DNA from: Paraburkholderia sp. D15 | GTDB taxonomy: Bacteria > Pseudomonadota > Gammaproteobacteria > Burkholderiales > Burkholderiaceae | Length of the DNA: 64,000 bases | Assembly: GCF_029910215.1 (NCBI RefSeq) | Contig: NZ_CP110396.1 | Span: 2,976,001-3,040,000, forward strand | Reading direction: 5' to 3' | Shown here: positions 1 through 64,000 of the stretch, piece by piece | How the letters are laid out: every line of letters starts with the position of its first letter | Numbering within the stretch: position 1 is the stretch's first letter | Translations under genes and position numbers: made by a program | Notes under the pieces: generated by a model | What the model was told of the DNA's origin: nothing | What the model saw: only the letters and a program-made list of their open reading frames with translations | Database searches by the model: none

Positions 1-1467
1 GCCGGAGCGCAGCCGCAGCAGCGAGCGGCTATGCGGCCCGACGCGCACCGCGGTGTAGTCGTGCGGGTCCGGGCGCGGCTTCATCTCGAAGCCCATCAGC
101 TTTGGGTCGAACGATTCGACTTCGAGCTTGCCGTTGGCTGGCTGCCCCGGTACGACCTGCAGGTCGAGCTTCTGCGCGAGCGCGGGATCGAGCTGCGCGC
201 CGAACGACGTGAACACGGCGATCGGCATGCCCGCGTCGACCTGGGCTGAGAGCCACGCGCGATAGTCGTTGGCGCGCGGCACGTCGTTGTTCATCCACAG
301 CACGATGCCGGCGTAGCGCTCGCGCAGATCGCCCTGCGGCAGCGGCGCGCGCGCGTCGGCGTAGTCGATGCGGTAGCCGAGATAGTTCAGCGGCATCGCC
401 AGAAAACGCACGCCGGGCGATACGTTCAGATCGGTGCGCGCGGGCGGGTCCTGGATCACGAGGATGCGGCGCTTCACCGGTTCGACCGCGCTCACGCCGA
501 CGGTGGCGAGCGCCCCGTCCGTCACGTACGGCACGATGCCTTGCGCGCGGATTTTCGTCACGGCGTCGTGGGTGCACGCGCGGTCGGCGGGCGGGCAATA
601 GTCGATCGAGATCGCCGGCAGTCCATATTGCTCGCGGATCGTTTTCGCCTGACCGAGCAGCCAGTCGCGATCGGCCTGCGGGACTTCGACATAGCGTTGC
701 TGAGCCTGATTCCAGCCGCGATATAAAGACTCGAATGCGACCGCATAAGCGAGGTCGTGAATTTGCGGCAGAATTTCGAAGCCGCGATTCAGGATCAGTC
801 TGGCATCCGGATAACGCTGTTTTATCGCGCGGATCACGGCGATCAGGCCGGCTTGCTGAGTCGCGCGATCCGCGTCCGTTTTGGCGACCAGTTGATAAGA
901 GTCGAGCGTGTCGAGGAAAAAGCCGCGATAGCCTTTATTCCACAACGGCGCGATCACGTGCTCCACATACCAGGCGGGCCATTCGGGCTGGCTCTGATCG
1001 ATCACGCGCGAAGCCCACGCCTCGTTGTGACCCGCGAGCCAGGTCTTCGGCAACGCCGCGTAGTAGTCGCGCGAGGGCAATACCTCGCCGACGCTCGCGT
1101 AGGCGAACCAGGTGGTGTGCGGCAGCGCGTGCGCGAGCGGATTGAAACCGCTGTCGGGTTCGACCACGACGGCGTCGTACGCAGACAGCAATTCGACCGG
1201 CGGATTCTTGCCGTAGTAGAGCGCGAAGGAGGGTTGATGCGGTGTCGCGGCGGGGGCGGCAGTGCTGCCGCTCGCGGTTGTGGTCGTGACTGTGGTTATC
1301 GCACTCGCGGCATTCGCCGCATTCGCCGCATTCGCCGCATTCGCCGCATTCGCCACGCCGATCGTCAGCGAGACGGCGGCGATCAACGCGCTAAGCGCGA
1401 TGCATGCCGGTACGCACGCGGCAAGCCGCGACGACCCGGGCCACGATCCGTCATTTATACGTGGCAT
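1..1467 (-). CDS. pelA: PelA-like glycoside hydrolase/deacetylase (partial, 3' end off window)
   Basis: Reading the minus strand from an ATG at 1467 gives an uninterrupted frame of 489 residues that runs off the left edge. It starts with a hydrophobic signal segment (about residues 20-40), then an Ala-Asn repeat and an Ala/Thr linker. A TIM-barrel segment of the GH114/GH166 (TM1410-like) type follows, with FALYYG, AYASVGE, GYRGFFLDTLDSY and LILNRGFE blocks. A further alpha/beta segment (about 340-489) comes next. This order matches PelA, the periplasmic enzyme that hydrolyses and deacetylates Pel exopolysaccharide. The deacetylase half would lie outside the window, as would other pel genes if they follow. 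The family call is from memory. A stand-alone GH114 protein is the alternative. Confidence 0.72.
   Translation of the reverse strand, partial: MPRINDGSWPGSSRLAACVPACIALSALIAAVSLTIGVANAANAANAANAANAASAITTVTTTTASGSTAAPAATPHQPSFALYYGKNPPVELLSAYDAVVVEPDSGFNPLAHALPHTTWFAYASVGEVLPSRDYYAALPKTWLAGHNEAWASRVIDQSQPEWPAWYVEHVIAPLWNKGYRGFFLDTLDSYQLVAKTDADRATQQAGLIAVIRAIKQRYPDARLILNRGFEILPQIHDLAYAVAFESLYRGWNQAQQRYVEVPQADRDWLLGQAKTIREQYGLPAISIDYCPPADRACTHDAVTKIRAQGIVPYVTDGALATVGVSAVEPVKRRILVIQDPPARTDLNVSPGVRFLAMPLNYLGYRIDYADARAPLPQGDLRERYAGIVLWMNNDVPRANDYRAWLSAQVDAGMPIAVFTSFGAQLDPALAQKLDLQVVPGQPANGKLEVESFDPKLMGFEMKPRPDPHDYTAVRVGPHSRSLLRLRSG
1311..1355 (-). repeat. 5 x 9-bp in-frame tandem repeat in pelA leader
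   Basis: Five consecutive 9-bp units (cattcgccg on the plus strand, last one ending in a) encode an Ala-Ala-Asn repeat just after the signal peptide of the PelA-like protein. Gain or loss of units keeps the frame, so this is a length-variable linker and not a phase switch. Confidence 0.85.
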
Positions 1468-1647
1468 TCGTTGTGGACGGAAAAAATGACCCGGCACTTT
1501 CGCATCGATGACGTCGCGCTCTCGGCAATGAGGTTGCGGCTATCTTAGATAAGAACGCCTGAAGCGACTAGCCTCGCTTTTGGGTTTTTTCGTATTCAGC
1601 TAATACGGCGTGGTGACTCATTTTTTCACCAATGCGTAACGCATCGG

Positions 1648-1669
1648 CATTCGCATTTGTATGCGAATG
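1648..1669. other. Inverted repeat in the 334-bp gap between antiporter and pelA
   Basis: The gap 1468-1801 has no credible gene. It holds a perfect 9-bp inverted repeat (cattcgcat, 4-nt loop, atgcgaatg) and, just before it, a smaller one (atgcg-taa-cgcat, 1632-1644). Neither is followed by a clear T-tract. They could be a weak terminator for the antiporter gene or an operator for pelA; the sequence does not decide. Confidence 0.4.
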
Positions 1670-1801
1670 TTTAAGCCGTTGGTTTGAAACGGAATTGAGG
1701 TCGACTTACATTGACTCGCAATGGCGCATGCACATTGCATTGCGGCCTGCATAAGCGCCCGTGGGCGTTCGCTGGCGTGCCGCAATGCCGTGCGTTTCAA
1801 T

Positions 1802-3121
1802 TCAATTGTCGCGCTTACGCAACTGGTGATACCAATTCATTAGCGGCGTGGCCGATACACCATGAATTACTACAGATGCGGCAATTACCGCGAGCGTCAA
1901 TGGCACGAGCGGGGTGACGTCGGCGGCGGGACCGTTTTCGAGCGCATAGGCGAGGTAATAGAAAGAGCCGATGCCGCGTATGCCGAACCAGCTCATCAGC
2001 CGGCGTTGCGTGTGGGTCGCATTCGACCCGAGCAGCGACAATTCCACCGATGCCGGCCGCACGACGACGAACAGCGCGACCGTGAGCGCGACCGTTTGCC
2101 ATGTGAAGAGCGGCACCTGGAGATTCGCGAGCACGTTGCCGACCATCGCCATCACCGCGACTTCGGCGATGCGTTCCAGTTCGATCGTGAAGCCGAGCAC
2201 CGACTCGGTCATGTACGCGTGGGCCTTGCTGGGATGTGCGGCGGTCGCGTCGACATCTTCGGGATCGAGTGTGCCGATCGCCTTGCGCGCCGATACGCCG
2301 CCGCTCGCGCGGTGCTCGACGCGGCGCATCGCGACGCCGGCCGCGAACACCGCGAGAAAGCCGTAGGTGTGCGCGAGTTGCGCGGCGCCGAACGACAACT
2401 CGATCAGGCCGAGCGCGAAGAAACCTTCGAGGCCTAAGGCCTGCGCGTGGCGGGTGCGCAGCCAGGTCACCGCGTGCGTGGTCGCCCAGCCGAGCAACCC
2501 GCCGATCGCGATCGCGCCCGCCACGCCCCCCACGATGCTACCGGCGAGCTCGACGCTCAGCAGCGAGGCGGCATGGCCGCGCGGCGCCGCGCAGACGGCG
2601 AGGCCGAGCAGCGCGAACGGCAGCGCGATGCCGTCGTTCAGACCGCCTTCGCCGGAGAGCGCGAAGCGCAGCAGATCGTGGTCGCCGGGATCGTGCACCT
2701 GCACGTCGTGCGCGAGCACGGGATCGGTCGGCGCGAGGATCGCGGCGAGCAGTAGCGCGGGCCCCCAGTCGAGACGCAATACGTAGACGCCGAACAGCGT
2801 CAGCAGCGGAATGGTCGCGAGCATCGCGAGGAAGCCGAGGCGCAGCGGCACGGTCCAGAGCCGCTCGAAAACACCCAGTCGCAGACGCAGGCCGATCGCG
2901 AACAGCGACACGAGCAATGCGACCTCGGTGATGATGCGTAGCAGTCGCGCGTCTTCCACCATGTCGAGATGGAGCAGGCCGATGCCGGGCGCGCCGAGCA
3001 GGTAGCCGGTCAGCAGGTAGAACATCGCGGCGCTCACGGGCAGGCGCCGCAGGGTCGTCGCGGCGAGGCCCATGAAAACGAGTACCGCGCCGACGATCAG
3101 AAACCACAAAGTTTCGTGCAT
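1802..3121 (-). CDS. Cation:proton antiporter, CPA1/NhaP type
   Basis: 439 residues, almost entirely hydrophobic, with about 11-12 predicted membrane segments. Family motifs are visible: LAPTDPVLAHDVQ near residue 130, GEGGLNDGIALPFA near 157 with the ion-binding Asp pair, and WFGIRGIGSFYYLAYA near 385. These are typical of inner-membrane Na+/H+ or K+/H+ exchangers used in pH and salt homeostasis. Length is normal and the N-terminus begins with a membrane segment, which supports the ATG at 3121. It is transcribed toward pelA, and no partner regulatory gene is attached. The transported ion cannot be deduced from the sequence. Confidence 0.9.
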   Translation of the reverse strand: MHETLWFLIVGAVLVFMGLAATTLRRLPVSAAMFYLLTGYLLGAPGIGLLHLDMVEDARLLRIITEVALLVSLFAIGLRLRLGVFERLWTVPLRLGFLAMLATIPLLTLFGVYVLRLDWGPALLLAAILAPTDPVLAHDVQVHDPGDHDLLRFALSGEGGLNDGIALPFALLGLAVCAAPRGHAASLLSVELAGSIVGGVAGAIAIGGLLGWATTHAVTWLRTRHAQALGLEGFFALGLIELSFGAAQLAHTYGFLAVFAAGVAMRRVEHRASGGVSARKAIGTLDPEDVDATAAHPSKAHAYMTESVLGFTIELERIAEVAVMAMVGNVLANLQVPLFTWQTVALTVALFVVVRPASVELSLLGSNATHTQRRLMSWFGIRGIGSFYYLAYALENGPAADVTPLVPLTLAVIAASVVIHGVSATPLMNWYHQLRKRDN

Positions 3122-3253
3122 GAGTATCTGGTGAGGGCCGGCGTGCGGGTGATGTGCACGCGTGGCCGGTTGGAGGAGAGGGCGCTTGAGGTGCGCGTGA
3201 GCCGTGTGCGAGGGGCAGGCGAGAGGCGCAACGCGGGGACCAGGCGAGCCGTT

Positions 3254-3718
3254 TCAGGGCGCACGTCCGAAGGCTTCGCGCAGCTTGCGCTTGGCCTGCT
3301 GCAAGGTCGCGCGACGGGTCTTCGGCAGATTCCTGCCGGCGCGGTTGATGTAGAAATTCAGCATCGACATCGCGGACTGGAATGGCGTGCCTTTGCGGCG
3401 TCGGCTGCGCGTCGAGGATTTTTTCAGCGACTGAGCGATCTCCTCCGCGCTGCCGGATTTGAAAACGTCCTGTTCGACGTCCATCGCGTCGCTGGTTTCC
3501 ATCACATGATGGGACCACTTGTTCGTGCGCTTCGTGCTTGGTCCTGACGCGCGGGATGACGACTTCGATGCCTTCGCGCGCCGCGCGGCATGAGCCTGCG
3601 CGTGGCGCTGACGCGGCGGGCGGCCCGCCTTGCCGCGCGTGGCGGGGTGGGTGGCCGAGTGTCCGGCGGATCGTCTGGATTTGCCGGCGGTCTTGCGGGG
3701 GGATTTCCTGGCAGCCAT
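3254..3718 (-). CDS. DUF3175 family protein
   Basis: 154 residues from an ATG at 3718. The first about 65 residues are a Lys/Arg/Ala-rich, histone-like basic tail. The rest is a conserved helical domain containing KWSHHVMETSDAMDVE, FKSGSAEEIAQSLK and SAMSMLNFYINRAGRNL, which I recognise as DUF3175. The function is unknown. The strongly basic tail suggests nucleic-acid binding. A longer open frame continues upstream to 4582, but it reads through the neighbouring PRC-barrel gene in another frame and is not coding. The gene sits in a run of small stress-type genes. Confidence 0.75.
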   Translation of the reverse strand: MAARKSPRKTAGKSRRSAGHSATHPATRGKAGRPPRQRHAQAHAARRAKASKSSSRASGPSTKRTNKWSHHVMETSDAMDVEQDVFKSGSAEEIAQSLKKSSTRSRRRKGTPFQSAMSMLNFYINRAGRNLPKTRRATLQQAKRKLREAFGRAP

Positions 3719-3770
3719 GGTGAGGTCTCCGGGTCGTCGGTGCCGGCGGGGTGGCCGGCGAAGGCGGGTA

Positions 3771-3845
3771 TAGCTCGGTAAAGCTCGGCGAAGCTCGGCA
3801 AACTTCGGGAAAACCTGGAACGCCTGGAGCGTCTGGAACGTTCGG
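3771..3845. repeat. Imperfect short tandem repeats between DUF3175 and PRC-barrel genes
   Basis: Three to four 10-bp units of the form agctcggyra run from about 3771 to 3806, followed by ctggaacg/ctggagcg units to about 3845. They lie in the intergenic stretch and code for nothing recognisable. Confidence 0.6.
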
Positions 3846-3915
3846 AAAGCGAAACGCGCCGGTCGCCGCGCGGCATGACCGCGGCGAACCGGCGCATCCG
3901 GAAACAGGCGAATGG

Positions 3916-4443
3916 TTACAGCTTCAGCCCGCCCGCTTCGGGCGCATCCGACGAGCCCGCCGGAATATCGCCGACGCCGAGATCGTCGCGCGTGTCGTAC
4001 GCACCGCGTCCCCAGTACGGCTCGCTGCCGTAGTACTGATGCACGGAGGTGGCCCACGTCTGATCGGCCATGGCCGGCCAATGATCCTTGTCGAAGCCCG
4101 GCGCGTTTTTCACGCGCTCGGCGCTCATGTTCAGCACGAAGCATTTCTGTTGCGTGTCGAGCGTGAGCGCGTGCCACGGAATCGCCAGCAGCTTGTCGCC
4201 GATGCCGAGAAAGCCGCCGCTCGACAACACCGCGTACGCGACGCGACCCGAACCGACGTCGAGCATGATGTCCTTGATCTTGCCGATGTCTTCGCCGTCG
4301 CTGCTGAGCACCTTGTTGCCGTCGAGAGTCGCCGCGGCCATCACGTCCGGACCGGGGCCGTCCGCGCTCGCGCTGCCCTTGCCGACGATGCGGGCGCCCT
4401 GGCCCTGCGTCATACCGGCTTGTGTCTGTGACTGGTTGAGCAT
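3916..4443 (-). CDS. PRC-barrel domain protein
   Basis: 175 residues from the ATG at 4443, which has a good AGGGAG ribosome site 7 nt upstream; this is preferred over the longer frame to 4533. Residues about 35-105 form a PRC-barrel: LDGNKVLSSDGEDIGKIKD, then VAYAVLSSGGFLGIGDKLLAIPW. The C-terminal part is rich in Trp, Tyr and Asp. PRC-barrel proteins of this size are common, usually stress-induced cytoplasmic proteins of unclear role in Burkholderiaceae. Regulation and partner are not visible. Confidence 0.85.
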   Translation of the reverse strand: MLNQSQTQAGMTQGQGARIVGKGSASADGPGPDVMAAATLDGNKVLSSDGEDIGKIKDIMLDVGSGRVAYAVLSSGGFLGIGDKLLAIPWHALTLDTQQKCFVLNMSAERVKNAPGFDKDHWPAMADQTWATSVHQYYGSEPYWGRGAYDTRDDLGVGDIPAGSSDAPEAGGLKL

Positions 4444-4645
4444 GATGTGTCTCCCTACGGGTTGGATGTAGTGGAGGTTCAGCAACCGCCGTTCCCACGC
4501 TTTCCCGATGTGAAGCGACATGCCGGGGCCCACGTCGGCTCAGGAGGCATGGCCCTTGCGGCGCTGTTGGACGACAGCGCATGCCGCGCGTCAGGCTTGA
4601 GATGACGCGGCGCGCGTTCTCTTTTCATTCACCAGGGAGATTTCG

Positions 4646-4972
4646 ATGAACTACCTCAAAACTAACGCGGCAAAGGCATTGCTGGCATCGGCACTGATCG
4701 CGGTATCGGGCGCGGCGCTCGCGCAGTCGGGCGGCGGCAATGGTAACGGCGGCAACGGCGGAGGCGGCGGCCCGGGCGACGCGCACGGCGCGGCGACGGC
4801 GGCGCCGACCACGGGCAACCAGCCTTCGTCGGGTGGAGCAATGAGCTCCGGTTCCAGCTCGATGAAGATGCATCACACCACCAAGTCGAAGATGTCGAAG
4901 ACCAAGAAGCCGATGACCGATACGACCAACACGCCCGGCGCCGACGCGAGCAGCGACACGAAGGGGCAGTGA
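4646..4972 (+). CDS. Small secreted Gly/Ser/Lys-rich protein
   Basis: 108 residues, preceded by AGGGAGA 7 nt before the ATG. The N-terminus is a classical signal peptide ending in ALAQ near residue 27. The mature protein is low-complexity: a Gly-Asn run, a Ser-rich middle and a basic Lys/Met/Thr tail. This pattern is common among Burkholderiaceae periplasmic proteins with no assigned role. I do not recognise a domain. Confidence 0.75.
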   Translation: MNYLKTNAAKALLASALIAVSGAALAQSGGGNGNGGNGGGGGPGDAHGAATAAPTTGNQPSSGGAMSSGSSSMKMHHTTKSKMSKTKKPMTDTTNTPGADASSDTKGQ

Positions 4973-5107
4973 CGGATAGGGCAGCAGGCTGCGTTCGACC
5001 GCGACGGAACTTCAACCGGTAAAGGTTGTATTCGTTGCACGACGCGGATGCGGCGATGGTTCGCCTGGCGCGGACCCTCGCCGCTTTTTATGGATGGTCA
5101 CGATGCA

Positions 5108-6496
5108 TCACGATGCAAGCGGCCGGGCAAGCTTCGCCGTTGACTTCCTGGTCGTGACGCCGGCAGCCGGACGCGCGGCGCGTGTCGTTGCGGCTTTACC
5201 GTTGCTGTTGCTGTTACCGTTGCCGTTGCCGTTGCCGTTTTTGTCGTTTGTTTTACCACCCGCCTCCTTGCGCACCGCACGCGACTTCTTCAACAGTCGC
5301 GTCAACGAATCGTCGATGCTCTCGGCGACCGCCGCTTCACGCACCTTGCGTCCCTTCGCGCCGGTTGCGCGTGCGAGTTTCGCCGCGCGCTTTTCCGCAT
5401 GAGCGAGCAGCGCGGCGAACGCCACCTCGTCCACACGCAGACCGCGACGCGCCTGACCGGGCGGCAGCGTCTGCAACTCGTCGGCTTCGAACGCGCTGAT
5501 CACCGCCGGATGGATGTAGCAACGCCGGCATACGGCCGGCGTATTGCGCAGCAGCACGGCGACGTCCTTCACCATCGCGACGATGTGACGGCGCGCCTCG
5601 GCCGCATCGCCGCAGATCAGGCGACGCAGCGCGGCCAGCGCATACACGCTGCCCGCCCACGTCCGATAGTCCTTCGCGGTGAAGTCCGCGTCGCTCGCGC
5701 GGCGCAGGTAGTCGTTGATATCGGCCGAGCCGACGGTGCGGCGCGTGCCGTCCTCGTCGAGATACTGGAACAGGTCATGGCCGGGCAGTTCGGCGCAGCG
5801 CCGCACGATCCGCTTGATGCGCGGATTGTTCACGGTGACGTCGTGCTCGATGCCGCTCTTGCCGCGAAACTTGAAGCGCAAACGGCCCGCTTCGATCTTC
5901 ACGTGTTTCTTGCGCAGCGTCGTCAATCCGTACGACTGATTGTCGCGCGCGTATTCGACGCTGCCGATCCGGATCAACGTCGTATCGAGCAACTGCACGA
6001 TCGCGGCGATCACCTTGTCGCACGGCATGCCCGGCAGCTTCAGATCGCGCGCGACGCGGGCGCGGATCTTCGGTAGCGCGCGGCCGAACGCGGCCATGCG
6101 TTCGTATTTGTCGGCGTCGCGGGTCTCGCGCCAGCGCGGGTGATAGCGGTACTGCTTGCGTCCGCGGGCGTCGCGGCCGGTCGCCTGAATATGGCCGCGC
6201 GGGTCGGGGCAGATCCACACGTCTTCATAAGCGGGCGGAATCGCCAGCGCGTTGATGCGCTGGATGTGTTCTTCATCGACGACGCGTTCGCCCGCCGCGT
6301 TGAAATAAGCGAAACCGTCTTTCTCGCGCTTGCGGGTGAAGCCGGGTTTGCTGTCGTCGGCGTGGCGCAGGCCGGGCGGCAAGGGCGCGGCGGTGGATTG
6401 CGGCGCTTGCGCGTTCGCGGCGGCAGTGGCGTCGGCGGTCGCGGCGGCTTTTGCGCGTGATGCGCGGCGCGCAGGCGAAGTGGTTGTCTCGGTCAT
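5108..6496 (-). CDS. DNA topoisomerase IB (poxvirus-like)
   Basis: 462 residues from the ATG at 6496; a TTG 24 nt upstream (6520) is an alternative. After an Ala-rich leader come the N-terminal core (GFAYFNAAGERV, IPPAYEDVWICPD, GRKQYRYHPRWRE) and the catalytic core. The catalytic core has RIGSVEYARDNQSYGLTTL, FKFRGKSGIEH and, near the end, NTPAVCRRCYIHPAV, carrying the active-site Tyr. These are signatures of bacterial type IB topoisomerases, which relax supercoils through a 3'-phosphotyrosine. The C-terminus is a basic, Gly-Asn-repeat tail outside the family core. Confidence 0.93.
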   Translation of the reverse strand: MTETTTSPARRASRAKAAATADATAAANAQAPQSTAAPLPPGLRHADDSKPGFTRKREKDGFAYFNAAGERVVDEEHIQRINALAIPPAYEDVWICPDPRGHIQATGRDARGRKQYRYHPRWRETRDADKYERMAAFGRALPKIRARVARDLKLPGMPCDKVIAAIVQLLDTTLIRIGSVEYARDNQSYGLTTLRKKHVKIEAGRLRFKFRGKSGIEHDVTVNNPRIKRIVRRCAELPGHDLFQYLDEDGTRRTVGSADINDYLRRASDADFTAKDYRTWAGSVYALAALRRLICGDAAEARRHIVAMVKDVAVLLRNTPAVCRRCYIHPAVISAFEADELQTLPPGQARRGLRVDEVAFAALLAHAEKRAAKLARATGAKGRKVREAAVAESIDDSLTRLLKKSRAVRKEAGGKTNDKNGNGNGNGNSNSNGKAATTRAARPAAGVTTRKSTAKLARPLAS

Positions 6497-6694
6497 GGTT
6501 GTTGTGGGTAGAAGTTGCAAGCCCGTTCAAGCCGGTAAGCGCATTCGCGCTGATGAATGCGTGACAAGCAAAGCCGGTGCCCAGGGTGTGCCGGGTTGGC
6601 GGCTTGGCGGGTGCGGTCCGGCGCGATGCACCCGGGCGTCTGGGCTAGATGTGAAGTGTGGACGTGCGGCGGCGTGTTTGCGCGTGAACGAGTT

Positions 6695-6760
6695 GGCAGG
6701 GAGGCAGGGAGGGCAAGGAGGGCAAGGAGGCAAGGAGGCAAGGAGGCAAGGAGGCAAGGA
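6695..6760. repeat. 8-bp tandem repeats in the 435-bp gap before 6932
   Basis: The gap 6497-6931 lacks a credible gene. It contains a purine-rich run built from ggcaagga units, about four perfect ones after looser ggcaggga/gggcaagga copies. Open frames through it are repeat translations only. Being intergenic and 8 bp long, it is the type of tract that changes length by slippage. Confidence 0.75.
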
Positions 6761-6931
6761 AGCGGTACGCACGTAATGAGCCACGCGGCCCCCAGGCATT
6801 TGAACGCCCGAACGCCAGGCGGAACGGTCCTTGCGAACTCGCTTGCAGACAGTGCAGGTGGACTGCCCGATCGTCTGGCGGGTCTTGCTTGCAGGTTTTG
6901 AATGACCCCGAACCCCATGAAGGAGAGCGCC

Positions 6932-7273
6932 ATGAGCAGCACGCTAAACCCCGACGAAGAGCCGCAACAGGTGGTGAAACAGACGGCCGGCACGACAGGC
7001 GCGCTCGGTCCGAGCGATTCGTCGGACAGCGGCAGCGACGTCGCCGGCGCGAAGCGTCACGAGTTCGACGTCGATACCGAACTCGACAACCACGCGCTGG
7101 AAACCGGCGACAGCGAACTCGGCAGCGATACGGACCGGGCGGGCACTGGCGAGCGCGCCGCGGCCGACGGCGATTCCACGTTGACGCCGGATCGCGATAT
7201 CGAGCCCGACCGGGTGGTCGATCCGCTCGCCAATGACGACGACGGTCTCGACGACGACCCGCACGGCCTGTAG
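6932..7273 (+). CDS. Acidic hypothetical protein
   Basis: 113 residues, start chosen at 6932 because AAGGAGA sits 6 nt upstream; an ATG at 6902 is in frame but has no ribosome site. The protein is highly acidic (many Asp/Glu, DDDGLDDDPHGL-type end), lacks membrane segments and a signal peptide, and is predicted to be mostly disordered. No domain is recognised. Orientation and spacing suggest co-regulation with the stress genes downstream. Confidence 0.6.
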   Translation: MSSTLNPDEEPQQVVKQTAGTTGALGPSDSSDSGSDVAGAKRHEFDVDTELDNHALETGDSELGSDTDRAGTGERAAADGDSTLTPDRDIEPDRVVDPLANDDDGLDDDPHGL

Positions 7274-7398
7274 CAAAAGCGGAGAGCCGGCGGTCCGCAC
7301 CGCTTCATCTCACGGGCACACCTTTTGCTGACCCGTCATGTTAACGATGGGACCGCGCGGCCACGCGCCCCGGCCCCACACGAGCAAGGAGAGCAGGC

Positions 7399-7962
7399 AT
7401 GAGCAGCACAAAGACAGACACGCTGAAGGGCTACAAGGTCGCGGTACTCGCCGTGGACGGTTTCGAGCAGGCTGAACTGGTCGAACCGAAGCGCGCGTTG
7501 CTCGACGCAGGCGCAACCGTCCACGTCATCTCTGCGAAGCCTGGCAAGATCCAGGGCTTCAAGCACGTCGACAAGGGCGATGCGGTCGATGTCGACACCA
7601 CCTTCGACAAGGCCACCGCCAACGAGTACGACGCGGTCGTCCTGCCGGGCGGCGTGGTGAACGGCGATGCGATCCGTCTGCTGCCGCAGGCGCAAGCGTT
7701 CGTCAAAGCCGCCGACGGCGCGAAGAAGCCGATCGCGGTGATCTGCCACGGCGCCTGGTTGCCGGTATCGGCGGGCATCGTGCAGGGCCGCACGCTGACG
7801 AGCTGGCCGAGCCTGCAGGACGATATCCGCAACGCGGGCGGCACGTGGGTGGACAAGGAAGTCGTCGAGGACGGCAACCTGATCACCAGCCGCAAACCGG
7901 ACGATCTGCCGGCGTTCAACAAATCGTTGATCGCGCAACTGGCGAAGCGCAAGGCGGCGTAG
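7399..7962 (+). CDS. DJ-1/PfpI family type 1 glutamine amidotransferase-like protein
   Basis: 187 residues with an AAGGAGA site before the ATG. The fold starts with KVAVLAVDGFEQAELVEP and carries the nucleophile elbow VICHGAWLPVSAGIV (Cys near residue 117) followed by SWPSLQDDIRNAGG. This matches PfpI/YhbO-type proteins, described as glyoxalase/deglycase or protease-like stress enzymes. The Glu near the N-terminus and the Cys-His pair expected in the family are present. It is cytoplasmic. The neighbours are other stress-type genes. Confidence 0.92.
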   Translation: MSSTKTDTLKGYKVAVLAVDGFEQAELVEPKRALLDAGATVHVISAKPGKIQGFKHVDKGDAVDVDTTFDKATANEYDAVVLPGGVVNGDAIRLLPQAQAFVKAADGAKKPIAVICHGAWLPVSAGIVQGRTLTSWPSLQDDIRNAGGTWVDKEVVEDGNLITSRKPDDLPAFNKSLIAQLAKRKAA

Positions 7963-8090
7963 GCATAGGTGGCGCGGCGTGCGGTGCAACTTGCGCCGCA
8001 CGCGCAATGCGTGCGGCAGGAAGGGCACGAAAAGCAGGAAAGGCACGAGGCAAACGGCTCGGTCAACCCGTCGAACCAGGGAGAAAATGC

Positions 8091-8654
8091 ATGAAATTCC
8101 GGTATTCCCTACAAGTGATGACTGCCGCGCTGGGCTTCAGCGTGGCGTCGATCGGCGCGGTCCACGCGCAGGCGAGCGACGCGCCCGCCAGCGATGCCCC
8201 CAGCGCCGCCACGCAACTCTCGCCCGCCGACCAGCAATTCGTGCAGGACGCGTCGCAGGCGGACGCGACCGAAATCGCGGCCAGCAAACTCGCGCTGAAG
8301 AATTCGAACGACGCGAACGTGAAGAAATTCGCCCGGCAGATGATCGTCGATCACACGAAGCTGTCGCATGGCATGGCGGCGCTGGTCGCGAAGAAGGGTT
8401 TCACCGCGACGCCTTCGGCCGATGCCGCGCTGGTCGGCAAGCTGCAAACGCTGAAGGGCCGCCAGTTCGATCAGGCGTACGTCGAACAGATCGGTCTTGA
8501 AGCGCACCAGCGCGCGGTCGACCTGTTCCAGCAGGAAAGCCAGAGCGGTACCGATTCGCAACTGAAGGCGGCCGCCGCGCACGCGCTGCCGACCATCCAG
8601 CATCATCTTGCGATGGCGCAGCAACTCGCCGGCGCCATGAAGGGTTCGTCATGA
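8091..8654 (+). CDS. DUF4142 family periplasmic protein
   Basis: 187 residues. A GGGAGAAA ribosome site precedes the ATG at 8091. A signal peptide (about residues 1-26, ending HAQA) leads into a DUF4142 domain: FVQDASQADATEIAASKLALKN, VKKFARQMIVDHTKLS and a C-terminal helix ending in HHLAMAQQLA. DUF4142 proteins are ferritin-like four-helix proteins of the periplasm with unclear function, frequently stress-induced. Its stop overlaps a possible upstream start of the next gene, which suggests co-transcription. Confidence 0.9.
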   Translation: MKFRYSLQVMTAALGFSVASIGAVHAQASDAPASDAPSAATQLSPADQQFVQDASQADATEIAASKLALKNSNDANVKKFARQMIVDHTKLSHGMAALVAKKGFTATPSADAALVGKLQTLKGRQFDQAYVEQIGLEAHQRAVDLFQQESQSGTDSQLKAAAAHALPTIQHHLAMAQQLAGAMKGSS

Positions 8655-8692
8655 ACGCGATCTTGCCCCGGCCGGCCTACGAGGACTCTCTT

Positions 8693-8995
8693 ATGCAGAT
8701 CTCTTTTTCCGACGATAAACCCTCGTTCGACGGCGCGAATCTGACGGTGCGCTTCATGGCGCGGGTCGACGGCGAAGCGGTCGAATGCGCGATCACCGCC
8801 GAGGCCCTGGAGGATCATTTTGGCGCCGATTCGGCGCTCGAATCCGCGTTGATGTCCGCGTTCGATAAAGGCCGCAATCGCATCCGTTCGGTATGCGCGG
8901 AAGTGCTCGACCTGAACGCGGGCGAGGGCGTAGTGTTGCATAGCGGACTGTTCCGGGTGGAAGGCATGGAACCGGATCGCGGCGCGGCAGCTTGA
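8693..8995 (+). CDS. DUF1488 family protein
   Basis: 100 residues from the ATG at 8693, with GAGG 8 nt upstream and MQISFSDD as the expected family N-terminus. An in-frame ATG at 8651 overlapping the DUF4142 stop (ATGA) is possible and also has an AAGGG site. The body (LTVRFMARVDGEAVECAI, ALEDHFGADSALESALMSAF) fits DUF1488, a small cytoplasmic family without known function. Confidence 0.8.
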   Translation: MQISFSDDKPSFDGANLTVRFMARVDGEAVECAITAEALEDHFGADSALESALMSAFDKGRNRIRSVCAEVLDLNAGEGVVLHSGLFRVEGMEPDRGAAA

Positions 8996-9080
8996 TCGCA
9001 GTTTGATCGCAGTTTGCTCTTTAAGCGCCCGCCATCGAGGTAAATCAACGACGCACATGCAAACGATGCAAGGAGGCCGT

Positions 9081-9659
9081 ATGTCACTCATCGTCGCAGC
9101 ACGTTTCACCACTTTTCCGGCCGCGGAAGACGCGGCGCAAAAGCTGTTCAACGCGGGGTTCGTCGAGGAAGACGTGACCCTGTTCTTCGTCAATCCGCGC
9201 GGGCAGCACGCGCGTTATCCGATTGGCGGCGACTCCGCCACCGATGCCAACTCGAAGGAGGCGCCGAAGGGCGCCGGCATGGGCGTGACGCTCGGCGCCG
9301 TCGCCGGCGCGGTGGTCGGCGTGGCGATTTTCGCGGCGTTTTCCGCGCCGATCATCGTGTCGCTGATCGCGGCGGGTGTCGGCGCCTACGTCGGCTCGCT
9401 GGTCGGCGCGATGGTGCGCACGCGCGGCGGCACGTCCGGCCATCACACGCCGTTTCATGCGGAAACGCGCGATTCCGGCGTGCTGGTCGCGGTGCACGTG
9501 TCGCCCGACAATCAGCTCGACGCCGCGCGCGTCTTGCGTGAGGCGGGCGGGGTGGCGATCGAACGGGCAACGGGCCGCTGGCAGCAGGGGCGCTGGGCCG
9601 ATTTCGATCCGCTCAAGCAGCCGGTACCGTTGAACGAATACGCGGAGAAGCATGCTTGA
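9081..9659 (+). CDS. Glycine-zipper membrane protein
   Basis: 192 residues from the ATG at 9081 (AGGAGG 4 nt upstream). The N-terminal about 55 residues (SLIVAARFTTFPAAEDAAQKLFNAGF) look like a ferredoxin-like domain of the kind found in stress proteins. Residues about 75-120 form a Gly/Ala-rich hydrophobic hairpin with GxxxG spacing. A second copy-like segment (VLVAVHVSPDNQLDAARVLREAGG) ends the protein. The function is unknown. It probably lies in the inner membrane. Confidence 0.75.
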   Translation: MSLIVAARFTTFPAAEDAAQKLFNAGFVEEDVTLFFVNPRGQHARYPIGGDSATDANSKEAPKGAGMGVTLGAVAGAVVGVAIFAAFSAPIIVSLIAAGVGAYVGSLVGAMVRTRGGTSGHHTPFHAETRDSGVLVAVHVSPDNQLDAARVLREAGGVAIERATGRWQQGRWADFDPLKQPVPLNEYAEKHA

Positions 9660-9697
9660 GGTTGTGTTTCTCCAGTCGATTTTTTTCCCGCGCAAAA

Positions 9698-9730
9698 GCA
9701 AACGGCCCGACTTCAAGTCGGGCCGTTTGC
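9698..9730. terminator. Bidirectional hairpin terminator
   Basis: A perfect 15-bp stem (gcaaacggcccgact, loop tca, complementary arm) lies between two convergent genes. TTTTGC follows it on the minus strand and TTGGG on the plus strand, so it can end both the gene finishing at 9659 and the one finishing at 9753. Confidence 0.85.
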
Positions 9731-9752
9731 TTGGGTCATGGGATTCCATTCA

Positions 9753-10043
9753 CTACACCCAGATACGCGGCGTGACGCGCGGTTGCGGCGCGCGGTCCAC
9801 CTGACGCTGGTCGCGTGCATGACGCGTAGCGCCGGCATCGCGTGTATTGCGTTCATCGCGTGTCGCTTCGCAGCTCGCCGGCATCAGACCTTCGTGCATC
9901 GCGCCGCATGACGTCGCCGCGTTTTCCTCGCTTGCGGCCTGCCCATCCGGTTGGCGCAGATGTTCGCGTATCTGCATCACGGTGGCCGACGAGATGATGG
10001 CGACGGCGACGAGAAATTCCGCGCTCCTGATCTTCGTCTTCAT
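9753..10043 (-). CDS. Small membrane-anchored hypothetical protein
   Basis: 96 residues from the ATG at 10043, preceded by AGGGAG 7 nt upstream. One hydrophobic segment near residues 8-24 (EFLVAVAIISSATVM) is followed by a polar, Arg-rich tail with two Cys. No domain is recognised. The longer frame to 10271 lacks a ribosome site and is ignored. Confidence 0.55.
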   Translation of the reverse strand: MKTKIRSAEFLVAVAIISSATVMQIREHLRQPDGQAASEENAATSCGAMHEGLMPASCEATRDERNTRDAGATRHARDQRQVDRAPQPRVTPRIWV

Positions 10044-10197
10044 GGTGACACTCCCTGTCGTTATTGCCTGCCTGTTGTTATGAATTCCTGCACTGCGGCG
10101 GCGCTTCTTTTCGCTTCTTTTCATGCCTGTCGTTTGCCCGTCGAGCGGATTCGAGACCGCGCGGGCGCAGGAGATAAAGCAACCGTCGTGCCATTCT

Positions 10198-10224
10198 TGA
10201 AAGCCCGCTGGGACGGGGCTTTCA
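10198..10224. other. Hairpin in the 400-bp gap 10044-10443
   Basis: The divergent gap before the DUF2383 gene has no credible coding frame. A perfect 9-bp stem (tgaaagccc / gggctttca) with a 9-nt loop is its only clear structure. There is no T-tract, so it is not a convincing terminator. Confidence 0.4.
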
Positions 10225-10443
10225 GCGCATCGAGCAGGAACGCGCCGGGCAACATTTACGCGCGTCGGCAAGATTGGCAGCGGCGCGCGCGGACGAACGT
10301 CGCGCGATGTTGCAGAGCATCAGCCGGGCACGCGTCATGCGAAGAGAACACTGAACCCCGCCGGTCGCGTGCATGCGCACCGTACCCCTACGGCGCGATG
10401 CAGACCGGCGGATTCCACGATCAATGAAACCTGGGAGGTTTAC

Positions 10444-10896
10444 ATGGCTACGAACGTTGTTTCCGTACTGAACGATCTGGTCGAAACGTCGAAGGATGGC
10501 GAAAAGGGTTTCCGCAAGGCAGCCGAGGACGCGCACGACGCGCAGCTGAAAACCTTGTTCCTGTCGCGCGCGGAAGATTGCACGCGCGGCGCGCGCGAGT
10601 TGCAGGATGCCGTGCAGGCGCTAGGCGGCAAGCCCGAAACGGGCGGCAGCGTGACGGGTGCGTTGCATCGCGGCTGGGTCGATGTGAAATCGGCCGTGAC
10701 GGACCGCAGCGATCACGCGATTCTCGCCGAATGCGAAAAGGGCGAGGACGTCGCGAAGAAGCACTATCACGAAGCGCTGGAGAAGGATCTGCCGGTGGAT
10801 GTACGTGCGATCGTGGAGCGGCAGTATCAAGGCGTGCTGCAGAATCACGACCGCGTGCGCGATCTGCGCGATCAGTATGCGGCGGCGAAGCGATAA
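10444..10896 (+). CDS. DUF2383/PA2169-family four-helix protein
   Basis: 150 residues; GGGAGG lies before the ATG at 10444. The sequence (VLNDLVETSKDGEKGFRKAAED, LFLSRAEDCTRGARELQDAV, ILAECEKGEDVAKKHYHEAL, VERQYQGVLQNHDRVRDLRD) matches the PA2169/DUF2383 ferritin-like bundle with paired Glu/His residues. It is probably a cytoplasmic stress protein, with metal binding suspected from the fold but not demonstrated. A terminator follows at once, so it is monocistronic. Confidence 0.88.
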   Translation: MATNVVSVLNDLVETSKDGEKGFRKAAEDAHDAQLKTLFLSRAEDCTRGARELQDAVQALGGKPETGGSVTGALHRGWVDVKSAVTDRSDHAILAECEKGEDVAKKHYHEALEKDLPVDVRAIVERQYQGVLQNHDRVRDLRDQYAAAKR

Positions 10897-10943
10897 CCGT
10901 TCGCGCCGATCCGATACAGGCGCGTGACGTGAGATGGTAGAAG

Positions 10944-10975
10944 CAAAAAAGCCGCTCCAAACGGGGCGGCTTTTT
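10944..10975. terminator. Bidirectional intrinsic terminator (DUF2383 / ilvD)
   Basis: Stem gccgctcc/ggggcggc with a 4-nt loop, flanked by aaaaaa on the left and ttttt on the right, gives a terminator in both directions between the convergent DUF2383 gene and ilvD. A second perfect hairpin (gtccgggcc, 4-nt loop, ggcccggac; 10979-11000) follows. Confidence 0.9.
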
Positions 10976-11034
10976 CACGTCCGGGCCAAGCGGCCCGGAC
11001 CAATGGACCAAGTTAGAACGTCAACCGTTCGTCA

Positions 11035-12894
11035 TCAATCCTCGAGCAAGGACAGATCGCGCACCGCGCCCTTGTCCGCCGACATCACCAGCTTCGCGTA
11101 CGCCTTCAAAGCCGCCGACACCTTGCGCGGACGCACGTTGACCGGCTTCCAGCCCTTCGCGTTCTGCTCTTCGCGGCGGCGCGCGAGTTCCTCGTCGGAC
11201 ACCAGCACGTCGATCGAACGGTTCGGAATGTCGATGCGGATGCGGTCGCCGTTGCGCACGAGGCCGATCGCGCCACCCGCTGCCGCTTCCGGCGAGCAGT
11301 GACCGATCGACAGACCCGACGTGCCGCCCGAGAACCGGCCGTCCGTCAGCAGCGCGCAGGCTTTGCCGAGACCCTTCGACTTGATGTAGCTGGTCGGGTA
11401 GAGCATTTCCTGCATGCCGGGGCCGCCCTTGGGGCCTTCGTAACGCACGATCACCACGTCGCCGGCCTTGACCTTGTCGTTCAGGATGTTCTCGACCGCT
11501 TCGTCCTGCGATTCCGTCACGTGCGCATTGCCTTCAAACACCAGAATGCTGTCGTCGACGCCCGCGGTCTTCACCACGCAGCCGTCCAGCGCGATGTTGC
11601 CGGTCAGCACGGCGAGGCCGCCTTCCTTCGAGAAGGCGTGCTCGTACGAGCGGATGCAGCCTTCCGCGCGGTCCAGATCGAGGCTCGGCCAGCGGGTGTT
11701 CTGGCTGAACGCGACCTGGGTCGGCACGCCGGCCGGACCGGCCATGTAGAACGTACGCACGGCTTCGTCACCGGTGCGCACGATGTCCCACTGGTCCAGC
11801 GCATGTTTCAGGCTGGCGGCGTGGACGGTCGGCACGTCGGTGTGCAGCTTGCCGGCGCGGTCCAGCTCGCCGAGGATCGCCATGATGCCGCCCGCGCGAT
11901 GCACGTCTTCGATGTGGTACTTGTTGGTGTTCGGCGCGACCTTGCACAACTGCGGCACGCTGCGCGACAGACGGTCGATGTCCTTCATCGTGAAGTCGAT
12001 CTCGGCTTCGCGCGCGATGGCCAGCAAGTGCAGGATCGTGTTGGTCGAGCCGCCCATCGCGATGTCGAGCGTCATGGCGTTTTCGAATGCCTTGAAGCCG
12101 ACCGCGCGCGGCAGCACCGACGCGTCTTCCTGCTCGTAGTACTGGCGCGCCAGTTCGACGATGCGGCTGCCCGCGCGCTTGAAGAGCTGCTCGCGGTCCG
12201 CGTGCGTGGCCACCACCGTGCCGTTGCCCGGCAGCGACAGGCCGAGCGCTTCGGTCAGGCAGTTCATCGAGTTCGCGGTGAACATGCCCGAGCACGAACC
12301 GCAGGTCGGGCAGGCGGAGCGTTCCACCTCGGCGACGTCGGCGTCGGAATAGCTCGGGTCGGCGGCGACCACCATCGCATCGATCAGGTCGAGCTTCTTG
12401 AACTCGATGGTGCCGGTCTTCGGATTCGCGAGGCGCGTCTTGCCGGCTTCCATCGGACCGCCGGACACGAAGATCACCGGAATGTCGAGGCGCATCGCGG
12501 CCATCAGCATGCCCGGGGTGATCTTGTCGCAGTTGGAGATGCAGACCATGGCGTCCGCGCAGTGCGCGTTGACCATGTATTCGACCGAGTCGGCGATGAT
12601 GTCGCGGCTCGGCAGCGAGTACAGCATGCCGTCATGGCCCATCGCGATGCCGTCGTCGACCGCGATGGTGTTGAATTCCTTCGCCACGCCGCCGGCGGCT
12701 TCGATCTCGCGCGCGACGAGCTGGCCCAGGTCCTTCAGGTGGACGTGGCCGGGCACGAACTGGGTGAACGAATTGACCACCGCGATGATCGGCTTCGAGA
12801 AGTCTTCGTCTTTCATGCCGGTGGCGCGCCACAGCGAGCGCGCGCCCGCCATGTTGCGGCCGGCGGTGGAGGTTTTGGAACGGTATGCGGGCAT
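11035..12894 (-). CDS. ilvD: Dihydroxy-acid dehydratase
   Basis: 619 residues, normal for the long IlvD form. The start is the ATG at 12894 ([21 protein letters not shown]); an open extension to 13005 is not conserved-looking. Iron-sulfur and active-site blocks are intact: [33 protein letters not shown], and [15 protein letters not shown] near the C-terminus. The enzyme dehydrates 2,3-dihydroxy-isovalerate and -methylvalerate in valine/isoleucine synthesis, in the cytoplasm. It stands alone, not in an ilv operon. Confidence 0.98.
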
Positions 12895-13104
12895 TGTGGT
12901 TGTCGATGAAAAAAACGCGGGAAGAAAATACGGACCTGGCGCGCGGCTTGAACACGCGGCCTGAACACGCGGAAAAACTCGGGCCACGGGAGTAGGGGCC
13001 CTCACGCGCCCGTGCGATCAACCTTTTGAGCCGCGCTCCGGGCAAACTTCGCGATTATCCCATACCCGTTGCGGGCAGGTGCGCGACGCCGGCCGGGACG
13101 AAAA

Positions 13105-13130
13105 AAAGCCGTCCGCCAGATGGCGGACGG
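13105..13130 (-). terminator. Intrinsic terminator of the BON gene
   Basis: On the minus strand an 11-bp stem (agccgtccgcc, 4-nt loop, complementary arm) is followed by eight T. It lies 73 nt past the BON stop codon. Confidence 0.9.
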
Positions 13131-13202
13131 CTTTCCTGTCCGTGCTGAAGCCCTGGCAGGAGGCGCCGGCCAGGGCCGGCTGCGCTCCGCCGTCGCCGGA
13201 TC

Positions 13203-13544
13203 TTATTCGGCGGCGATCTTCAGGTGGTTCTTGACGCTGCTCACGCCCTTCACGGCTTCCACGACTTCGCCGGCGGCGGCCTTGTCGTCAGCCGACGGCA
13301 CCGAGCCCGTGAGCCACACCACGCCCTTGCGGGTCTTCACGTGAATATGGGTCGACTTGACGTTCTTGGCGGCCAGCAGATCGGCCTTTGCCTTGGTGGT
13401 GATCGTGCCGTCGTCGACGTGCTGGCCGATGGTTTCCGATGCGGCCGACGGCGCGCTGGCCTGCGCCATGGCGTTCGTTGCGTTCAGTGCGAATGCGACA
13501 CAAGCGATGCTGCCTGCTGCCTTGAGGATCTGGATCGTCTTCAT
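13203..13544 (-). CDS. BON-domain periplasmic protein
   Basis: 113 residues; AAGGAGA precedes the ATG at 13544. A signal peptide ends in AMAQA near residue 28. The remainder is one BON domain (DGTITTKAKADLLAAKNVKSTHIHV, KGVVWLTGSVPSADDKAAAGEVV, GVSSVKNHL), as in OsmY-type proteins that bind phospholipid or protect the envelope under osmotic stress. It is monocistronic with its own terminator. Confidence 0.92.
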   Translation of the reverse strand: MKTIQILKAAGSIACVAFALNATNAMAQASAPSAASETIGQHVDDGTITTKAKADLLAAKNVKSTHIHVKTRKGVVWLTGSVPSADDKAAAGEVVEAVKGVSSVKNHLKIAAE

Positions 13545-13996
13545 GGTTTCTCCTTCGGGTGTTGATGAAAATTGCGGTCTTGTTGCCTGCGAACGATCGC
13601 GGCCGAAGCCGCCGATGACTCGCGTGGGGTCGTTGCCGCTACGGTTCCGTCACGGCCCGTTATCGACACCGGACGAGGGTTCTTGCATGGCTTCTGCCGC
13701 GTTGCCGCTACTGTGCTGCCGCATTCCCATGCAAGGACCGACGTCCGTCCACATAGTGCCCGGCCGCAAGGGGTGTGCCCGGCCACTGCCCCGGCGCGCC
13801 GCGATCGGCGGGGAAGCTTGCTGGCGCGGCGCTTTCGGCTGAGGAATGAAGCGAGGCGCCGCGCTGTCGCCTTGCGCCGCACCGCGTCACGACGTAGACC
13901 GGAATTTGCCGGGCGCTTGTAAAAAGGGCGCGCGGCGCCTGCGCAATTCGTGGGCCTGAAAGGATGAAACGTATAAAAAACAGCGTGTTGCGAAAG
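13545..13996. other. Gene-free stretch upstream of BON gene and rpoN
   Basis: No credible gene is seen in this 450-bp divergent stretch. Open frames on both strands are high-GC artefacts with Arg-rich composition. It presumably holds the BON promoter; the rpoN promoter lies at its right end. Confidence 0.6.
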
Positions 13997-14013
13997 CTGG
14001 TACGACAGTTGCT
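13997..14013 (+). promoter_or_regulatory. Sigma-54 (-24/-12) promoter before rpoN
   Basis: ctggtacgacagttgct matches the RpoN consensus YTGGCACG-N4-TTGCW except one C-to-T. The invariant GG (13999-14000) and GC (14011-14012) are exactly 10 nt apart. It ends 50 nt before the rpoN start codon and points toward it. Confidence 0.75.
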
Positions 14014-14063
14014 CTAGTGATGTCACGAATCATTTCTCAGCTTATCAACGGGACCTCACTACG

Positions 14064-15545
14064 ATGCCTTCGATCGAACTACGCACACGGCAGTCTCTCG
14101 CACTTACGCCGCGTCTCCAGCAATCGGTGCGTCTGTTGCAGTTGTCGTCTCTCGAATTCCAGCAGGAGTTGCGCACCGCGCTCGATACCAATCCGTTCCT
14201 CGAGTACGACTCGTCGGAAACGGAAGACGTCGCGCTCGCCACGGCATCGCCCGGTGAGGAAGGCGGCGCGCTGCCGGCCACCGACACCGTCGCCTCCGCC
14301 GAACCCGATTCGCTTCCCGCCGATGCCGCCGGCAGCGATTCGATGGAAAGCTCCGGTGGCGACGACATGCCCGGCGATTTCTCCGGCGATTACGGCAGCC
14401 GTGGTTCCAGCCGCCAGAACGGCGACTCGGACGGCAGCGATCCCGCCGAATGGGCCCGCTCGCAACCGACGCTGCGCGAACAACTGCACGACGCGCTGCG
14501 TCTGTATCGTCTCGACGACCGCGACCGCGCGGTGGCCCGCTTCATCATCGAAGCGCTCGACGACGACGGCTATCTGCGCCAGGACCTCGCCGATCTCGCC
14601 GACAGCGTCGATCTCGAGCCCGAGTTGACCGAAGAAGAATTGCTGGTCGCGCTGCGTCTCGTGCAATCGCTCGATCGCCCGGGCCTTGGCGCGCGTTCGT
14701 TGTCCGAATGCCTGTCGCTGCAGGTGAATGCATTGCCCGCCGACACGCCGGGACGCGATGTCGCGAAGCAGATCGTCGATCATCATCTGGAACGGCTCGC
14801 GCGGCGCGAGCAGGCCGAATTGCAGAAGCAGATCGGCTGCAGCGCCGACGAATTGCGCGTGGCCTGCGCGCTGGTCCGCAAGCTCGATCCGAAACCGGGC
14901 AACTGCTATGGCCGCACCGAGGACAACTACGTCGTGCCCGACGTGATCGTGCGCCAGGTGCGCAACAAGTGGGCCGTCTCGATCAACCCGGCGGTGCAGC
15001 CGCGCGCGCGGATTCACCGCATGTACGCCGAGCTGTTCGCGCAGTCGGCCGGCGCGAGCCGTTCGCCGCTCGCGCAGCAGTTGCAGGAAGCGCGCTGGCT
15101 GATCCGTAACGCGCAGCAGCGCTTCGATACGATTCAGCGCGTCGCCGAATGCATCGTCGCGCATCAGAAGGCGTTCTTCCAGTACGGCGAAATCGCCCTC
15201 AAGCCGATGGTGCTGCGCGATGTCGCCGACGAACTCGGCCTGCACGAATCGACCATCTCGCGCGCCACGGGCAACAAATATATGGCCACGCCGCGCGGCA
15301 TCTTCGAATTCAAGCATTTCTTCCCGCGCGAACTCGGCACGGAAAGCGGCGGCACGTGTTCCGCCGCGGCGGTGCGCGCGCTGCTCAAGGAAATGATCGC
15401 CGCTGAAAATACCCGCGATCCGCTGTCCGACGTCACGCTCGCGAAAATGCTGGCGGATCAGGGCGTGCTGGTCGCGCGCCGCACGGTGGCCAAGTATCGT
15501 CACCTGATGAAGGTGCCGCCGGCGGAGTTGCGTCGTCAGGTGTGA
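14064..15545 (+). CDS. rpoN: RNA polymerase sigma-54 factor
   Basis: 493 residues. The N-terminal activator-interaction region is canonical (LALTPRLQQSVRLLQLSSLEFQQEL), followed by an acidic Ser/Asp-rich linker to about residue 130. The core-binding region, the HTH block (LGLHESTISRATGNKYM) and the RpoN box ARRTVAKYR near the C-terminus follow. It directs transcription from -24/-12 promoters with enhancer-binding activators. The usual lptB-rpoN-hpf-ptsN context is absent, which suggests the second (rpoN2-type) copy often found in Burkholderiaceae. That is inference, since the rest of the genome is not visible. Confidence 0.97.
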   Translation: MPSIELRTRQSLALTPRLQQSVRLLQLSSLEFQQELRTALDTNPFLEYDSSETEDVALATASPGEEGGALPATDTVASAEPDSLPADAAGSDSMESSGGDDMPGDFSGDYGSRGSSRQNGDSDGSDPAEWARSQPTLREQLHDALRLYRLDDRDRAVARFIIEALDDDGYLRQDLADLADSVDLEPELTEEELLVALRLVQSLDRPGLGARSLSECLSLQVNALPADTPGRDVAKQIVDHHLERLARREQAELQKQIGCSADELRVACALVRKLDPKPGNCYGRTEDNYVVPDVIVRQVRNKWAVSINPAVQPRARIHRMYAELFAQSAGASRSPLAQQLQEARWLIRNAQQRFDTIQRVAECIVAHQKAFFQYGEIALKPMVLRDVADELGLHESTISRATGNKYMATPRGIFEFKHFFPRELGTESGGTCSAAAVRALLKEMIAAENTRDPLSDVTLAKMLADQGVLVARRTVAKYRHLMKVPPAELRRQV

Positions 15546-15581
15546 CCTGTAGTGACCTGTAGTGACCTGTAGTGACCTGTA
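15542..15581. repeat. 4 x 10-bp tandem repeat at the rpoN stop
   Basis: Four exact copies of gtgacctgta begin inside the last codon of rpoN. Every unit carries a TGA in the rpoN frame or nearby. Confidence 0.9.
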
Positions 15582-15638
15582 GGGCCGCGATATGACCGCG
15601 TAGCGCGCGCGGGTCACTCGCGGTCGGGCATGCCGCCA

Positions 15639-15679
15639 AAGAAGCGCCACCCGGACTGTCCGTCCGCGTGGCGCTTCTT
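15639..15679. terminator. Hairpin between rpoN and the aminotransferase gene
   Basis: A 12-bp perfect outer stem (aagaagcgccac / gtggcgcttctt) encloses an inner cggac/gtccg stem, giving a long hairpin 94 nt after rpoN. Only a short, mixed T-tract follows, so termination is likely but not certain. Confidence 0.65.
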
Positions 15680-15744
15680 CGTATCTGGACGTTTCGAGCC
15701 GGCCCCTTTACATTGGCGGGTCCAGTGAAAACGGGGTGAGCTCA

Positions 15745-16932
15745 ATGAAGTACTCGAATCTGGTCGAGCGTCTGCAGGGCCGGCGCACGTCGGCATGGGA
15801 GATTCATCGCGCCGCGCAGCAGGCGTTCGCGAGCGGCGAGGACGTCATCGTGCTGAGCGTCGGCGACCCCGATTTCGCGACGCCCGCGCCGATCGTCGAG
15901 CGCGCGGTCGAGGCCCTGCGTGCGGGCGACACCCACTACAGCGCGGTGTCCGGCCGCGACCCGGTGCGCGTGGCGATCGCCGAGGACCACATGCGCACGA
16001 CCGGCTGCGTGACCGGCGCGGCCAACGTGATCCTGACGGCGGGCGCGCAGAACGGCGTGTTCGCCGCGTCGCTGTGTCTGCTGCAAGCCGGCGACGAAGT
16101 GATCGTCCCCGAGCCGATGTACCTCACTTACGAAGCCTGCGTGCGCGCGGCCGGCGCGACCCTGGTGGCCGTGCCGGTGGATGCGGCGCGGGATTTTCAC
16201 GTCGATTGCGACGCGCTCGACGCGGCGATCACGCCACGCACGCGCGCCATTTTCTTCGCCACGCCCTGCAATCCGACCGGCGTGGTGATGCCGCGTGCGG
16301 ACCTTGAGCGCATTGCGCGCCTCGCCTGCGAGCACGATCTCTGGGTGCTGTCCGACGAGGTGTACGCCGAGCTGACATTCGAGCGCGAGCATGTGAGCAT
16401 CGCCTCGCTGCCCGGCATGGCGGAGCGCACGGTCACGCTCGGCAGCCTGTCCAAGTCGCATGCGATGGCGGGCTGGCGGGTCGGCTGGGCGATCGGGCCG
16501 ACGGAGCTGATCGAACATTGGGGGCGGCTCGCGCTGGCCATGCTGTACGGCTTGCCGGGCTTCATCCAGCAGGCCGCGTTGACGGCGTTGCAGAACAAGA
16601 AGCAGATCGCCGCCGAGATGCGCGAGATCTACCGGCGCCGCCGCGACGTGGTGTTCGAGCGCTTACATCGCGTGCCGGGTTTGCGCTGTTTGCTGCCGGA
16701 GGCGGGGATGTTCATGATGGTCGACGTCAGCGGCACCGGCCTCGATACCGTCGATTTCACGTGGCAGCTGTTTCGCGCGAAGGGCGTGTCCTTGCTCGAC
16801 GCGAGCGCGTTCGGGGAAACGGCGAACGGGTTCGTGCGGCTCGGCTTCGTGGTCGACGAAGCGCGTCTGATCGATGCGTGCGAGCGGATCGTGGCGTTTG
16901 TCGGCGGGTTGCGGGAAGGGAAGGCGGGTTAG
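15745..16932 (+). CDS. PLP-dependent aminotransferase, AruH (arginine:pyruvate) type
   Basis: 395 residues. The start is set at the ATG at 15745 (MKYSNL, preceded by GGGGTGAG) and not the GTG nine bases earlier. Fold-type I aminotransferase motifs are present: SVGDPDFATPAPIV, THYSAVSGRDPVR, PCNPTG, LWVLSDEVYAE and the PLP-lysine block TLGSLSKSHAMAGWRVGW. The sequence follows Pseudomonas AruH closely as I recall it, block by block, so arginine:pyruvate transaminase is the best guess. No other arginine catabolism gene is adjacent, so aspartate/aromatic specificity remains possible. Confidence 0.85.
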   Translation: MKYSNLVERLQGRRTSAWEIHRAAQQAFASGEDVIVLSVGDPDFATPAPIVERAVEALRAGDTHYSAVSGRDPVRVAIAEDHMRTTGCVTGAANVILTAGAQNGVFAASLCLLQAGDEVIVPEPMYLTYEACVRAAGATLVAVPVDAARDFHVDCDALDAAITPRTRAIFFATPCNPTGVVMPRADLERIARLACEHDLWVLSDEVYAELTFEREHVSIASLPGMAERTVTLGSLSKSHAMAGWRVGWAIGPTELIEHWGRLALAMLYGLPGFIQQAALTALQNKKQIAAEMREIYRRRRDVVFERLHRVPGLRCLLPEAGMFMMVDVSGTGLDTVDFTWQLFRAKGVSLLDASAFGETANGFVRLGFVVDEARLIDACERIVAFVGGLREGKAG

Positions 16933-16985
16933 GGGACGGGCGGCGTGTGGCGGCCTGGATCGATCGGATCACGATGGGGAACAGC

Positions 16986-18860
16986 ATGGGCCTTCGGTTT
17001 AACGCGCGATCGACAACACCGGCACGCATGAGAGTCGTGCTCGGCGTCGCGGCCTGGATCGCGTTCGGCTATGTGAGCGCGGCTAACGCGGAACAGGATT
17101 CGGCGGAACGCGCGGCAAGCGTGGCGACGGCGGGTTCGGCGGCGTCGGATTCGGCCGCGCCTGCCGCGTCTTATGCGCCGGGGGCGCGGACGCCATCGGC
17201 GAAGCAGCGTCTCGAGGCGAGCGGACTGTCCAGCGGCGATGCGAACGCGGTTCCTCAGGCTAACGACACGCACGGCACGTCGGCGCGTAATCCGGCGCAA
17301 CCGCGCACTGCGCCCGCCGCATCACGTAGCGAACCACGCAGCGAACCACGCAGCGACACACCCGGCACCGCCTCCCGCGACGCGTCACGCGACAATCCGC
17401 ACGACGCGTCCGCATCCAAACCCGACGCCACCCCCACCCCCATTCCGCCGGAATCCACCGCAGTCACGCAGCACAGCATCCGCCTCGACGGCCGCAAGCT
17501 CGACTACACCGCGACCGCCGGCAACCTGCTGCTGCGCGACCGCAACAACCAGCCGAACGCGAGCGTGTTCTATATCGCGTACACGGTGGCGAGCAAACCG
17601 CCCGGCACGCGCCCGGTGACGTTCCTGTTCAACGGCGGCCCCGGCGCGGGCAGCGTGTTCCTGATGATGGGCTCGTTCGGCCCGAAACGCGCGCACACCG
17701 CCAGCCCCGCGATCACGCCGCCTGCGCCCTACGTGCTCGACGACAACCCCGACAGCCTGCTCGCCAGCACTGATCTGGTGTTCATCGACGCGGTCGGCGC
17801 CGGCTTCTCGCGCACCGTCGGCCGCGGCACCGGCAAGGACTTCTGGGGCGTCGACAAGGACCTCGACGCGTTCTCGCAATTCATCGATCGCTATCTGACG
17901 GTGAATCAGCGCTGGAATTCGCCAAAGTATCTGCTCGGCGAATCGTATGGCACCGCGCGCGCCGCAATGCTCGCGTACCGGTTGAGTCAGGACAACATCG
18001 CACTGAACGGCGTGATCCTGATGTCGTCGGTGCTCGACTCCGCCGATTTTTCCCCGGGCTCGGATTTTCAGAGCGAAAGCTATCTGCCGAGCTTCGCGGC
18101 GATCGCGTGGTACCACGACAAGATCTCGCCGAAGCCGGCCAGCCTGCCGGCCTTCCTGGACGAAGCCCGCGCGTTCGCGCGCGGACCGTACGCGCAGGCC
18201 CTGGCGCAAGGCGACGCTTTACCCGACGCCGAACGCGACGCGATCGCGGCGCGCGTCGCGCAATTCACCGGCCTCGACGTGGGTTATGTGAAGCGCAGCC
18301 GTCTGCGTCTTTATCCGGGGCGTTTTCGCGACGAATTGTTGCGCAACGAAGGGCGCAGCGTCGGCCGCTACGATGCGCGCTTCGAAGGCCTCGAATTCGA
18401 CGGCGTATCGGAGCGGCCCGATTACGACGCATCGGTGACCAGCGTGTCGGCCGCGTTCGCGGCGGCGCTGCATCAGCATCTCGCGCAGGACCTGCACTAC
18501 ACGCCGACCGACCGCTATCGCGTGTTCAACGACGAGGCGCTGACGCAGTGGGACTGGAAGCATCGCGAGTGGTGGGGCGAACATCTGGCGGTGCCGTACG
18601 CGGCGGGCGATCTCGCCGAGGCGATGCGGCAGAATCCGCATTTGCGCGTGATGTCGCTGAACGGCTACTTCGATCTGGCCACGCCGTTCTTCGCGACCGA
18701 GTACGCGCTCGCGCATCTCGGCGTGGATGCGCCGCTGCAGGCCAATGTACGGATCGCCTACTATCCGACCGGCCATATGATCTATCTCGACGATGGCGCC
18801 TTACATGCGCTCAAGCGCGATCTGACGAGCTTCTACGCGGGCGCCGCGCAGCAGAACTAG
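16986..18860 (+). CDS. Peptidase S10 (serine carboxypeptidase) family protein
   Basis: 624 residues from the ATG at 16986 (GGGGA 5 nt upstream); ATGs at 16974 and 17028 are alternatives. A signal peptide ends near SAANAEQ. A long Ala/Ser/Pro-rich linker with short repeats follows to about residue 155, then an alpha/beta-hydrolase domain. Catalytic elements are visible: LFNGGPGAGSVF oxyanion region, LLGESYGTARA (nucleophile Ser), GYFDLATPFF (Asp) and YPTGHMIY (His). It is probably an exported carboxypeptidase; the substrate is unknown. Confidence 0.9.
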   Translation: MGLRFNARSTTPARMRVVLGVAAWIAFGYVSAANAEQDSAERAASVATAGSAASDSAAPAASYAPGARTPSAKQRLEASGLSSGDANAVPQANDTHGTSARNPAQPRTAPAASRSEPRSEPRSDTPGTASRDASRDNPHDASASKPDATPTPIPPESTAVTQHSIRLDGRKLDYTATAGNLLLRDRNNQPNASVFYIAYTVASKPPGTRPVTFLFNGGPGAGSVFLMMGSFGPKRAHTASPAITPPAPYVLDDNPDSLLASTDLVFIDAVGAGFSRTVGRGTGKDFWGVDKDLDAFSQFIDRYLTVNQRWNSPKYLLGESYGTARAAMLAYRLSQDNIALNGVILMSSVLDSADFSPGSDFQSESYLPSFAAIAWYHDKISPKPASLPAFLDEARAFARGPYAQALAQGDALPDAERDAIAARVAQFTGLDVGYVKRSRLRLYPGRFRDELLRNEGRSVGRYDARFEGLEFDGVSERPDYDASVTSVSAAFAAALHQHLAQDLHYTPTDRYRVFNDEALTQWDWKHREWWGEHLAVPYAAGDLAEAMRQNPHLRVMSLNGYFDLATPFFATEYALAHLGVDAPLQANVRIAYYPTGHMIYLDDGALHALKRDLTSFYAGAAQQN

Positions 18861-18886
18861 CCGGGTTCGCGCGGACCGCCGGCCGG

Positions 18887-18892
18887 TATAAT
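18887..18892 (+). promoter_or_regulatory. Possible -10 box inside an inverted repeat upstream of lldR
   Basis: A consensus TATAAT lies between ggccgg (18881-18886) and ccggcc (18895-18900), 160 nt before lldR. No good -35 is placed correctly, so this is a tentative promoter/operator. Confidence 0.35.
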
Positions 18893-18898
18893 TCCCGG

Positions 18899-18970
18899 CC
18901 TGCGAGGTGGCCTCGAGGTGACCTCGAGGTGGCCTGGCGAGGTGACCTGCAAGGCGACCTCGCAGGCGGC
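18899..18970. repeat. GAGGT(G/-)(G/A)CCT repeats with 10-bp inverted ends
   Basis: Degenerate units gaggtggcct/gaggtgacct recur four or five times. The block is bounded by cctgcgaggt (18899-18908) and its reverse complement acctcgcagg (18957-18966). It is non-coding leader of lldR. Confidence 0.7.
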
Positions 18971-19050
18971 CCGGCATATCCGGCCACCCCGCCCGCAGCC
19001 CTGATTTCCGACAACCCGCTTCATCAACCGCGTTTCGCCCACCGCCGCCC

Positions 19051-19800
19051 ATGCCATTTCGCCCGATCCCGTCCTTCACGCGCAAACGGCTTTCCGACGT
19101 GGTGTCCGATCAGATCAAGCAGTTGATCTCGGACGGCGCGCTGATGCCGGGCGACCGCCTGCCGGCCGAACGCGATCTGGCGACCCAGCTTGGCGTATCG
19201 CGGCCCTCGCTGCGTGAAGCGCTGATCCGGCTCGAAGCGGACGGCTACATCGAAACCTCGGGGCGGGGCGGCTTCACGGTGGTCGACGTAACTGCGCCGA
19301 TCATCTCCAAACCGCTCGCCGAACTGCTTACGCAGAATCCGCGCACCAGCGCCGATATTCTGGAACTGCGTCAGGGCCTCGAAGCGATGTCGACGGTCTA
19401 CGCGACGCAGCGCGCCACACCCGCCGATCTGCAAAAGATCACCGAGGCGTTCGAAGCGCTGAAGGCCGGCTCGCTGTCGCAGGATCGCGCGAATCTCGCC
19501 GAACTGGACGCGGCGTTTCATCTGGCGATCGCCGACTCCACCCACAATGTCGCGCTCGCGCATGTGCTGCACGGCATTCATACGCTGATTCGCGAGGGGA
19601 TGCGCCAGTACCATCGGCTGATCGATTATGACGACGCGATGGAAAAGCAGTTGATGACCCAGCATCAGGCGATCTACGACGCAGTGCTCGCGCGCGACGC
19701 GCAAAAGGCGCGCAAGGCGGCCGAGCGTCATCTGACCTACGTGCGCGAGATTTACGAAGACGACGCGGCGAATCCGTCGGCGACGAACATCGTGTCCTGA
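19051..19800 (+). CDS. lldR: GntR/FadR-family regulator of lactate utilisation
   Basis: 249 residues. The N-terminal winged HTH (about 10-78) has DGALMPGDRLPAERDLATQLGVSRPSLREALIRLEADGYIET. The C-terminal FCD ligand domain has LELRQGLEAMSTVYA, the metal-site pattern D-x3-H in ELDAAFHLAIAD, and H residues near 180 and 220. Placement directly before lutABC identifies it as the LldR/LutR-type repressor that responds to L-lactate. A perfect palindrome typical of this family lies over the lutABC promoter. Confidence 0.9.
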   Translation: MPFRPIPSFTRKRLSDVVSDQIKQLISDGALMPGDRLPAERDLATQLGVSRPSLREALIRLEADGYIETSGRGGFTVVDVTAPIISKPLAELLTQNPRTSADILELRQGLEAMSTVYATQRATPADLQKITEAFEALKAGSLSQDRANLAELDAAFHLAIADSTHNVALAHVLHGIHTLIREGMRQYHRLIDYDDAMEKQLMTQHQAIYDAVLARDAQKARKAAERHLTYVREIYEDDAANPSATNIVS

Positions 19801-19905
19801 CCGCGTGCCGGTGTGCCGGCGCGAGTTCGTGGCGCCCGGCCGATCGCCTTTCGTTTCAGGTCCCTCACCTCCGGGCGCCACCGCGCCCGGCTCCCCATCC
19901 GCCGA

Positions 19906-19934
19906 TTGACACCGTCCGCCGACTTCCTTATATT
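19906..19934 (+). promoter_or_regulatory. Strong sigma-70 promoter of lutABC
   Basis: TTGACA (19906-19911), a 17-nt spacer, then TATATT (19929-19934). The element is near-consensus and oriented toward lutA, leaving a leader of about 175 nt. Confidence 0.85.
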
Positions 19935-19936
19935 TC

Positions 19937-19951
19937 GTTGGTCAGACCAAC
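19937..19951 (+). promoter_or_regulatory. LldR/GntR operator
   Basis: gttggtcagaccaac is a perfect 15-bp palindrome of the TGGTC-N-GACCA class bound by FadR-subfamily GntR proteins. It starts 2 nt after the -10 box, so bound repressor would block initiation. Confidence 0.82.
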
Positions 19952-20115
19952 ATGACCAAACTTACCAGATAGCCGGACATACCCCAACTGCCCGCGGTTC
20001 CGGTTCAGCAGTAGAGTAGGTCGATCCCCGTTCGCCCGGCACGGACGCGCCCCGCCATGCCGCCGCGCTTGCCCGTGTTTTTTCACGCCGCGCGCGGTTT
20101 CCTTTTATTGAGCTT

Positions 20116-20871
20116 ATGAAAGTCGCCCTGTTCATCCCCTGCTTTATCGACGCGTTCTATCCCGAGGTCGGGATCGCCACGCTCGAACTGCTCGAACGCT
20201 TCGGCATCGAGGTCGACTATCCGCGGGAGCAGACCTGCTGCGGGCAGCCCATGGCGAACAGCGGCGCGCAGGCCGAGGCGGCCGGCGCCGAACGCGTGTT
20301 CGCGCGCAATTTCGCGGGCTACGACTACATCGTCGGGCCGTCCGCGAGCTGTATTCATCACGTGCGCGAGCATCTGAGCGCGATCGATCAGACCGACGAG
20401 GTGAAGAAGGTCCGCGCGAGCGCGTATGAACTCGTCGAGTTTCTGCACGACGTGGTCGGCGCGCGCGAATTTCCGTGGGCCGAGTTTCCGCATCGCGTCG
20501 GCCTGCACAACAGTTGCAGCGCGCTGCGGCATCTTAAGGAAGCGTCGATCTCGGAAGTGGCGGGTACGCCGTTCTCGAAGCCGCGTGCGCTGCTGGCGGG
20601 CGTGAAGGGTATCGAGTTCGTGAAGCCGGTACGGCCCGACGAGTGCTGCGGTTTCGGCGGCACCTTCTCGGTGACGGAAGAGCCGGTGTCGGTGCGCATG
20701 GGTCAGGACAAGGTTCGCGATCATCTGCAGGCGGGCGCGCAATACATCGTGTCCGGCGACATGTCGTGTCTGATGCATCAGCAAGGCTGCGCCGAACGCA
20801 TGAAGGCGAGTCTGCCTTCGACCCCGCGTTTCATTCACATCGCGCAGGTTCTCAACGGAGCGCGCGCATGA
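20116..20871 (+). CDS. lutA: L-lactate utilisation protein LutA (Fe-S)
   Basis: 251 residues with two cysteine-rich CCG domains. The first has FIPCFIDAFYPEVG, EQTCCGQPMANSG and a downstream Cys. The second has GLHNSCSALRH, DECCGFGGTFSV and GDMSCLMHQQG. This is the LutA/LldE subunit of the non-flavin iron-sulfur L-lactate oxidising complex, acting in the cytoplasm and feeding electrons toward the respiratory chain. The stop overlaps the next start (ATGA), indicating translational coupling. Confidence 0.95.
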   Translation: MKVALFIPCFIDAFYPEVGIATLELLERFGIEVDYPREQTCCGQPMANSGAQAEAAGAERVFARNFAGYDYIVGPSASCIHHVREHLSAIDQTDEVKKVRASAYELVEFLHDVVGAREFPWAEFPHRVGLHNSCSALRHLKEASISEVAGTPFSKPRALLAGVKGIEFVKPVRPDECCGFGGTFSVTEEPVSVRMGQDKVRDHLQAGAQYIVSGDMSCLMHQQGCAERMKASLPSTPRFIHIAQVLNGARA

Positions 20872-22259
20872 GCCGCATCGACCACGCGAAAGCCGCCGGC
20901 GCTTTCATCAAGAAGACCGAGCACGTTGCGTTTCACGACAAACGTCTATGGGATCTGCGCGAGAAGCGCGACGCGCAGGCGCATCACATCGCCGAGTGGG
21001 AGACGCTGCGCGAGCTGGCGTCGGGCATCAAGGAACACACGCTGTCCCATCTGGCGGACTACCTCGCGCAGTTCGCGGCGGCGGCGGAAGCGAACGGCGT
21101 GACCGTGCATTGGGCGGCGAGCGCGGAGGAACATAATGCGCTCGTCCACGAGATCATGTCGACGCGCGGCATGACCACGCTCGTCAAAAGCAAATCCATG
21201 CTCACCGACGAGTGCAAGATGCGCGAGTATCTCGAACCGCGCGGCATCACGGTGATGGAAACGGATCTCGGCGAGCGCATCCAGCAGCTCGATCATCAGG
21301 ACCCGAGTCATATGGTGGTGCCAGCCGTGCACAAGCTGCGCGCGGACGTGGCCGAACTGTTCGGCCGCACCATCGGCACGGATCCGCAAAATAGCGACAT
21401 CCACTATCTGGCGGAAAGCCAGCGGATGAACACGCGTCCGTATTTCGTGCGCGAGAAAACCGCCGGCATGACCGGCTGCAATTTCGCGGTGGCGGAAACG
21501 GGCACGGTGGTGGTGTGCACGAACGAGGGCAACGCGGATCTGTCCGCCAATGTGCCGCCGCTGCATATCGCGTCGATCGGGATCGAGAAGCTGATTCCGA
21601 AGGTGTCGGACCTCGGCGTGTTCATCCGCATGCTGTCGCGCAGCGCGCTGGGTTCGCCGATCACACAGTACACGTCGCACTTTCGCGCGCCGCGTCCGGG
21701 CACGGAGATGCATTTCATCCTAGTCGATCATGGCCGCTCGGAACGGCTCGCGATGGAGGACTTCTGGTATTCGCTCAAATGCATCCGCTGCGGCGCGTGC
21801 ATGAATACCTGTCCGGTGTACCGGCGCAGCGGCGGGCTGTCGTACGGCGGCACGTACTCGGGACCGATCGGCGCGATCATCAATCCGACCTTCGACCTGA
21901 AGCGCTATAGCGCGCTGCCGTTCGCCTCGACGCTGAACGGCAGTTGCACGAACGTCTGTCCGGTGAAGATCAACATTCACGAGCAGATCTACAAATGGCG
22001 CACGGTGATCGCCGCGAATCATGAAGTGCCGTTCGTGAAGCAGGAAGTGCTGAAGATGGCGGGGCGCTTGCTCGCGAGTCCGACCTTGTATCGGGCGACG
22101 GTGTCGTCGATGGGTAGCGCGCTGCGAGGCTTACCCAATTTCGTGTTGTACAACCCGCTGAACATCTGGGGCAAGCAGCGCGAGTTGCCCGAGGCGCCGA
22201 AGCTGACCTTCCACGCGTGGTACAAAAAGAATCGAGGAGATCGAGATGGCAACGCGTGA
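20868..22259 (+). CDS. lutB: L-lactate utilisation protein LutB (ferredoxin-like/LUD)
   Basis: 463 residues from the ATG overlapping the lutA stop. An N-terminal LUD domain (MVVPAVHKLRADVAELFG, TGCNFAVAETGTVVVCTNEGN) leads into a ferredoxin-type Cys cluster (CIRCGACMNTCPVYRRSGG) and a second Cys motif (GSCTNVCPVKINIHEQI). It is the iron-sulfur electron-transfer subunit of the lactate oxidase. The last 14 bases overlap lutC. Confidence 0.95.
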   Translation: MSRIDHAKAAGAFIKKTEHVAFHDKRLWDLREKRDAQAHHIAEWETLRELASGIKEHTLSHLADYLAQFAAAAEANGVTVHWAASAEEHNALVHEIMSTRGMTTLVKSKSMLTDECKMREYLEPRGITVMETDLGERIQQLDHQDPSHMVVPAVHKLRADVAELFGRTIGTDPQNSDIHYLAESQRMNTRPYFVREKTAGMTGCNFAVAETGTVVVCTNEGNADLSANVPPLHIASIGIEKLIPKVSDLGVFIRMLSRSALGSPITQYTSHFRAPRPGTEMHFILVDHGRSERLAMEDFWYSLKCIRCGACMNTCPVYRRSGGLSYGGTYSGPIGAIINPTFDLKRYSALPFASTLNGSCTNVCPVKINIHEQIYKWRTVIAANHEVPFVKQEVLKMAGRLLASPTLYRATVSSMGSALRGLPNFVLYNPLNIWGKQRELPEAPKLTFHAWYKKNRGDRDGNA

Positions 22260-22830
22260 CGCGTTTCTCGCGAAGGTGCGCGCGGCGCAACCGGCGGCGC
22301 GGCCCCGGCCCGATGTGCCGCTGTTCGACACGCCGGGCGGCGATCTGCGCGTGCGCTTCACGGCCGCATTGCAGGCGATGGGCGGAACCTGCGTCGATGC
22401 AACGAGCGCCGCCGACGTGAGTGCGTTGATTCGCGAACGCTTCGGCGATACGGCGTCGGTCGCTTCCGCCACGCCGGAAGTGGCGGGTACGCGTGCGCTC
22501 GCCGCCGGCACGGAGCCTGCGTCGCTGCAGGACGTCGACGTCGGTGTGGTGCGTGCGCGCTTCGGGGTCGCCGAGACCGGGTCGGTGTGGTTCAGCGAGC
22601 GGGAGTATGTGGTCAACGCGTTGGGGTACATCGTCCAGCATCTGGTCGTGTTGCTCGACCCGGCGCAGTTGCTCGACGGTTTGCAGGACGTTTACCGGCG
22701 CGACGATTTTCGTGACGCGCGCTATGCCGCGCTCGTCACGGGACCCTCGGCGACGGCGGATATCGAAGGGGTGTTGATTCGCGGCGCGCAGGGCGTGCGG
22801 TCGTTGACGGTGGTGTGGCTGGCGGTTTAA
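22246..22830 (+). CDS. lutC: L-lactate utilisation protein LutC (LUD domain)
   Basis: 194 residues; a GAGGAGA site inside the end of lutB precedes the ATG. The protein is a single LUD domain, with VVRARFGVAETGSVWFSE and ALVTGPSATADIEGVLIRGAQGV as the diagnostic blocks. It is the third subunit of the LutABC complex. Nothing else appears co-transcribed; the next gene is convergent. Confidence 0.94.
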   Translation: MATRDAFLAKVRAAQPAARPRPDVPLFDTPGGDLRVRFTAALQAMGGTCVDATSAADVSALIRERFGDTASVASATPEVAGTRALAAGTEPASLQDVDVGVVRARFGVAETGSVWFSEREYVVNALGYIVQHLVVLLDPAQLLDGLQDVYRRDDFRDARYAALVTGPSATADIEGVLIRGAQGVRSLTVVWLAV

Positions 22831-22888
22831 GGCTTTCGTCTTTACCTTATGCCTCTGGCAAAGGTGCTCGCCGCGCCGTGTCGTCCGC

Positions 22889-23275
22889 TCACGTATCCGG
22901 CAGCAGCGTCGCTTTCCTGCTCCGCTTGCGCGGCTTCGGTTCGACGCCGATGCGCGGATCGCGCGCGAGAACCAGCGCGGTCAACTCGGCCGCGGTCGTC
23001 TCGAACTCTGCGTCGTCCTGCGGGACGTACAGCCATTTTCCCAGCACCGGATGCGGTCGCAACGCGGGCAGCGTGTCGATCAAAGCCGCATGCCGGTCGT
23101 GCGACGTGCACACGAGCAGGCCGCTCCACGGTTTCCCGCGATCGGCGGCGATCAGACACAGCAGGCCGTCGAGATAGGCGGCATCGCTGCCGAACATCCG
23201 TTTGCGCAGGTAGGTCGGGTCGCGTTCGAACGCGTCGAAGATCCAGAGAAGCGAGTTGCTGACCGTGGAGGGCAT
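22889..23275 (-). CDS. Hypothetical protein, faintly TfoX-like
   Basis: 128 residues from the ATG at 23275 (AAGGA 10 nt upstream); the same frame runs to 23476, overlapping the SGNH gene. YLRKRMFGSDAAYLDGLLCLI resembles the N-terminal TfoX strand-loop pattern (RKMFGGYGLYxDG). The rest (GKWLYVPQDDAEFETTAAELTALVL) is not distinctive and ends in a basic tail. The resemblance is weak and by eye only. It probably lies downstream of the SGNH hydrolase gene in one transcript. Confidence 0.6.
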   Translation of the reverse strand: MPSTVSNSLLWIFDAFERDPTYLRKRMFGSDAAYLDGLLCLIAADRGKPWSGLLVCTSHDRHAALIDTLPALRPHPVLGKWLYVPQDDAEFETTAAELTALVLARDPRIGVEPKPRKRSRKATLLPDT

Positions 23276-23354
23276 GGCGGCGAAATCCTTGTCGAAGTAA
23301 GCGGAGCCCGTGAGCGTTGCCAAAAGCGTGGCGGTCGCGGCCGGCGGCTCGCAG

Positions 23355-24542
23355 TCAGCCGCGCGTGCCGCGCAGCCAGCCCTCATTGCCGAAAGCGATC
23401 TTGCCGAAGCGTTCGCCGATCCGCCGATGCGACGCCCCGTCCGGATGCAGCCGGTCCGGCAGCGGCAGCTCGGCAAAATCCGCCTCGCCGTACAAAGTCA
23501 AACCGTTCACATAGTGCAGGTTAGCGTCATCGCGCGCACGCTGCTCGACGATACGCTGCAACTCGTCGCGGATGTAGCTGAGCGTCAGCTTGCCCGCCTT
23601 GCGTTCGGCCGCGTCGCCCGTTGCGCGAAACGCGACCTGGCCGTTGGCGAGCGCGTCGGGATCGAACGCGCCGGGGCCGGGCGTGTCCTCGTGAATCGGA
23701 CAATAGAGCGGCGAGATCACGACGAGGGGTGTGTGTGGATGACCGTCGCGGATCGTGTCGAGAAAACCATGCACGGCCGGCGTGAAAGCGCGAGCGCGCA
23801 TCAGATCGGTATTGCACAGGTTGATGCCGAGCTTCACGCTGATCAGATCCGCCGGCGTGTCGCGCAGCGCGCGTGCGGTGAATGGATCGAGCAGTGCGCT
23901 GCCGCCGAAGCCGAGATTGATCAACTCGACGCCGCCGCTCGCGGCGGCCAGCGCCGGCCAGATTCCGGTGGGGCTCGCCGCGTTGGACCCCTGGCTGATC
24001 GAACTGCCGTGATGCAGCCATACCTTGCGTTGCACCGCGCGGCCGGGTTCGATGCGCGCGTTGACGCGCAGCGCGACGAGTTCGGTGGACTCGTTGTGCG
24101 GCAGCCAGAGTTCAACGGTCTTGTCGTGCGCGGGCAGGCCGTCGAAGCGCAACGTGCCCGGTTCGTTCGACTGTTTCGATACCGCGCCCGTGCTCATGTC
24201 GATCGTCACGACGTCGCCGCCGGACGCGCTCGCCTGCGCGGCGAGTTGACCATCGACGACAAGGTCGTACACGCCGGCCGGACGTGGCGGCACGCCGGCA
24301 TACACGTAGCGCGTGGGCCGCACGTCGAGTTCGAGCGCGGTGGCGGCGGTGCGGAACACGAGCCGCACGCCGGACGGTTGCGACTCGACCATCGTCAGTT
24401 GAGGGTCGTTGCATTGCGCGCGCGCTCGCGCGGGCAGCCGGTGGATGCGCACGCCGCGCGCGGTGGATTCGAGTTCGAGCGCACCGTGGACGATGGCGTC
24501 GGTGAGCGCAATGGTGTGCCAGTGGTGTGGATCGGTGGTCAT
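23355..24542 (-). CDS. SGNH/GDSL hydrolase family protein
   Basis: 395 residues. The first about 160 form a beta-rich domain. The second part is a flavodoxin-like SGNH hydrolase with WLHHGSSISQG (block I, catalytic Ser), LGFGGSALLDP (block II Gly), VKLGINLCNTD (block III Asn) and LPDRLHPDGASHRRI (block V Asp/His). It has no signal peptide, so it is likely cytoplasmic. It is probably an esterase or deacetylase of a small molecule or sugar; the substrate is unknown. An AraC regulator lies upstream on the same strand. Confidence 0.88.
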   Translation of the reverse strand: MTTDPHHWHTIALTDAIVHGALELESTARGVRIHRLPARARAQCNDPQLTMVESQPSGVRLVFRTAATALELDVRPTRYVYAGVPPRPAGVYDLVVDGQLAAQASASGGDVVTIDMSTGAVSKQSNEPGTLRFDGLPAHDKTVELWLPHNESTELVALRVNARIEPGRAVQRKVWLHHGSSISQGSNAASPTGIWPALAAASGGVELINLGFGGSALLDPFTARALRDTPADLISVKLGINLCNTDLMRARAFTPAVHGFLDTIRDGHPHTPLVVISPLYCPIHEDTPGPGAFDPDALANGQVAFRATGDAAERKAGKLTLSYIRDELQRIVEQRARDDANLHYVNGLTLYGEADFAELPLPDRLHPDGASHRRIGERFGKIAFGNEGWLRGTRG

Positions 24543-24625
24543 GCGAAGGGGAGAGTTTGTTTTTCGAGGGGGCGGTTTGCGTGCCTATTGATCCGTGCAG
24601 CCGCGCGACGAATGCTGCGTTCGCG

Positions 24626-25564
24626 TCAGACCCACAAGCGGTAAACCCAGAACGATTCGTCGTCGAGAAAACGCTGTGCGAATTCGCCCGGTGCAAAGCC
24701 GGTGATGCGCTTGGCGGTGCGGCTCAGATGCGCCTGATCGGCAAAGCCTTCGTCGAACGCAAGCGCGGCCCAATCGACGGATTCGCCGGCGTCGTAACGC
24801 TCGCGCGCGCTGAAGAACACGCCCTCGGTTTTCACCAGCGCTTGCCACTCGCGCAGCGATCGTCCGCTGTATGCCTTGACCCGGCGTTCGACCTGACGCG
24901 CGCTGTGTGTATTGCGCCATTCGTACGCCTGCAGGCCCAATCGTTCGACCCAGTGGCGGCCAATCTGCCGCAGCGACGGCGAGCCCGATGCGCGTCCCTG
25001 CAATGCCTGCCAGCGCGGGCCGAGATGCTGCTGCAAGGCGGCGAGCGCGGCGGCGTCGTCGCGGGTGTCGAGCATGGCGCGCAACGCGTCGTGCCAACTG
25101 TCGTCGAGCACGCGGCTCGCCGGCACGAAGCGGTCCTGCACGACGGCCGGGTCGATACCGAACAGGCTGCGCGCGATGTCCGCCGTGAAGCAGATCATGT
25201 AGCCGCGTCCGACCGTCGGCGACCACGTCACGATCGGCCGCGACTGGCTGCCCGCCAGCATCACCGTATCGCCGAACGGATCCCAGCGCGGGCCTTCGTT
25301 CGCGCGTTCGACGAGACCGCCGTCGCCCCCTTGATACCACGACAGAGTCAGCAGCGGCGACGCGGGAAAATGCGTCAGACGTTGTGCGTCGTTTAGCGCG
25401 AGCCCGTGCGTGTCGCGGCTGAGGATCGCGACCACCGCGCCTTGCAGGACGGGCGGCGCCGGATGGATTCGCGCGTGCGCGCTTTCCGTCGCGGGAGCGA
25501 AGCGCGCGGCGCGCGTCAGCGGATCGGGACAGGACGCCTCGCGCGTCAGCAGGTCGGGTGTCAT
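24626..25564 (-). CDS. AraC-family transcriptional regulator
   Basis: 312 residues from the ATG at 25564. The first about 200 residues form an effector domain. The C-terminal part is a double HTH of the AraC type: LQAYEWRNTHSARQVERRVKAYSGRSLREWQAL and AFDEGFADQAHLSRTAKRITGFAPGEF. It is divergent from the P450 gene and 83 nt upstream of the SGNH gene, so either may be its target. The ligand is not predictable. Confidence 0.9.
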   Translation of the reverse strand: MTPDLLTREASCPDPLTRAARFAPATESAHARIHPAPPVLQGAVVAILSRDTHGLALNDAQRLTHFPASPLLTLSWYQGGDGGLVERANEGPRWDPFGDTVMLAGSQSRPIVTWSPTVGRGYMICFTADIARSLFGIDPAVVQDRFVPASRVLDDSWHDALRAMLDTRDDAAALAALQQHLGPRWQALQGRASGSPSLRQIGRHWVERLGLQAYEWRNTHSARQVERRVKAYSGRSLREWQALVKTEGVFFSARERYDAGESVDWAALAFDEGFADQAHLSRTAKRITGFAPGEFAQRFLDDESFWVYRLWV

Positions 25565-25753
25565 GGCGGCAGAGTTTAAGTAAAAGCGGCGCGGGTGTCA
25601 GCAATCGCGTGCGGCCGGGGTGTGCAAGGTGTCGTGCTTCGATGGAGGGACAGCGGCGCGTGCCGAGGTATCCGCCGCGTGACGATGCACTCAAAGACCC
25701 CGATGTCGTTTGCGTTCAAGACACCCGCGCAGGCTCGGCCAACAATGCGTTCC

Positions 25754-27169
25754 ATGACTACCTCACCTCCCTCCCAATGCCCCTTCCACGCGGATCAGCC
25801 GCGTCCTCCCGTCCGTCACGCGCCTGGCGTCTGGCCGCCGGGTCCGGCGGTCGGTCTCGGCTGGGGCGCGCTGCGGCGCATGTCGCGCGATCTGCTCGCG
25901 CTGGTGGCCGAATGGCAACGCGATTTCGGCGATGTCGTGTATCTGCGTATCTGGCCGGAACATCAGATCGTCGTGACCGACCCGGACCTCGCGCGCGAAC
26001 TGCTGGTCAATCATCACGACGACCTGATCCGCTGGGAGCGCGGCATGCAGGTGTTCGGCGAGGTGCATGGGCAGAGCGTGCTGGTCGTCGAGGGCGCGGC
26101 GTGGAAGGCCAAACGCCACGCGCTGCAACCCGGCTTCTCGCGCCATTCCGTGCACGCGTTCGTCCCGACGATGGTCGCGGCCGCCGGCGACGCCTTCGCG
26201 CGCTGGCCGCGCCACGACGACGCATGGCGGATCGAAAGCGCGATCACGTCGCTGGCGATGGATGTGATCGTGCGGATGATGTTTTCGAGCGAGATCGGCG
26301 ACGATGCGCGGATGGCGGAAGAGGCGACGCACACGCTGATCGTCGCGATGTACAAAGGCCTGTACTGGCCGGTCGGCTCGCCGCGCTGGGTGCCGTGGAA
26401 GCGCGCGGCGCGCAAAGCGCAGGCGGTGCTGGACGGCCTGATCGACCGTCATCTGCAGGCGCGGTTGCGCATGGCGCGCGACGCGTGGCCGGACGATCTG
26501 CTGTCGCGCCTCTTGACGCTGCATCTGCACGATCCGGCGACGTGGCCGCTGCAGGCGGTCCACGCCGAATGCATGACGTCGTTCCTCGCGGGACATGAGA
26601 CGAGCGCGGCGACCTTGACGTGGTGGGCGTGGTGCATGGCCGCCAATCCGGCCGCGCAAACCCACGCACGCGACGAAGTGCGGCGCGTGCTGCAAGGCGC
26701 CGCGCCCGACGGCGACACGGTAGCCGCGTTGCCGTATCTGACGCAGACCTTGCAGGAAACGCTGCGGCTGTATCCGACCGCGCCCGTGCTCAGCAGCCGG
26801 CGTTCGACGAATCCGCTCAATGTCGGCCCGTGGCAGTTGCCCGCCCGCACGATGTTCATGGTGCCGGTGCAGTTGATGCATCACGATCCGCGCTGGTTCG
26901 CCGATCCGCTGACGTTCCGGCCCGAACGCTTCGGCCCCGATGCGCCGGACTATCCGCGCGGCGCGTACATGCCGTTCGGCGCGGGACCGCGCGTGTGTCT
27001 CGGCCAGCATCTGGCGATGACCGAGATGAGCGTGATCGCGGCGATGCTGTTGCAGCGCTTCGAGCTGAGCGTGCCCGACGGGATGAGCGCGCCGCGGCCG
27101 GTGCTGAATGTATCGCTGAGGCCCGAGGTGCCGTTGCGGCTGCGCGTTAGAGAGGTCGAGCGGGATTGA
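25754..27169 (+). CDS. Cytochrome P450
   Basis: 471 residues if started at the ATG 25754 (MTTSPPSQCPFH); ATGs at 25685, 25703 and 25745 are in frame and none has a clear ribosome site. P450 signatures are intact: I-helix FLAGHETSAATL, K-helix QETLRLYP, the PERF motif, and the heme loop PFGAGPRVCLGQ with the ligand Cys. It has no membrane anchor, so it is a soluble monooxygenase needing separate redox partners; none is encoded nearby. It resembles the CYP102/CYP4-like self-standing bacterial group. Confidence 0.94.
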   Translation: MTTSPPSQCPFHADQPRPPVRHAPGVWPPGPAVGLGWGALRRMSRDLLALVAEWQRDFGDVVYLRIWPEHQIVVTDPDLARELLVNHHDDLIRWERGMQVFGEVHGQSVLVVEGAAWKAKRHALQPGFSRHSVHAFVPTMVAAAGDAFARWPRHDDAWRIESAITSLAMDVIVRMMFSSEIGDDARMAEEATHTLIVAMYKGLYWPVGSPRWVPWKRAARKAQAVLDGLIDRHLQARLRMARDAWPDDLLSRLLTLHLHDPATWPLQAVHAECMTSFLAGHETSAATLTWWAWCMAANPAAQTHARDEVRRVLQGAAPDGDTVAALPYLTQTLQETLRLYPTAPVLSSRRSTNPLNVGPWQLPARTMFMVPVQLMHHDPRWFADPLTFRPERFGPDAPDYPRGAYMPFGAGPRVCLGQHLAMTEMSVIAAMLLQRFELSVPDGMSAPRPVLNVSLRPEVPLRLRVREVERD

Positions 27170-27247
27170 GCGCGGTGAGTGAGCGCGGCGAGGTTATTGG
27201 GGACGATCGTCGCATTGCTGGAGCCGCCGGGGACTTTGCTATCATTA

Positions 27248-27263
27248 CTGTATAAACATACAG
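27248..27263 (+). promoter_or_regulatory. LexA (SOS) box
   Basis: ctgtataaacatacag fits CTGT-N8-ACAG perfectly, and the extended form ta...gt agrees with the gamma/beta-proteobacterial SOS box. It overlaps a TATAAA that may be the -10 element. It ends 16 nt before the start codon of the nuclease gene. Confidence 0.8.
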
Positions 27264-27279
27264 GTTTCGTGAAAGCACC

Positions 27280-29298
27280 TTGGCAACCGAATCCCGCCCG
27301 GATTTTCCGTCCGGCGCCCCTTACTACCTGCTGAATTTCGAGCGCGCGCTCGCCTGGCTCGCCGAGCGTTACGACGATCTGCTCGACGCGGACGAGCACG
27401 CGTTTCTGCGTGCTTTCGCGGGGTTGCCGCCCGCATCGCGCGCGCTGCTGGTGCGCATGCTGATGCGCAAGGGCACGCTGTTCCGCGCGAGCCAGTTGCG
27501 GTACGACGAGATCGGCTGTCCGTTGCAGGCCGCCGCGCCGCTGGCTGCGCTGGGCTGGGTGGATACCGAGCCCGGACTTTCGCTCGACGATCTTTTCGCG
27601 CTGACCACGCGCGCCGGTTTGCTGGAGATTTTCGCGGACGAGACGAAGCGGGCGCCGGGTTTCAAGGCGCTGCGCAAGCCGGACATGCTGGCGGCGTTGC
27701 GAGTGTTTTATGAAGCTGGCGATGTTGGCGATGAGCGTGATGAAAACGTAAGTGCTGAAGGTGCGGAAGGTGCGGAAGGTGCGGAAGGTGCGGAAGGTGC
27801 GGAATGGGCGGTTGATAGGGGCGAGCGCGACGCGGAGGTTAGCGCTTTCGAGCGCGTCGCCGTTGCCGTCTCCGTCTCCGTCTCCGCCGCCCGCTCCAGC
27901 AAACGCCCGCTGTCCGCGTGGCACGCGGCGACCACCGACAGCGTCCTGCGCGTCGTCATCGCGCCGCTGTGCGACCGTCTGCGGTTGATGTTCTTCGGCA
28001 ACCTGTATCAGGAGTGGTCGGAGTTCGTACTGGCCGACCTCGGCGTGTTCCAGTACGAGAAGGTCGCATTCGCGCCTTCGTCCCGAGCATTCCAGCAGCG
28101 CGCGGACGTCGACGTGTATCTCGCGCTGCATGCCTGCCGCGAAGCGCTCGATTCTCTGCCTCAGCTTTCCTCGCTTCCCGGCGACGACACGGAACTCGCC
28201 GCCATCGACGCGCTGGTCGCCGCCGTCCGCCGCATCGATACGTCGAACCCGTGGCTTGAAACGCGTCGCGCGAAACTGCTGTTTCGAATCGGCCAGCATT
28301 GCGAGCGTCGTCTGCAGTGGCCGGCCGCGCTCGCCGTCTATGCGATATGTGCGTGGCCGGGCGCGCGGCATCGGCGGGTGCGGGTGCTTGAACGCAGCGA
28401 GCGTTTCGGCGAAGCGTTCGATCTCGCCACGCAAGCCGCCGCCGCGCCGGAAAGCGAGGAAGAAGCGCAGCGTCTCGCGCGGTTGCTGCCGCGTCTGCGG
28501 CGCAAGCTCGGTGAGCCGACGGTGCGTGCGGCGGCAGCGCGACCAGTCGAGCGCGGCATGGTGGTGCTCGCGCGACCGGATGCCGCGCTGCCGGTCGAAT
28601 ACGTCGCGCGTGATCATTTGAGTTGCGAGGCCGCGCCGGTGCATTACGTCGAGAATGCGCTGATCAATTCGCTGTTCGGTCTGCTGTGCTGGGAGCCGGT
28701 TTTCGCGGCGCTGCCCGGTGCGTTTTTTCATCCGTTCCAGCGCGAACCCGCCGATCTGCACGCGCCTGATTTCCATGCGCGTCGTGCGCCGCTGTTCGCT
28801 GCGTGTTTCGCGCAACTCGACAGCGGCGCGTATCGCGACACGATTCTGCGGCATTTGAACGAGAAGGCGGGTCTGCAGTCGCCGTTCGTGTTCTGGGGAC
28901 TGCTGACGCCGGAACTCGTCACGCTCGCGCTCGACTGTCTGCCGGCCGCGCATCTGAAACTGTGGTTCGAGCGCCTGTTGCGCGACATCCGCGGCAATCG
29001 TTCCGGCTTACCGGATCTGATCCAGTTCTGGCCTGCCGAGCGCCGCTACGAATTGATCGAGGTGAAAGGGCCCGGCGACCGTTTGCAGGACAACCAGATC
29101 CGCTGGCTCGCGTACTGCGTCGAACATGGCATCCCGGTGCGCGTGCTCGACGTGCGCTGGGCGGAAGAGGGGCCGCTTTCTGGTGTTTCTGCCGAAGCTG
29201 CTGAAGCCGCCGAAGCTGCCGAAGCTGCCGAAGCTGCTGAAGCCGCCGAAGCCGCTGAAGCTTGCGATGCCACCATCGTCGCCAGGACAGCGTCATGA
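27280..29298 (+). CDS. FAN1-like VRR-NUC domain structure-specific nuclease
   Basis: 672 residues starting at a TTG (27280). The N-terminal HTH-like region (YYLLNFERALAWLAERYDDLLD, MLMRKGTLFRASQLRYDEIG) and TPR-like middle lead to the VRR-NUC core. The core carries SGLPDLIQFW, YELIEVKGPGDRLQDNQIRWL and the expected PD-x(n)-EVK residues. FAN1-type enzymes cleave 5' flaps and interstrand crosslink intermediates. Two low-complexity insertions, (Glu-Gly-Ala)n and (Glu-Ala-Ala)n, are 9-bp DNA repeats. The stop overlaps the helicase start (ATGA), and an SOS box lies upstream. Confidence 0.88.
   Translation: MATESRPDFPSGAPYYLLNFERALAWLAERYDDLLDADEHAFLRAFAGLPPASRALLVRMLMRKGTLFRASQLRYDEIGCPLQAAAPLAALGWVDTEPGLSLDDLFALTTRAGLLEIFADETKRAPGFKALRKPDMLAALRVFYEAGDVGDERDENVSAEGAEGAEGAEGAEGAEWAVDRGERDAEVSAFERVAVAVSVSVSAARSSKRPLSAWHAATTDSVLRVVIAPLCDRLRLMFFGNLYQEWSEFVLADLGVFQYEKVAFAPSSRAFQQRADVDVYLALHACREALDSLPQLSSLPGDDTELAAIDALVAAVRRIDTSNPWLETRRAKLLFRIGQHCERRLQWPAALAVYAICAWPGARHRRVRVLERSERFGEAFDLATQAAAAPESEEEAQRLARLLPRLRRKLGEPTVRAAAARPVERGMVVLARPDAALPVEYVARDHLSCEAAPVHYVENALINSLFGLLCWEPVFAALPGAFFHPFQREPADLHAPDFHARRAPLFAACFAQLDSGAYRDTILRHLNEKAGLQSPFVFWGLLTPELVTLALDCLPAAHLKLWFERLLRDIRGNRSGLPDLIQFWPAERRYELIEVKGPGDRLQDNQIRWLAYCVEHGIPVRVLDVRWAEEGPLSGVSAEAAEAAEAAEAAEAAEAAEAAEACDATIVARTAS
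27754..27804 (+). repeat. 9-bp tandem repeat inside the VRR-NUC gene
   Basis: Five units of gcggaaggt type (the first gctgaaggt) plus six further bases encode an Ala-Glu-Gly repeat in the linker after the N-terminal region. Unit changes keep the frame. Confidence 0.9.
29191..29262 (+). repeat. 8 x 9-bp repeat at the VRR-NUC C-terminus
   Basis: Eight degenerate 9-bp units (gccgaagct type) encode Ala-Glu-Ala repeats as a C-terminal tail after the nuclease domain. Confidence 0.9.
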
Positions 29299-31571
29299 CC
29301 TACACCGTCGCCGTGCGGGCGATGTGCGAGTTCACCGCGCGGCGCGGCGATCTCGATCTGCGCTTCACGCCCGCGCCGACTTCGCTCGAAGGCATGGCGG
29401 GCCACGTGACCGTCGCGGGCCGGCGCACGAGCGCGTACGAAACCGAGATCACGCTGAGCGCCACGCATCGCGGGCTGACGGTACGCGGCCGCGCCGACGG
29501 CTACGATCCGGCGAGGAACCGGCTGGAGGAGATCAAGACGCATCGCGGCGAACTTGCGCGCATGCCCGCCAATCACCAGACGCTGCACTGGGCGCAGGCG
29601 ATGGTGTATGGCCACCTGCTATGTCGCGCTCGCGGGCTGGCGGGGTTGACGGTGGCGCTGGTTTATTTCGATGTCGGCACGCTGAAGGAAACGCTGCTGG
29701 AGGAATTTCACAGCGCGCGCGGCCTGGAGGTGTTTTTCGTCGAGCAATGCGAGCGCTTTCTCGATTGGGCGGTGCAGGAAGAAGCGCACCGCGCCGCGCG
29801 CAACGCCGCGCTCGGTGCGCTGCAGTTTCCGCATGGACAGTTTCGCAGCGGTCAGCGTGAACTCGCGGTGTCGGTGTATCGCGCGGCGCGTGACGGCAGG
29901 CCGCTGATGGCGCAGGCGCCGACCGGCATCGGCAAGACGCTCGCGACGATTTTTCCGCTGCTGAAGGCGTGCGGAGCGGATCAGATCGAGCGGGTGTTTT
30001 TTCTGACCGCGAAAACGCCGGGCCGCGCGCTTGCGCTCGATGCGATCGCCACGCTGCATCGCAGTGCTGCCGCGGCCGGTGCGCCGTTGCCGTTGCGCAC
30101 CCTCGAACTGGTCGCGCGCGACAAGGCCTGCGAACATCCCGACAAGGCGTGCAACGGCGAGTCCTGTCCGCTTGCGCGAGGCTTCTACGACCGGCTCGAC
30201 GCGGCACGCGCGGCGGCGCTGGCCGGGCCGCGGCTCGATCGCGCGGCGGTGCGCGAGGCCGCGCTCGCGCACGAAGTCTGTCCGTACTATCTCGCGCAGG
30301 AATTGACGCGCTGGGCCGACGTGGTGGTGGGCGACTACAACTACTACTACGACAGCAGCGCGATGCTGTACGCGCTCACGCAGATCAACCAGTGGCGTGT
30401 CGGCGTGCTGGTGGACGAGGCGCATAACCTGCTCGAACGGGCGCGGCGTATGTACACGGCGTCGCTCGATCAGGCGGCGTTGCGGGTCGCGCGAAAGACC
30501 GCGCCGGCCAGCTTGCGCAAACCGCTGGAGCGTTTGCAGCGCGAATGGAATGCGCTCAAGCGCGCGCAGACCGACACGTACCAGGTTTATCCGGATGTGC
30601 CGGGCAAACTGCTGTCGGCCGCGCAGAACCTGGTCGGCGCGGTGACCGATCAACTCGCGGACGCGCCGCTTTCCATCGACGAAGCGTCGCTGCGGTTCTT
30701 CTTCGACGCGATGCATTTCGTCGCGCTGGCCGAGCAGTTCGGCGAGCATTCGATCTTCGATGTCACGCTGGCTGCCGACCGTCACGCGCCGCGCGATAAG
30801 ACCTCGGCCACGCTATGCGTGCGCAACGTGATTCCAGCGCCGTTCCTCGCGCCGCGTTATGAGGCCGCGCGCACTACGGTGCTGTTTTCCGGCACCTTCA
30901 ATCCGCAACACTTTTACCGCGATACGCTGGGGCTACCCGAGGCGACGCAATGGCTCGACGTCGAGGGGCCGTTTCGCGCGGAGCAACTCGAGGTGCGCGT
31001 GGCAGGCAATGTGTCGACACGCTGGCGCGACCGCGAGCGTTCGCTGCTGCCGATCGTCGATCTGATTGCACGTCAGTATGCGAAGCAACCGGGTAACTAT
31101 CTCGGCTTTCTGAGTAGCTTCGAGTATCTGCAGCGGGTGGTCGAGTTGTTGCGCGAGCGGCATCCCGAGCTGCCGGTGTGGACGCAGGAGCCCGGGATGG
31201 ACGAAGCCGCGCGCGATGCGTTTCTTGCGCGGTTTCGCACGCACGATCAGGGCGTGGGTTTCGCGGTGCTTGGCGGGGCGTTTTCGGAAGGCGTGGATCT
31301 GGTCGGGCAGCAGTTGATCGGCGCGTTTATCGCGACGCTTGGGTTGCCGCAGTTCAATGAGGTCAACGAGCAGATGCGCGGCAGGATGGAGGCGAAGTTC
31401 GGTAGCGGGTACGACTACATGTATCTGTATCCTGGGTTGCAGAAGGTCGTGCAGGCGGCGGGGCGGGTGATTCGTACCGAGCAGGATCGGGGCGTCGTGC
31501 ATCTGATCGATGATCGGTATCGAAGGGCGGAGGTGAGGAGGTTGTTGCCGAAGTGGTGGAGGGTGGAGTGA
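29295..31571 (+). CDS. XPD/DinG-type ATP-dependent DNA helicase
   Basis: 758 residues from the ATG overlapping the upstream stop. A PD-(D/E)XK-like N-terminal segment (RLEEIKTHRGEL) precedes the SF2 helicase core. The core has Walker A QAPTGIGKTLA near residue 205, a four-Cys iron-sulfur region (KACEHPDKACNGESCPLA...EVCPYYLA), the DEAH box VLVDEAHNLLERAR and motif VI region VVQAAGRVIRTEQDRG. This is a Rad3/XPD-family 5'-3' helicase. Paired with the FAN1-like nuclease and an SOS box, it likely works in crosslink or flap repair. Confidence 0.92.
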   Translation: MTYTVAVRAMCEFTARRGDLDLRFTPAPTSLEGMAGHVTVAGRRTSAYETEITLSATHRGLTVRGRADGYDPARNRLEEIKTHRGELARMPANHQTLHWAQAMVYGHLLCRARGLAGLTVALVYFDVGTLKETLLEEFHSARGLEVFFVEQCERFLDWAVQEEAHRAARNAALGALQFPHGQFRSGQRELAVSVYRAARDGRPLMAQAPTGIGKTLATIFPLLKACGADQIERVFFLTAKTPGRALALDAIATLHRSAAAAGAPLPLRTLELVARDKACEHPDKACNGESCPLARGFYDRLDAARAAALAGPRLDRAAVREAALAHEVCPYYLAQELTRWADVVVGDYNYYYDSSAMLYALTQINQWRVGVLVDEAHNLLERARRMYTASLDQAALRVARKTAPASLRKPLERLQREWNALKRAQTDTYQVYPDVPGKLLSAAQNLVGAVTDQLADAPLSIDEASLRFFFDAMHFVALAEQFGEHSIFDVTLAADRHAPRDKTSATLCVRNVIPAPFLAPRYEAARTTVLFSGTFNPQHFYRDTLGLPEATQWLDVEGPFRAEQLEVRVAGNVSTRWRDRERSLLPIVDLIARQYAKQPGNYLGFLSSFEYLQRVVELLRERHPELPVWTQEPGMDEAARDAFLARFRTHDQGVGFAVLGGAFSEGVDLVGQQLIGAFIATLGLPQFNEVNEQMRGRMEAKFGSGYDYMYLYPGLQKVVQAAGRVIRTEQDRGVVHLIDDRYRRAEVRRLLPKWWRVE

Positions 31572-31626
31572 GGGGGACTATAAGATCGCTTCTGGTTGAT
31601 CAGAGTCCCCATTCTTTGGTGAGCAG

Positions 31627-31671
31627 TCGGGCACTTTCGACGTTCGATGTCGTGGTCTGAATCGTTGACAG
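31627..31671 (+). repeat. Array repeat R1 (45-bp element)
   Basis: Divergent copy: cgggca, ten bases, ttcgat, ten bases, gaatcgttgaca. It lies 56 nt after the helicase stop and marks the left edge of the array. A second partial 3' end (agattcgatgacaatcc) occurs near 31710-31727. Confidence 0.6.
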
Positions 31672-31734
31672 CTGCAAGGCAAAACTGACTGGCAGCGCCG
31701 TCGGCTTCACCAGATTCGATGACAATCCGGGACA

Positions 31735-31986
31735 ATGGCTTGTCTCGGTAGATTTGGAGAGTCCTCTGCCGCCCGTCACAATTCAGTCGAGGCAACCGTT
31801 CGTATGGCCTGCAATCTCGGCTTCAAGACGTATCTCGTTGAGGATGGATGCTTCACGTTCGCCCGGACCGACTGGAACGGGACGCCGCGAAGCGCCGATG
31901 ATATTCACACGATGTCGCTAGCCAACCAGGACTCCGAATACTGCACCGTCACGACTGCGGATCGGGTGTTGGATGCGTCAGGTTGA
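31735..31986 (+). pseudogene. C-terminal remnant of an isochorismatase-family cysteine hydrolase
   Basis: From about 31780 the frame reads HNSVEATVRMACNLGFKTYL, VEDGCFTFARTDWNG and a C-terminal YCTVTTADRVL. This is the conserved second half of an isochorismatase-like hydrolase, including the start of the catalytic-Cys helix region. The N-terminal two-thirds (catalytic Asp/Lys) are absent; instead the frame begins in array-repeat sequence. It is therefore a truncated, almost certainly inactive gene at the array's left boundary. Confidence 0.7.
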
Positions 31987-32031
31987 GGTGTGGGCTTCGT
32001 GCTTTTGCCGCTCTGTGGCGAGGGCGCTGTG

Positions 32032-32076
32032 CGGCCAGAACGGACGTTCGACTTCAATGCATGAATCGTCGACAAT
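32032..32076 (+). repeat. Array repeat R2
   Basis: Close to consensus: cggcca, nine bases, ttcgac, ten bases, gaatcgtcgacaat. It ends 30 nt before the next gene. Confidence 0.85.
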
Positions 32077-32106
32077 CCTACTTACTACGACGGACGACAA
32101 TTTCAA

Positions 32107-32649
32107 GTGCAAGAAATAAACACACAATTTGGATTACTCAACGTTGTGAACGCGCCCGCGTATTCGTTTGAGTCACAAGACAATGTGCAGTCGTACGAGC
32201 TCGAAGTGCTGCTCACGCAGGACCGGTGTACATCCATCTATGGGATAGCGTTGAACGGTACGGGAATAATGGTCGTTGGCGCAGGCGGAGGCTGCTCATT
32301 GGTGAATGATCATTCTGCGCTAGTGCTCGACGACAAGCTTTACCTGGCGGTTGGCGATCACGTCGCCTGCCTTTCTTTATCGTTGCCCCATCGCTTGGTT
32401 TGGTCCACGCAGGTCGATATAGCCACGTGCTTCGGTATCCACTGGAAACATAGTCGGGGTGCCCTCATTTCACATGGGGAATTGGAGATTTCTCGCCTGT
32501 CATTAGAGGGCGAATTGATTTGGCAGGCATCTGGCGCCGACGTGTTCTCTGAAGGATTTCGTTTGCTGCCAGACCACATCGAAGCCGTGGATTTCAATCG
32601 AACCGTGTATCGGCTTGATTACGCGACTGGCGAAGCAAGGGTTAGCTAG
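32107..32649 (+). CDS. Hypothetical protein, beta-rich, possible orphan immunity gene
   Basis: 180 residues, soluble, no signal peptide. The sequence alternates short beta strands (SALVLDDKLYLAVGDHVACLSL, RLVWSTQVDIATCFGIHW, ALISHGELEISRLSLEGELIWQASG), reading like blades of a small propeller. Proteins of this look occur as lone genes near polymorphic toxins, but I cannot name a family. Base composition is lower in GC than the flanking core genes, and array repeats lie on both sides. Confidence 0.6.
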   Translation: MQEINTQFGLLNVVNAPAYSFESQDNVQSYELEVLLTQDRCTSIYGIALNGTGIMVVGAGGGCSLVNDHSALVLDDKLYLAVGDHVACLSLSLPHRLVWSTQVDIATCFGIHWKHSRGALISHGELEISRLSLEGELIWQASGADVFSEGFRLLPDHIEAVDFNRTVYRLDYATGEARVS

Positions 32650-32736
32650 GAGCTATGTCCCACGCTGGACGGCCGCTTTCGGAGAAACCGGCCATCCCTC
32701 TCGGGTCGTCAGGTGCCTATCGCATCGGGCTCCGTC

Positions 32737-32783
32737 CGGTCAAACTTAAGACATTCAAGAGACCCCGTAAGATCCGCGACAAT
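32737..32783 (+). repeat. Array repeat R3 (degenerate)
   Basis: cggtca, ten bases, attcaa, twelve bases, gatccgcgacaat: the order and spacing of the element with several substitutions. It ends 30 nt before the Imm33-like gene. Confidence 0.6.
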
Positions 32784-32813
32784 CATGGCGGGCTAAACAT
32801 ATCTCACGCGATT

Positions 32814-33161
32814 ATGTCCAATGACCAAAGAAGCATTTGCCAGCGATTCGGCGCAGAATACACGCCGCCCGAGGCCAGCCAGAAGATAGGGATATCGCTT
32901 GGATCCCTTGGAAATGTGCCGCTTCACGCGGTTCGGCTATTCCCAAAGAATGGTACATGCGGTTGGTATATTCACGGTGGCGAGTACTCACCGGACGATG
33001 ACTTCTATCAGCCGCTTCATGTCACCCACTTGATCGGGCGCTGTCCGAACATTGTCCCTTACCTGGCACTGCCGCCGGGATGGCGTGTATTGCTGACGCC
33101 GGACTATGAGGATGTCTGGTTCGACGGTGAAGTGCTAAAGGGCGTCACGGATAGTCTGTAA
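32814..33161 (+). CDS. Imm33-like immunity protein
   Basis: 115 residues from the ATG at 32814; the open frame begins further upstream in repeat sequence. Key blocks are CGWYIHGGEYSPDDDFYQPLH, VTHLIGRCPNIVPYLALPPG and WRVLLTPDYEDVWFDGEVL. I associate these with small cytoplasmic proteins annotated as Imm33-type immunity proteins. No cognate toxin is adjacent. It is an orphan gene between two array repeats. Confidence 0.6.
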   Translation: MSNDQRSICQRFGAEYTPPEASQKIGISLGSLGNVPLHAVRLFPKNGTCGWYIHGGEYSPDDDFYQPLHVTHLIGRCPNIVPYLALPPGWRVLLTPDYEDVWFDGEVLKGVTDSL

Positions 33162-33262
33162 CGGCCAGCCTCGGTTTATCGAACCCCGCTTTTCGGGGCG
33201 GCTACGGTCTGACGGGCGATGCGCTGCCTGAGAGTTCATACGTGCGGGCCATTGGGCACGTT

Positions 33263-33307
33263 CGGCCAGGAACGGTCATCCAGCAGTAAAGCTTGGATCG
33301 TCGACAA
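33263..33307 (+). repeat. Array repeat R4 with class B arm
   Basis: Core cggcca...gatcgtcgacaa. It is preceded by a 67-bp arm (33196-33262) nearly identical to the arm of R10 at 37611-37676, containing ggctacggtctgacgggc and gggccattgggcacgtt. Confidence 0.85.
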
Positions 33308-33399
33308 ATGAACATTCCGGTACGGGACCAGTCGCTATCGGGCGACTAAAGAACGCCACTTTCAGGACGATAAACGATATATCACCGTTCTCGTTCTCC

Positions 33400-33702
33400 A
33401 TGCACATGACATCGTCCCTGATGATCCACCCGACCATGCCCGAGAGGCGGGTTAAAAGCGGCTTCAACTGGCCTGCCTTGATATTTGGCACCATGTGGGC
33501 ATATTCCGAGGGATTGATTGTCCAAGGGGGGCGGATGGCCGCGGCCGATGCTGCCACCGGTCTTCTCTGTGTTTGCACCCATCCAGCCTTTCGGATTGCA
33601 GCTTTGCTTCTGTTCGTGACGAAGAACGTTTACTGTGCACGCCACGGCGGCACCTGGATACGCCGTCGATTGCACGATCAAGGGTATCGCGCGCCCAAAT
33701 AG
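33400..33702 (+). CDS. Small membrane protein, DUF2628-like
   Basis: About 100 residues. VKSGFNWPALIFGTMWAYSEG resembles the GFxWPAFFFGxxWA opening of DUF2628 membrane proteins. A hydrophobic stretch (FRIAALLLFVTKNVYCARHG) and the basic ending WIRRRLHDQGYR follow, also as in that family. The middle is shorter than usual, so a deletion derivative is possible. The start at 33400 is uncertain, with no clear ribosome site. Confidence 0.5.
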   Translation: MHMTSSLMIHPTMPERRVKSGFNWPALIFGTMWAYSEGLIVQGGRMAAADAATGLLCVCTHPAFRIAALLLFVTKNVYCARHGGTWIRRRLHDQGYRAPK

Positions 33703-33843
33703 TCACGTATCTGGACTACGACGACGAGCGCTATTTTTAACGGCCGTTTTGGGCAGAGGTGATCGTCTCCTGTGGGGCGGCTGCTGTCGACCGCGGCGGT
33801 TTCAGATTCGCGCAATCCCATGCTGAATGCATGAGGAAGCGAT

Positions 33844-33889
33844 CGGCCAGGTTGAGACGTTCGACACGGTTGCCAGAATCGTCGGCAAT
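33844..33889 (+). repeat. Array repeat R5 with class A arm
   Basis: 46-bp core ending gaatcgtcggcaat, preceded by a 55-bp class A arm (33789-33843: gaccgcggcggtttcagatt...). The arm is almost identical to that of R6. Confidence 0.9.
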
Positions 33890-33996
33890 CTGGGCGCGAA
33901 CGCCGTAAATACGCGTAACAAGAAAATTGGTTCGCCTTGCAAAGACGACTGTCACTCGGCAACCTAATCGATGAGACGGACAGATCGGGGGGAAGC

Positions 33997-34215
33997 ATGA
34001 CAATTCAGGGCGCGATTTTCAGTGCGATGCTATTGGCGGTCGTGCTTTACGCCATGAACCGCCTTAGAGAAAGACGGAGCGTGGCGGATATCACGCCTAA
34101 ACCAAGGAATGTCTCGACGCAGCGTGTCGCAGGCTTTGTGATGGGGTTAGTAGTGTTTACTTTGGTCGTCTATTACCAGCGCCATCAAATAGCCGCAACC
34201 TTTCATATTCACTGA
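33997..34215 (+). CDS. Small two-helix membrane protein
   Basis: 72 residues; GGGGGGAAGC lies immediately before the ATG at 33997. Two hydrophobic segments (IFSAMLLAVVLYAM; VAGFVMGLVVFTLVVYY) flank a basic loop. No family is recognised. Both neighbours are array repeats. Confidence 0.5.
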   Translation: MTIQGAIFSAMLLAVVLYAMNRLRERRSVADITPKPRNVSTQRVAGFVMGLVVFTLVVYYQRHQIAATFHIH

Positions 34216-34373
34216 CAACGCGTCACGCGTTTTGACGAGAGTCGAGGGGCGACGACCCATGCGGTTTGAAACTCTCCTTGCAGACAGTTCGAATGTCAAT
34301 TCCGGGTCGCCTGCTATGGACCGCGGCGGTTTCAGATTCGCGCAATTCCGTGCTGCATGCATGAGGCAGCGAT

Positions 34374-34419
34374 CGGCCAGTTTGGGACATTCGACAGCGA
34401 GCGCTAGATCGTCAACGAT
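34374..34419 (+). repeat. Array repeat R6 with class A arm
   Basis: 46-bp core (ends gatcgtcaacgat) with class A arm 34319-34373. It lies in the 371-bp gap 34216-34586, which holds no gene otherwise. Confidence 0.88.
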
Positions 34420-34586
34420 CGAGCCCACTGTCGCGTCTTTCCCTATAGGCAAAGCGGGCCTAAAGTATCCAGTCCAATTGTCGTTACACAATATGCGCGA
34501 ACAGAACATGTCGCAGCCGCTCACCACGGTTGGTGAAATCCATAGCGTCAAAGCCCCCTAATTCCATACCGCGCGCCATATCTTAG

Positions 34587-35369
34587 ATGCGACGTCCCAT
34601 ACCGCTTTCCCTTTATGCGTATCTCCAGCTCTACGAGGTTGCGTCACTCTTGCTGTACCTCTATCGAGTATTCCTGTTTGAATATCGGCCGCTTCTGACG
34701 TGGCACGATCACTGGCTGATAGAGACTGATTTCTATTTCGTCGCTATTTTTATGCAAGTCCTGTGCGCTCTCACGGCGCTAAAAGGCAGCCGATGGACGC
34801 GGCCTTTTAGCATCACCTGGCTTCTTCTAAAGGCACTTTCTGCAGTCTTTGGCGCACGCTACGGAGCGGCGCATATCCCTTCGCTCGTTTTTATCACAGA
34901 ACTTGTACCCCTCGCCCTGCTATTCGCACCATCCGTTTCAGCCTATTTGAAGACACGCCCGCAGATTCGCGTGGTATGGCCAGGCCTCGGAAGTGTGGTG
35001 AGAATCGTATGCTGCGTGTTTTCAATGGGCGTGTTCAGTCTGTCCTTGCACTTCATGCTTGCCTCCGCTCCGCCGCGCGATAGCCTTGCGAGCGTACGAA
35101 ACGCATTTACAGTGCCCGGTATCGTGTTCCTTGCAACCTTGTTCGGCACTCGTCGCCGACTGGGCGCGATGCGCGAGATTGGATTGGCGTTGGTGGCCTG
35201 TGTGGTATCCAATATCCTTCTCGCCATGGACTTCGCTATCCTTCACGTATTAATTGATCAACTGCACGGCACTTATGTTGTCTGGTGCTGGATCGTCTTC
35301 GCGGTCGCCGGGGTGGGGCTTGTCGTCTATGCCGCTGGGCGGGGGCAGCATCCAGAACCGAAGACATGA
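34587..35369 (+). CDS. Multi-pass membrane protein of unknown function
   Basis: 260 residues with six or seven hydrophobic segments (LYEVASLLLYLYRVFLF, FYFVAIFMQVLCAL, LVFITELVPLALLF, IVCCVFSMGVFSLSL, IGLALVACVVSNILL, IVFAVAGVGLVVYAAG). It has a DUF2569-like feel, but no signature is firm. It is unusually large for this array. The start is the ATG at 34587. Array repeats lie on each side. Confidence 0.55.
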   Translation: MRRPIPLSLYAYLQLYEVASLLLYLYRVFLFEYRPLLTWHDHWLIETDFYFVAIFMQVLCALTALKGSRWTRPFSITWLLLKALSAVFGARYGAAHIPSLVFITELVPLALLFAPSVSAYLKTRPQIRVVWPGLGSVVRIVCCVFSMGVFSLSLHFMLASAPPRDSLASVRNAFTVPGIVFLATLFGTRRRLGAMREIGLALVACVVSNILLAMDFAILHVLIDQLHGTYVVWCWIVFAVAGVGLVVYAAGRGQHPEPKT

Positions 35370-35493
35370 CATAGCGCGTCTCCGATCGCCGTCGGTCAAC
35401 GAGAACGCTGCATATCGGTTCAGGGGGCGCGTGCTGCGGATCGCAGCTGTCTGAGATTCGTGCAGTTGCATGCCGCATGCATGAGACTGCATT

Positions 35494-35539
35494 CGGCCAA
35501 TTGCGGTCGTTCGACGTCGTCGCTCAGATCGTCGACAAT
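35494..35539 (+). repeat. Array repeat R7 with class A-like arm
   Basis: 46-bp core ending gatcgtcgacaat. The preceding arm (about 35437-35493: cagctgtctgagattcgtgcagttgcatg) is a diverged class A arm. Confidence 0.88.
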
Positions 35540-35572
35540 TGGTGTCCCCGGTATCAAGATTACATTTTCTCT

Positions 35573-35968
35573 ATGCGAAGCTTACAGTCATCCCGCTTCT
35601 ATATCGCGGGAAACTCGGCGGAGCCGGTTCTCATACTCGACGGAACAGTCTCCGAGTGGCTCTTCGCGTCGGGATTCTGGAGTCGAATTAACAACTCGTT
35701 GGGCACGATGTTCGACCAATTCGAAGAGGATGACGCTGATGCCACAGTTCTTTTACAAATTGCGTCCGAGCTAGAGGCTTGTATTCGGTCGCTTGAATTG
35801 CAGGACGAAGACACTGTGTGTTTCGTTTGCGGTTGGTCCCTTTCCCTTGGCGGGAACGCCCAGACTATACGAGCTCAGCGGACGGATGTTGTCTCGCAAC
35901 CGGTCACACTACGAAGTCTCTTCGCTTCTACTGCGACCAACGGGGACGCTCTTGAATTCAGTCTTTGA
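35573..35968 (+). CDS. Small hypothetical protein, possible orphan immunity gene
   Basis: 131 residues from the ATG at 35573; the open frame upstream lies in repeat R7. It is a soluble, acidic protein: YIAGNSAEPVLILDGTVSEW, GFWSRINNSLGTMFDQFEED and a C-terminal LRSLFASTATNGDALEFSL. No family can be named. Composition and context match its array neighbours. Confidence 0.5.
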   Translation: MRSLQSSRFYIAGNSAEPVLILDGTVSEWLFASGFWSRINNSLGTMFDQFEEDDADATVLLQIASELEACIRSLELQDEDTVCFVCGWSLSLGGNAQTIRAQRTDVVSQPVTLRSLFASTATNGDALEFSL

Positions 35969-35995
35969 CTGCGGCCTGCTATCCACATAGGCGAC

Positions 35996-36044
35996 CGGCA
36001 GCCACGAAGGGGCGGTCGACACATCAATGCGAATCGCTGCCGAT
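35996..36044 (+). repeat. Array repeat R8 (3-bp insertion)
   Basis: cggcagcca, ten bases, gtcgac, ten bases, gaatcgctgccgat; 49 bp because of three extra bases in the first box. Confidence 0.65.
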
Positions 36045-36174
36045 CGAACGCTGGCGTGTTTGTATCCCTCGTCATTCAGACCAAACGGAGATCTTTCGAT
36101 AGCCAGTAAGTCACGAGGCGAATATCCTCATGGTAGCTGACTCAGACTGTCAGTGAAGAACGAACCCATGACAG

Positions 36175-36510
36175 GTGGTCAACTTGACAACGCAGTTCAA
36201 TCGGTTACTCGAGAAAATTGCTTCACTGCAGCGCCAGTTGAATGATAAACACTTTCTCGAACTTCGTCTTTATCGGCGCGATGCGGCGATTTATCAGTTG
36301 TCTAGTGCGGTCAATCACACAATTGCTTGCTGGTTTAGCGAGAATTATCGACCGATCAGCTTCCTTATCGACCGCGGCAGAGACTTTATGCGCGAGACTC
36401 CGGCCGGCAAACCCGAAACTGCACAGTATTACGGGCTTGCGGAAGAGTTCTTCGCGGTCGTGCTATCCGCACTTGAGATTATCCCGGACGCGGAAGCTCG
36501 CGATGACTGA
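36175..36510 (+). CDS. Hypothetical helical protein, first of a coupled pair
   Basis: 111 residues from a GTG at 36175. It is largely helical and amphipathic (FNRLLEKIASLQRQLNDKHF, AVNHTIACWFSENYRPISFL) with a coiled-coil-like N-terminus. It overlaps the next gene by 8 nt (ATGACTGA), so the two are translated together. The arrangement resembles a toxin/immunity or antitoxin pair, but no family is recognised. Confidence 0.45.
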   Translation: MVNLTTQFNRLLEKIASLQRQLNDKHFLELRLYRRDAAIYQLSSAVNHTIACWFSENYRPISFLIDRGRDFMRETPAGKPETAQYYGLAEEFFAVVLSALEIIPDAEARDD

Positions 36511-36847
36511 AAAATATCGAGTGAGGCTCATGTTCGAGTGGGGCGGTGGTTGCATTTGGGCGGGAGACAAGACCACTCGCGGTGCGTACGGGGTTGGTCC
36601 GATTGAAGACTCGCTGCCGATAGCTGATGAGACGCGCAGAAAGCTTGCGGAAATGACCGCGTGGCATGACCTATCGCTCAACTGGGAATACCCTCCAGAC
36701 CCGGGACCATGGGATGCACAGGAGTACCAGCGCTTTGAAGCGACTGCGGCTGCAATGTGTGATTATCTTCAACAGGAGTTGGGAGACCACTTCGCTGTTG
36801 TTTACGAGAGATTAGGAGTTTATGAGGGACGCGCCGAGAATCTGTAG
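36503..36847 (+). CDS. Hypothetical protein, second of a coupled pair
   Basis: 114 residues from the ATG at 36503. Conserved-looking blocks are MFEWGGGCIWAG, LPIADETRRKLAEMTAWHD and SLNWEYPPDPGPWDAQEYQRF. I recall this LNWEYPPDPGPW pattern from lone small proteins in many bacteria, possibly immunity proteins, with no assigned activity. It is translationally coupled to the gene before it. Confidence 0.55.
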   Translation: MTEKYRVRLMFEWGGGCIWAGDKTTRGAYGVGPIEDSLPIADETRRKLAEMTAWHDLSLNWEYPPDPGPWDAQEYQRFEATAAAMCDYLQQELGDHFAVVYERLGVYEGRAENL

Positions 36848-36959
36848 CCTAGTGCACCCAAAACAGGAAGGTGCGCCTGCGCCTCTCCGCGAATGTCCGC
36901 TGCAGAGAAGACCATTGTCCCTTCCGGGGCGATGACGGTTGGTTACGTCTGGCAAAGAT

Positions 36960-37005
36960 CGGCCACGACGAGTCATTCGACGGGGACGCCAGAATCGTCG
37001 ACAAT
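36960..37005 (+). repeat. Array repeat R9, ending in a start codon
   Basis: Consensus 46-bp core. Its last bases (gtcgacaat) run into a g, so that the ATG at 37004 of the next gene is formed at the repeat end. Confidence 0.88.
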
Positions 37006-37546
37006 GACGGCACGACCAGAACCGCTGCATGCTTACTTGGACGCCATGCCATCGTCCGATCAAATGTCCTCGAACCCCGACGTTGCGTTTGCCTTAAAGA
37101 AAGTAAAACTGGGCATTGGCGTGATGATAGTTGCGTCGCTGTTAGTAGGGTTCGTCGTCTTGTACGTACAAAAACTCGGCGACAAACACGACTATGCGCG
37201 GTACACGGCACCGAACGAGGCCGATCTGGTGCATGCACGAGGGCGAATCACCAGGATATCAAACCACATTCCGTACCTCGAAATCCAACTGGACGATGGT
37301 CGGGATCTGTTAGCGACGTTCCTGGTCTTCCCGCAGCGCGGCGGCCACGACGTCTATGTGCGAGACACCGGCGCTTTCAATCAAGCAAAACTGTCCTCAC
37401 TCGCAAGTTGCGGACGGGCCGAATTCGAGTTTTATCCCATGCACGGCTCCATGATCAGCTACTGGATTTATGGTCTGAAATGCGACGGTACCGACGTGCT
37501 CAGCTACAGAGACACGATGAGTTATCTTGCACTTCGAAAGCCGTGA
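37004..37546 (+). CDS. Single-pass membrane protein of unknown function
   Basis: Up to 180 residues; ATGs at 37004, 37046 and 37064 are all possible. One membrane helix (IGVMIVASLLVGFVVLYV) anchors a C-terminal domain of about 120 residues with beta character (ARGRITRISNHIPYLEIQLDDG, LVFPQRGGHDVYVRD). The domain is probably periplasmic. No family is named. Array repeats R9 and R10 flank it. Confidence 0.5.
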   Translation: MTARPEPLHAYLDAMPSSDQMSSNPDVAFALKKVKLGIGVMIVASLLVGFVVLYVQKLGDKHDYARYTAPNEADLVHARGRITRISNHIPYLEIQLDDGRDLLATFLVFPQRGGHDVYVRDTGAFNQAKLSSLASCGRAEFEFYPMHGSMISYWIYGLKCDGTDVLSYRDTMSYLALRKP

Positions 37547-37676
37547 CGCAAATGCGGAAAGTTGTCACGCTCGAATGGCCGCTGCTGGTTAAACCGGGTG
37601 ACCGCTCCGGGTCGGCTACGGTCTGACGGGCGATGCTCTGCCTGAGAGTTTTTACGTGCGGGCCATTGGGCACGTT

Positions 37677-37722
37677 CGGCCACTTTCGGCCGTTCGACAC
37701 GCATTGTCAGACCGGTAACAAT
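37677..37722 (+). repeat. Array repeat R10 with class B arm
   Basis: 46-bp core ending gaccggtaacaat with class B arm 37611-37676. It lies in the 318-bp gap 37547-37864, which contains no other feature. Confidence 0.88.
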
Positions 37723-37864
37723 GTGGACGTCGAATGCGCCAACTAAAGTAGTAGGGCTTGTCGGGCGCGGATATGGTCTTGGGCAAGGAAGCTGGAACGA
37801 GTCTGATCCGATGCCCATTGCGTTGGCGCAGCAGGCTCACTGATAAGGAACGGACGCAACTCGA

Positions 37865-38266
37865 ATGAGACTCGGTGAACTAAGATCGCTCGGACACAAT
37901 ATTGCGCATTCATTGGCTAGCGGTATCGGCTTAATGATCGGCGTGTACGAAATTTATATATTTTCGGAAGCTTCAGCCGGTGCAGAAGGGTTTGTTTCCG
38001 TCAATTTCCTTGATGGAACAACATTCGGCAGCCCGATTTCTGAAGCAACGCGACGCGCCGTTTGCCTTTACCGTGACGCGCTTCCGGGACTTTGCGATAA
38101 GCACCGCATCGCATTGTCAGACGTCAAGGTGTTGACCGCTCGATACGGAAGCGATCAAGTCTATGGCCCGCATTTTTCAGTACGTGTTGAAAGCATTCTC
38201 GGTAAGACGGCGACTGATCAATACGTCGGGACGTCCGGCAGGTGGTTGCGCCGAATCCAAGCCTGA
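37865..38266 (+). CDS. Small hypothetical protein
   Basis: 133 residues. A moderately hydrophobic N-terminus is followed by YIFSEASAGAEGFVSVNFLDG, ISEATRRAVCLYRDALPGLCD and VKVLTARYGSDQVYGPHFSVRVES. It is probably a small alpha/beta soluble domain. It is not recognised; an orphan immunity protein is plausible from context alone. Confidence 0.5.
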   Translation: MRLGELRSLGHNIAHSLASGIGLMIGVYEIYIFSEASAGAEGFVSVNFLDGTTFGSPISEATRRAVCLYRDALPGLCDKHRIALSDVKVLTARYGSDQVYGPHFSVRVESILGKTATDQYVGTSGRWLRRIQA

Positions 38267-38618
38267 TGTGTAGCCAGAACGTGTCTAATCTGAACCGGTG
38301 GTTTAGCCATCGCGACGAATCTACCGTACTGAAACTCAGAGAAGCGCCTAATATGTGCGGCGGGGCAAGGTCTGCGCCTGACAATTACGCAGACGGTGCC
38401 CAAGACCCTGGGCGCGGTCGGCATTATCCACTGGTGCCCCCTGCGGGGTGTCCGTCCCCCCGCCGCTGGACAAGTATATCGGCATTGTGGCGTTAGCCAC
38501 GCTATGAGAATCGTTGTTGGCGAAGGTCCGCTAACGAGAAAGCTGATCAGACTCGCTTGCTGCCGATCGAACCCTTGCTGGGTTCGGGGTGTGTATGGCA
38601 TTGGCATGAGGCAGAAAA
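38267..38618. other. Stretch without recognisable gene
   Basis: Open frames exist on both strands (for example 38242-38496 and 38396-38689 plus, 38218-38625 minus) but none has family-like blocks or a ribosome site. It may be an eroded cassette. Repeat R11 lies just to the right. Confidence 0.5.
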
Positions 38619-38664
38619 CGGCCACAATCGGCCGCTCGACTTCAGTATCTGAATTGGTGACAAT
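38619..38664 (+). repeat. Array repeat R11
   Basis: 46-bp core: cggcca, ten bases, ctcgac, ten bases, gaattggtgacaat. It is preceded by ggcatgaggcag, matching the end of the class A arm. It ends 31 nt before the YrhB-like gene. Confidence 0.82.
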
Positions 38665-38695
38665 CGGTTCGCAAATACATCCACACTAACATCTG

Positions 38696-38992
38696 ATGGA
38701 ACTTACAGCCGAGCAAGCAAAGGAAGTTGCCCAACGTGCCATCACCAAGGCAGGTTGGGAAGGCTGCGACGCGGTTGTTGTCGACGAATACACCCAAGAG
38801 TTCGATGTCGGCTGGGTCTTCTACTATCAGTCAGCGCGTTTTCTCGAAACGGGAGAACATGGTTTCTCGCTGGTCGGAAACGCTCCCATCTTCGTGAGTC
38901 GCGTGGGGGAGTATTCCGCCTTCATCAGCTACCTTAGACCCGTTGTCGAATCCATCGAAGCCTTCCGCGTCTGCGGAAATGCAAACGCGTAG
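38696..38992 (+). CDS. YrhB/Imm35-like immunity protein
   Basis: 98 residues. LTAEQAKEVAQRAITKAGWE, VVVDEYTQEFDVGWVFYYQSARFLETG and NAPIFVSRVGEYSAFISYLRPVVESIE match the YrhB / Imm35 (PF15567-type) pattern closely. YrhB is a small cytoplasmic heat-stable chaperone-like protein; Imm35 relatives are predicted immunity proteins of polymorphic toxin systems. No toxin is adjacent, so it is an orphan between repeats. Confidence 0.75.
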   Translation: MELTAEQAKEVAQRAITKAGWEGCDAVVVDEYTQEFDVGWVFYYQSARFLETGEHGFSLVGNAPIFVSRVGEYSAFISYLRPVVESIEAFRVCGNANA

Positions 38993-39084
38993 TCAACAAC
39001 GGCACATGCGGCGCAAATTCTTGAGTGACCGTTTTGGGAGGCGAGTGAAGGGCTGCTCGGGGTCGATTTGAGCCACTCCTCATC

Positions 39085-39119
39085 CGGCAACGTTCGATCA
39101 AAAACGATCCGTCGACACC
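39085..39119 (+). repeat. Array repeat R12 (partial)
   Basis: cggcaacgttcgat followed after ten bases by ccgtcgacacc; about ten bases between first and second boxes are missing. Confidence 0.5.
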
Positions 39120-39196
39120 TTAGCCCAAGTCGACGACAGTATCCCGTGGGCTCTATTGAATCGGTAAGCAGCGATGTTCCAAGGAGCGTGAGAAAA

Positions 39197-39532
39197 ATGC
39201 CGAAAACGATCTACTGTTGGCGTTGCCGGATAGATGTACCGATGCTGACTGAAGATGAGTGGCAATTGGTCAATCCTGGAGCTTTGCTCGAGCAGATAAA
39301 ACAATACCGGAACGAGACAGGAGCATCATTGGCGGAGGCCTACCGGAGCGGTACCGGGCTTCCCGCTCTAGTTGCCTACGAACGCATTACGGGATTCCGC
39401 GAAAGTAATGCAAACGCATTGATGCATCACCGCCTCAAGCTATATGGTCCTGCATGCACCGCTTGCAACAAACCGCTTCGCACGCCCTTCGCGAGTTTTT
39501 GCGCTGCTTGCGGGGCAAGTCGCGTGAACTGA
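39197..39532 (+). CDS. Zinc-ribbon protein
   Basis: 111 residues from the ATG at 39197 (AAGGAG upstream). Two Cys pairs open it (IYCWRCRIDVPMLTEDEW) and close it (GPACTACNKPLRTPFASFCAACGASR), which implies a zinc ribbon flanking a helical middle (YERITGFRESNANALMHHRL). I recall this arrangement in small proteins near toxin/immunity clusters; the function is unknown. The longer frame from 39068 runs through repeat R12. Confidence 0.65.
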   Translation: MPKTIYCWRCRIDVPMLTEDEWQLVNPGALLEQIKQYRNETGASLAEAYRSGTGLPALVAYERITGFRESNANALMHHRLKLYGPACTACNKPLRTPFASFCAACGASRVN

Positions 39533-39585
39533 GTCGCACCATAGGTGACGGCATAAAGGGCGGAGTTACCACATCACACAGTAGT

Positions 39586-39630
39586 CGGCCAGGAACGGGC
39601 TTTCGGAATGACCTCACGATCGTCGACAAT
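39586..39630 (+). repeat. Array repeat R13
   Basis: cggcca, ten bases, ttcgga, ten bases, gatcgtcgacaat. It has the same orientation as the others although the next gene points the other way. Confidence 0.82.
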
Positions 39631-39684
39631 TTTCTGGCGTTTTGAGTGTTGCAGTCAGTCGGTAAGGCTCGTCGTTAGATACAT

Positions 39685-39981
39685 TCAATGACGCTGCGCC
39701 ATCAGTCGAGCCAAAGGCGCTCCAATCAGAATGCAAGCTATGCATCCTACGATGCACCACAAAAATAACACGTGAATCCGCGTCATCAGCCTGGATCGAC
39801 GAAGCACCCCCGGATTTGAGCGCACGATGCGATTGATGAATAAACCGCTAAGCGCCGTCAGCAGGGCAAAAATGATAATTCCAGTGGTTCTATGACTCGC
39901 AAGCGAGATCAGGACGCCAAGGGCGCCCACGGCCTGCAAAACGTAAAGGCTAAACCCTGTCATTCTTTGGGCGCTCGTCAT
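39685..39981 (-). CDS. Small three-helix membrane protein
   Basis: 98 residues from the ATG at 39981 with GGAAAACGGG upstream. Three hydrophobic segments (FSLYVLQAVGALGVLISLA, IIIFALLTALSGLFI, IHVLFLWCIVGCIACILIG). No family is recognised. It is the first minus-strand gene of the array, so the array is not a single operon. Confidence 0.55.
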   Translation of the reverse strand: MTSAQRMTGFSLYVLQAVGALGVLISLASHRTTGIIIFALLTALSGLFINRIVRSNPGVLRRSRLMTRIHVLFLWCIVGCIACILIGAPLARLMAQRH

Positions 39982-40023
39982 CCCGTTTTCCTTTTTTTTA
40001 GATTGATGCGTATTGCTGTCTAG

Positions 40024-40206
40024 TCGGATATCGGCTGCCGTACTGTATTTCTTGAACTCGACGATGGAGGCCGTGGTGGACGTTACATCATCGTGCCGAC
40101 CGTCTCTCCCGATTCCGGCGCCTCGGATATTGATATTGCTGCGATGGTGGCCCTTACGTGGATCGTTGACTCGCAACAGGACTGCACGGGCGTCAAGGAG
40201 ATCTGA
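40024..40206 (+). pseudogene. Possible gene remnant (C-terminal fragment)
   Basis: After an in-frame TAG, 60 codons read with normal codon use: VFLELDDGGRGGRYIIVPTV then DIDIAAMVALTWIVDSQQDC, ending TGA. No start codon is available, so if coding it is the tail of a decayed cassette gene. The rest of 39982-40379 shows nothing. Confidence 0.35.
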
Positions 40207-40379
40207 CCATTATCAGCGAGGCTACCAGATCATATGACGAACGACGGGACCAGTACCAGGTAAGTGCACAACGCCGCACATGAACTCATCGCTACCGCGA
40301 GAGAGCTTGGCGGCTAACAAGACTTGCCTGGGGGAATACGAGTACAAGAACACTGTCCCGTACTCCCTTGAAGCGTTAT

Positions 40380-41057
40380 TTACGCTGCGTCAATTTTGAC
40401 GCGATCAAGCACGGGCAACAGCTCTTCGGGGTCAGGCCGGCGCGTATAGTCCGGGTTGACCTCCGCGTAGAGAATTACTCCGTCTTGACCGATGACGAAT
40501 CGCGCGGGCATCGGCAGCGTCCAGCTTGCCTCGCCGTTCGCAACAGCGAGATCGTTTTTGAAAACGGTCTTGTACAGATCCGCCAGGTAGTCCGGCAACT
40601 TGAATCGGATACCGAATGCCGCGGCGACTTCATTGCCCGGATCTGACAGGATGGGGAAGCTTACATGGTTCTCCCGCTGGCTACGTCGACTGTTTGGAGC
40701 GGTCTGCGGTGAAATCGCTACGAGTTGGGCGCCTCGGCTTTCGAGTTGCGGGAGCGATGCCTGCAATGCCTGTAAATCGAAGTTGCAGTATGGGCACCAG
40801 ACGCCGCGGTAGAACGTCATGATCAGCGGCCCGCATGCGAGGAAATCTGCGGACGAATGGGACGTTCCTTCAGCATCATTCAGGGTAAAGGCTGGGGCCT
40901 TGTCTCCCACCTTCAGCGCCCGTCCAGCTGCGCCGGATTCGATCAGTTCGCGTGTGGCGCGGTGCATCGGCTCGTGGATATGTGACGGAGCATTATAAGG
41001 AGGGCCGCCAGCTTCGAAGTTGGCACGGAATGCGTCGAGCTTGTCTTGCAGTGACAT
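40380..41057 (-). CDS. Peroxiredoxin-like (AhpC/TSA family) protein
   Basis: 225 residues from the ATG at 41057 (AGAGG upstream). The thioredoxin-fold peroxidase core holds GDKAPAFTLNDAEG, ITFYRG-type block MTFYRGVWCPYCNFDLQALQ with the peroxidatic Cys and a second Cys three residues on, then QLVAISPQTAPNS. The CPYC spacing is that of the bacterial peroxiredoxin-like subgroup, not the typical 2-Cys AhpC. It is likely a cytoplasmic peroxide reductase, transcribed with the upstream ene-reductase gene (28-nt gap). Confidence 0.88.
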   Translation of the reverse strand: MSLQDKLDAFRANFEAGGPPYNAPSHIHEPMHRATRELIESGAAGRALKVGDKAPAFTLNDAEGTSHSSADFLACGPLIMTFYRGVWCPYCNFDLQALQASLPQLESRGAQLVAISPQTAPNSRRSQRENHVSFPILSDPGNEVAAAFGIRFKLPDYLADLYKTVFKNDLAVANGEASWTLPMPARFVIGQDGVILYAEVNPDYTRRPDPEELLPVLDRVKIDAA

Positions 41058-41085
41058 GAGAAAACCTCTTTCGGGTGATAAAGCA

Positions 41086-42186
41086 TCAGGCAGTTGCCCA
41101 ATCGGTGTAAAAGGGATAGTCGAGATAACCGCGGTGATCGCCGCCATAGAATGTCGAGCGGTCGTAGGCGTTGAGTTGCAGGTTTTTCCGGAATCGTTCC
41201 GGGAGATCCGGGTTCGCGAGGAAAGCGCGTCCGAACGCGACTGTGTCGGCCGCACCCGATTCAATGATGGCTTCGGCGCTGTCGCGATCGAAACCGCCGG
41301 CTGCCATGATTGACCCCTGGAAGATTTCACGCAGCATGGCGGTGGCGACGGGTTGTGCACCGTCCTCGATTTCCTCGGTGCCTTTAATGCGCGGCTCGAT
41401 GACGTGAAGATAGGCAAGGCCGAAGCGGTTCATCGCTTCTGTCACGTAGGAGAATGTCGCTTTCGGATCGCTGTCGAACATCCCGCCAAATTTTCCGCTC
41501 GGCGAGACCCGAACGGCGGTTCGATTCCCACCCCAGACAGATGTCATGGCTTCCACGACTTCAAGAAGGAACCGGGCGCGCTTCTCCATCGTTCCGCCAT
41601 AAGCGTCGGTTCGGATGTTGCTGCCGTCTTGCAGGAACTGATCGGCGAGATAGCCGTTAGCCGAGTGCAACTCGACGCCATCGAACCCGGCTTCCATCGC
41701 ACGTTCCGATGCCCGGCGAAACTGTCCGATGAGCTCAGGTATCTCGTCGAGTTCGAGCGCACGCGGCATCGCAAATTCGATCTCTCCATTCCTGGAGAAA
41801 CCAACGCCCTCGGCGCGCAGCGCGGAAGGGGCGATGGGCGTTTCGCCGTCGATGATGTCGGGGTGAGACTGGCGGCCGCTGTGCCAAAGCTGGAGAAAAA
41901 TAATCGAGCCAGCGGCATGCACGGCGTCTGTGACCCTACGCCATCCCGCGATCTGATGATCACCATAAATCCCCGGAGCACCGGCATACGCAATCCCGCG
42001 CCTTGAGACTGGCGAAGCTTCGGCAATCATGAAGCCGCCCTTGCTGGCGCGCTGCCGGTAGTAATGAACCATCAACTCCCCGGGTATGTCGCCCGCCTCG
42101 GAGCGCATTCTCGTCAGGGGAGCCAGAACCACACGATGGGCAATCTCGTAAGGACCGATTGCCGTTGGACTAAAAAGCTTGCTCAT
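41086..42186 (-). CDS. Old yellow enzyme family NADH:flavin oxidoreductase
   Basis: 366 residues from the ATG at 42186 (a GTG at 42192 is alternative). Family motifs: LAPLTRMRS, LQLWHSGRQSHPD with the substrate-binding His, GFDGVELHSANGYLADQFL, and PDTVAFGRAFLANPDLP-like block near the C-terminus. It is an FMN-dependent ene/nitro-ester reductase, NemA-like, cytoplasmic. It is divergent from a LysR gene that probably controls it, and paired with the peroxiredoxin downstream. Confidence 0.95.
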   Translation of the reverse strand: MSKLFSPTAIGPYEIAHRVVLAPLTRMRSEAGDIPGELMVHYYRQRASKGGFMIAEASPVSRRGIAYAGAPGIYGDHQIAGWRRVTDAVHAAGSIIFLQLWHSGRQSHPDIIDGETPIAPSALRAEGVGFSRNGEIEFAMPRALELDEIPELIGQFRRASERAMEAGFDGVELHSANGYLADQFLQDGSNIRTDAYGGTMEKRARFLLEVVEAMTSVWGGNRTAVRVSPSGKFGGMFDSDPKATFSYVTEAMNRFGLAYLHVIEPRIKGTEEIEDGAQPVATAMLREIFQGSIMAAGGFDRDSAEAIIESGAADTVAFGRAFLANPDLPERFRKNLQLNAYDRSTFYGGDHRGYLDYPFYTDWATA

Positions 42187-42255
42187 GAACACTCACCGAG
42201 TTGATGTACTGAGCTAGCAAGTTAAGTTATTCCATGAAAAAGAAGTAGACTGCGA

Positions 42256-42265
42256 TTATCGATAA
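42256..42265. promoter_or_regulatory. Palindrome in the LysR/ene-reductase divergent region
   Basis: ttatcgataa is a perfect 10-bp palindrome within the 104-bp divergent gap. LysR proteins bind dyads with T-N11-A; this is the best candidate site here. Confidence 0.45.
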
Positions 42266-42290
42266 CATTCATTCCACTGGAGAATGACTT

Positions 42291-43196
42291 GTGGACAGAT
42301 TCACCACCATGGAAGCATTCGTGCGCATCATCGAAACGGGTTCCTTTTCGGCAGCAGCGCGCCAACTCCGGGTTGGTCAGCCCTCTATATCAAAAGCGAT
42401 TGCGCAGCTTGAAGAACGACTGGGAACGCGACTGCTCTCACGCTCGACACGAGGGCTATCGCCGACTGAAGCAGGGCAAGGGTTTTATGAGCGGGCGCGG
42501 CGCGCGCTCGAAGAAGCAAACGAAGCGGACCTGGCAGCAACTGGAGCAGGGACTGGACTGACAGGGCGTTTGCGCTTCAGTGCAACGGTGACGTTTGCCC
42601 GGCTACACGTCATGCCGGTGCTACCCGCGTTTCTCGAGGCACATCCTGCACTTACCGTCGAAGCAATTCTTGACGACCGCAGCGTCGATCTGATCGAAGA
42701 GAACATCGACATTGCGCTGCGGATGGGCGATCCAAAGTCGGTGACGGTAATCGGGAAGCGGATTGCCACGTCAAAGCGCGTGGTCGTTGCGACTTCCCGC
42801 TATCTCGATCGGCATGGCACGCCTGAGCGGCCGGCCGATCTACCTGACTTCCCGGCGGTCATCTATGCGCAAGGCGGCGGAGGTGAGACATGGACTTTCA
42901 GGAATGGCGCAAAGTCGGAGGTCGTGACGCTCAAGAACATGATCAGCTCCACCGCAGCGGAGGGCGTGCGTGAGGCCGTTTTTGCAGGTATGGGATTGGC
43001 TGTCGCCACGGAGTGGATGTTCCAGCCGGATATCGATAACCATCGCGTGGAAACGGTTCTTAGCGATTGGACGCTTCCCTCACTGGATCTTTGGGCCGTG
43101 TATCCAGCAGGGCGTCAAACTACTGCGAAGGCTCGCGCCTTTGCTGCTTTCATCAGTGAGTGTCTGGCAAAAACACCTTTTACGCCTGTCGGGTAG
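42291..43196 (+). CDS. LysR-family transcriptional regulator
   Basis: 301 residues from a GTG at 42291 with GGAGA 8 nt upstream. The N-terminal HTH is canonical (FVRIIETGSFSAAARQLRVGQPSISKAIAQLEERLG). The substrate-binding domain runs from about 90 to 295 (GRLRFSATVTFARLHVMPVL, VDLIEENIDIALRMGD). It belongs to the CrgA/DhcR-type branch often found divergent from oxidoreductases, here the ene-reductase/peroxiredoxin pair. The inducer is unknown. Confidence 0.93.
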   Translation: MDRFTTMEAFVRIIETGSFSAAARQLRVGQPSISKAIAQLEERLGTRLLSRSTRGLSPTEAGQGFYERARRALEEANEADLAATGAGTGLTGRLRFSATVTFARLHVMPVLPAFLEAHPALTVEAILDDRSVDLIEENIDIALRMGDPKSVTVIGKRIATSKRVVVATSRYLDRHGTPERPADLPDFPAVIYAQGGGGETWTFRNGAKSEVVTLKNMISSTAAEGVREAVFAGMGLAVATEWMFQPDIDNHRVETVLSDWTLPSLDLWAVYPAGRQTTAKARAFAAFISECLAKTPFTPVG

Positions 43197-43368
43197 GCTG
43201 ACGGCCTCTTTCCTGGTTGCATCCACGATTTGGCGCGCGAGTCTGCCGATGCATTTTTGAAGTGAACGTCTGCTGTTGGGGAGCTGGACCGTGTCTTATG
43301 GGGCGCATGCTGCCAATTGCGACGGTTACGATTCGTGCAGTTCCATGTCGTTGAAATGAGGCAGCGAT

Positions 43369-43400
43369 CGGCCAGGAGGCGACGTTCGCCGGATGGTGAC
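43369..43400 (+). repeat. Array repeat R14 (3'-truncated) with class A-like arm
   Basis: cggcca, ten bases, ttcgcc, then ggatggtgacg. The class A-like arm precedes it (about 43306-43368, with gattcgtgcagttccatg and atgaggcagcgat). It lies in the 342-bp gap 43197-43538 with no other gene. Confidence 0.75.
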
Positions 43401-43538
43401 GTATGGCGGAACCTCGATGCGGTTCGGTCATTCGAGACATTTGATGTCGGTTAAGCGGCCCGAGTCTTGTCTGTTTGCGTTTGTACCCTTGCATCTAAGT
43501 AGAGATTTCAAGCTTCGGGCGCTGCCGCTCTTTGATCG

Positions 43539-45173
43539 CTATGGCGTCTCCGGCTTACTCTTCGAAGTATGTGCCCAAATAGCCCATGTCATCCGTTCGG
43601 CATATTCTTCTAGAAGATCGCGGTCAGTAAGGCGCTCAAGGCGTTCGAAGTCGGACGACCCGGCCATATTCGTGAGCAACTGCGCGCGCGTTGCATTTTT
43701 ATGCGCATCAAGCAACCACATAAACGTCTTGAACGGCGTCTCGATCGTTTGCTTTGCGGAGGGATCAATACGTTCAAAGAACGTTGTTGGATGCCGTCTA
43801 TAGGCCTGCAACTCTGCTGCTGAAAGGGGGACGCTTACAACGACTTGCCGCCCGTCCTGCAGCTGAAAAATGCACGTTGCTGATCGTTCAGGTTCGGAGA
43901 CAATTCCTTGAAGCAGCTTGGCCGGTGTCGCCTCACCTTCTGGCTCTACTTGGACCTCGTACCACGAGCCAATTGTTAGCCGCGCTTCGTTTGTCGAAAA
44001 CGCCAACTCAGGGGCCTCTCCGTCGAACGTTGATGGCACTTCGCTGTGATCGCGCAGCGATCTGGCGAGGTCATGGATATCCTGATGAGCTCGCATAGCG
44101 GCGTATGCTTCTCTCAGGGAAGGGAACCCCGAGTCAAGCTTGAAATCTGGGATCTGGAATCCTTCGGCGAGTATGACAGTGCGTCTCCCTGCACCTTCGA
44201 GGTCTCGGTCTGAAGGCATGTTCGTGAGGAAGACATACGCCGCGGGAAGCGGATGGCCGTTGAGGTCACGCCCTTCAAACCGGCGCAAATCGTTGAGTGC
44301 TTGCCGCATGAAGCCCGGCAGCGCGTCGTCCATTTGATCATCTGGAACTCCGACGTCAAGAAACACGATTCGTGAATGAGCGGCCTGTTTCCTCAGGGCG
44401 CCTTGGAGACGTCTTCCGAGCCGAAACTTAAGTGTGCCTGTTGCATCGCTCCGGTTACGATGCTTCGCTTCTACTGAATAAATATTGCCGCTTGTTTTGC
44501 AGGTGGCGACAAATTCGCAGTGAGTTGCGGAGCGGTCATCTTCATCTTCAAACACAATGTCGAATCCCGACCGAATCATTGCGGCAGCAACGTACGTTTC
44601 ATATCGAGCGCCGGGGAACATGTCCAGGTTCTTGAGTCGGCCGACCAGCTTCTTCTGCAACTCGGCATTGTGGTCCAGTGCGTACAGGTCGTATGCAAGG
44701 CGAAGCCATGCAGATGATGCACCATTCCCTTCGACCTGCACAACGGAGTCACCCGTTAAACCGGAACGCCGCTGCAAATTGCAGATACTGTCATACCACT
44801 GGAGAATCGGATGTCGATCGCTCAATGGCTTCTTGAGTTCGGCGTTTCCCCACGCGGGATCCAAGACGTCCCTGAGATAGTCCCCTAGGAAGTCGTGGAA
44901 CGTCTTGCCCTTAATGTAATAGAGCTTGTTTCGTACGGCAACGATTCTGCGTCCGCCAATCTCCGCACTGATGATCGGCCGGCCTAGCCCCTGTTGAGCG
45001 ACGCGTTGGGCCTCCTTGGCCTTAGCTTTCGCGCTTGCCTCAACAACGGACTTTGCCAGCCCTGGTGGCAAAGTCTGGCGCGCTGGTTCGGCCGCAATCC
45101 ATCCATGGCAATGCTTATATTTCTTCCCGCTCCCGCATGGACAACGTTCATTGCGTCTGATTTTCTCAGCCAT
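43539..45173 (-). CDS. SEC-C motif protein with PD-(D/E)XK-like nuclease domain
   Basis: 544 residues from the ATG at 45173 (GGGGG 7 nt upstream). The N-terminus is a SEC-C zinc motif (RRNERCPCGSGKKYKHCHG). Around residues 190-240 lies YETYVAAAMIRSGFDIVFED, then THCEFVATC and IYSVEAKHRN. The spaced acidic residues and the E-A-K fit a PD-(D/E)XK endonuclease core. A further 300 residues are alpha/beta without a named domain. Size, composition and location in an accessory array suggest a defence or mobile-element nuclease. No partner gene is evident. The nuclease assignment is by motif only. Confidence 0.6.
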   Translation of the reverse strand: MAEKIRRNERCPCGSGKKYKHCHGWIAAEPARQTLPPGLAKSVVEASAKAKAKEAQRVAQQGLGRPIISAEIGGRRIVAVRNKLYYIKGKTFHDFLGDYLRDVLDPAWGNAELKKPLSDRHPILQWYDSICNLQRRSGLTGDSVVQVEGNGASSAWLRLAYDLYALDHNAELQKKLVGRLKNLDMFPGARYETYVAAAMIRSGFDIVFEDEDDRSATHCEFVATCKTSGNIYSVEAKHRNRSDATGTLKFRLGRRLQGALRKQAAHSRIVFLDVGVPDDQMDDALPGFMRQALNDLRRFEGRDLNGHPLPAAYVFLTNMPSDRDLEGAGRRTVILAEGFQIPDFKLDSGFPSLREAYAAMRAHQDIHDLARSLRDHSEVPSTFDGEAPELAFSTNEARLTIGSWYEVQVEPEGEATPAKLLQGIVSEPERSATCIFQLQDGRQVVVSVPLSAAELQAYRRHPTTFFERIDPSAKQTIETPFKTFMWLLDAHKNATRAQLLTNMAGSSDFERLERLTDRDLLEEYAERMTWAIWAHTSKSKPETP

Positions 45174-45450
45174 AAGCATGCCCCCATGCCGACTCGTTCC
45201 AAATATGTTCGCACATGTTCCTGCTCATTCGAGCAAGTAGGTCTTCGCGGACGCACTGAGCGCTGGCGACGAGCAAGTTAAACAGTCGACGACTGACTGT
45301 CCTACCGCGCGATCCCGTTGGCCGGTAACATAGTGAGTGCCTGCAGCGCAGCGTGCGAATGTCTCATATCGGTGGGTCAGCGGACCGACGCCCGTGGTGA
45401 CTCAGTGACTCGAACGGGTCGATGACTGTCCACCATGCCCATAGAACAGT

Positions 45451-45497
45451 CGGCCACCTTCGATTGCTCATTGCGACTTTTCAGATTCGCGCCAACT
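45451..45497 (+). repeat. Array repeat R15 (rearranged)
   Basis: Starts with cggcca...ttcgat but, in place of the normal 3' box, continues as ttttcagattcgcgccaactgcc, which matches the start of a class A arm. It looks like a recombination product of two copies. It lies in the 356-bp gap 45174-45529, which holds nothing else recognisable. Confidence 0.5.
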
Positions 45498-45529
45498 GCC
45501 CTCGATACCCATCTCGGTCAAATATCTTA

Positions 45530-46009
45530 ATGGCTCAACTTTCCTATGCAGGTGGCACTTTGAATGACGAGAGTTACATCGCCTGGTTAAGAAAACAGGT
45601 CGGAAAAAATCTAATACTGAGCCCTTCAGTCGGGGCCGTGATTCACGATCGCGAGGGGAGGCTTCTCCTGCAAGAGAAGTCTTCGGGCGAGGCGTGGAGT
45701 TTGCCCGCCGGGGGAATAGAGCCAGGCGAAAGCCCTCAGGAAGCGATCATCCGCGAGGTGTTGGAGGAGAGCGGCTATGCCATCCATATTCATGACATTC
45801 TGGGCGTCTACGGCGGCAGGGCATTCCGCTACATGTATCCCAACGGCGATCAGGTTGAATACGTCGTGACGTTGTTTCAGTGCAAGATCATGAGCGGCTC
45901 TGGAATTCCTGGTGACACTGAAACCAGGTCGATCCGGTATTTCAAGCGGCACGAAATGCCCAAACTGGCGTTGCCATATCCGATCGACGATTTGTTCCGC
46001 AAGTTCTGA
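45530..46009 (+). CDS. NUDIX hydrolase
   Basis: 159 residues from the ATG at 45530. The NUDIX box is intact: GGIEPGESPQEAIIREVLEESGY (G-x5-E-x7-REUxEExGU, with the first G-E spacing met). SVGAVIHDREGRLLLQEK precedes it, and YRYM-like RYMYPNGDQVEYVVTLFQC follows. It is a small cytoplasmic pyrophosphohydrolase; the substrate (nucleotide or sugar-nucleotide) is not predictable. It is the last gene at the right edge of the repeat array. Confidence 0.92.
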   Translation: MAQLSYAGGTLNDESYIAWLRKQVGKNLILSPSVGAVIHDREGRLLLQEKSSGEAWSLPAGGIEPGESPQEAIIREVLEESGYAIHIHDILGVYGGRAFRYMYPNGDQVEYVVTLFQCKIMSGSGIPGDTETRSIRYFKRHEMPKLALPYPIDDLFRKF

Positions 46010-46136
46010 AAGCTAGTAGGAGGCATTTGCGCATGACCATCCGCAACCCCGCCCAGCAAGGTCGGTTGACTGGCCGTCCTCAGTCAGAGTCCATAGCCAG
46101 GGATGGCGGCCATGTTCACCGATTCGAGCAGTCGAG

Positions 46137-46571
46137 TTAGCCCACCTTCGACCTGAACCAAAATGTGCTTCGCGGCACCAACAGAAATAGCGCAGCGACG
46201 GCTTCTGCGGCAACGCTTATCAAAGTCATGATGTCGCGCTGTTGGAAGGAAATCCCGTATGCCAGCAGGCGACGGACGGTTATCACGACAACGAGTGCAG
46301 TCAAAAGAAGTACGACATTCCTTGCCCAAAGCTTTCCAGACGAAAGCCGGACGATAGTAAATGCATAGGGGATCAAAAACATGCACAGCAGTACAAGCGC
46401 CGTGATCGCCCCTTCGATTTCCGGGCGAGTGTGGAACGGGGGAATGCCTACGTCAGAAACGAGGTGAACAAGAAAGTTTGCTAACGCCAGCCAGTAAATT
46501 GCGACGGCGACTCGAACTACGCTCGGCGTATTCTTGCCCGGGAAAAAGTGAAATTTTGTTTCCGCGCTCAA
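46137..46571 (-). CDS. Four-helix membrane protein of unknown function
   Basis: 144 residues from the ATG at 46571. Four hydrophobic segments: VVRVAVAIYWLALANFLVHL, GAITALVLLCMFLIPYAF, ARNVVLLLTALVVVITV and VAAEAVAALFLLVP. No family is named. It is divergent from vgrG and convergent with the NUDIX gene. Confidence 0.6.
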   Translation of the reverse strand: MSAETKFHFFPGKNTPSVVRVAVAIYWLALANFLVHLVSDVGIPPFHTRPEIEGAITALVLLCMFLIPYAFTIVRLSSGKLWARNVVLLLTALVVVITVRRLLAYGISFQQRDIMTLISVAAEAVAALFLLVPRSTFWFRSKVG

Positions 46572-46739
46572 AGCAGTCTCCGTAAATTTAGAAACCGGGA
46601 CCTGACAGTTTTCCGATCATAGTGCTGTCTCCGCGCTTTTTCTAGCGATAAATAGATCGTGCAGCGCAAATGCCGATCCAGGCAATCCCCCTCAGCAAAC
46701 CTGCGGATCATGCCAAACAAATAATGAGATTACAAAAGT

Positions 46740-46768
46740 TTGACAGAATCTTGACGGCCTGATAATTT
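46740..46768 (+). promoter_or_regulatory. Possible vgrG promoter in an AT-rich gap
   Basis: TTGACA at 46740-46745 is followed by gataat at 46761-46766 (15-nt spacer) or taattt at 46763-46768 (17). The surrounding gap 46572-46867 is unusually AT-rich and otherwise empty. Confidence 0.35.
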
Positions 46769-46867
46769 CTGCGCGCTTTCATTCGCAGATAAACGTGCCG
46801 CACGGTTCAGATCGACCGACTGCCAGCTAATTTATTTCGGATGCCTTGTTAGTCGAGATCTGGAAAT

Positions 46868-49639
46868 GTGATCGTGAGTACTGTTCTTCAACGCGTATTC
46901 GGCGGCGCGCTGCCTTTGCAGGATAACCGGCCGTTCCGTCTGTTCTGGCGTGCTTCGCAGAATCTCGCGGGTCTACTGCTGATTCAGCGCCTTGATGTTC
47001 GCGAAGAACTGTGCGGTGGCATCGAGGGGCGAATTTCCTGTTTGTCGACCCGCATCGGCGTACCGCTCGAAACATTTCTCGGGCAGCCCGTCACAGTGCA
47101 GCTTGTCACGGACCAAGGTGCGCTCCACGCGATATGTGCAATCGTCACCGATGCGTACGAGGGTGAAAGCGACGGCTCGATTGCGACTTACCAACTGGTG
47201 ATTCGTGATGCCTTGTCGCTCATGGAGCGTCGCACCAACACGCGTGTTTTTCGCACAAAAAACGTCGTCGATATTATCAAGACGCTGGTGCACGAATGGC
47301 GGCGCAAGAGCACGACGCTCGGCGGAACATTCGACGTCGATGTATCCAGGCTGGATACATCGAAATATCCGGCCCGAGAGCAGGTACTCCAGTTCGACGA
47401 ATCGGACGCCGATTTTATCCGGCGTCTTTGCCGTCGCGATGGCATTGCCTGGTTTATCCGCGCCGGTGGCGCTCAGGCTTCCAACCTCTCGGCGCAACCG
47501 TTCCACACGCTGGTGCTCTTCGACAACGCGACGAAACTCGCCCAGGCGAGCGTCGGAACGGTTCCCTATCACGCCGATGCAGCGGTCGGCGCACGCGACT
47601 CGATCACGCTGCTGTCAACGGGGCGGCAGGTCGTCGCTGGTTCGATCCGGCGAGTGAGCTGGGATCTCAAACCCAGTCGTGTCGATCAGGTTCAGGCGCC
47701 TACACGGGTCGACCAGGGAAGCGCGGGCAATGATCTCGCCGGCCTGCTGTCGGACGCGCGGATCGACTCTCCGCATATGGCGGATTCATGGGCTGATTAC
47801 GACCGCATCGGCATGGCACGCCTCATGTCGCACGGCGCGCGTTCGGTGCGTGTGGACGGCGCGAGCGGTGTGCGCGATCTTACGGTCGGCTGCTGGATCA
47901 CGGTGTCCGGTCATCCTGAGCTGGACCGCTTACCGGAGCAGCAGCGTCGTATCGTGATCACAGCGCTGCATCACACCGGCGAAAACAATCTGCCGAAGGA
48001 TTTGAACGAACGCGCCCAGGCGCTGTTCGGGGCCAGCCGCTGGCAGTCTGTGACCGCACCGGTCTCGGTCGACACGCGCGAACGCCCGACGAGTTTCGAT
48101 GGCTCATCGCAGAGTCGCTACGAAAATACCTTCAGCGGTGTGCCGTACGGAACGCCGCTGACACCTGCCTATGATCCGCGTATCCATCTGCCGAAGGTCT
48201 ATCCGATCACCGGCATCGTGACCGCGACGCAGGGCGAGCAGGTGCATTGCGACGGCTTCGGGCGCATCAACGCGCAGATTCAGGGGATGGCCGCCGCGGA
48301 CCATGAGCACGCCGGCGGCGCCGGGACCAACGGCACGCCGGCGGACAGCGCGTTCGTGCGGGTGTTGTCCAGTTGGGCGGGTGACAACTTCGGCGCGCAC
48401 ATGGTCCCGCGCGCGGGCATGGAAGTGCTGCTGGATTTTGCCAATGGTGACCCCGACCGGATGTACGTGGCGGGCGTGTTCAGCAACGGCGACAACATGC
48501 CGGCGACCTTCAGCCGCACGGGCTCGCTGCCTGGCAACCGCTATCTGTCCGGGTTGAGGTCGCGCGAAATCAAAGGCGAGCGGTACAACCAGCTCCGGCT
48601 CGACGACACGCCGTCGCAGATCAGTGCGCAGTTAGCCAGCGAACATGCTTCGTCCGAATTGAATCTGGGTTTTCTCACGCAGCCTCGCGACAATGGGCAG
48701 GGCGCGAATCGTGGCGAGGGCGCCGAGTTGCGTACCGATGCCGCAGCTTCGCTACGGGCCGCGCAAGGCATTCTGCTCACGACCTACGCGCGCGCACGAG
48801 CCACTGGCACGCAACTGGACCGGCAGGAGCTTATCCAGTTGCTCGGCGAGTGCACGGAGCTCTTCAAATCCTTGGGCGACTACGCGGGCCAGCATGGCGG
48901 GCAGGCATCCGACACGTCCGGACAAACCGCCGTTACCGATGCATTCCGGACCTGGCAGGCGGACGGTCAATCCGCTTCGGATGGATCGCAGGCGCTGATG
49001 GCACTCGGCGCTCAGGCCGGTTCGGTCAACCTCACGCCGAAGACGCACGTCACCTATGCGGGCGAGAACATCGATCAGATCGCGCGGAACAACGTGCAGG
49101 TCGCAAGCGGCCAGCGGATCAATCTTCAGGCCGGGCAGGGGCTGGCGATGTTCGCGCAGAGCCATGGCGTATCGGCGGTTGCGAACCAGGGCAAGGTGCT
49201 GCTCCAAAGTCAGGCCGACGACACGCGGATCGACTCGGCGAAGAACCTCCATTTCACCGCCGCCGACGGCAAGATCGTCGGGATGGCACGCGAGCAGATA
49301 ACGCTCACCACGTCGGGCGGCGCCTACCTGAGGATCGACGGCGCGAATATCGAACTGGGCTGCCCCGGATCGTTCACCGTCAAGTCGGCGGGACATAAGT
49401 GGTCGGGTCCGGCCAGCATGAGCACGGAGATGCCGAATTTCGACAAGAGCGCGCTCGGGCGCTTGCCGGCAGTCGTGCGTCCGGTCGATGGGCAGGGCGT
49501 GCAGGGTCTTCAGGCGGAAATCAAGAAAGCATCGGGCGAACGGATGAAGGGCCAGTCCAGCGCAACGGGCGAGCTTGCGCCGTTCACGACCGACCAGTTC
49601 GAAAAATTTGCAGCGCAATTCTTTGAAAATCAATCCTGA
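46868..49639 (+). CDS. vgrG: Type VI secretion tip protein VgrG
   Basis: 923 residues from a GTG (46868, or a second GTG two codons later). The gp27-like region (DVREELCGGIEGRISCLS, VFRTKNVVDIIKTLVHEW, QVLQFDESDADFIRRLCRRDGI) is followed by the gp5 OB-fold region (GQVHCDGFGRINAQ-type block, GDNFGAHMVPRAGMEVLLDFANGDPDRM). A DUF2345-type beta-helix (LTPKTHVTYAGENIDQIA to GGAYLRIDGANIELG) and a 60-residue C-terminal tail follow. The trimer forms the T6SS spike, with the tail probably the effector-docking site for Tle3. No structural T6SS genes are nearby except a damaged tssF. Confidence 0.95.
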   Translation: MIVSTVLQRVFGGALPLQDNRPFRLFWRASQNLAGLLLIQRLDVREELCGGIEGRISCLSTRIGVPLETFLGQPVTVQLVTDQGALHAICAIVTDAYEGESDGSIATYQLVIRDALSLMERRTNTRVFRTKNVVDIIKTLVHEWRRKSTTLGGTFDVDVSRLDTSKYPAREQVLQFDESDADFIRRLCRRDGIAWFIRAGGAQASNLSAQPFHTLVLFDNATKLAQASVGTVPYHADAAVGARDSITLLSTGRQVVAGSIRRVSWDLKPSRVDQVQAPTRVDQGSAGNDLAGLLSDARIDSPHMADSWADYDRIGMARLMSHGARSVRVDGASGVRDLTVGCWITVSGHPELDRLPEQQRRIVITALHHTGENNLPKDLNERAQALFGASRWQSVTAPVSVDTRERPTSFDGSSQSRYENTFSGVPYGTPLTPAYDPRIHLPKVYPITGIVTATQGEQVHCDGFGRINAQIQGMAAADHEHAGGAGTNGTPADSAFVRVLSSWAGDNFGAHMVPRAGMEVLLDFANGDPDRMYVAGVFSNGDNMPATFSRTGSLPGNRYLSGLRSREIKGERYNQLRLDDTPSQISAQLASEHASSELNLGFLTQPRDNGQGANRGEGAELRTDAAASLRAAQGILLTTYARARATGTQLDRQELIQLLGECTELFKSLGDYAGQHGGQASDTSGQTAVTDAFRTWQADGQSASDGSQALMALGAQAGSVNLTPKTHVTYAGENIDQIARNNVQVASGQRINLQAGQGLAMFAQSHGVSAVANQGKVLLQSQADDTRIDSAKNLHFTAADGKIVGMAREQITLTTSGGAYLRIDGANIELGCPGSFTVKSAGHKWSGPASMSTEMPNFDKSALGRLPAVVRPVDGQGVQGLQAEIKKASGERMKGQSSATGELAPFTTDQFEKFAAQFFENQS

Positions 49640-49653
49640 TTGGGAACATCGGT

Positions 49654-52044
49654 ATGACGGGCATCATCGACACCACGCCGGGTACATCAGCAAGCGACCG
49701 GGCCACGCCGGCAATAAACAAAGCGGGGAGCGCGCTCGATCCGGGTACGCCTGCCTCGTCGCCGGCCGGCGCGGGCGATAGCGACAGCGATAGCGATAGC
49801 GCATCGGATCGCTATGTGGTCGCAAGCGGGGAAGGCGTGACGCTACTCAGTCAGTCGAAATTCCTGTGCCTGTTGCAGATGCCCTTGCCGGGCGTCGTGA
49901 TCTTCGTGCATGGCGTGAATTCGGAGGGCGAATGGTTCAAGGCCGCAGAGGAAGGGCTGTGCAAAGGCTTGAATCGGAGACTCGGCCGATTGGATGATCA
50001 CCTGATGTATACCGGCAAGGCGGCCGGACAGATGGCGCCGATGCAGTACACGGGGAGTCTCACCGAGGATGGTTTTATCAATCCGAAGCTCTGGTCCGGC
50101 AACTACCTTCAGCCGACCGGCGACACCTTTTCACCAGTGATCCACTTCCGCTGGGGCTATAAGGCAAACAAGGACGACCTCAAGCGTTACGGCGACAAGA
50201 TATTCCTCAACGAGCAGGACTATTGGGGCGGCGGTCCGTTCGCGAACGGATGCGGCAGCTTGCCCGATCTGTGGAATCTTGGCGTCGACCCACGCATCTT
50301 CGGGTTCCTTAACGTTCAGGGCGTCAATCCGACCAACCGGCCGATCTTCGAGACACCGCCGCGCGCCTACAACGTGATGGCCGCACTTCGTCTGGCCAAA
50401 CTCATCGAGTCGATCCGCAAGGCACAGCCGGACGTGCCGGTCACGGTCATCTGCCACAGTCAGGGAAACATGGTGGGTCTCGCCGCCGCTTTTCTCGGCG
50501 ACCGGTTATCGAAGGATGCGGGTGTGCGGTGCGTGGCCGACTCCTACGTACTCGCGAATCCGCCGTACAGCTTGCTGGGCACGATACCCGGCGACAATTC
50601 GCCGGCAATGGAGGTGTGGACGGAACGCCTGGACAAGGATTCGCAAGGTAACCGCGGCCGGGTGGGAAGCACGGCGAGAGCGGATACGCTGAAGAAATTC
50701 TTCGCCTTGATCGCCGATAGCAAAGATCGCGAAGATCAACGTGATCCGTTCAATTTCCGGATGATGATGGCCAACCATAACCCCGGTCCAGACGGCAAGC
50801 CGTTTTATGACCCGGATGCCGATCGTCAGCGCTACGGTGTGCAGAATCACACGTATGGCCGTGTGACGCTGTATTCGTGCCCGCATGACCAGGTGATCTC
50901 TGCTGCGCCCGTGCAAGGTATGGGCTGGCGCGGTCTGCACCCGGAAGAGGTGGCGAAGGTCAAGGGTTCCAGCCTGTTCACGCAGCGGGTGTTCGCAAGC
51001 GGCTTCAAGGTCGGCGAGCAGGCGGCCTCAGTCCCGGCTGCGATCCCGACCTCGGCCATGCCCGGTGTCTACCGCGCATGGGCGGATGACTGGCGCCACG
51101 GCAAGGGTTCGACCACGCAGTTCTTCTATCCGACGTCGCCACCCGCACGTTTCAATCTGGTCAAGAATCTGCGCGCCAATGAACATTGGGTCGCGAAAAT
51201 CATGGCCGTGGCATCCGCGCCCGTGCTTTACGTGGTCACGACGGCAACGTCCAGTTTTGGACTCGCGCGTGCGAACGGCGAGCCGCCGAAGGACTGGTAC
51301 GTGGTCTGCGATGCGCCGGCCTTGCCCGAGTCGTTCACGCCGCAAGCCATGCGTTTTAATAGCGTGGTTCACGTGCAGGACGGAACCGCCACCAGTGACT
51401 TCAATGAGGAAAACGATCCGGTTGCCTCGTACCGTAGCAAGGACAAGTCCGGCTGCAAGGATGATCCCTACGACGTTTTTCGGCCGAGTACCCAGGACAC
51501 GATATTGCAGGATCAGATGAAGCCGCAGGGCGACGTTGATTCGGAAGCCGGACAACGCTATGAGGACCACGCGATCACGCGGATGGAAGCGCGGCACAAC
51601 AACAATCCCGACTGGGTTAAGAACGGGGTAGTGATCGGTGAAGCGGGTCCCGATGCACAGATGCCGGATGGCTACAAGGAATGGCGGGATAAAGAGATTA
51701 CGCACCTTCTCGATACGGCGATCAACAACCCGACGAATCACTCGACCATCATGACGAACGCCATGCATGCCGAGAAGGCGCTTGCCTACGATGTGGCGAT
51801 CGGGATTTGTCGGTTATCGGAAGCGCAGATGAATGATTTCAGAATCGAGGCGGACTGGCGACTTGGGGATGGGCTGGCGCAGGGCAACCAAAATCTCGTC
51901 TATTACCAATATTTTCAAGCTGGGAAAATAAATGGGCAGTTTTTGCAAGACTGGATTAAAAGTGATAGCGATGCAGAATTGCCATCTGAAATCGGTGATA
52001 AACGTGAAGGCGGCAAGATTCTGGTCGTCGGGGAGGCCGTATGA
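49654..52044 (+). CDS. tle3: T6SS phospholipase effector, Tle3 family
   Basis: 796 residues starting 15 nt after vgrG. A disordered N-terminus with a Ser-Asp repeat leads into an alpha/beta hydrolase: GVVIFVHGVNSEGEWF, then VPVTVICHSQGNMVGLAAAF with the nucleophile Ser (GxSxG with the first Gly replaced by Cys). The body is of the Tle3/DUF3274 type. Tle3 enzymes hydrolyse phospholipids in the periplasm of attacked cells and travel on VgrG. The neighbours (VgrG, Tla3-type adaptor, PAAR) support the call. The stop overlaps the adaptor start. No signal peptide, as expected for T6SS cargo. Confidence 0.88.
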   Translation: MTGIIDTTPGTSASDRATPAINKAGSALDPGTPASSPAGAGDSDSDSDSASDRYVVASGEGVTLLSQSKFLCLLQMPLPGVVIFVHGVNSEGEWFKAAEEGLCKGLNRRLGRLDDHLMYTGKAAGQMAPMQYTGSLTEDGFINPKLWSGNYLQPTGDTFSPVIHFRWGYKANKDDLKRYGDKIFLNEQDYWGGGPFANGCGSLPDLWNLGVDPRIFGFLNVQGVNPTNRPIFETPPRAYNVMAALRLAKLIESIRKAQPDVPVTVICHSQGNMVGLAAAFLGDRLSKDAGVRCVADSYVLANPPYSLLGTIPGDNSPAMEVWTERLDKDSQGNRGRVGSTARADTLKKFFALIADSKDREDQRDPFNFRMMMANHNPGPDGKPFYDPDADRQRYGVQNHTYGRVTLYSCPHDQVISAAPVQGMGWRGLHPEEVAKVKGSSLFTQRVFASGFKVGEQAASVPAAIPTSAMPGVYRAWADDWRHGKGSTTQFFYPTSPPARFNLVKNLRANEHWVAKIMAVASAPVLYVVTTATSSFGLARANGEPPKDWYVVCDAPALPESFTPQAMRFNSVVHVQDGTATSDFNEENDPVASYRSKDKSGCKDDPYDVFRPSTQDTILQDQMKPQGDVDSEAGQRYEDHAITRMEARHNNNPDWVKNGVVIGEAGPDAQMPDGYKEWRDKEITHLLDTAINNPTNHSTIMTNAMHAEKALAYDVAIGICRLSEAQMNDFRIEADWRLGDGLAQGNQNLVYYQYFQAGKINGQFLQDWIKSDSDAELPSEIGDKREGGKILVVGEAV

Positions 52045-53513
52045 AGTCTTTAATTTCGACTTGGCCGAGGCGCTTAACGGTGACGTTTTTTACCGTTCTC
52101 CTGGTGACAAGTGCGCTGCTCATCAGGGCGCATTACTATCAAAATGACATGGATGTCTGGAATATCGGAGAAAGCATGAAACGATTTGTCGCATTACCGC
52201 TGCTGGCGGGTATTGCCGTGTTGGCGTTCGCGACGGCCTGGGCGGGATCGACTGCACAGGCCGCAGAGCTCAGCGGAGCGACGTCTAAAACTTCCGCCGT
52301 ATCTGCAAAACCGTTTATGGCGCAGGTCGTGGGCCTTGAATGGATGAATCCGTTGCAGCGGCGGGACTATCCGACTGAATGGCAATTGCTGTGGACGATC
52401 GGGCTTGTCAAGCCGAACAAAAACGATGATATGGTAAGGACGGACCCGAAAAGTTTTACGACGATTCAGCCGGTCGCAGGCATTGCGAATGGTGTGCATG
52501 GAGAGGAAACATTCCAGGGATTTTATGAAAAATACGTCGACAAATTGCTTCTTTTGTTTGATACGAAGTATGTGATGAATCAGCGTTATTTTTACACTGT
52601 TCAATCTTCCAATCGCCGCCATTGGAGAGAGTTGGCCGGCATTCATGTCGAACTGGCGATTCCGGGACGACTTGATCCTCAAAAAGCCCAGTCCTATCTG
52701 GCCCATCAAATAAAGAATTTTTTTGAAATCGGGAATCAGTCTGCAAAGGATCTGTGGAGCAAGGATCTGCCTGCTGACATTCAAGTGCACGTTGGCGGCG
52801 CGAATGCTGGCTTCACGTCGCTGAACGCAGCGCTCGATTACCTGCAAACGCATCCGCAGGAAAGCGTGTGGGTAATGAACTGGGACGCGCCGAGCTTCCC
52901 GCCCAAAGACCAGCAGATCAACGAAAACGTGACCTTGCTGTTTCTCGCAGGCCCTGACCTGAAAACCGAGCGTGAACCGCTCGCCTGGATCGGCCGCACC
53001 GCGACGGGCAACGTCAGCGACTACGAAGCAAAGGTCGGCACGACCCGCGCCGTGCAGGCGTGGAAAGCCACGATTGCGCAGGCTGCCCAGAATGCGAACG
53101 TCGATCCCACGAGTCTCCAGTTCGTCGTGCACGACGCAGGCAAGGGCAGCGAAGCGGCGTCGACGCGCCTCGTCTCACTCTCGCAGACCCTGACCGAAAC
53201 GCTGCCGGAATTCGACTACGGGAAACAGATGTTCAACACGCCGGCCCTGCTCGGCGACATGGGCGCGGGCACGACCCTCACGGACATCGCGCTCGCTATC
53301 GGGCGGATCAATCACTTCGGTGGCAATGCACTGGTCGCGGGAACCACGGACCCGAATCATCCGACCGCGGTGGTGGTCCTGCCGCCGTCGAAGCTCACCG
53401 CGATCGATCCGGAGCAGGACTGGTTCCGCGCGCGCGGCGAAGACAACGCCTATCTGCCGTGGTGGGGACGTCGCTACGACACGAATTACCGCATGCAGGG
53501 TTATTCGTATTAA
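52041..53513 (+). CDS. tla3: Tla3-type (DUF2875) T6SS lipase adaptor
   Basis: 490 residues if started at the ATG overlapping tle3. An ATG at 52176 with GGAGAAAGC before it would start directly at a signal-peptide-like segment (FVALPLLAGIAVLAF...AQAAE), so the true start is open. The mature part has VVGLEWMNPLQRRDYPTEWQ, VHVGGANAGFTSLNAALDYL and NTPALLGDMGAGTTLTDIAL. I recognise this as the DUF2875 'virulence factor' group that includes Pseudomonas Tla3, which links Tle3 to VgrG. Position right after tle3 agrees. The family call is from memory. Confidence 0.7.
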   Translation: MKSLISTWPRRLTVTFFTVLLVTSALLIRAHYYQNDMDVWNIGESMKRFVALPLLAGIAVLAFATAWAGSTAQAAELSGATSKTSAVSAKPFMAQVVGLEWMNPLQRRDYPTEWQLLWTIGLVKPNKNDDMVRTDPKSFTTIQPVAGIANGVHGEETFQGFYEKYVDKLLLLFDTKYVMNQRYFYTVQSSNRRHWRELAGIHVELAIPGRLDPQKAQSYLAHQIKNFFEIGNQSAKDLWSKDLPADIQVHVGGANAGFTSLNAALDYLQTHPQESVWVMNWDAPSFPPKDQQINENVTLLFLAGPDLKTEREPLAWIGRTATGNVSDYEAKVGTTRAVQAWKATIAQAAQNANVDPTSLQFVVHDAGKGSEAASTRLVSLSQTLTETLPEFDYGKQMFNTPALLGDMGAGTTLTDIALAIGRINHFGGNALVAGTTDPNHPTAVVVLPPSKLTAIDPEQDWFRARGEDNAYLPWWGRRYDTNYRMQGYSY

Positions 53514-53532
53514 CCGCACTGAGGACAAGAAA

Positions 53533-53790
53533 ATGCGAGGCATCATTCGTGTCGGTGATCTGCATACCCACGGCGGTCGCGTAGAAACCGGGGCGGCTCA
53601 CAGCGAAGTCATGGGCAAGGCAGTTTCCCGAAAGGGCGATCGTTGTACCTGTCCTCTTCACGGAAAATGCGTGATCGTCGATGGCGATGAGGATTTTATC
53701 GTCGACGACGAGCCGGGCGCTTTCGACGGCCACAAAACATCATGCGGCGCGACGCTGATATCGAGCTTACCGTCTTCCGGGCGCGAGTGA
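53533..53790 (+). CDS. PAAR-domain spike-tip protein
   Basis: 85 residues from the ATG at 53533. The frame is a short PAAR domain: IIRVGDLHTHGGRVETGA, GDRCTCPLHGKCVIVDGD and FDGHKTSCGATLISS, with the Cys/His residues that bind zinc at the tip. It caps the VgrG trimer of the same module. It has no extra effector domain. Confidence 0.92.
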   Translation: MRGIIRVGDLHTHGGRVETGAAHSEVMGKAVSRKGDRCTCPLHGKCVIVDGDEDFIVDDEPGAFDGHKTSCGATLISSLPSSGRE

Positions 53791-53935
53791 TGCTCCGGTA
53801 GCAATCCGCATCAATCTGCCTTGATTCACGATCCCGCAGACAACGCGCCAACGCGCAACCCCTCACCGGGCGCAACGCGTCGGCGTGCTTTTCCCATTCC
53901 CGCGATGCAGTGTTTCTGTGTCCGTACTCGTTTTA

Positions 53936-55755
53936 ATGCACTCCCCGATGGACGAATTGTTATCTGAGTACGAACGCGAACTGGCACACCTGCGCAGTTC
54001 GCTCGGCGAATTCGCCGAGCGTTTTCCTCAAGCAGCGGCGCGGCTGGCGATATCAGGCGATCATTCGGAGGATCTACACGTCGAGCGGCTAATCCAGTCG
54101 GCGGCCCTGCTCAATGCGGCAAGCGCCGCTCGTATCGACGACGAGATTCCTGAGTTCACTCGCGCGCTGCTGGAAGTTCTCTATTCGGAGTACCTGCGTT
54201 CGTTTCCATCCTGTTCGATTGCGCAATTCATGGGCAGCAACGCACTGGAAAGTCTGAAGGAGCCCGTTGTGATTCAACGTGGCGTCGAGCTCAAGACCCG
54301 GGTCAACGAGTACTGTTTTCGCACAGCGCATGACGTGGTGCTGGCGCCCTTGCGTATCGAGCATGCGCGTTTCGATCCTAACGCTGCTGCACCAGTCAAT
54401 GTCCAACTGCCGCCCAATACGACCGGTGTGATAACACTGACCTTTGCCGGCTTCACGCGGGGACACATGCTGGGCGCGGCGGTGCCGGAAACGATACGCG
54501 TGTTCGTGGACGGGGAGCGAAACGCGGTTGCTGCGACCATCGACGCACTGCTGCAACGCGCTACCGTCGCTTTCGTCGAAGCGAGCGGTAACGGGCACTG
54601 GATCAACCTGCCAGCCGTCCCCGTGTCAGCGGCGGGTTTCGGTTGCGATGAAGCGTTGATCGAACGGGCGGACGGCAGGCCGTCGCCGTTCCGGCTTCTG
54701 TTGGAGTATTTTGCATTTCCCGACCGGTTCGACTTCATCGACATCGATTTCGCGGCACTTCAAAGTAAGACCGGTCCGTGCGAGCGAATGAGCTTGCATT
54801 TACCCGTTGCTGGTCTTCATCGGGACAGCGCGGCGGCGCGCGCAATGGAATCCCTGACGGCCGCGAATTTCAGGCTCTTCTGCACGCCGGTCGTCAACCT
54901 GTTCAGACGATCTGCCGAACCGGTCTCCCCAAAAGACACCCCGATGTCTTCCTATCCCATCGTACCGCAGGCATTGAATGCGTCGGACGTCGCGGTGTAT
55001 TCGGTCGATGCCGTTCGTGCGTCGAAGGGCGGGGTGGTCGCGCCTATCAAGTCGTATCAGTCACTGTCCCACGACGGGGAGCTGTACTGGCTGGCCGAGC
55101 GCGATACAAAGCCTGGCTATTTCATCGCTGGCCCAGACACACTGCTCTCGCTGAGAGACCGGGATGGAGAGTTGATACAGTCATCCGCGGAGCAGATCGA
55201 TGTGGACCTTACCTGCACGAACCGCAATCTTCCGTCGTCGCTTTCTTTCGGCAATCCCGCAGGGGACCTGGTCCATGCGGACAAGGCATTGACAGGCGCG
55301 ATCGTGATGCTACGGCGTCCGAGCGTGAGCCTGCCGGTTACCTTCAACCGCGGGCGGGTGTGGACGCTGATTTCGATGATTTCCGCCGGGCCGGTAAGCC
55401 TCGACCAGTCGGGATTGCCTGCGCTAAAGGCGCTGCTCAACCAGCACGTGAATACGCCTTCCTCACTCGCTGCGCGGCATATTGAAGGGATCGTGGGCTG
55501 CAGCGAGAGGCGGCGACTGCGTGGATGCCGATGAAACCGTCGCCGATGATCGTGCGGGGTATCCGCGTACGGTTGACGATCGATGAAGCGGCCTTCTCAG
55601 GTCACGCCATCGACACCTTCTTGCGCGTGCTCGAAAGCATATTCGTGCGATACGCGCCAATAAACGGCTTCGCGCAACTGGTTCTGATATCACGACAGAA
55701 CGGCGCCGAACTGGCGCGCGGTCGTCAATTGCCGGGGCAGACTCCGATGATCTGA
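53936..55755 (+). pseudogene. tssF: TssF (T6SS baseplate), frameshifted
   Basis: The 5' part (53936-55534, 532 residues) is TssF/ImpG-like: MDELLSEYERELAHLRSSLGEF, FAERFPQAAARL, TRALLEVLYSEYLRSFPSCS. It then ends abruptly in GCSERRRLRGCR. The missing C-terminus is intact in the next frame from about 55507 to 55755 (TAWMPMKPSPMIVRGIRVRLT, FVRYAPINGFAQLVLISR). A single lost base near 55500-55510 restores one reading frame of about 606 residues, the usual family length. It is an orphan baseplate gene at the end of the vgrG module and probably inactive unless this is a sequencing error. Confidence 0.85.
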
Positions 55756-55800
55756 TTTTGTGAGCGTGCGCCCTTGGGGGGCGTAAGCACTCAAAAAACG

Positions 55801-56301
55801 CTATGCGCCGGCGATGTTGCAATATTGCCCTCTGAAGTACAGCAACGGCTGCGCAGCCGCCGCTTCTTTCAGGTCCAACGCTTTCACTTCACCAATCACG
55901 ATCAGGTGATCGCCCGCGGCATGTTCAGCGTAAATTTCGCAATCGAGCCAGTGAAGGCTGCCGGCGATGATCGGGTTACCTAGCGGCGATTCCTGCCATT
56001 CGACGCCGTGCCATTTGTCCGCGCTTCGTCGCGCGAACTGGTTTGAAATGCCGACTTGCTCGTCCGACAGGATATTGACGACGAATCGGCCCGCCCGACG
56101 AATTTTCGGATAACTGGCTGAACTGGACATGACGCTGAACGACACCAGCGGCGGGCTCATAGACACGCTATAGAAAGACTGGCAAGTGAAGCCGATCGGC
56201 TCGCCATCGACGTGTGACGTAATCACCGTGATACCGGATGCGTAGTGCCCGAGCGATTCGCGAAAACTCACAGGCTCGATGGCCGTGCTGGAATGTGACA
56301 T
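55801..56301 (-). CDS. Flavin reductase domain protein
   Basis: 166 residues from the ATG at 56301. Flavin-reductase-like fold: FRESLGHYASGITVITSHVDG, GFTCQSFYSVSMSPPLVSFSV and GDHLIVIGEVKAL. It reduces FMN or FAD with NAD(P)H. It lies on the same strand 140 nt after mesD. Because MesD/MesX activity is reported to be oxygen-dependent, a reduced-flavin supplier here would make sense; that link is inference. Confidence 0.88.
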   Translation of the reverse strand: MSHSSTAIEPVSFRESLGHYASGITVITSHVDGEPIGFTCQSFYSVSMSPPLVSFSVMSSSASYPKIRRAGRFVVNILSDEQVGISNQFARRSADKWHGVEWQESPLGNPIIAGSLHWLDCEIYAEHAAGDHLIVIGEVKALDLKEAAAAQPLLYFRGQYCNIAGA

Positions 56302-56441
56302 GAGTGGATGGCAAAACGGGGTATGGCTCGGAGATGTCAAGACGGCATATTCCGATGGATTCAGGAAGCATTTTCAAAGTACTCCCCGAAATCCACCCAG
56401 CCTTCAATTCATCAAGTACCAGTTCCAGCTTTAGCTCGGAA

Positions 56442-57470
56442 CTAGCTCAAGAGTTCTCCGCGGACGATTTCCGCGCCTGCACTCAATGCTTCCAGCTTGC
56501 CTTTCGCAATTGCGCGCGACAGCGGCGCCATGCCGCAATTGGTGCAAGGGTAGAGCTTGTCGGAATCCACGAATTGAAGTGCTTTTCTTAACGTGCCGGC
56601 GACTTCCTCGGGGGTTTCGACGGTATTCGATGCCACATCGATGGCACCCACCATCACCTTCTTACCTCGAATGAGTTCGATCAGTTCCATGGGAACGTGC
56701 GAGTTGTGGCATTCCAGCGAAACCATGCCGATACTGGATTTTTGCAGCTTGGGAAAGGCTTCCTCATATTGCCGCCACTCCGACCCCAGCGTCTTCTTCC
56801 AGTCCGTATTGGCCTTGATGCCATAGCCATAGCAGATATGCACGGCGGTTTCGCACTTGAGACCTTCAATCGCCCGTTCCAGGGTCGCGACGCCCCAATC
56901 ATTCACCTCGTCGAAGAAGACATTGAATGCGGGCTCGTCGAATTGAATGATGTCGACGCCGGCCGCTTCCAGTTCTTTGGCTTCCTCGTTCAGGATCTTT
57001 GCGAACTCCCAGGCCAGCTTTTCGCGACTCTTGTAGTGATCGTCGTAAAGGGTATCGATCATGGTCATCGGGCCCGGCAAAGCCCACTTGATGGGCTGGC
57101 TGGTTTGCTGGCGCAAGAACCGGGCATCGTCCACGAAAACCGGTTTTTGCCGGGCGACCGCATCGACGACCGTCGGCACGCTTGCGTCGTAGCGATCGCG
57201 AATGCGCACGGTCTTGCGGTTCTCGAAATCGACGCCGCTGAGGTGTTCGATAAACGTGGTCACGAAATGCTGGCGCGTTTGCTCGCCGTCACTGACGATG
57301 TCGATGCCCGCATTTTGTTGTTCTTGCAGCGACAAGCGCAAAGCATCCTGTTTGCCCTCGATTAACCCCTGATCCTGCAACTTCCAGGGTGACCAGAGTT
57401 TCTCGGGCTCTGCAAGCCAGGAGGGTTTAGGCAAGCTGCCGGCAGTCGAAGTGGGTAGCAATTTTTTCAC
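56442..57470 (-). CDS. mesD: MesD, folate-independent core methionine synthase
   Basis: 342 residues from a GTG at 57470, giving the family N-terminus VKKLLPTSTAGSLPKPSW. A TTG at 57500 overlapping the mesX stop is the alternative. It equals the C-terminal catalytic barrel of MetE without the folate-binding N-terminal half. Zinc ligands are visible: AVHICYGYG (His, Cys), SLECHNSHV (Glu) and YPCTNCGM (Cys). MesD makes methionine from homocysteine with an unknown methyl donor and needs MesX. Pairing with DUF1852 is the strongest support. Confidence 0.88.
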   Translation of the reverse strand: MKKLLPTSTAGSLPKPSWLAEPEKLWSPWKLQDQGLIEGKQDALRLSLQEQQNAGIDIVSDGEQTRQHFVTTFIEHLSGVDFENRKTVRIRDRYDASVPTVVDAVARQKPVFVDDARFLRQQTSQPIKWALPGPMTMIDTLYDDHYKSREKLAWEFAKILNEEAKELEAAGVDIIQFDEPAFNVFFDEVNDWGVATLERAIEGLKCETAVHICYGYGIKANTDWKKTLGSEWRQYEEAFPKLQKSSIGMVSLECHNSHVPMELIELIRGKKVMVGAIDVASNTVETPEEVAGTLRKALQFVDSDKLYPCTNCGMAPLSRAIAKGKLEALSAGAEIVRGELLS

Positions 57471-57496
57471 GGTAGGCGACCTTGCGTTTCTGTTAG

Positions 57497-58480
57497 TCAA
57501 AGAGCGTAATCAGCGGACCACTGCTCAAGAATGGATTGATATGGTTTGATAAATTGCTCCTCGACAAACCTTCCCTGCTCGATAGCCAGCCGGCTACGTT
57601 CTTCCCGATCGTAAACAATTCGGGTTAGGGAGAAATCCTGGTGCTTCAAACTCGGCTGATAGGATTGTCCTGCCGGAGAATTCGCATTGTAGATCTCAGG
57701 CCGGTAAATCTTCTGAAAGGTATCCATCGTGCTGATGGTGGCAATAAGCTCAAGATCGGTGTAGTCAACGAGCAGTTCGCCAACGAAATAAAATGCCAAA
57801 GGTGCGACGCTATTCGGCGGCATGAAATAGCGAACCTTCAAACCCATTTTTTCGAAATATTCGTCGGTCAGGGAATATTCGTCCTGCCGGTATTCGATGC
57901 CCAATACAGGGTGCTGGTTGGCAGTCCGGCGATAGGTCTTGCTGCTCGAAACGCTCAGACATATCACTGGGGGCTTGGAGAAGTGGTCTTTATAAACGTC
58001 GGAATTGACGAAGCACTTGAACAGCTTTCCGTGCAGGTCGCCAAAATTTTCTGGCGTGCTGAACCCAGGCCGATCCTTGTTGTGTTCCAGCAATACGACG
58101 CTGAAATCATAATCCCGCACATAAGAGGAAAAATTATTTCCCGCAATGCCTTCAATACGCTCATTGGTCTTTTGATCGACAATATTCGTTTTCAATATTT
58201 CGATCAAAGGGAGTACGTTGCCCCGGGTTTCTCCCTCAATGTTCATTCCAACGGAAATGATTTCAAGTTTGACAGCGTAACGATCGCCCGCAGGATTATC
58301 CCAATGCGCCAGCGCATTGAAGCGGTTGTCAATCATCCTGAAGGTATTGCGCAGGTTATCCTGGCGGCTATTTCCTCTCGCGAGGTTCGCAAAGTTAGTC
58401 GTTATGCGCGTGTTTTCGGAAGGGCGATAATCTTCATCGAAACAGATGCTGTTGATGGCAAATGTGAAATCTTTACTCAT
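57497..58480 (-). CDS. mesX: MesX (DUF1852), partner of MesD
   Basis: 327 residues from the ATG at 58480 (MSKDFTFAINSICFDEDYRP); a longer frame to 58561 is less likely. Conserved blocks include RGNSRQDNLRNTFRMIDNRFN, GDRYAVKLEIISVGMNIEGE and YEKMGLKVRYFMPPN-like YFEKMGLKVRYFMPPNSVAP. DUF1852 was shown genetically to be required with MesD for methionine synthesis in other bacteria. It is translationally linked to mesD. A MetR-type site lies about 60 nt upstream. Confidence 0.88.
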   Translation of the reverse strand: MSKDFTFAINSICFDEDYRPSENTRITTNFANLARGNSRQDNLRNTFRMIDNRFNALAHWDNPAGDRYAVKLEIISVGMNIEGETRGNVLPLIEILKTNIVDQKTNERIEGIAGNNFSSYVRDYDFSVVLLEHNKDRPGFSTPENFGDLHGKLFKCFVNSDVYKDHFSKPPVICLSVSSSKTYRRTANQHPVLGIEYRQDEYSLTDEYFEKMGLKVRYFMPPNSVAPLAFYFVGELLVDYTDLELIATISTMDTFQKIYRPEIYNANSPAGQSYQPSLKHQDFSLTRIVYDREERSRLAIEQGRFVEEQFIKPYQSILEQWSADYAL

Positions 58481-58540
58481 TTTATTCTGCACCCTGATTT
58501 CTGAAAACTTCCTGCTTTTCTTCGCTGGTTTTCCAACCGG

Positions 58541-58559
58541 GCATGAATGGATTTCATGC
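58541..58559. promoter_or_regulatory. MetR-like operator upstream of mesX
   Basis: gcatgaa-tggat-ttcatgc is a perfect 7-bp inverted repeat. Its inner part TGAA-N5-TTCA is the MetR consensus. It lies between mesX and the divergent MetR-like gene. Confidence 0.72.
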
Positions 58560-58666
58560 AACCATTAGTCATGCTCATGGCGCGTTGCGCGTTGATCTGC
58601 ACGGTGGCCATGTGCGTCAGTGCCCACGGAAGAAAAGTGACTGAAAGCGATGATATAGTCTCCATT

Positions 58667-58695
58667 GCATGAATGAAAATGGATTTATTTCATGC
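58667..58695. promoter_or_regulatory. Second inverted repeat before the LysR gene
   Basis: The same half-sites (gcatgaa ... ttcatgc) occur with a 15-bp spacer, 30 nt before the regulator start. The sequence resembles the first site with ten bases inserted around its centre. Confidence 0.55.
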
Positions 58696-58724
58696 AAACA
58701 TTAAATTTGTTCATGGAGTGAGCA

Positions 58725-59633
58725 ATGCTGGATCGCAGTCATCTGATGGTCGTGCGGGAAGTGGAGCGGCAGGGTTCGCTCACGGCCGCCGCCGATACGC
58801 TCCATCTCACGCAGTCGGCGCTAAGCCATGCGGTGAAGAAGCTCGAGCAGCAACTCGGTACGCCGGTGTGGACGCGCGAGGGCCGTTCCATGCGTCTTAC
58901 GCAGGCCGGACAGTACCTGCTGGGCCTCGCGAACCGGATGCTGCCGCAATTCGAACTCGCCGAGGAGCGCATGAAGCAGTACGCGCAGGGCGAGCGCGGC
59001 ACGTTGCGAATCGGCATGGAATGCGCGCCGTGCTATCAGTGGCTGCTGAAGGTGGTGTCGCCCTATCTCGCACGCTGGCCGGATGTCGATGTCGACGTGA
59101 AGCAGCGCTTCCAGTTCGGCGGCATCGGCGCACTGATCGGCTATGAAATCGACGTGCTTGTCACGCCTGATCCGCTGAAGAAGCCCGAGCTGAATTTTCA
59201 GCCGGTATTCGATTACGAGCAGGTGCTGGTGGTCGGCGACGACCATAAGCTGGCCAGAGAAGCGTACGTCACGCCGGAGCAGTTAGCGGACGAGGTGCTG
59301 ATTACGTATCCCGTCGAAACGGACCGGCTCGACATCTACACGCAGTTCCTCACGCCCGCGAACAGGGTGCCGAAGCGCCACAAGGTGATCGAGACGACCG
59401 ACATCATGCTGCAGATGGTGGCGAGCGGCCGCGGCGTGGCGGCGTTACCGCGCTGGCTCGCGGAAGAATACGCGGGCTGGATGCCGCTCACGCCCGTGCA
59501 ACTTGGAAAGAAGGGTATCGCGAAGCAGATCTTCCTCGGCACACGCAAGACTGATGACGACATCGATTATCTTGCCGCGTTTGTGAAGGCGGCGCGGGAG
59601 TGGAAATGGGCGGAAGCGAAGATGCGAGACTAG
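58725..59633 (+). CDS. MetR-like LysR-family regulator
   Basis: 302 residues. HTH: VVREVERQGSLTAAADTLHLTQSALSHAVKKLEQQLG. The effector domain contains LRIGMECAPCYQWLLKVV, the counterpart of the E. coli MetR IECHSC-QWL block, then FDYEQVLVVGDDHKLA and VETDRLDIYTQFLTPA. This places it in the MetR branch, which senses homocysteine. It is divergent from mesX-mesD, with MetR-like sites between, so it very likely controls this methionine synthase. Confidence 0.88.
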   Translation: MLDRSHLMVVREVERQGSLTAAADTLHLTQSALSHAVKKLEQQLGTPVWTREGRSMRLTQAGQYLLGLANRMLPQFELAEERMKQYAQGERGTLRIGMECAPCYQWLLKVVSPYLARWPDVDVDVKQRFQFGGIGALIGYEIDVLVTPDPLKKPELNFQPVFDYEQVLVVGDDHKLAREAYVTPEQLADEVLITYPVETDRLDIYTQFLTPANRVPKRHKVIETTDIMLQMVASGRGVAALPRWLAEEYAGWMPLTPVQLGKKGIAKQIFLGTRKTDDDIDYLAAFVKAAREWKWAEAKMRD

Positions 59634-59784
59634 TCTTGCATGAGAAGATGAACAAAACTGATCGCGAGATCAAAAACCGCTTCCCTGCACGGGCCAAAAA
59701 AGACGACTCAAATAGCAGGATGTCGCACCGCCCATACCTGCCAGGTCCGTTGTGAACACCGTCAGCCTTCCTGCAAACACGACA

Positions 59785-60846
59785 ATGACACTGCCTTCCA
59801 GCCTCCCCATCATTCAAGCACCGATGGTCGGTTCTTTCAGTCCTCTCACGATCGCGGTCAGCGAGGCAGGCGGTCTGGGTTCGCTAGCCTGTGCCGCACT
59901 CACCCCGGCGCAACTACGCGAACAGATCGCCTCGATTCGCGCGGGAACGTCGGCGCCGTTCAACGTCAATTTCTTCTGCCACACTCCGCCGAGCCCGGAC
60001 GAGGAAGCCGAAGCAAAATGGCACGACTTACTCGCCCCTTATTACAGGGAAATCGGTCTTGATCTGTCCGCAGTCCGCAGAGGACCAGGTAGGGCGCCTT
60101 TCGACGAGGCCATGTGCGATGTGATCGAGGAGACGAGGCCACCCGTCGTCAGCTTCCATTTCGGGTTACCCGACGAGGCTCTGCTTGCCCGCGTCCGGAA
60201 CACCGGTGCAGTGATTCTGTCGTCCGCAACGACGGTCGAAGAGGCGCGCTGGCTGGAGAATCGCGGCGTCGACGCGATCATCGCGCAGGGCGTGGAAGCT
60301 GGCGGTCATCGCGGCATGTTTCTGACCGGCGATATCAATGCGCAGCCCGGTTTGTTCGCGCTCCTGCCGCAGATCGTCGATGCGGTGAGTGTGCCCGTCA
60401 TTGCGTCGGGCGGGATTGCGGACGGAAGGGGGATTGCAGCAGCCTTCGCGCTCGGCGCAAGTGCTGTGCAGATAGGAACGGCTTATCTGCTCACCCCTCA
60501 GGCCGACAGATCCGGTATTCACCGCGCAGCCTTGCGTGCGGCGCGTGACGACATGACGAGGCTGACCAATCTTTACACCGGTCGGCCGGCGCGCGGCTTG
60601 ATGACCCGCTTCATGCTCGAATAAGGGCCGATGAGCGACGTCGCTCCCGCGTTTCCACTGGCGACTGGCGCGGTGGATCCGCTTCGCGCCGCGTTCGAAC
60701 AAAGCGGACGCGGCGATTTTTCGCTGCTCTGGGCCGGTGAGGCGGCGGCACTGGCGCGCGAGGAAGAGGCGGGGGTGCTAACGCGCCGGCTCTGGGAGGA
60801 CGCGCTGAAATGCTCACGGATCACGCACGCCAGTATGTGCCGATGA
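59785..60846 (+). pseudogene. Nitronate monooxygenase, interrupted by an in-frame stop
   Basis: An NAD(P)H/FMN nitronate monooxygenase frame starts at the ATG 59785 (GTG 59752 possible): LPIIQAPMVGSFSPLTIAVS, IIAQGVEAGGHRGMF and VPVIASGGIADGRGIAAAFALGA. At 60622 a TAA interrupts it after RFMLE. The same frame then continues GPMSDVAPAFPLA and SLLWAGEAAALAREEEAGVL to 60846, the normal C-terminus. Family members read E-L-G-P-M here, so TTA to TAA explains the stop. The 279-residue product lacks the last fifth of the fold and is probably defective. Confidence 0.82.
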
Positions 60847-60904
60847 CCGGACATGTTCGGCGATTTCTCGGTGCTCCGCCCTCCGGCGGGCTCTCCTGGC
60901 GCTT

Positions 60905-62497
60905 TCACCAAACGCCATAATCGGGCGACGTCAGCGGATAGGACTCGACCACGCCATAACGTGAAAGTGCAGCGCGCACGTCGGGGCGATGCAAAACCGT
61001 ATTCAGCCGATGTGCCATCGTCGCGAGAAAAGGCGTTGGGTTAGGCGTCGGCGCGTAAGCTTGATCCGCAGCGAGTTCGTAGTTGCGAGTCAGTGGGTCA
61101 TCAAGGCGTCCGACGATTACCTGAGCGAGGCGATCTTCATCGTCGATACATAACAGTGCCGATCGCACGGACTCAGGGTCGAGGTTCGAATTCACGAGCA
61201 GCGCGTCAACGGCGGCGCGTGCCTTTGCCTTCTCGCCCATTTGCGCGTAGGCGCATACCTTCACTTGCGCGAACTCCGTCATGCCGTATTCGCTGGCAGT
61301 GTTCTGGTCCAGACCTCGAACTGCACGAAGCGCCTCTCGCGGTCGATCGAGTCGATTGAGCATCTCTCCAAGGTTTATCGTTTGGCTGGCGAGGTCCTTT
61401 TTTTGCCGGTTTGCTTCGTCACGCGCGGCCTGGGCCGCTGACAAGGCTTCGTTCCAGCGACCCAACCGCGACAACGCCTTTGCGCGGGCATCCAGCATCC
61501 AGCGCAGATTGTCGGTCAGGTCATCAAAGGGCGGCCGATCGGCAGGGGCACGGTTGATTTTTTCGATCGAGGCATCGATGACGGCAAGCGATTCAACCGG
61601 CGCACCTGAGTTACGAAGCGCTTCAGCAAGCAACTGCCGCGCGGCAATACTACGAGGCTGATCCGCCGCCTGTCGGCGCAGGTAGTCGAGATAGCCGCGA
61701 TTCATCACGTCGTTGTCAGCGTAGCGCGAATCACCAGGCAGTGCCTGTCTGTAACGGTTGTCCGCACGAAGACGCACGATCTGGTACGGGTCGACAATCG
61801 CCGTTAGATAGCTTTGGGCTTGAGCTGTCTCGCCGTGGTCGACATCGTATTCGAAGAGTTCAGCCCAGAAGGACTGCAGACCGGCGCGTTGCGCTGCGTC
61901 GTCGGGCCGATAGGCTGCCTGCCACAGTGCCGCCTGGAGCAGATGACGGTGATAACCGCCGTCATTCATTTCATGGGTGGCATCCATGATCGTCCACATC
62001 AACCCGATATCGATGCGCTGTGCTTTGACGGGGTCCGCTCGCAGCGCCGCGCTCAATGCTTCGGCGGCGACATAGTTGTGGCCTGTCGTTACCGCCGCGG
62101 CCATGAGCATCTGCCAGTATTCAAAATTGCGGAGCTCCGGCGCGACATCGCCGGCACGGCTCACGCTTTCATACACGCCCTGAGATTCGCCATTGGCATT
62201 CTGACAGATCGATAGTCCGAGGTACGCCGCGAACCGCAAGCGGGGTGGCGCGCGATCGATGTCCGGCGAACCAAGGAACGCCCGCAGGTCGACTTCTGCA
62301 CCTTTGTAGTCGCCGATGCTTAACTTCGCCCGGGCGTCTCCCAGTGTTCTGGACGGGTTGGCGGACGCGGGGGCGCCCTGTACTGACTGCGGCGAATACT
62401 CGGGAGCTGTTGCATGCGCCGCCAACGGTGTGCTGCCCAAGCTCACTACGGTCAAGCAGCCAGCAGCGAAAACGGCGAATTGGCGAAGGGGAGGCAT
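60905..62497 (-). CDS. Secreted TPR-repeat protein
   Basis: 530 residues from the ATG at 62497 (MPPLRQFAVFAAGCL; an ATG at 62515 is also in frame). A signal peptide ends near LAAHATA. The rest is all-helical with TPR-like pairs (LGDARAKLSIGDYKGAEVDLRAFL, LDARAKALSRLGRWNEALSAAQAAR, AYAQMGEKAKARAAVDALL). NfrA/BcsC-like bacteriophage-receptor or polysaccharide-export TPR proteins have this look, but no specific family is clear. No glycan genes are adjacent. Confidence 0.75.
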   Translation of the reverse strand: MPPLRQFAVFAAGCLTVVSLGSTPLAAHATAPEYSPQSVQGAPASANPSRTLGDARAKLSIGDYKGAEVDLRAFLGSPDIDRAPPRLRFAAYLGLSICQNANGESQGVYESVSRAGDVAPELRNFEYWQMLMAAAVTTGHNYVAAEALSAALRADPVKAQRIDIGLMWTIMDATHEMNDGGYHRHLLQAALWQAAYRPDDAAQRAGLQSFWAELFEYDVDHGETAQAQSYLTAIVDPYQIVRLRADNRYRQALPGDSRYADNDVMNRGYLDYLRRQAADQPRSIAARQLLAEALRNSGAPVESLAVIDASIEKINRAPADRPPFDDLTDNLRWMLDARAKALSRLGRWNEALSAAQAARDEANRQKKDLASQTINLGEMLNRLDRPREALRAVRGLDQNTASEYGMTEFAQVKVCAYAQMGEKAKARAAVDALLVNSNLDPESVRSALLCIDDEDRLAQVIVGRLDDPLTRNYELAADQAYAPTPNPTPFLATMAHRLNTVLHRPDVRAALSRYGVVESYPLTSPDYGVW

Positions 62498-62738
62498 GTT
62501 CGATAGAGTTGGCAATTGCCATGCGCAATGTGCCGGGAAATGGAGATCAATGGTCGGGCGAGCTGCAGCGTGGCAGGTCGCAGTGCTTGCCTATCGTTGC
62601 AACGTATCTATCGGCAAACTTCGGAATGTCTTTATGGTCAGCGAGGGTGACCACGCGCATAGCTTGCTTTGTTCGAGGATACGAGTGATGGGGCGGCTTT
62701 GTTCCTCTGATGGGACTTGACGCGAGTGAGTCTGTCGC

Positions 62739-62951
62739 ATGCGAGCACTTTGTATCTGGTGGTTGCCGGCATGTCGATTAAGAAATGTAGTCGTCGCTGT
62801 TTTTATCCCATCTGTTTTACTCTGGTCATGTTCCGTACGTTCGGAAGTGCCGAACCTTGATTCATGGCAAGGTGAATGGTCCGGTGTCGACAGTGAAGTT
62901 GATCAACGTTGCCCGCCAATGGGCTTGGGGGGCTTGATCAGGACATGCTGA
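62739..62951 (+). CDS. Short possible lipoprotein, maybe truncated
   Basis: 70 residues. A hydrophobic stretch VVVAVFIPSVLLWSC could be a lipoprotein signal ending at Cys 31, followed by SEVPNLDSWQGEWSGVD. The frame stops early and no domain is seen. It may be a 5' fragment of a lost gene. The gap 62516-63118 holds nothing else. Confidence 0.3.
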   Translation: MRALCIWWLPACRLRNVVVAVFIPSVLLWSCSVRSEVPNLDSWQGEWSGVDSEVDQRCPPMGLGGLIRTC

Positions 62952-63118
62952 AAAAGTGCAATCAAGCGGTTTCCCCCTCAATTCTAGCCAGGAGCGGTCA
63001 TTGAATGCCCGCGGTCGAATCGACGAAATTTTTTTCCTAAAGAACTTCCTTGATTCTGCCGTTATTGCATTGGTTCAGCTTGTCTTTCTTTGAATTGTTC
63101 GATAAATTTTCTGAAAAT

Positions 63119-63493
63119 ATGACTGCTACTCCATCGAATAAAACAAAGCGGCCAATCGCGGTCTGCATCATAGCGGCTATTTGCATGCTTCAATATCTTG
63201 GGATTGTCATCGCCATTCTTAAAAATCCTGGCGCAGTTCGGGAGTTGGCTCAAATTTACCCATTTGTCGAATTATTTTTTAAATTTCTTCCTCCTATCGT
63301 GCTTTTTATTTCGGGAATTCTATTGTTTTTCATGAAAAAGGTTTCTCTCTACTTTTTCATGGTTTATATATTGTTGATACTTGGGAATGCGGCAATGCAT
63401 CTCACTTCTTTCGTTCCGTATTTGTCTCTGATAGCAATCGCTTGTGTAATTGTATATTGTTTTCGGCTGAAACAGTCCGGACGGCTCGCCTAG
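63119..63493 (+). CDS. Small four-helix membrane protein
   Basis: 124 residues from the ATG at 63119. Four hydrophobic segments (IAVCIIAAICMLQYLGIVIAIL, FFKFLPPIVLFISGILLFFM, LYFFMVYILLILGNAAM, LSLIAIACVIVYCF). GC content is well below the window average. No family is recognised. Confidence 0.6.
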   Translation: MTATPSNKTKRPIAVCIIAAICMLQYLGIVIAILKNPGAVRELAQIYPFVELFFKFLPPIVLFISGILLFFMKKVSLYFFMVYILLILGNAAMHLTSFVPYLSLIAIACVIVYCFRLKQSGRLA

Positions 63494-63684
63494 GTTTTCC
63501 GTGTTTCAGCGGTGTCGGAGGGGCGGATAAGTTTGAATTGTCGCTTGAGCGGTCAATCTTGTCGATTATCGACGTGCTGGCGAAAAATCGTACAGTCGAT
63601 AAGGTTGTCCGGATCCTTGGAAATAAATTTTCACCTCGATTCCCACTGCAGTCACTGCAGAGAAAATCGAGTCATTACAAATTG

Positions 63685-64000
63685 ATGGATATGACTAAAA
63701 ATAATTTTGTGCCGCTCCAGGCGCGGGTAATTATTGCTTCTCTACTGCTCGCCTTTCTCGGAAAATCTGCGGATGCATCCGTGAAAAATAGCCCGGCCAC
63801 CGAGGCCCTGATCGAAAAAGTCGCTGCGTTGACCGAGCACGGAGATCCCGCCGCCATGGAAAAAATGACAGCGGGCTATTTGATCGATGCATCCAGGAAA
63901 TTCAATCCGGAGGTTCCGGAGGACACATGGAAGTCTGTCCGTGCGGATGTCAATGACGTTATTTCGAAAAAAATAAAATCAGGATACGGGGAGCAAGCTC
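63685..64000 (+). CDS. Secreted hypothetical protein (partial, runs off window)
   Basis: 105 codons from the ATG at 63685 to the window end. A signal peptide (VIIASLLLAFLGKSADAS) is followed by helical, charged sequence (LIEKVAALTEHGDPAAMEKM, DTWKSVRADVNDVISKKIKS). It is faintly like the N-terminal part of DUF2059 proteins, but too little is visible to claim it. The region is low-GC. Confidence 0.55.
   Translation, partial: MDMTKNNFVPLQARVIIASLLLAFLGKSADASVKNSPATEALIEKVAALTEHGDPAAMEKMTAGYLIDASRKFNPEVPEDTWKSVRADVNDVISKKIKSGYGEQA

Follow-up and report, generated by a model that had tools for sequence, protein, structure and literature searches.

An integron-like array of probably mobile gene cassettes in Paraburkholderia and a small tyrosine recombinase as its candidate mover

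The window analysed here comprises 64,000 nucleotides of Paraburkholderia sp. D15 (contig NZ_CP110396.1, positions 2,976,001 to 3,040,000). Downstream of its helicase gene lies an array of genes among which a preliminary description had listed co-oriented copies of a 45-49 bp element. We built a sequence model, R1, from nine clear copies (32032, 33263, 33844, 34374, 35494, 36960, 37677, 38619 and 39586), which score by construction (E 2.2e-13 to 1.4e-10). Five further listed copies (31627, 32737, 35996, 39085 and 43369) are degenerate or partial; R1 matched 31627 and 43369 more weakly, and 32737 fell under its threshold. The box pair ending 28 nt upstream of 32737 scores 10/14, a value that chance occasionally reaches too. 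No analysis supports the copy listed at 45451. The supported copies all lie on the plus strand, as had been described. The features, with scores in bits under R1, are as follows.

31627..31673, plus strand: first site, degenerate, 3' half; 21.3 bits; 55 nt past the helicase stop codon
32032..32076, plus strand: site 3' half with CGGCCA, CGGAC..TTCGAC and promoter-like GACAAT; 44.1 bits, E 2.8e-12
32689..32708, plus strand: 5' boxes belonging to site 32737, with a 28-nt loop in between; box motif 10/14
32737..32783, plus strand: degenerate site 3' half, opening the Imm33-like cassette; the homologous cassette at L151, in another genome, has a clear site
32814..33161, plus strand: Imm33-like cassette gene (PF24719, E 1e-37, frame 32655-33161); putative start downstream of the site, frame open from 32655
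33194..33262, plus strand: type A loop/spacer preceding site 33263; 33194-33268 is 95% identical to 37608-37682
33263..33308, plus strand: site 3' half; 42.3 bits
33738..33843, plus strand: 5' repeat TAACGGCCGTTTT, degenerate GGGGCGG box and type B loop, for site 33844
33844..33889, plus strand: site 3' half; 47.5 bits
34290..34373, plus strand: 5' boxes CGAATGTCAATTCCGGGTCG and type B loop; score 11/14; repeat D1
34374..34419, plus strand: site 3' half; 45.6 bits
35494..35539, plus strand: site 3' half; 47.6 bits
35996..36041, plus strand: degenerate site, no R1 match; a relative (L147) has a site at the corresponding place
36891..36931, plus strand: 5' repeat GAATGTCCGCTGC and box pair (10/14), 28-nt loop up to 36960
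36960..37614, plus strand: whole mobile cassette with CGGCCA site half, ORF 37004-37546, 5' repeat at 37573 and GGGTCG end
37615..37676, plus strand: type A loop/spacer, absent from the second copy of the 36960 cassette
37677..37722, plus strand: site 3' half; 39.4 bits
38619..39066, plus strand: whole mobile cassette with Imm35 gene 38696-38992, ending in GGGGTCGA; second copy at G000:C1:3173k (L058)
39085..39131, plus strand: degenerate site, 19 nt past the box pair 39046-39065 (GGGTCG); no R1 match
39586..39630, plus strand: last full site 3' half; 38.7 bits
43264..43394, plus strand: partial site with 5' repeat, type B loop and CGGCCA..CGACGTTCG; 14.8 bits over model positions 2-29 only; promoter-like part lost

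Allowing up to three mismatches, we counted 24 occurrences of the 14-mer GAATCGTCGACAAT where 8.36 were expected, and none of 100 shuffles reached 24. Scanning the window with Rfam and for tRNA gave no match. Of 19 PF00589 matches in the genome none falls inside the window, in agreement with the reported lack of an integrase there. Homology to relatives stops near the helicase stop codon, just ahead of the first site (31627), and in the 20 relatives with the best helicase matches among 58 genomes the element is absent within ~17 kb after the helicase, so the content here is not invariant. R1 also detects clusters outside its training copies: the element is found at seven further places in the Paraburkholderia genome and in 92 of 200 genomes of the family. 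It is clustered rather than scattered at random, with 142 of 147 neighbouring sites on one strand at a median spacing of 758 bp.

The repeat first described is real, but it is merely the 3' half of a larger, two-box, attC-like site with boxes ahead of the spacer. The full site reads CGAnnGaCCG-n4/5-GGGTCG-loop-CGGCCA-n5-CGGaCgtTCGAC and ends in a promoter-like TCGAC-N18-GACAAT; in many cassettes the boxes are preceded by a 5' repeat, GAAYGNCCGCTTT. The loop from GGGTCG to CGGCCA is bimodal, mostly 28-29 or 62-64 nt. Clear 5' boxes (box pair scoring at least 11/14) are limited to 58 of 239 sites, compared to 1.4 in base shuffles. The spacing of TCGAC-N18-GACAAT is constant in 77 of 80 copies (of 126 copies, 46 departed from the expression and were excluded), and an ORF starts at a median of 87 nt past CGGCCA (94 of 110 sites).

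For structure, we aligned 15/15 short-loop and 26/31 long-loop sites with a 5' repeat of at least 10/13, five being excluded by hand. RNAalifold recovered the GGGTCG/CGGCC stem de novo in both loop-length classes. The pairing is mostly conserved sequence: covariation did not exceed shuffles in the 15 short-loop sites, and some was seen in the 26 long-loop sites (equalled in 1 of 500 shuffles). The folding z was modest (-0.71, against control values of 0.12 and -0.16). Part of the counted structure had been derived from these very alignments, which biases the excess of that structure over slid versions. When six sites were folded singly as RNA, the structures were inconsistent (z -2.1 to 1.8).

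Comparison of loci revealed that cassettes recur as units. The cassette at 36960..37614 is 99.1% identical over 655 bp to G000:C2:550311-550965 in the same genome, and it is one of two cassettes duplicated within the genome with unrelated flanks and with edges at CGGCCA and GGGTCG(A). Whole cassettes are also common to different species amid unrelated neighbours; that of site 35494 (ORF 35573-35968), for example, is found in L147, L187 and L201, and partly in L148. Among 52 homologous, non-independent cassette pairs, we inspected the 24 with at least 82% identity. In 15 pairs both members have the alignment beginning at most 5 nt from CGGCCA, and for all 24 the distance is at most 18 nt; the 60 nt upstream gave z<2 in 23/24. 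The right edge, judged by eye, coincides with the following CGGCCA or falls within the element beginning there in 11 pairs, is at GGGTCG in six and elsewhere in seven. Moved units are bounded on the left by CGGCCA and on the right often by the next CGGCCA or GGGTCGA, and their edges map to the inner boxes. Two comparisons for an empty site yielded none: for the gene flanking the L058 copy, 55 other genomes of the genus contain no relative, and between L143 and L220 the left flank alone is retained. At the level of sequence, these results demonstrate an exchange of whole cassettes, each moving as a unit whose edges lie at the boxes, between loci and between species. The proposed reading as a cassette-like array is thereby upheld. 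It had also been proposed that an unknown recombination system, or else homologous exchange at these repeats, shuffles the cassettes. The shuffling is borne out; neither flank of a moved unit is related to that of its counterpart, which speaks against simple homologous exchange. The genes had been called partly immunity-like, which holds for two (Imm33-like and Imm35), but the 148 cassette ORFs are of mixed function and mostly not immunity genes, GNAT acetyltransferases being commoner.

A candidate for the moving enzyme is a tyrosine recombinase family of ~208 aa, found by phmmer over six-frame ORFs. It occurs at E<=1e-40 in 46 of 200 genomes of the family, and at least 8000 database proteins match it at E<=1e-30. 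It has no Pfam domain except PF00589, and the residues taken as catalytic (R59, K87, H156, R159, H182 and Y191) are conserved. An AlphaFold model was too poor for use (mean pLDDT 47.8). In relatives the gene typically sits between GGGTCG and CGGCCA, in the loop position. Thirty loci were chosen solely for the recombinase (8 of 38 non-independent loci were dropped as preselected for the element). In 23 of the 30, GGGTCG, or 6/7 to GGGTCGG, lies 62-74 nt upstream of the start; 21 have a loose CGGCCA+R' pattern within 90 nt downstream; both boxes are present in 17, and one or both are missing in 13. For 302 other ORFs of array loci, the upstream and downstream counts are 12 and 32. The element is present in 35 of 46 genomes with the recombinase compared to 57 of 154 without (p=3.5e-6, uncorrected for phylogeny and assuming that both draws of 200 are identical genomes).

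The family was found in nine of 153 loci searched (including 80 of 118 pattern loci), and two of these nine, L257 and L294, have the recombinase but no flanking boxes. Other tyrosine recombinases are present in ~14 of the 153 (L145, L147, L148, L187, L189, L190, L208, L219, L221, L223, L226, L230/L281, L308 and L317), so another enzyme is possible. Outside the window, 161 ORFs of 200-560 aa close to elements qualified for a further scan, of which 140 were included (21 were excluded for size); this gave no tyrosine recombinase among the 25 families listed of 216; one of the 140 was later recognised as the 208-aa enzyme. The genome of the window has no member of the family at E<=1e-40.

We consider that the locus is probably a mobile cassette array, integron-like but not an integron, with the ~208-aa recombinase as the best candidate mover; enzyme and mechanism we infer from sequence comparison. 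Each cassette would open with a site's 3' half, CGGCCA-n5-CGGaCgtTCGAC, which carries the promoter-like element; next would come one small gene and, in many cases, the 5' repeat and CGAnnGaCCG-n4/5-GGGTCG. With a loop between GGGTCG and the following CGGCCA, adjoining cassettes would thus form a two-box imperfect palindrome in the fashion of attC. A tyrosine recombinase, of the ~208-aa family or its kin, may cut within or beside the CGGCCA and GGGTCG boxes and so move the cassettes. Because no ~208-aa member was found in the genome, the array in the window may be a recombinase-less remnant, now silent or served in trans; this absence, together with one cassette present twice at 99% identity, suggests another source or an enzyme acting in trans.

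Three other explanations account for part of these data. Small non-autonomous transposons, mobilised by a transposase, with terminal inverted repeats CGGCCA..CGGACRTTC / GAAYGNCCG..GGGTCG and with the spacers as target DNA, would fit the imperfect inverted-repeat ends of units ending at GGGTCG, the spacer that stays behind, and the DDE transposases near arrays (4 of 140 ORFs). The orientation common to nearly all neighbours, spacers of two favoured lengths that recur in families, common units reaching the next CGGCCA or further in 11 of 24 pairs and the fact that no flanking duplication was visible by eye at the two in-genome moves make this unlikely. Very unlikely, in our view, is a promoter or regulatory repeat of horizontally acquired genes whose blocks are shuffled by homologous recombination: it would explain the constant promoter-like spacing and the regular distance to the ORF, but leaves unexplained the sharp CGGCCA/GGGTCG edges amid unrelated flanks, the 5' boxes and the recombinase gene between boxes.

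Least probable of all is a degenerate true integron array (CALIN), with divergent attC sites and cassettes moved by IntI, despite the two-box layout and the co-oriented single-gene units of mixed functions such as GNAT acetyltransferases. The attC box consensus is RYYYAAC / GTTRRRY. Here the R' box is CGGaCgtTCGAC, which does not satisfy GTTRRRY (G in 43% and first T in 53% of 80 copies); the sites had been said to lack recognisable attC features, which is right for the consensus but not for the layout. IntI above the TIGR02249 cut-off (265 bits) was found in 0 of 23 genomes of the genus, that of the window included, the model having been scored in pieces, of which the best two in one protein total ~195. 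The unit edges at CGGCCA/GGGTCG also argue against it.

The mobile cassette array that we favour shares with integrons and CALINs co-oriented single-gene cassettes, two-box imperfect palindromes with a variable loop, exchange at sites and a tyrosine recombinase, here as proposed mover. In contrast to them, it has its edges at the inner boxes rather than the outer box, a promoter-like element inside each cassette, and a candidate enzyme of ~208 aa with PF00589 alone and its gene in the loop position. The recombinase-associated acquired interbacterial defence (rAID) loci of Bacteroidales, as far as their description goes, combine a tyrosine recombinase with co-oriented short genes and conserved intergenic motifs (PMC12247911). 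Co-oriented short genes with a conserved intergenic motif are found here too, with some immunity-like genes and, in relatives, a candidate tyrosine recombinase at some loci; the present arrays are in Burkholderiaceae, several and dispersed per genome, often with no recombinase found and with mostly non-immunity cargo. Polyimmunity loci are described as strain-variable arrays of small genes in the same orientation, several beside XerC/D-type recombinases (Zhang 2012, PMC3482391); here, by comparison with that description, every gene has a promoter-like site and defined mobile edges, and Imm family matches are limited to two window genes. A literature search that included motif strings (this part judged by title and abstract among the papers listed) returned no description of such arrays.

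On balance, we lean towards a second gene-capture system beside integrons in Pseudomonadota, with a minimal ~208-aa recombinase, its own two-box sites, promoter-bearing single-gene cassettes and the recombinase gene in the loop. If this is true, cassettes could be delimited in any genome and their cargo functions predicted, and there would be a route to test how attC-like sites are handled by a recombinase in which no N-terminal core-binding domain is recognised. Many short 'hypothetical' genes of Burkholderiaceae would then form part of a single mobile pool, with boundaries that can be recognised and with their own promoters, and integron-like gene capture would have a second form.

The small-gene array that lies between the helicase gene, which ends at about 31573, and the putative T6SS module is made up of cassettes that each open with a 46-bp element, CGGCCA-n5-CGGaC(g/a)tTCGAC-n12-ATCGtcGACAAT. 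A model of this element, R1, was built from sequence only, using nine window copies as input. All nine were found again by the model made from them (E ≤ 1.4e-10), in agreement with the preliminary description, and those proposed at 31627 and 43369 were also matched, more weakly. The copy at 32737 is backed by homology. Those at 35996 and 39085 are recognisable as degenerate copies, and the degenerate copy proposed at 45451 was left without support. The GC content of the array is 54.7%, compared to 62.8% for the window outside 31600-46800. The window occupies C2:2976001-3040000 of the source genome (three replicons, C1 to C3, 8.3 Mb), and R1 located the element at seven places in the rest of that genome.

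R1 matches in the source genome outside the window
C2:547-550k, element cluster
C1:1678-1680k, element cluster
C1:2174-2176k, element cluster
C3:435k, element cluster
C1:3173k, single element match
C3:108k, single element match
C1:1153k, single element match

Of 23 chosen genus genomes, the source included, 21 carry the element (E ≤ 1e-3). At the family level it was detected in 92 of 200 genomes, representing 11 of the 25 genera (E ≤ 1e-4), but at the class level, under stricter filters, in only 2 of 274 genomes, one of them the source. A strict element pattern matched 118 stretches of named genomes, and the titles of 115 name Burkholderia, Paraburkholderia, Caballeronia, Trinickia, Pandoraea, Cupriavidus, Pararobbsia or Ralstonia, all of which we take to be Burkholderiaceae. 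The other three (L278, L320 and L330) come from a Rathayibacter, an unplaced Proteobacteria bin and a Bacteroidales bin, and may be due to chance, mis-binning or transfer. One site-like element preceded by a CAGCGACCACTTTGG repeat was seen at 1480-1560 of locus L159, from a 2.3-Mb genome (G208) of another family of the class. Across 242 sites in 70 loci, 142 of the 147 neighbouring site pairs no more than 3 kb apart were on the same strand, with a median spacing of 758 bp. At the helicase locus, the element was absent within ~17 kb in all 20 relatives fetched, which are largely collinear among themselves. At 31562-31573, close to the stop codon of the helicase gene, their similarity to the window breaks off, and the block that follows the helicase gene in the relatives was not found elsewhere in the window for the five checked. 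The end of homology appears to be a rearrangement or an island edge.

Two cassettes of the window are duplicated within the source genome. The first, 36960-37614, matches C2:550311-550965 at 99.1% identity. The second, which carries Imm35 and lies at 38619, has another copy at C1:3173k. In both cases identity runs from (C)GGCCA to GGGTCG(A), with unrelated sequence on both sides. Among all fetched loci there were 52 homologous cassette pairs, and the edges of the 24 with at least 82% identity were inspected. In 15 pairs the left end of each member was no more than 5 nt from CGGCCA, and in all 24 no more than 18 nt, the wider offsets reflecting partly a mis-set anchor and partly short likeness at the spacer end, with divergence inside the element in two pairs. 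The 60 nt upstream of the cassette gave z > 2 in only one of the 24 pairs. Right ends, placed by eye, fell at the next CGGCCA or within the element opened there in 11 pairs, at GGGTCG in 6, and elsewhere (gene divergence or segment end) in 7. An edge at the element could be trivial, because any two elements are alike. Against this, the closest pairs also have 17 or 18 of the element's 18 variable positions in common, up to CGGCCA. Sequence comparison shows that cassettes are exchanged precisely as units at conserved sites. Inside the array of L139, a 1323-bp segment occurs twice in inverted orientation (8113-9435 and 11621-12943; 99.8% identical) and is possibly an insertion sequence.

The distance from TCGAC to GACAAT within the element is 18 nt in 77 of the 80 copies fitting the expression, and the ORF starts a median of 87 nt after CGGCCA (94 of 110 sites); the last part of the element would be a promoter. 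Upstream, GAAYGNCCGCTTT was present at 10 or more of 13 positions in 89 of 239 sites, and the box pair CGAnnGnCCG-n4/5-GGGTCG at 11 or more of 14 positions in 58, compared to 1.4 in base shuffles. The loop from GGGTCG to the next CGGCCA measures 28-29 nt in 16 of these 58 sites and 62-64 nt in 19. Loops form families: two loop types occur in the window region, with four and two copies, respectively, and in other genomes one loop stands before different cassettes. The boxes on either side of the loop are mutually complementary, and RNAalifold recovered the inner stem unprompted in both loop-length classes. Of the cells in the named structure, 83.6% and 84.8% are paired in the two classes. Slid versions give far lower values, a difference that is partly by construction. 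The mean folding z was -0.71 compared to 0.12 and -0.16 in control stretches (117 sites), and covariation exceeded shuffles in the long-loop class only. We infer that the site may fold; weak covariation is expected if its halves come from different cassettes, but it also keeps the folding putative. A 37-nt self-complementary stretch at window 9696-9732 matches itself inverted at 97%.

PF00589 matches number 19 in the source genome, and the one closest to an element is ~14 kb away from it. No IntI exceeded the cut-off in any of the 23 genus genomes. Searching locus ORFs with phmmer revealed one family of small (~208 aa) tyrosine recombinases in 9 of 153 loci, with members 63-93% identical to the query and PF00589 E-values of 9e-10 to 3e-22; other tyrosine recombinases occurred in ~14 of the 153. 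The small recombinase occurs in 46 of the 200 genomes at the family level and in 10 of the 274 at the class level, has at least 8000 database proteins at E ≤ 1e-30, and in NCBIfam is nearest to Xer proteins, far below their cut-offs. In 30 loci picked by the recombinase alone, 23 had GGGTCG 62-74 nt upstream of the recombinase start, 21 had a loose CGGCCA+R' pattern within 90 nt past the stop, and 17 had both. The first two counts compare with 12/302 and 32/302, respectively, for other ORFs of array loci. R1 at ≥ 19.7 bits gave ten matches in 105.6 kb, in 5 of the 30 loci, and 23 in the 8.3 Mb of the source genome. In L380, the cassette end common to the L140/L144 pair leads straight into the recombinase leader. 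The recombinase also occurs in other families of the class (L399-L411), where GCGG(A/T)CATT boxes directly follow it in 3 of 13 copies (L401, L409 and L402) and are absent or only further off in the remaining 10. The recombinase gene in relatives thus typically sits at the loop position of a site. We infer that this recombinase is the candidate cassette mover and would cut within the boxes.

Clear matches among the window array genes were Imm33-like (1e-37) and Imm35 (1e-9), and most others had none. A mechanical pick from the 242 sites gave 212 ORFs (25 sites gave none; ORFs above 450 aa and duplicates were dropped), of which the first 148 were scanned. GNAT acetyltransferase was the commonest Pfam family (10), followed by Imm35, glyoxalase and S51 peptidase with two ORFs each, and numerous families were seen once; seven PADLOC models matched one ORF each. 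On the Paraburkholderia sabiae plasmid pPs24235_1 (L188, 8599-14819), a small-gene array lies directly upstream of VgrG, DUF4123 and DUF2235 genes. The last full site of the window precedes by ~7 kb the gene at 46868, which the preliminary description assigns to a putative T6SS. In L147 (17714-19001), ~219-bp tandem repeats occur within a long gene adjoining a type I secretion cluster.

Full-text searches of open-licence papers gave no description of the recombinase and site pair. The array shares its layout with rAID. The window system differs from integrons in two defining tests, IntI and attC sequence, and the array is therefore not classed as an integron; nevertheless, it works like an integron array.
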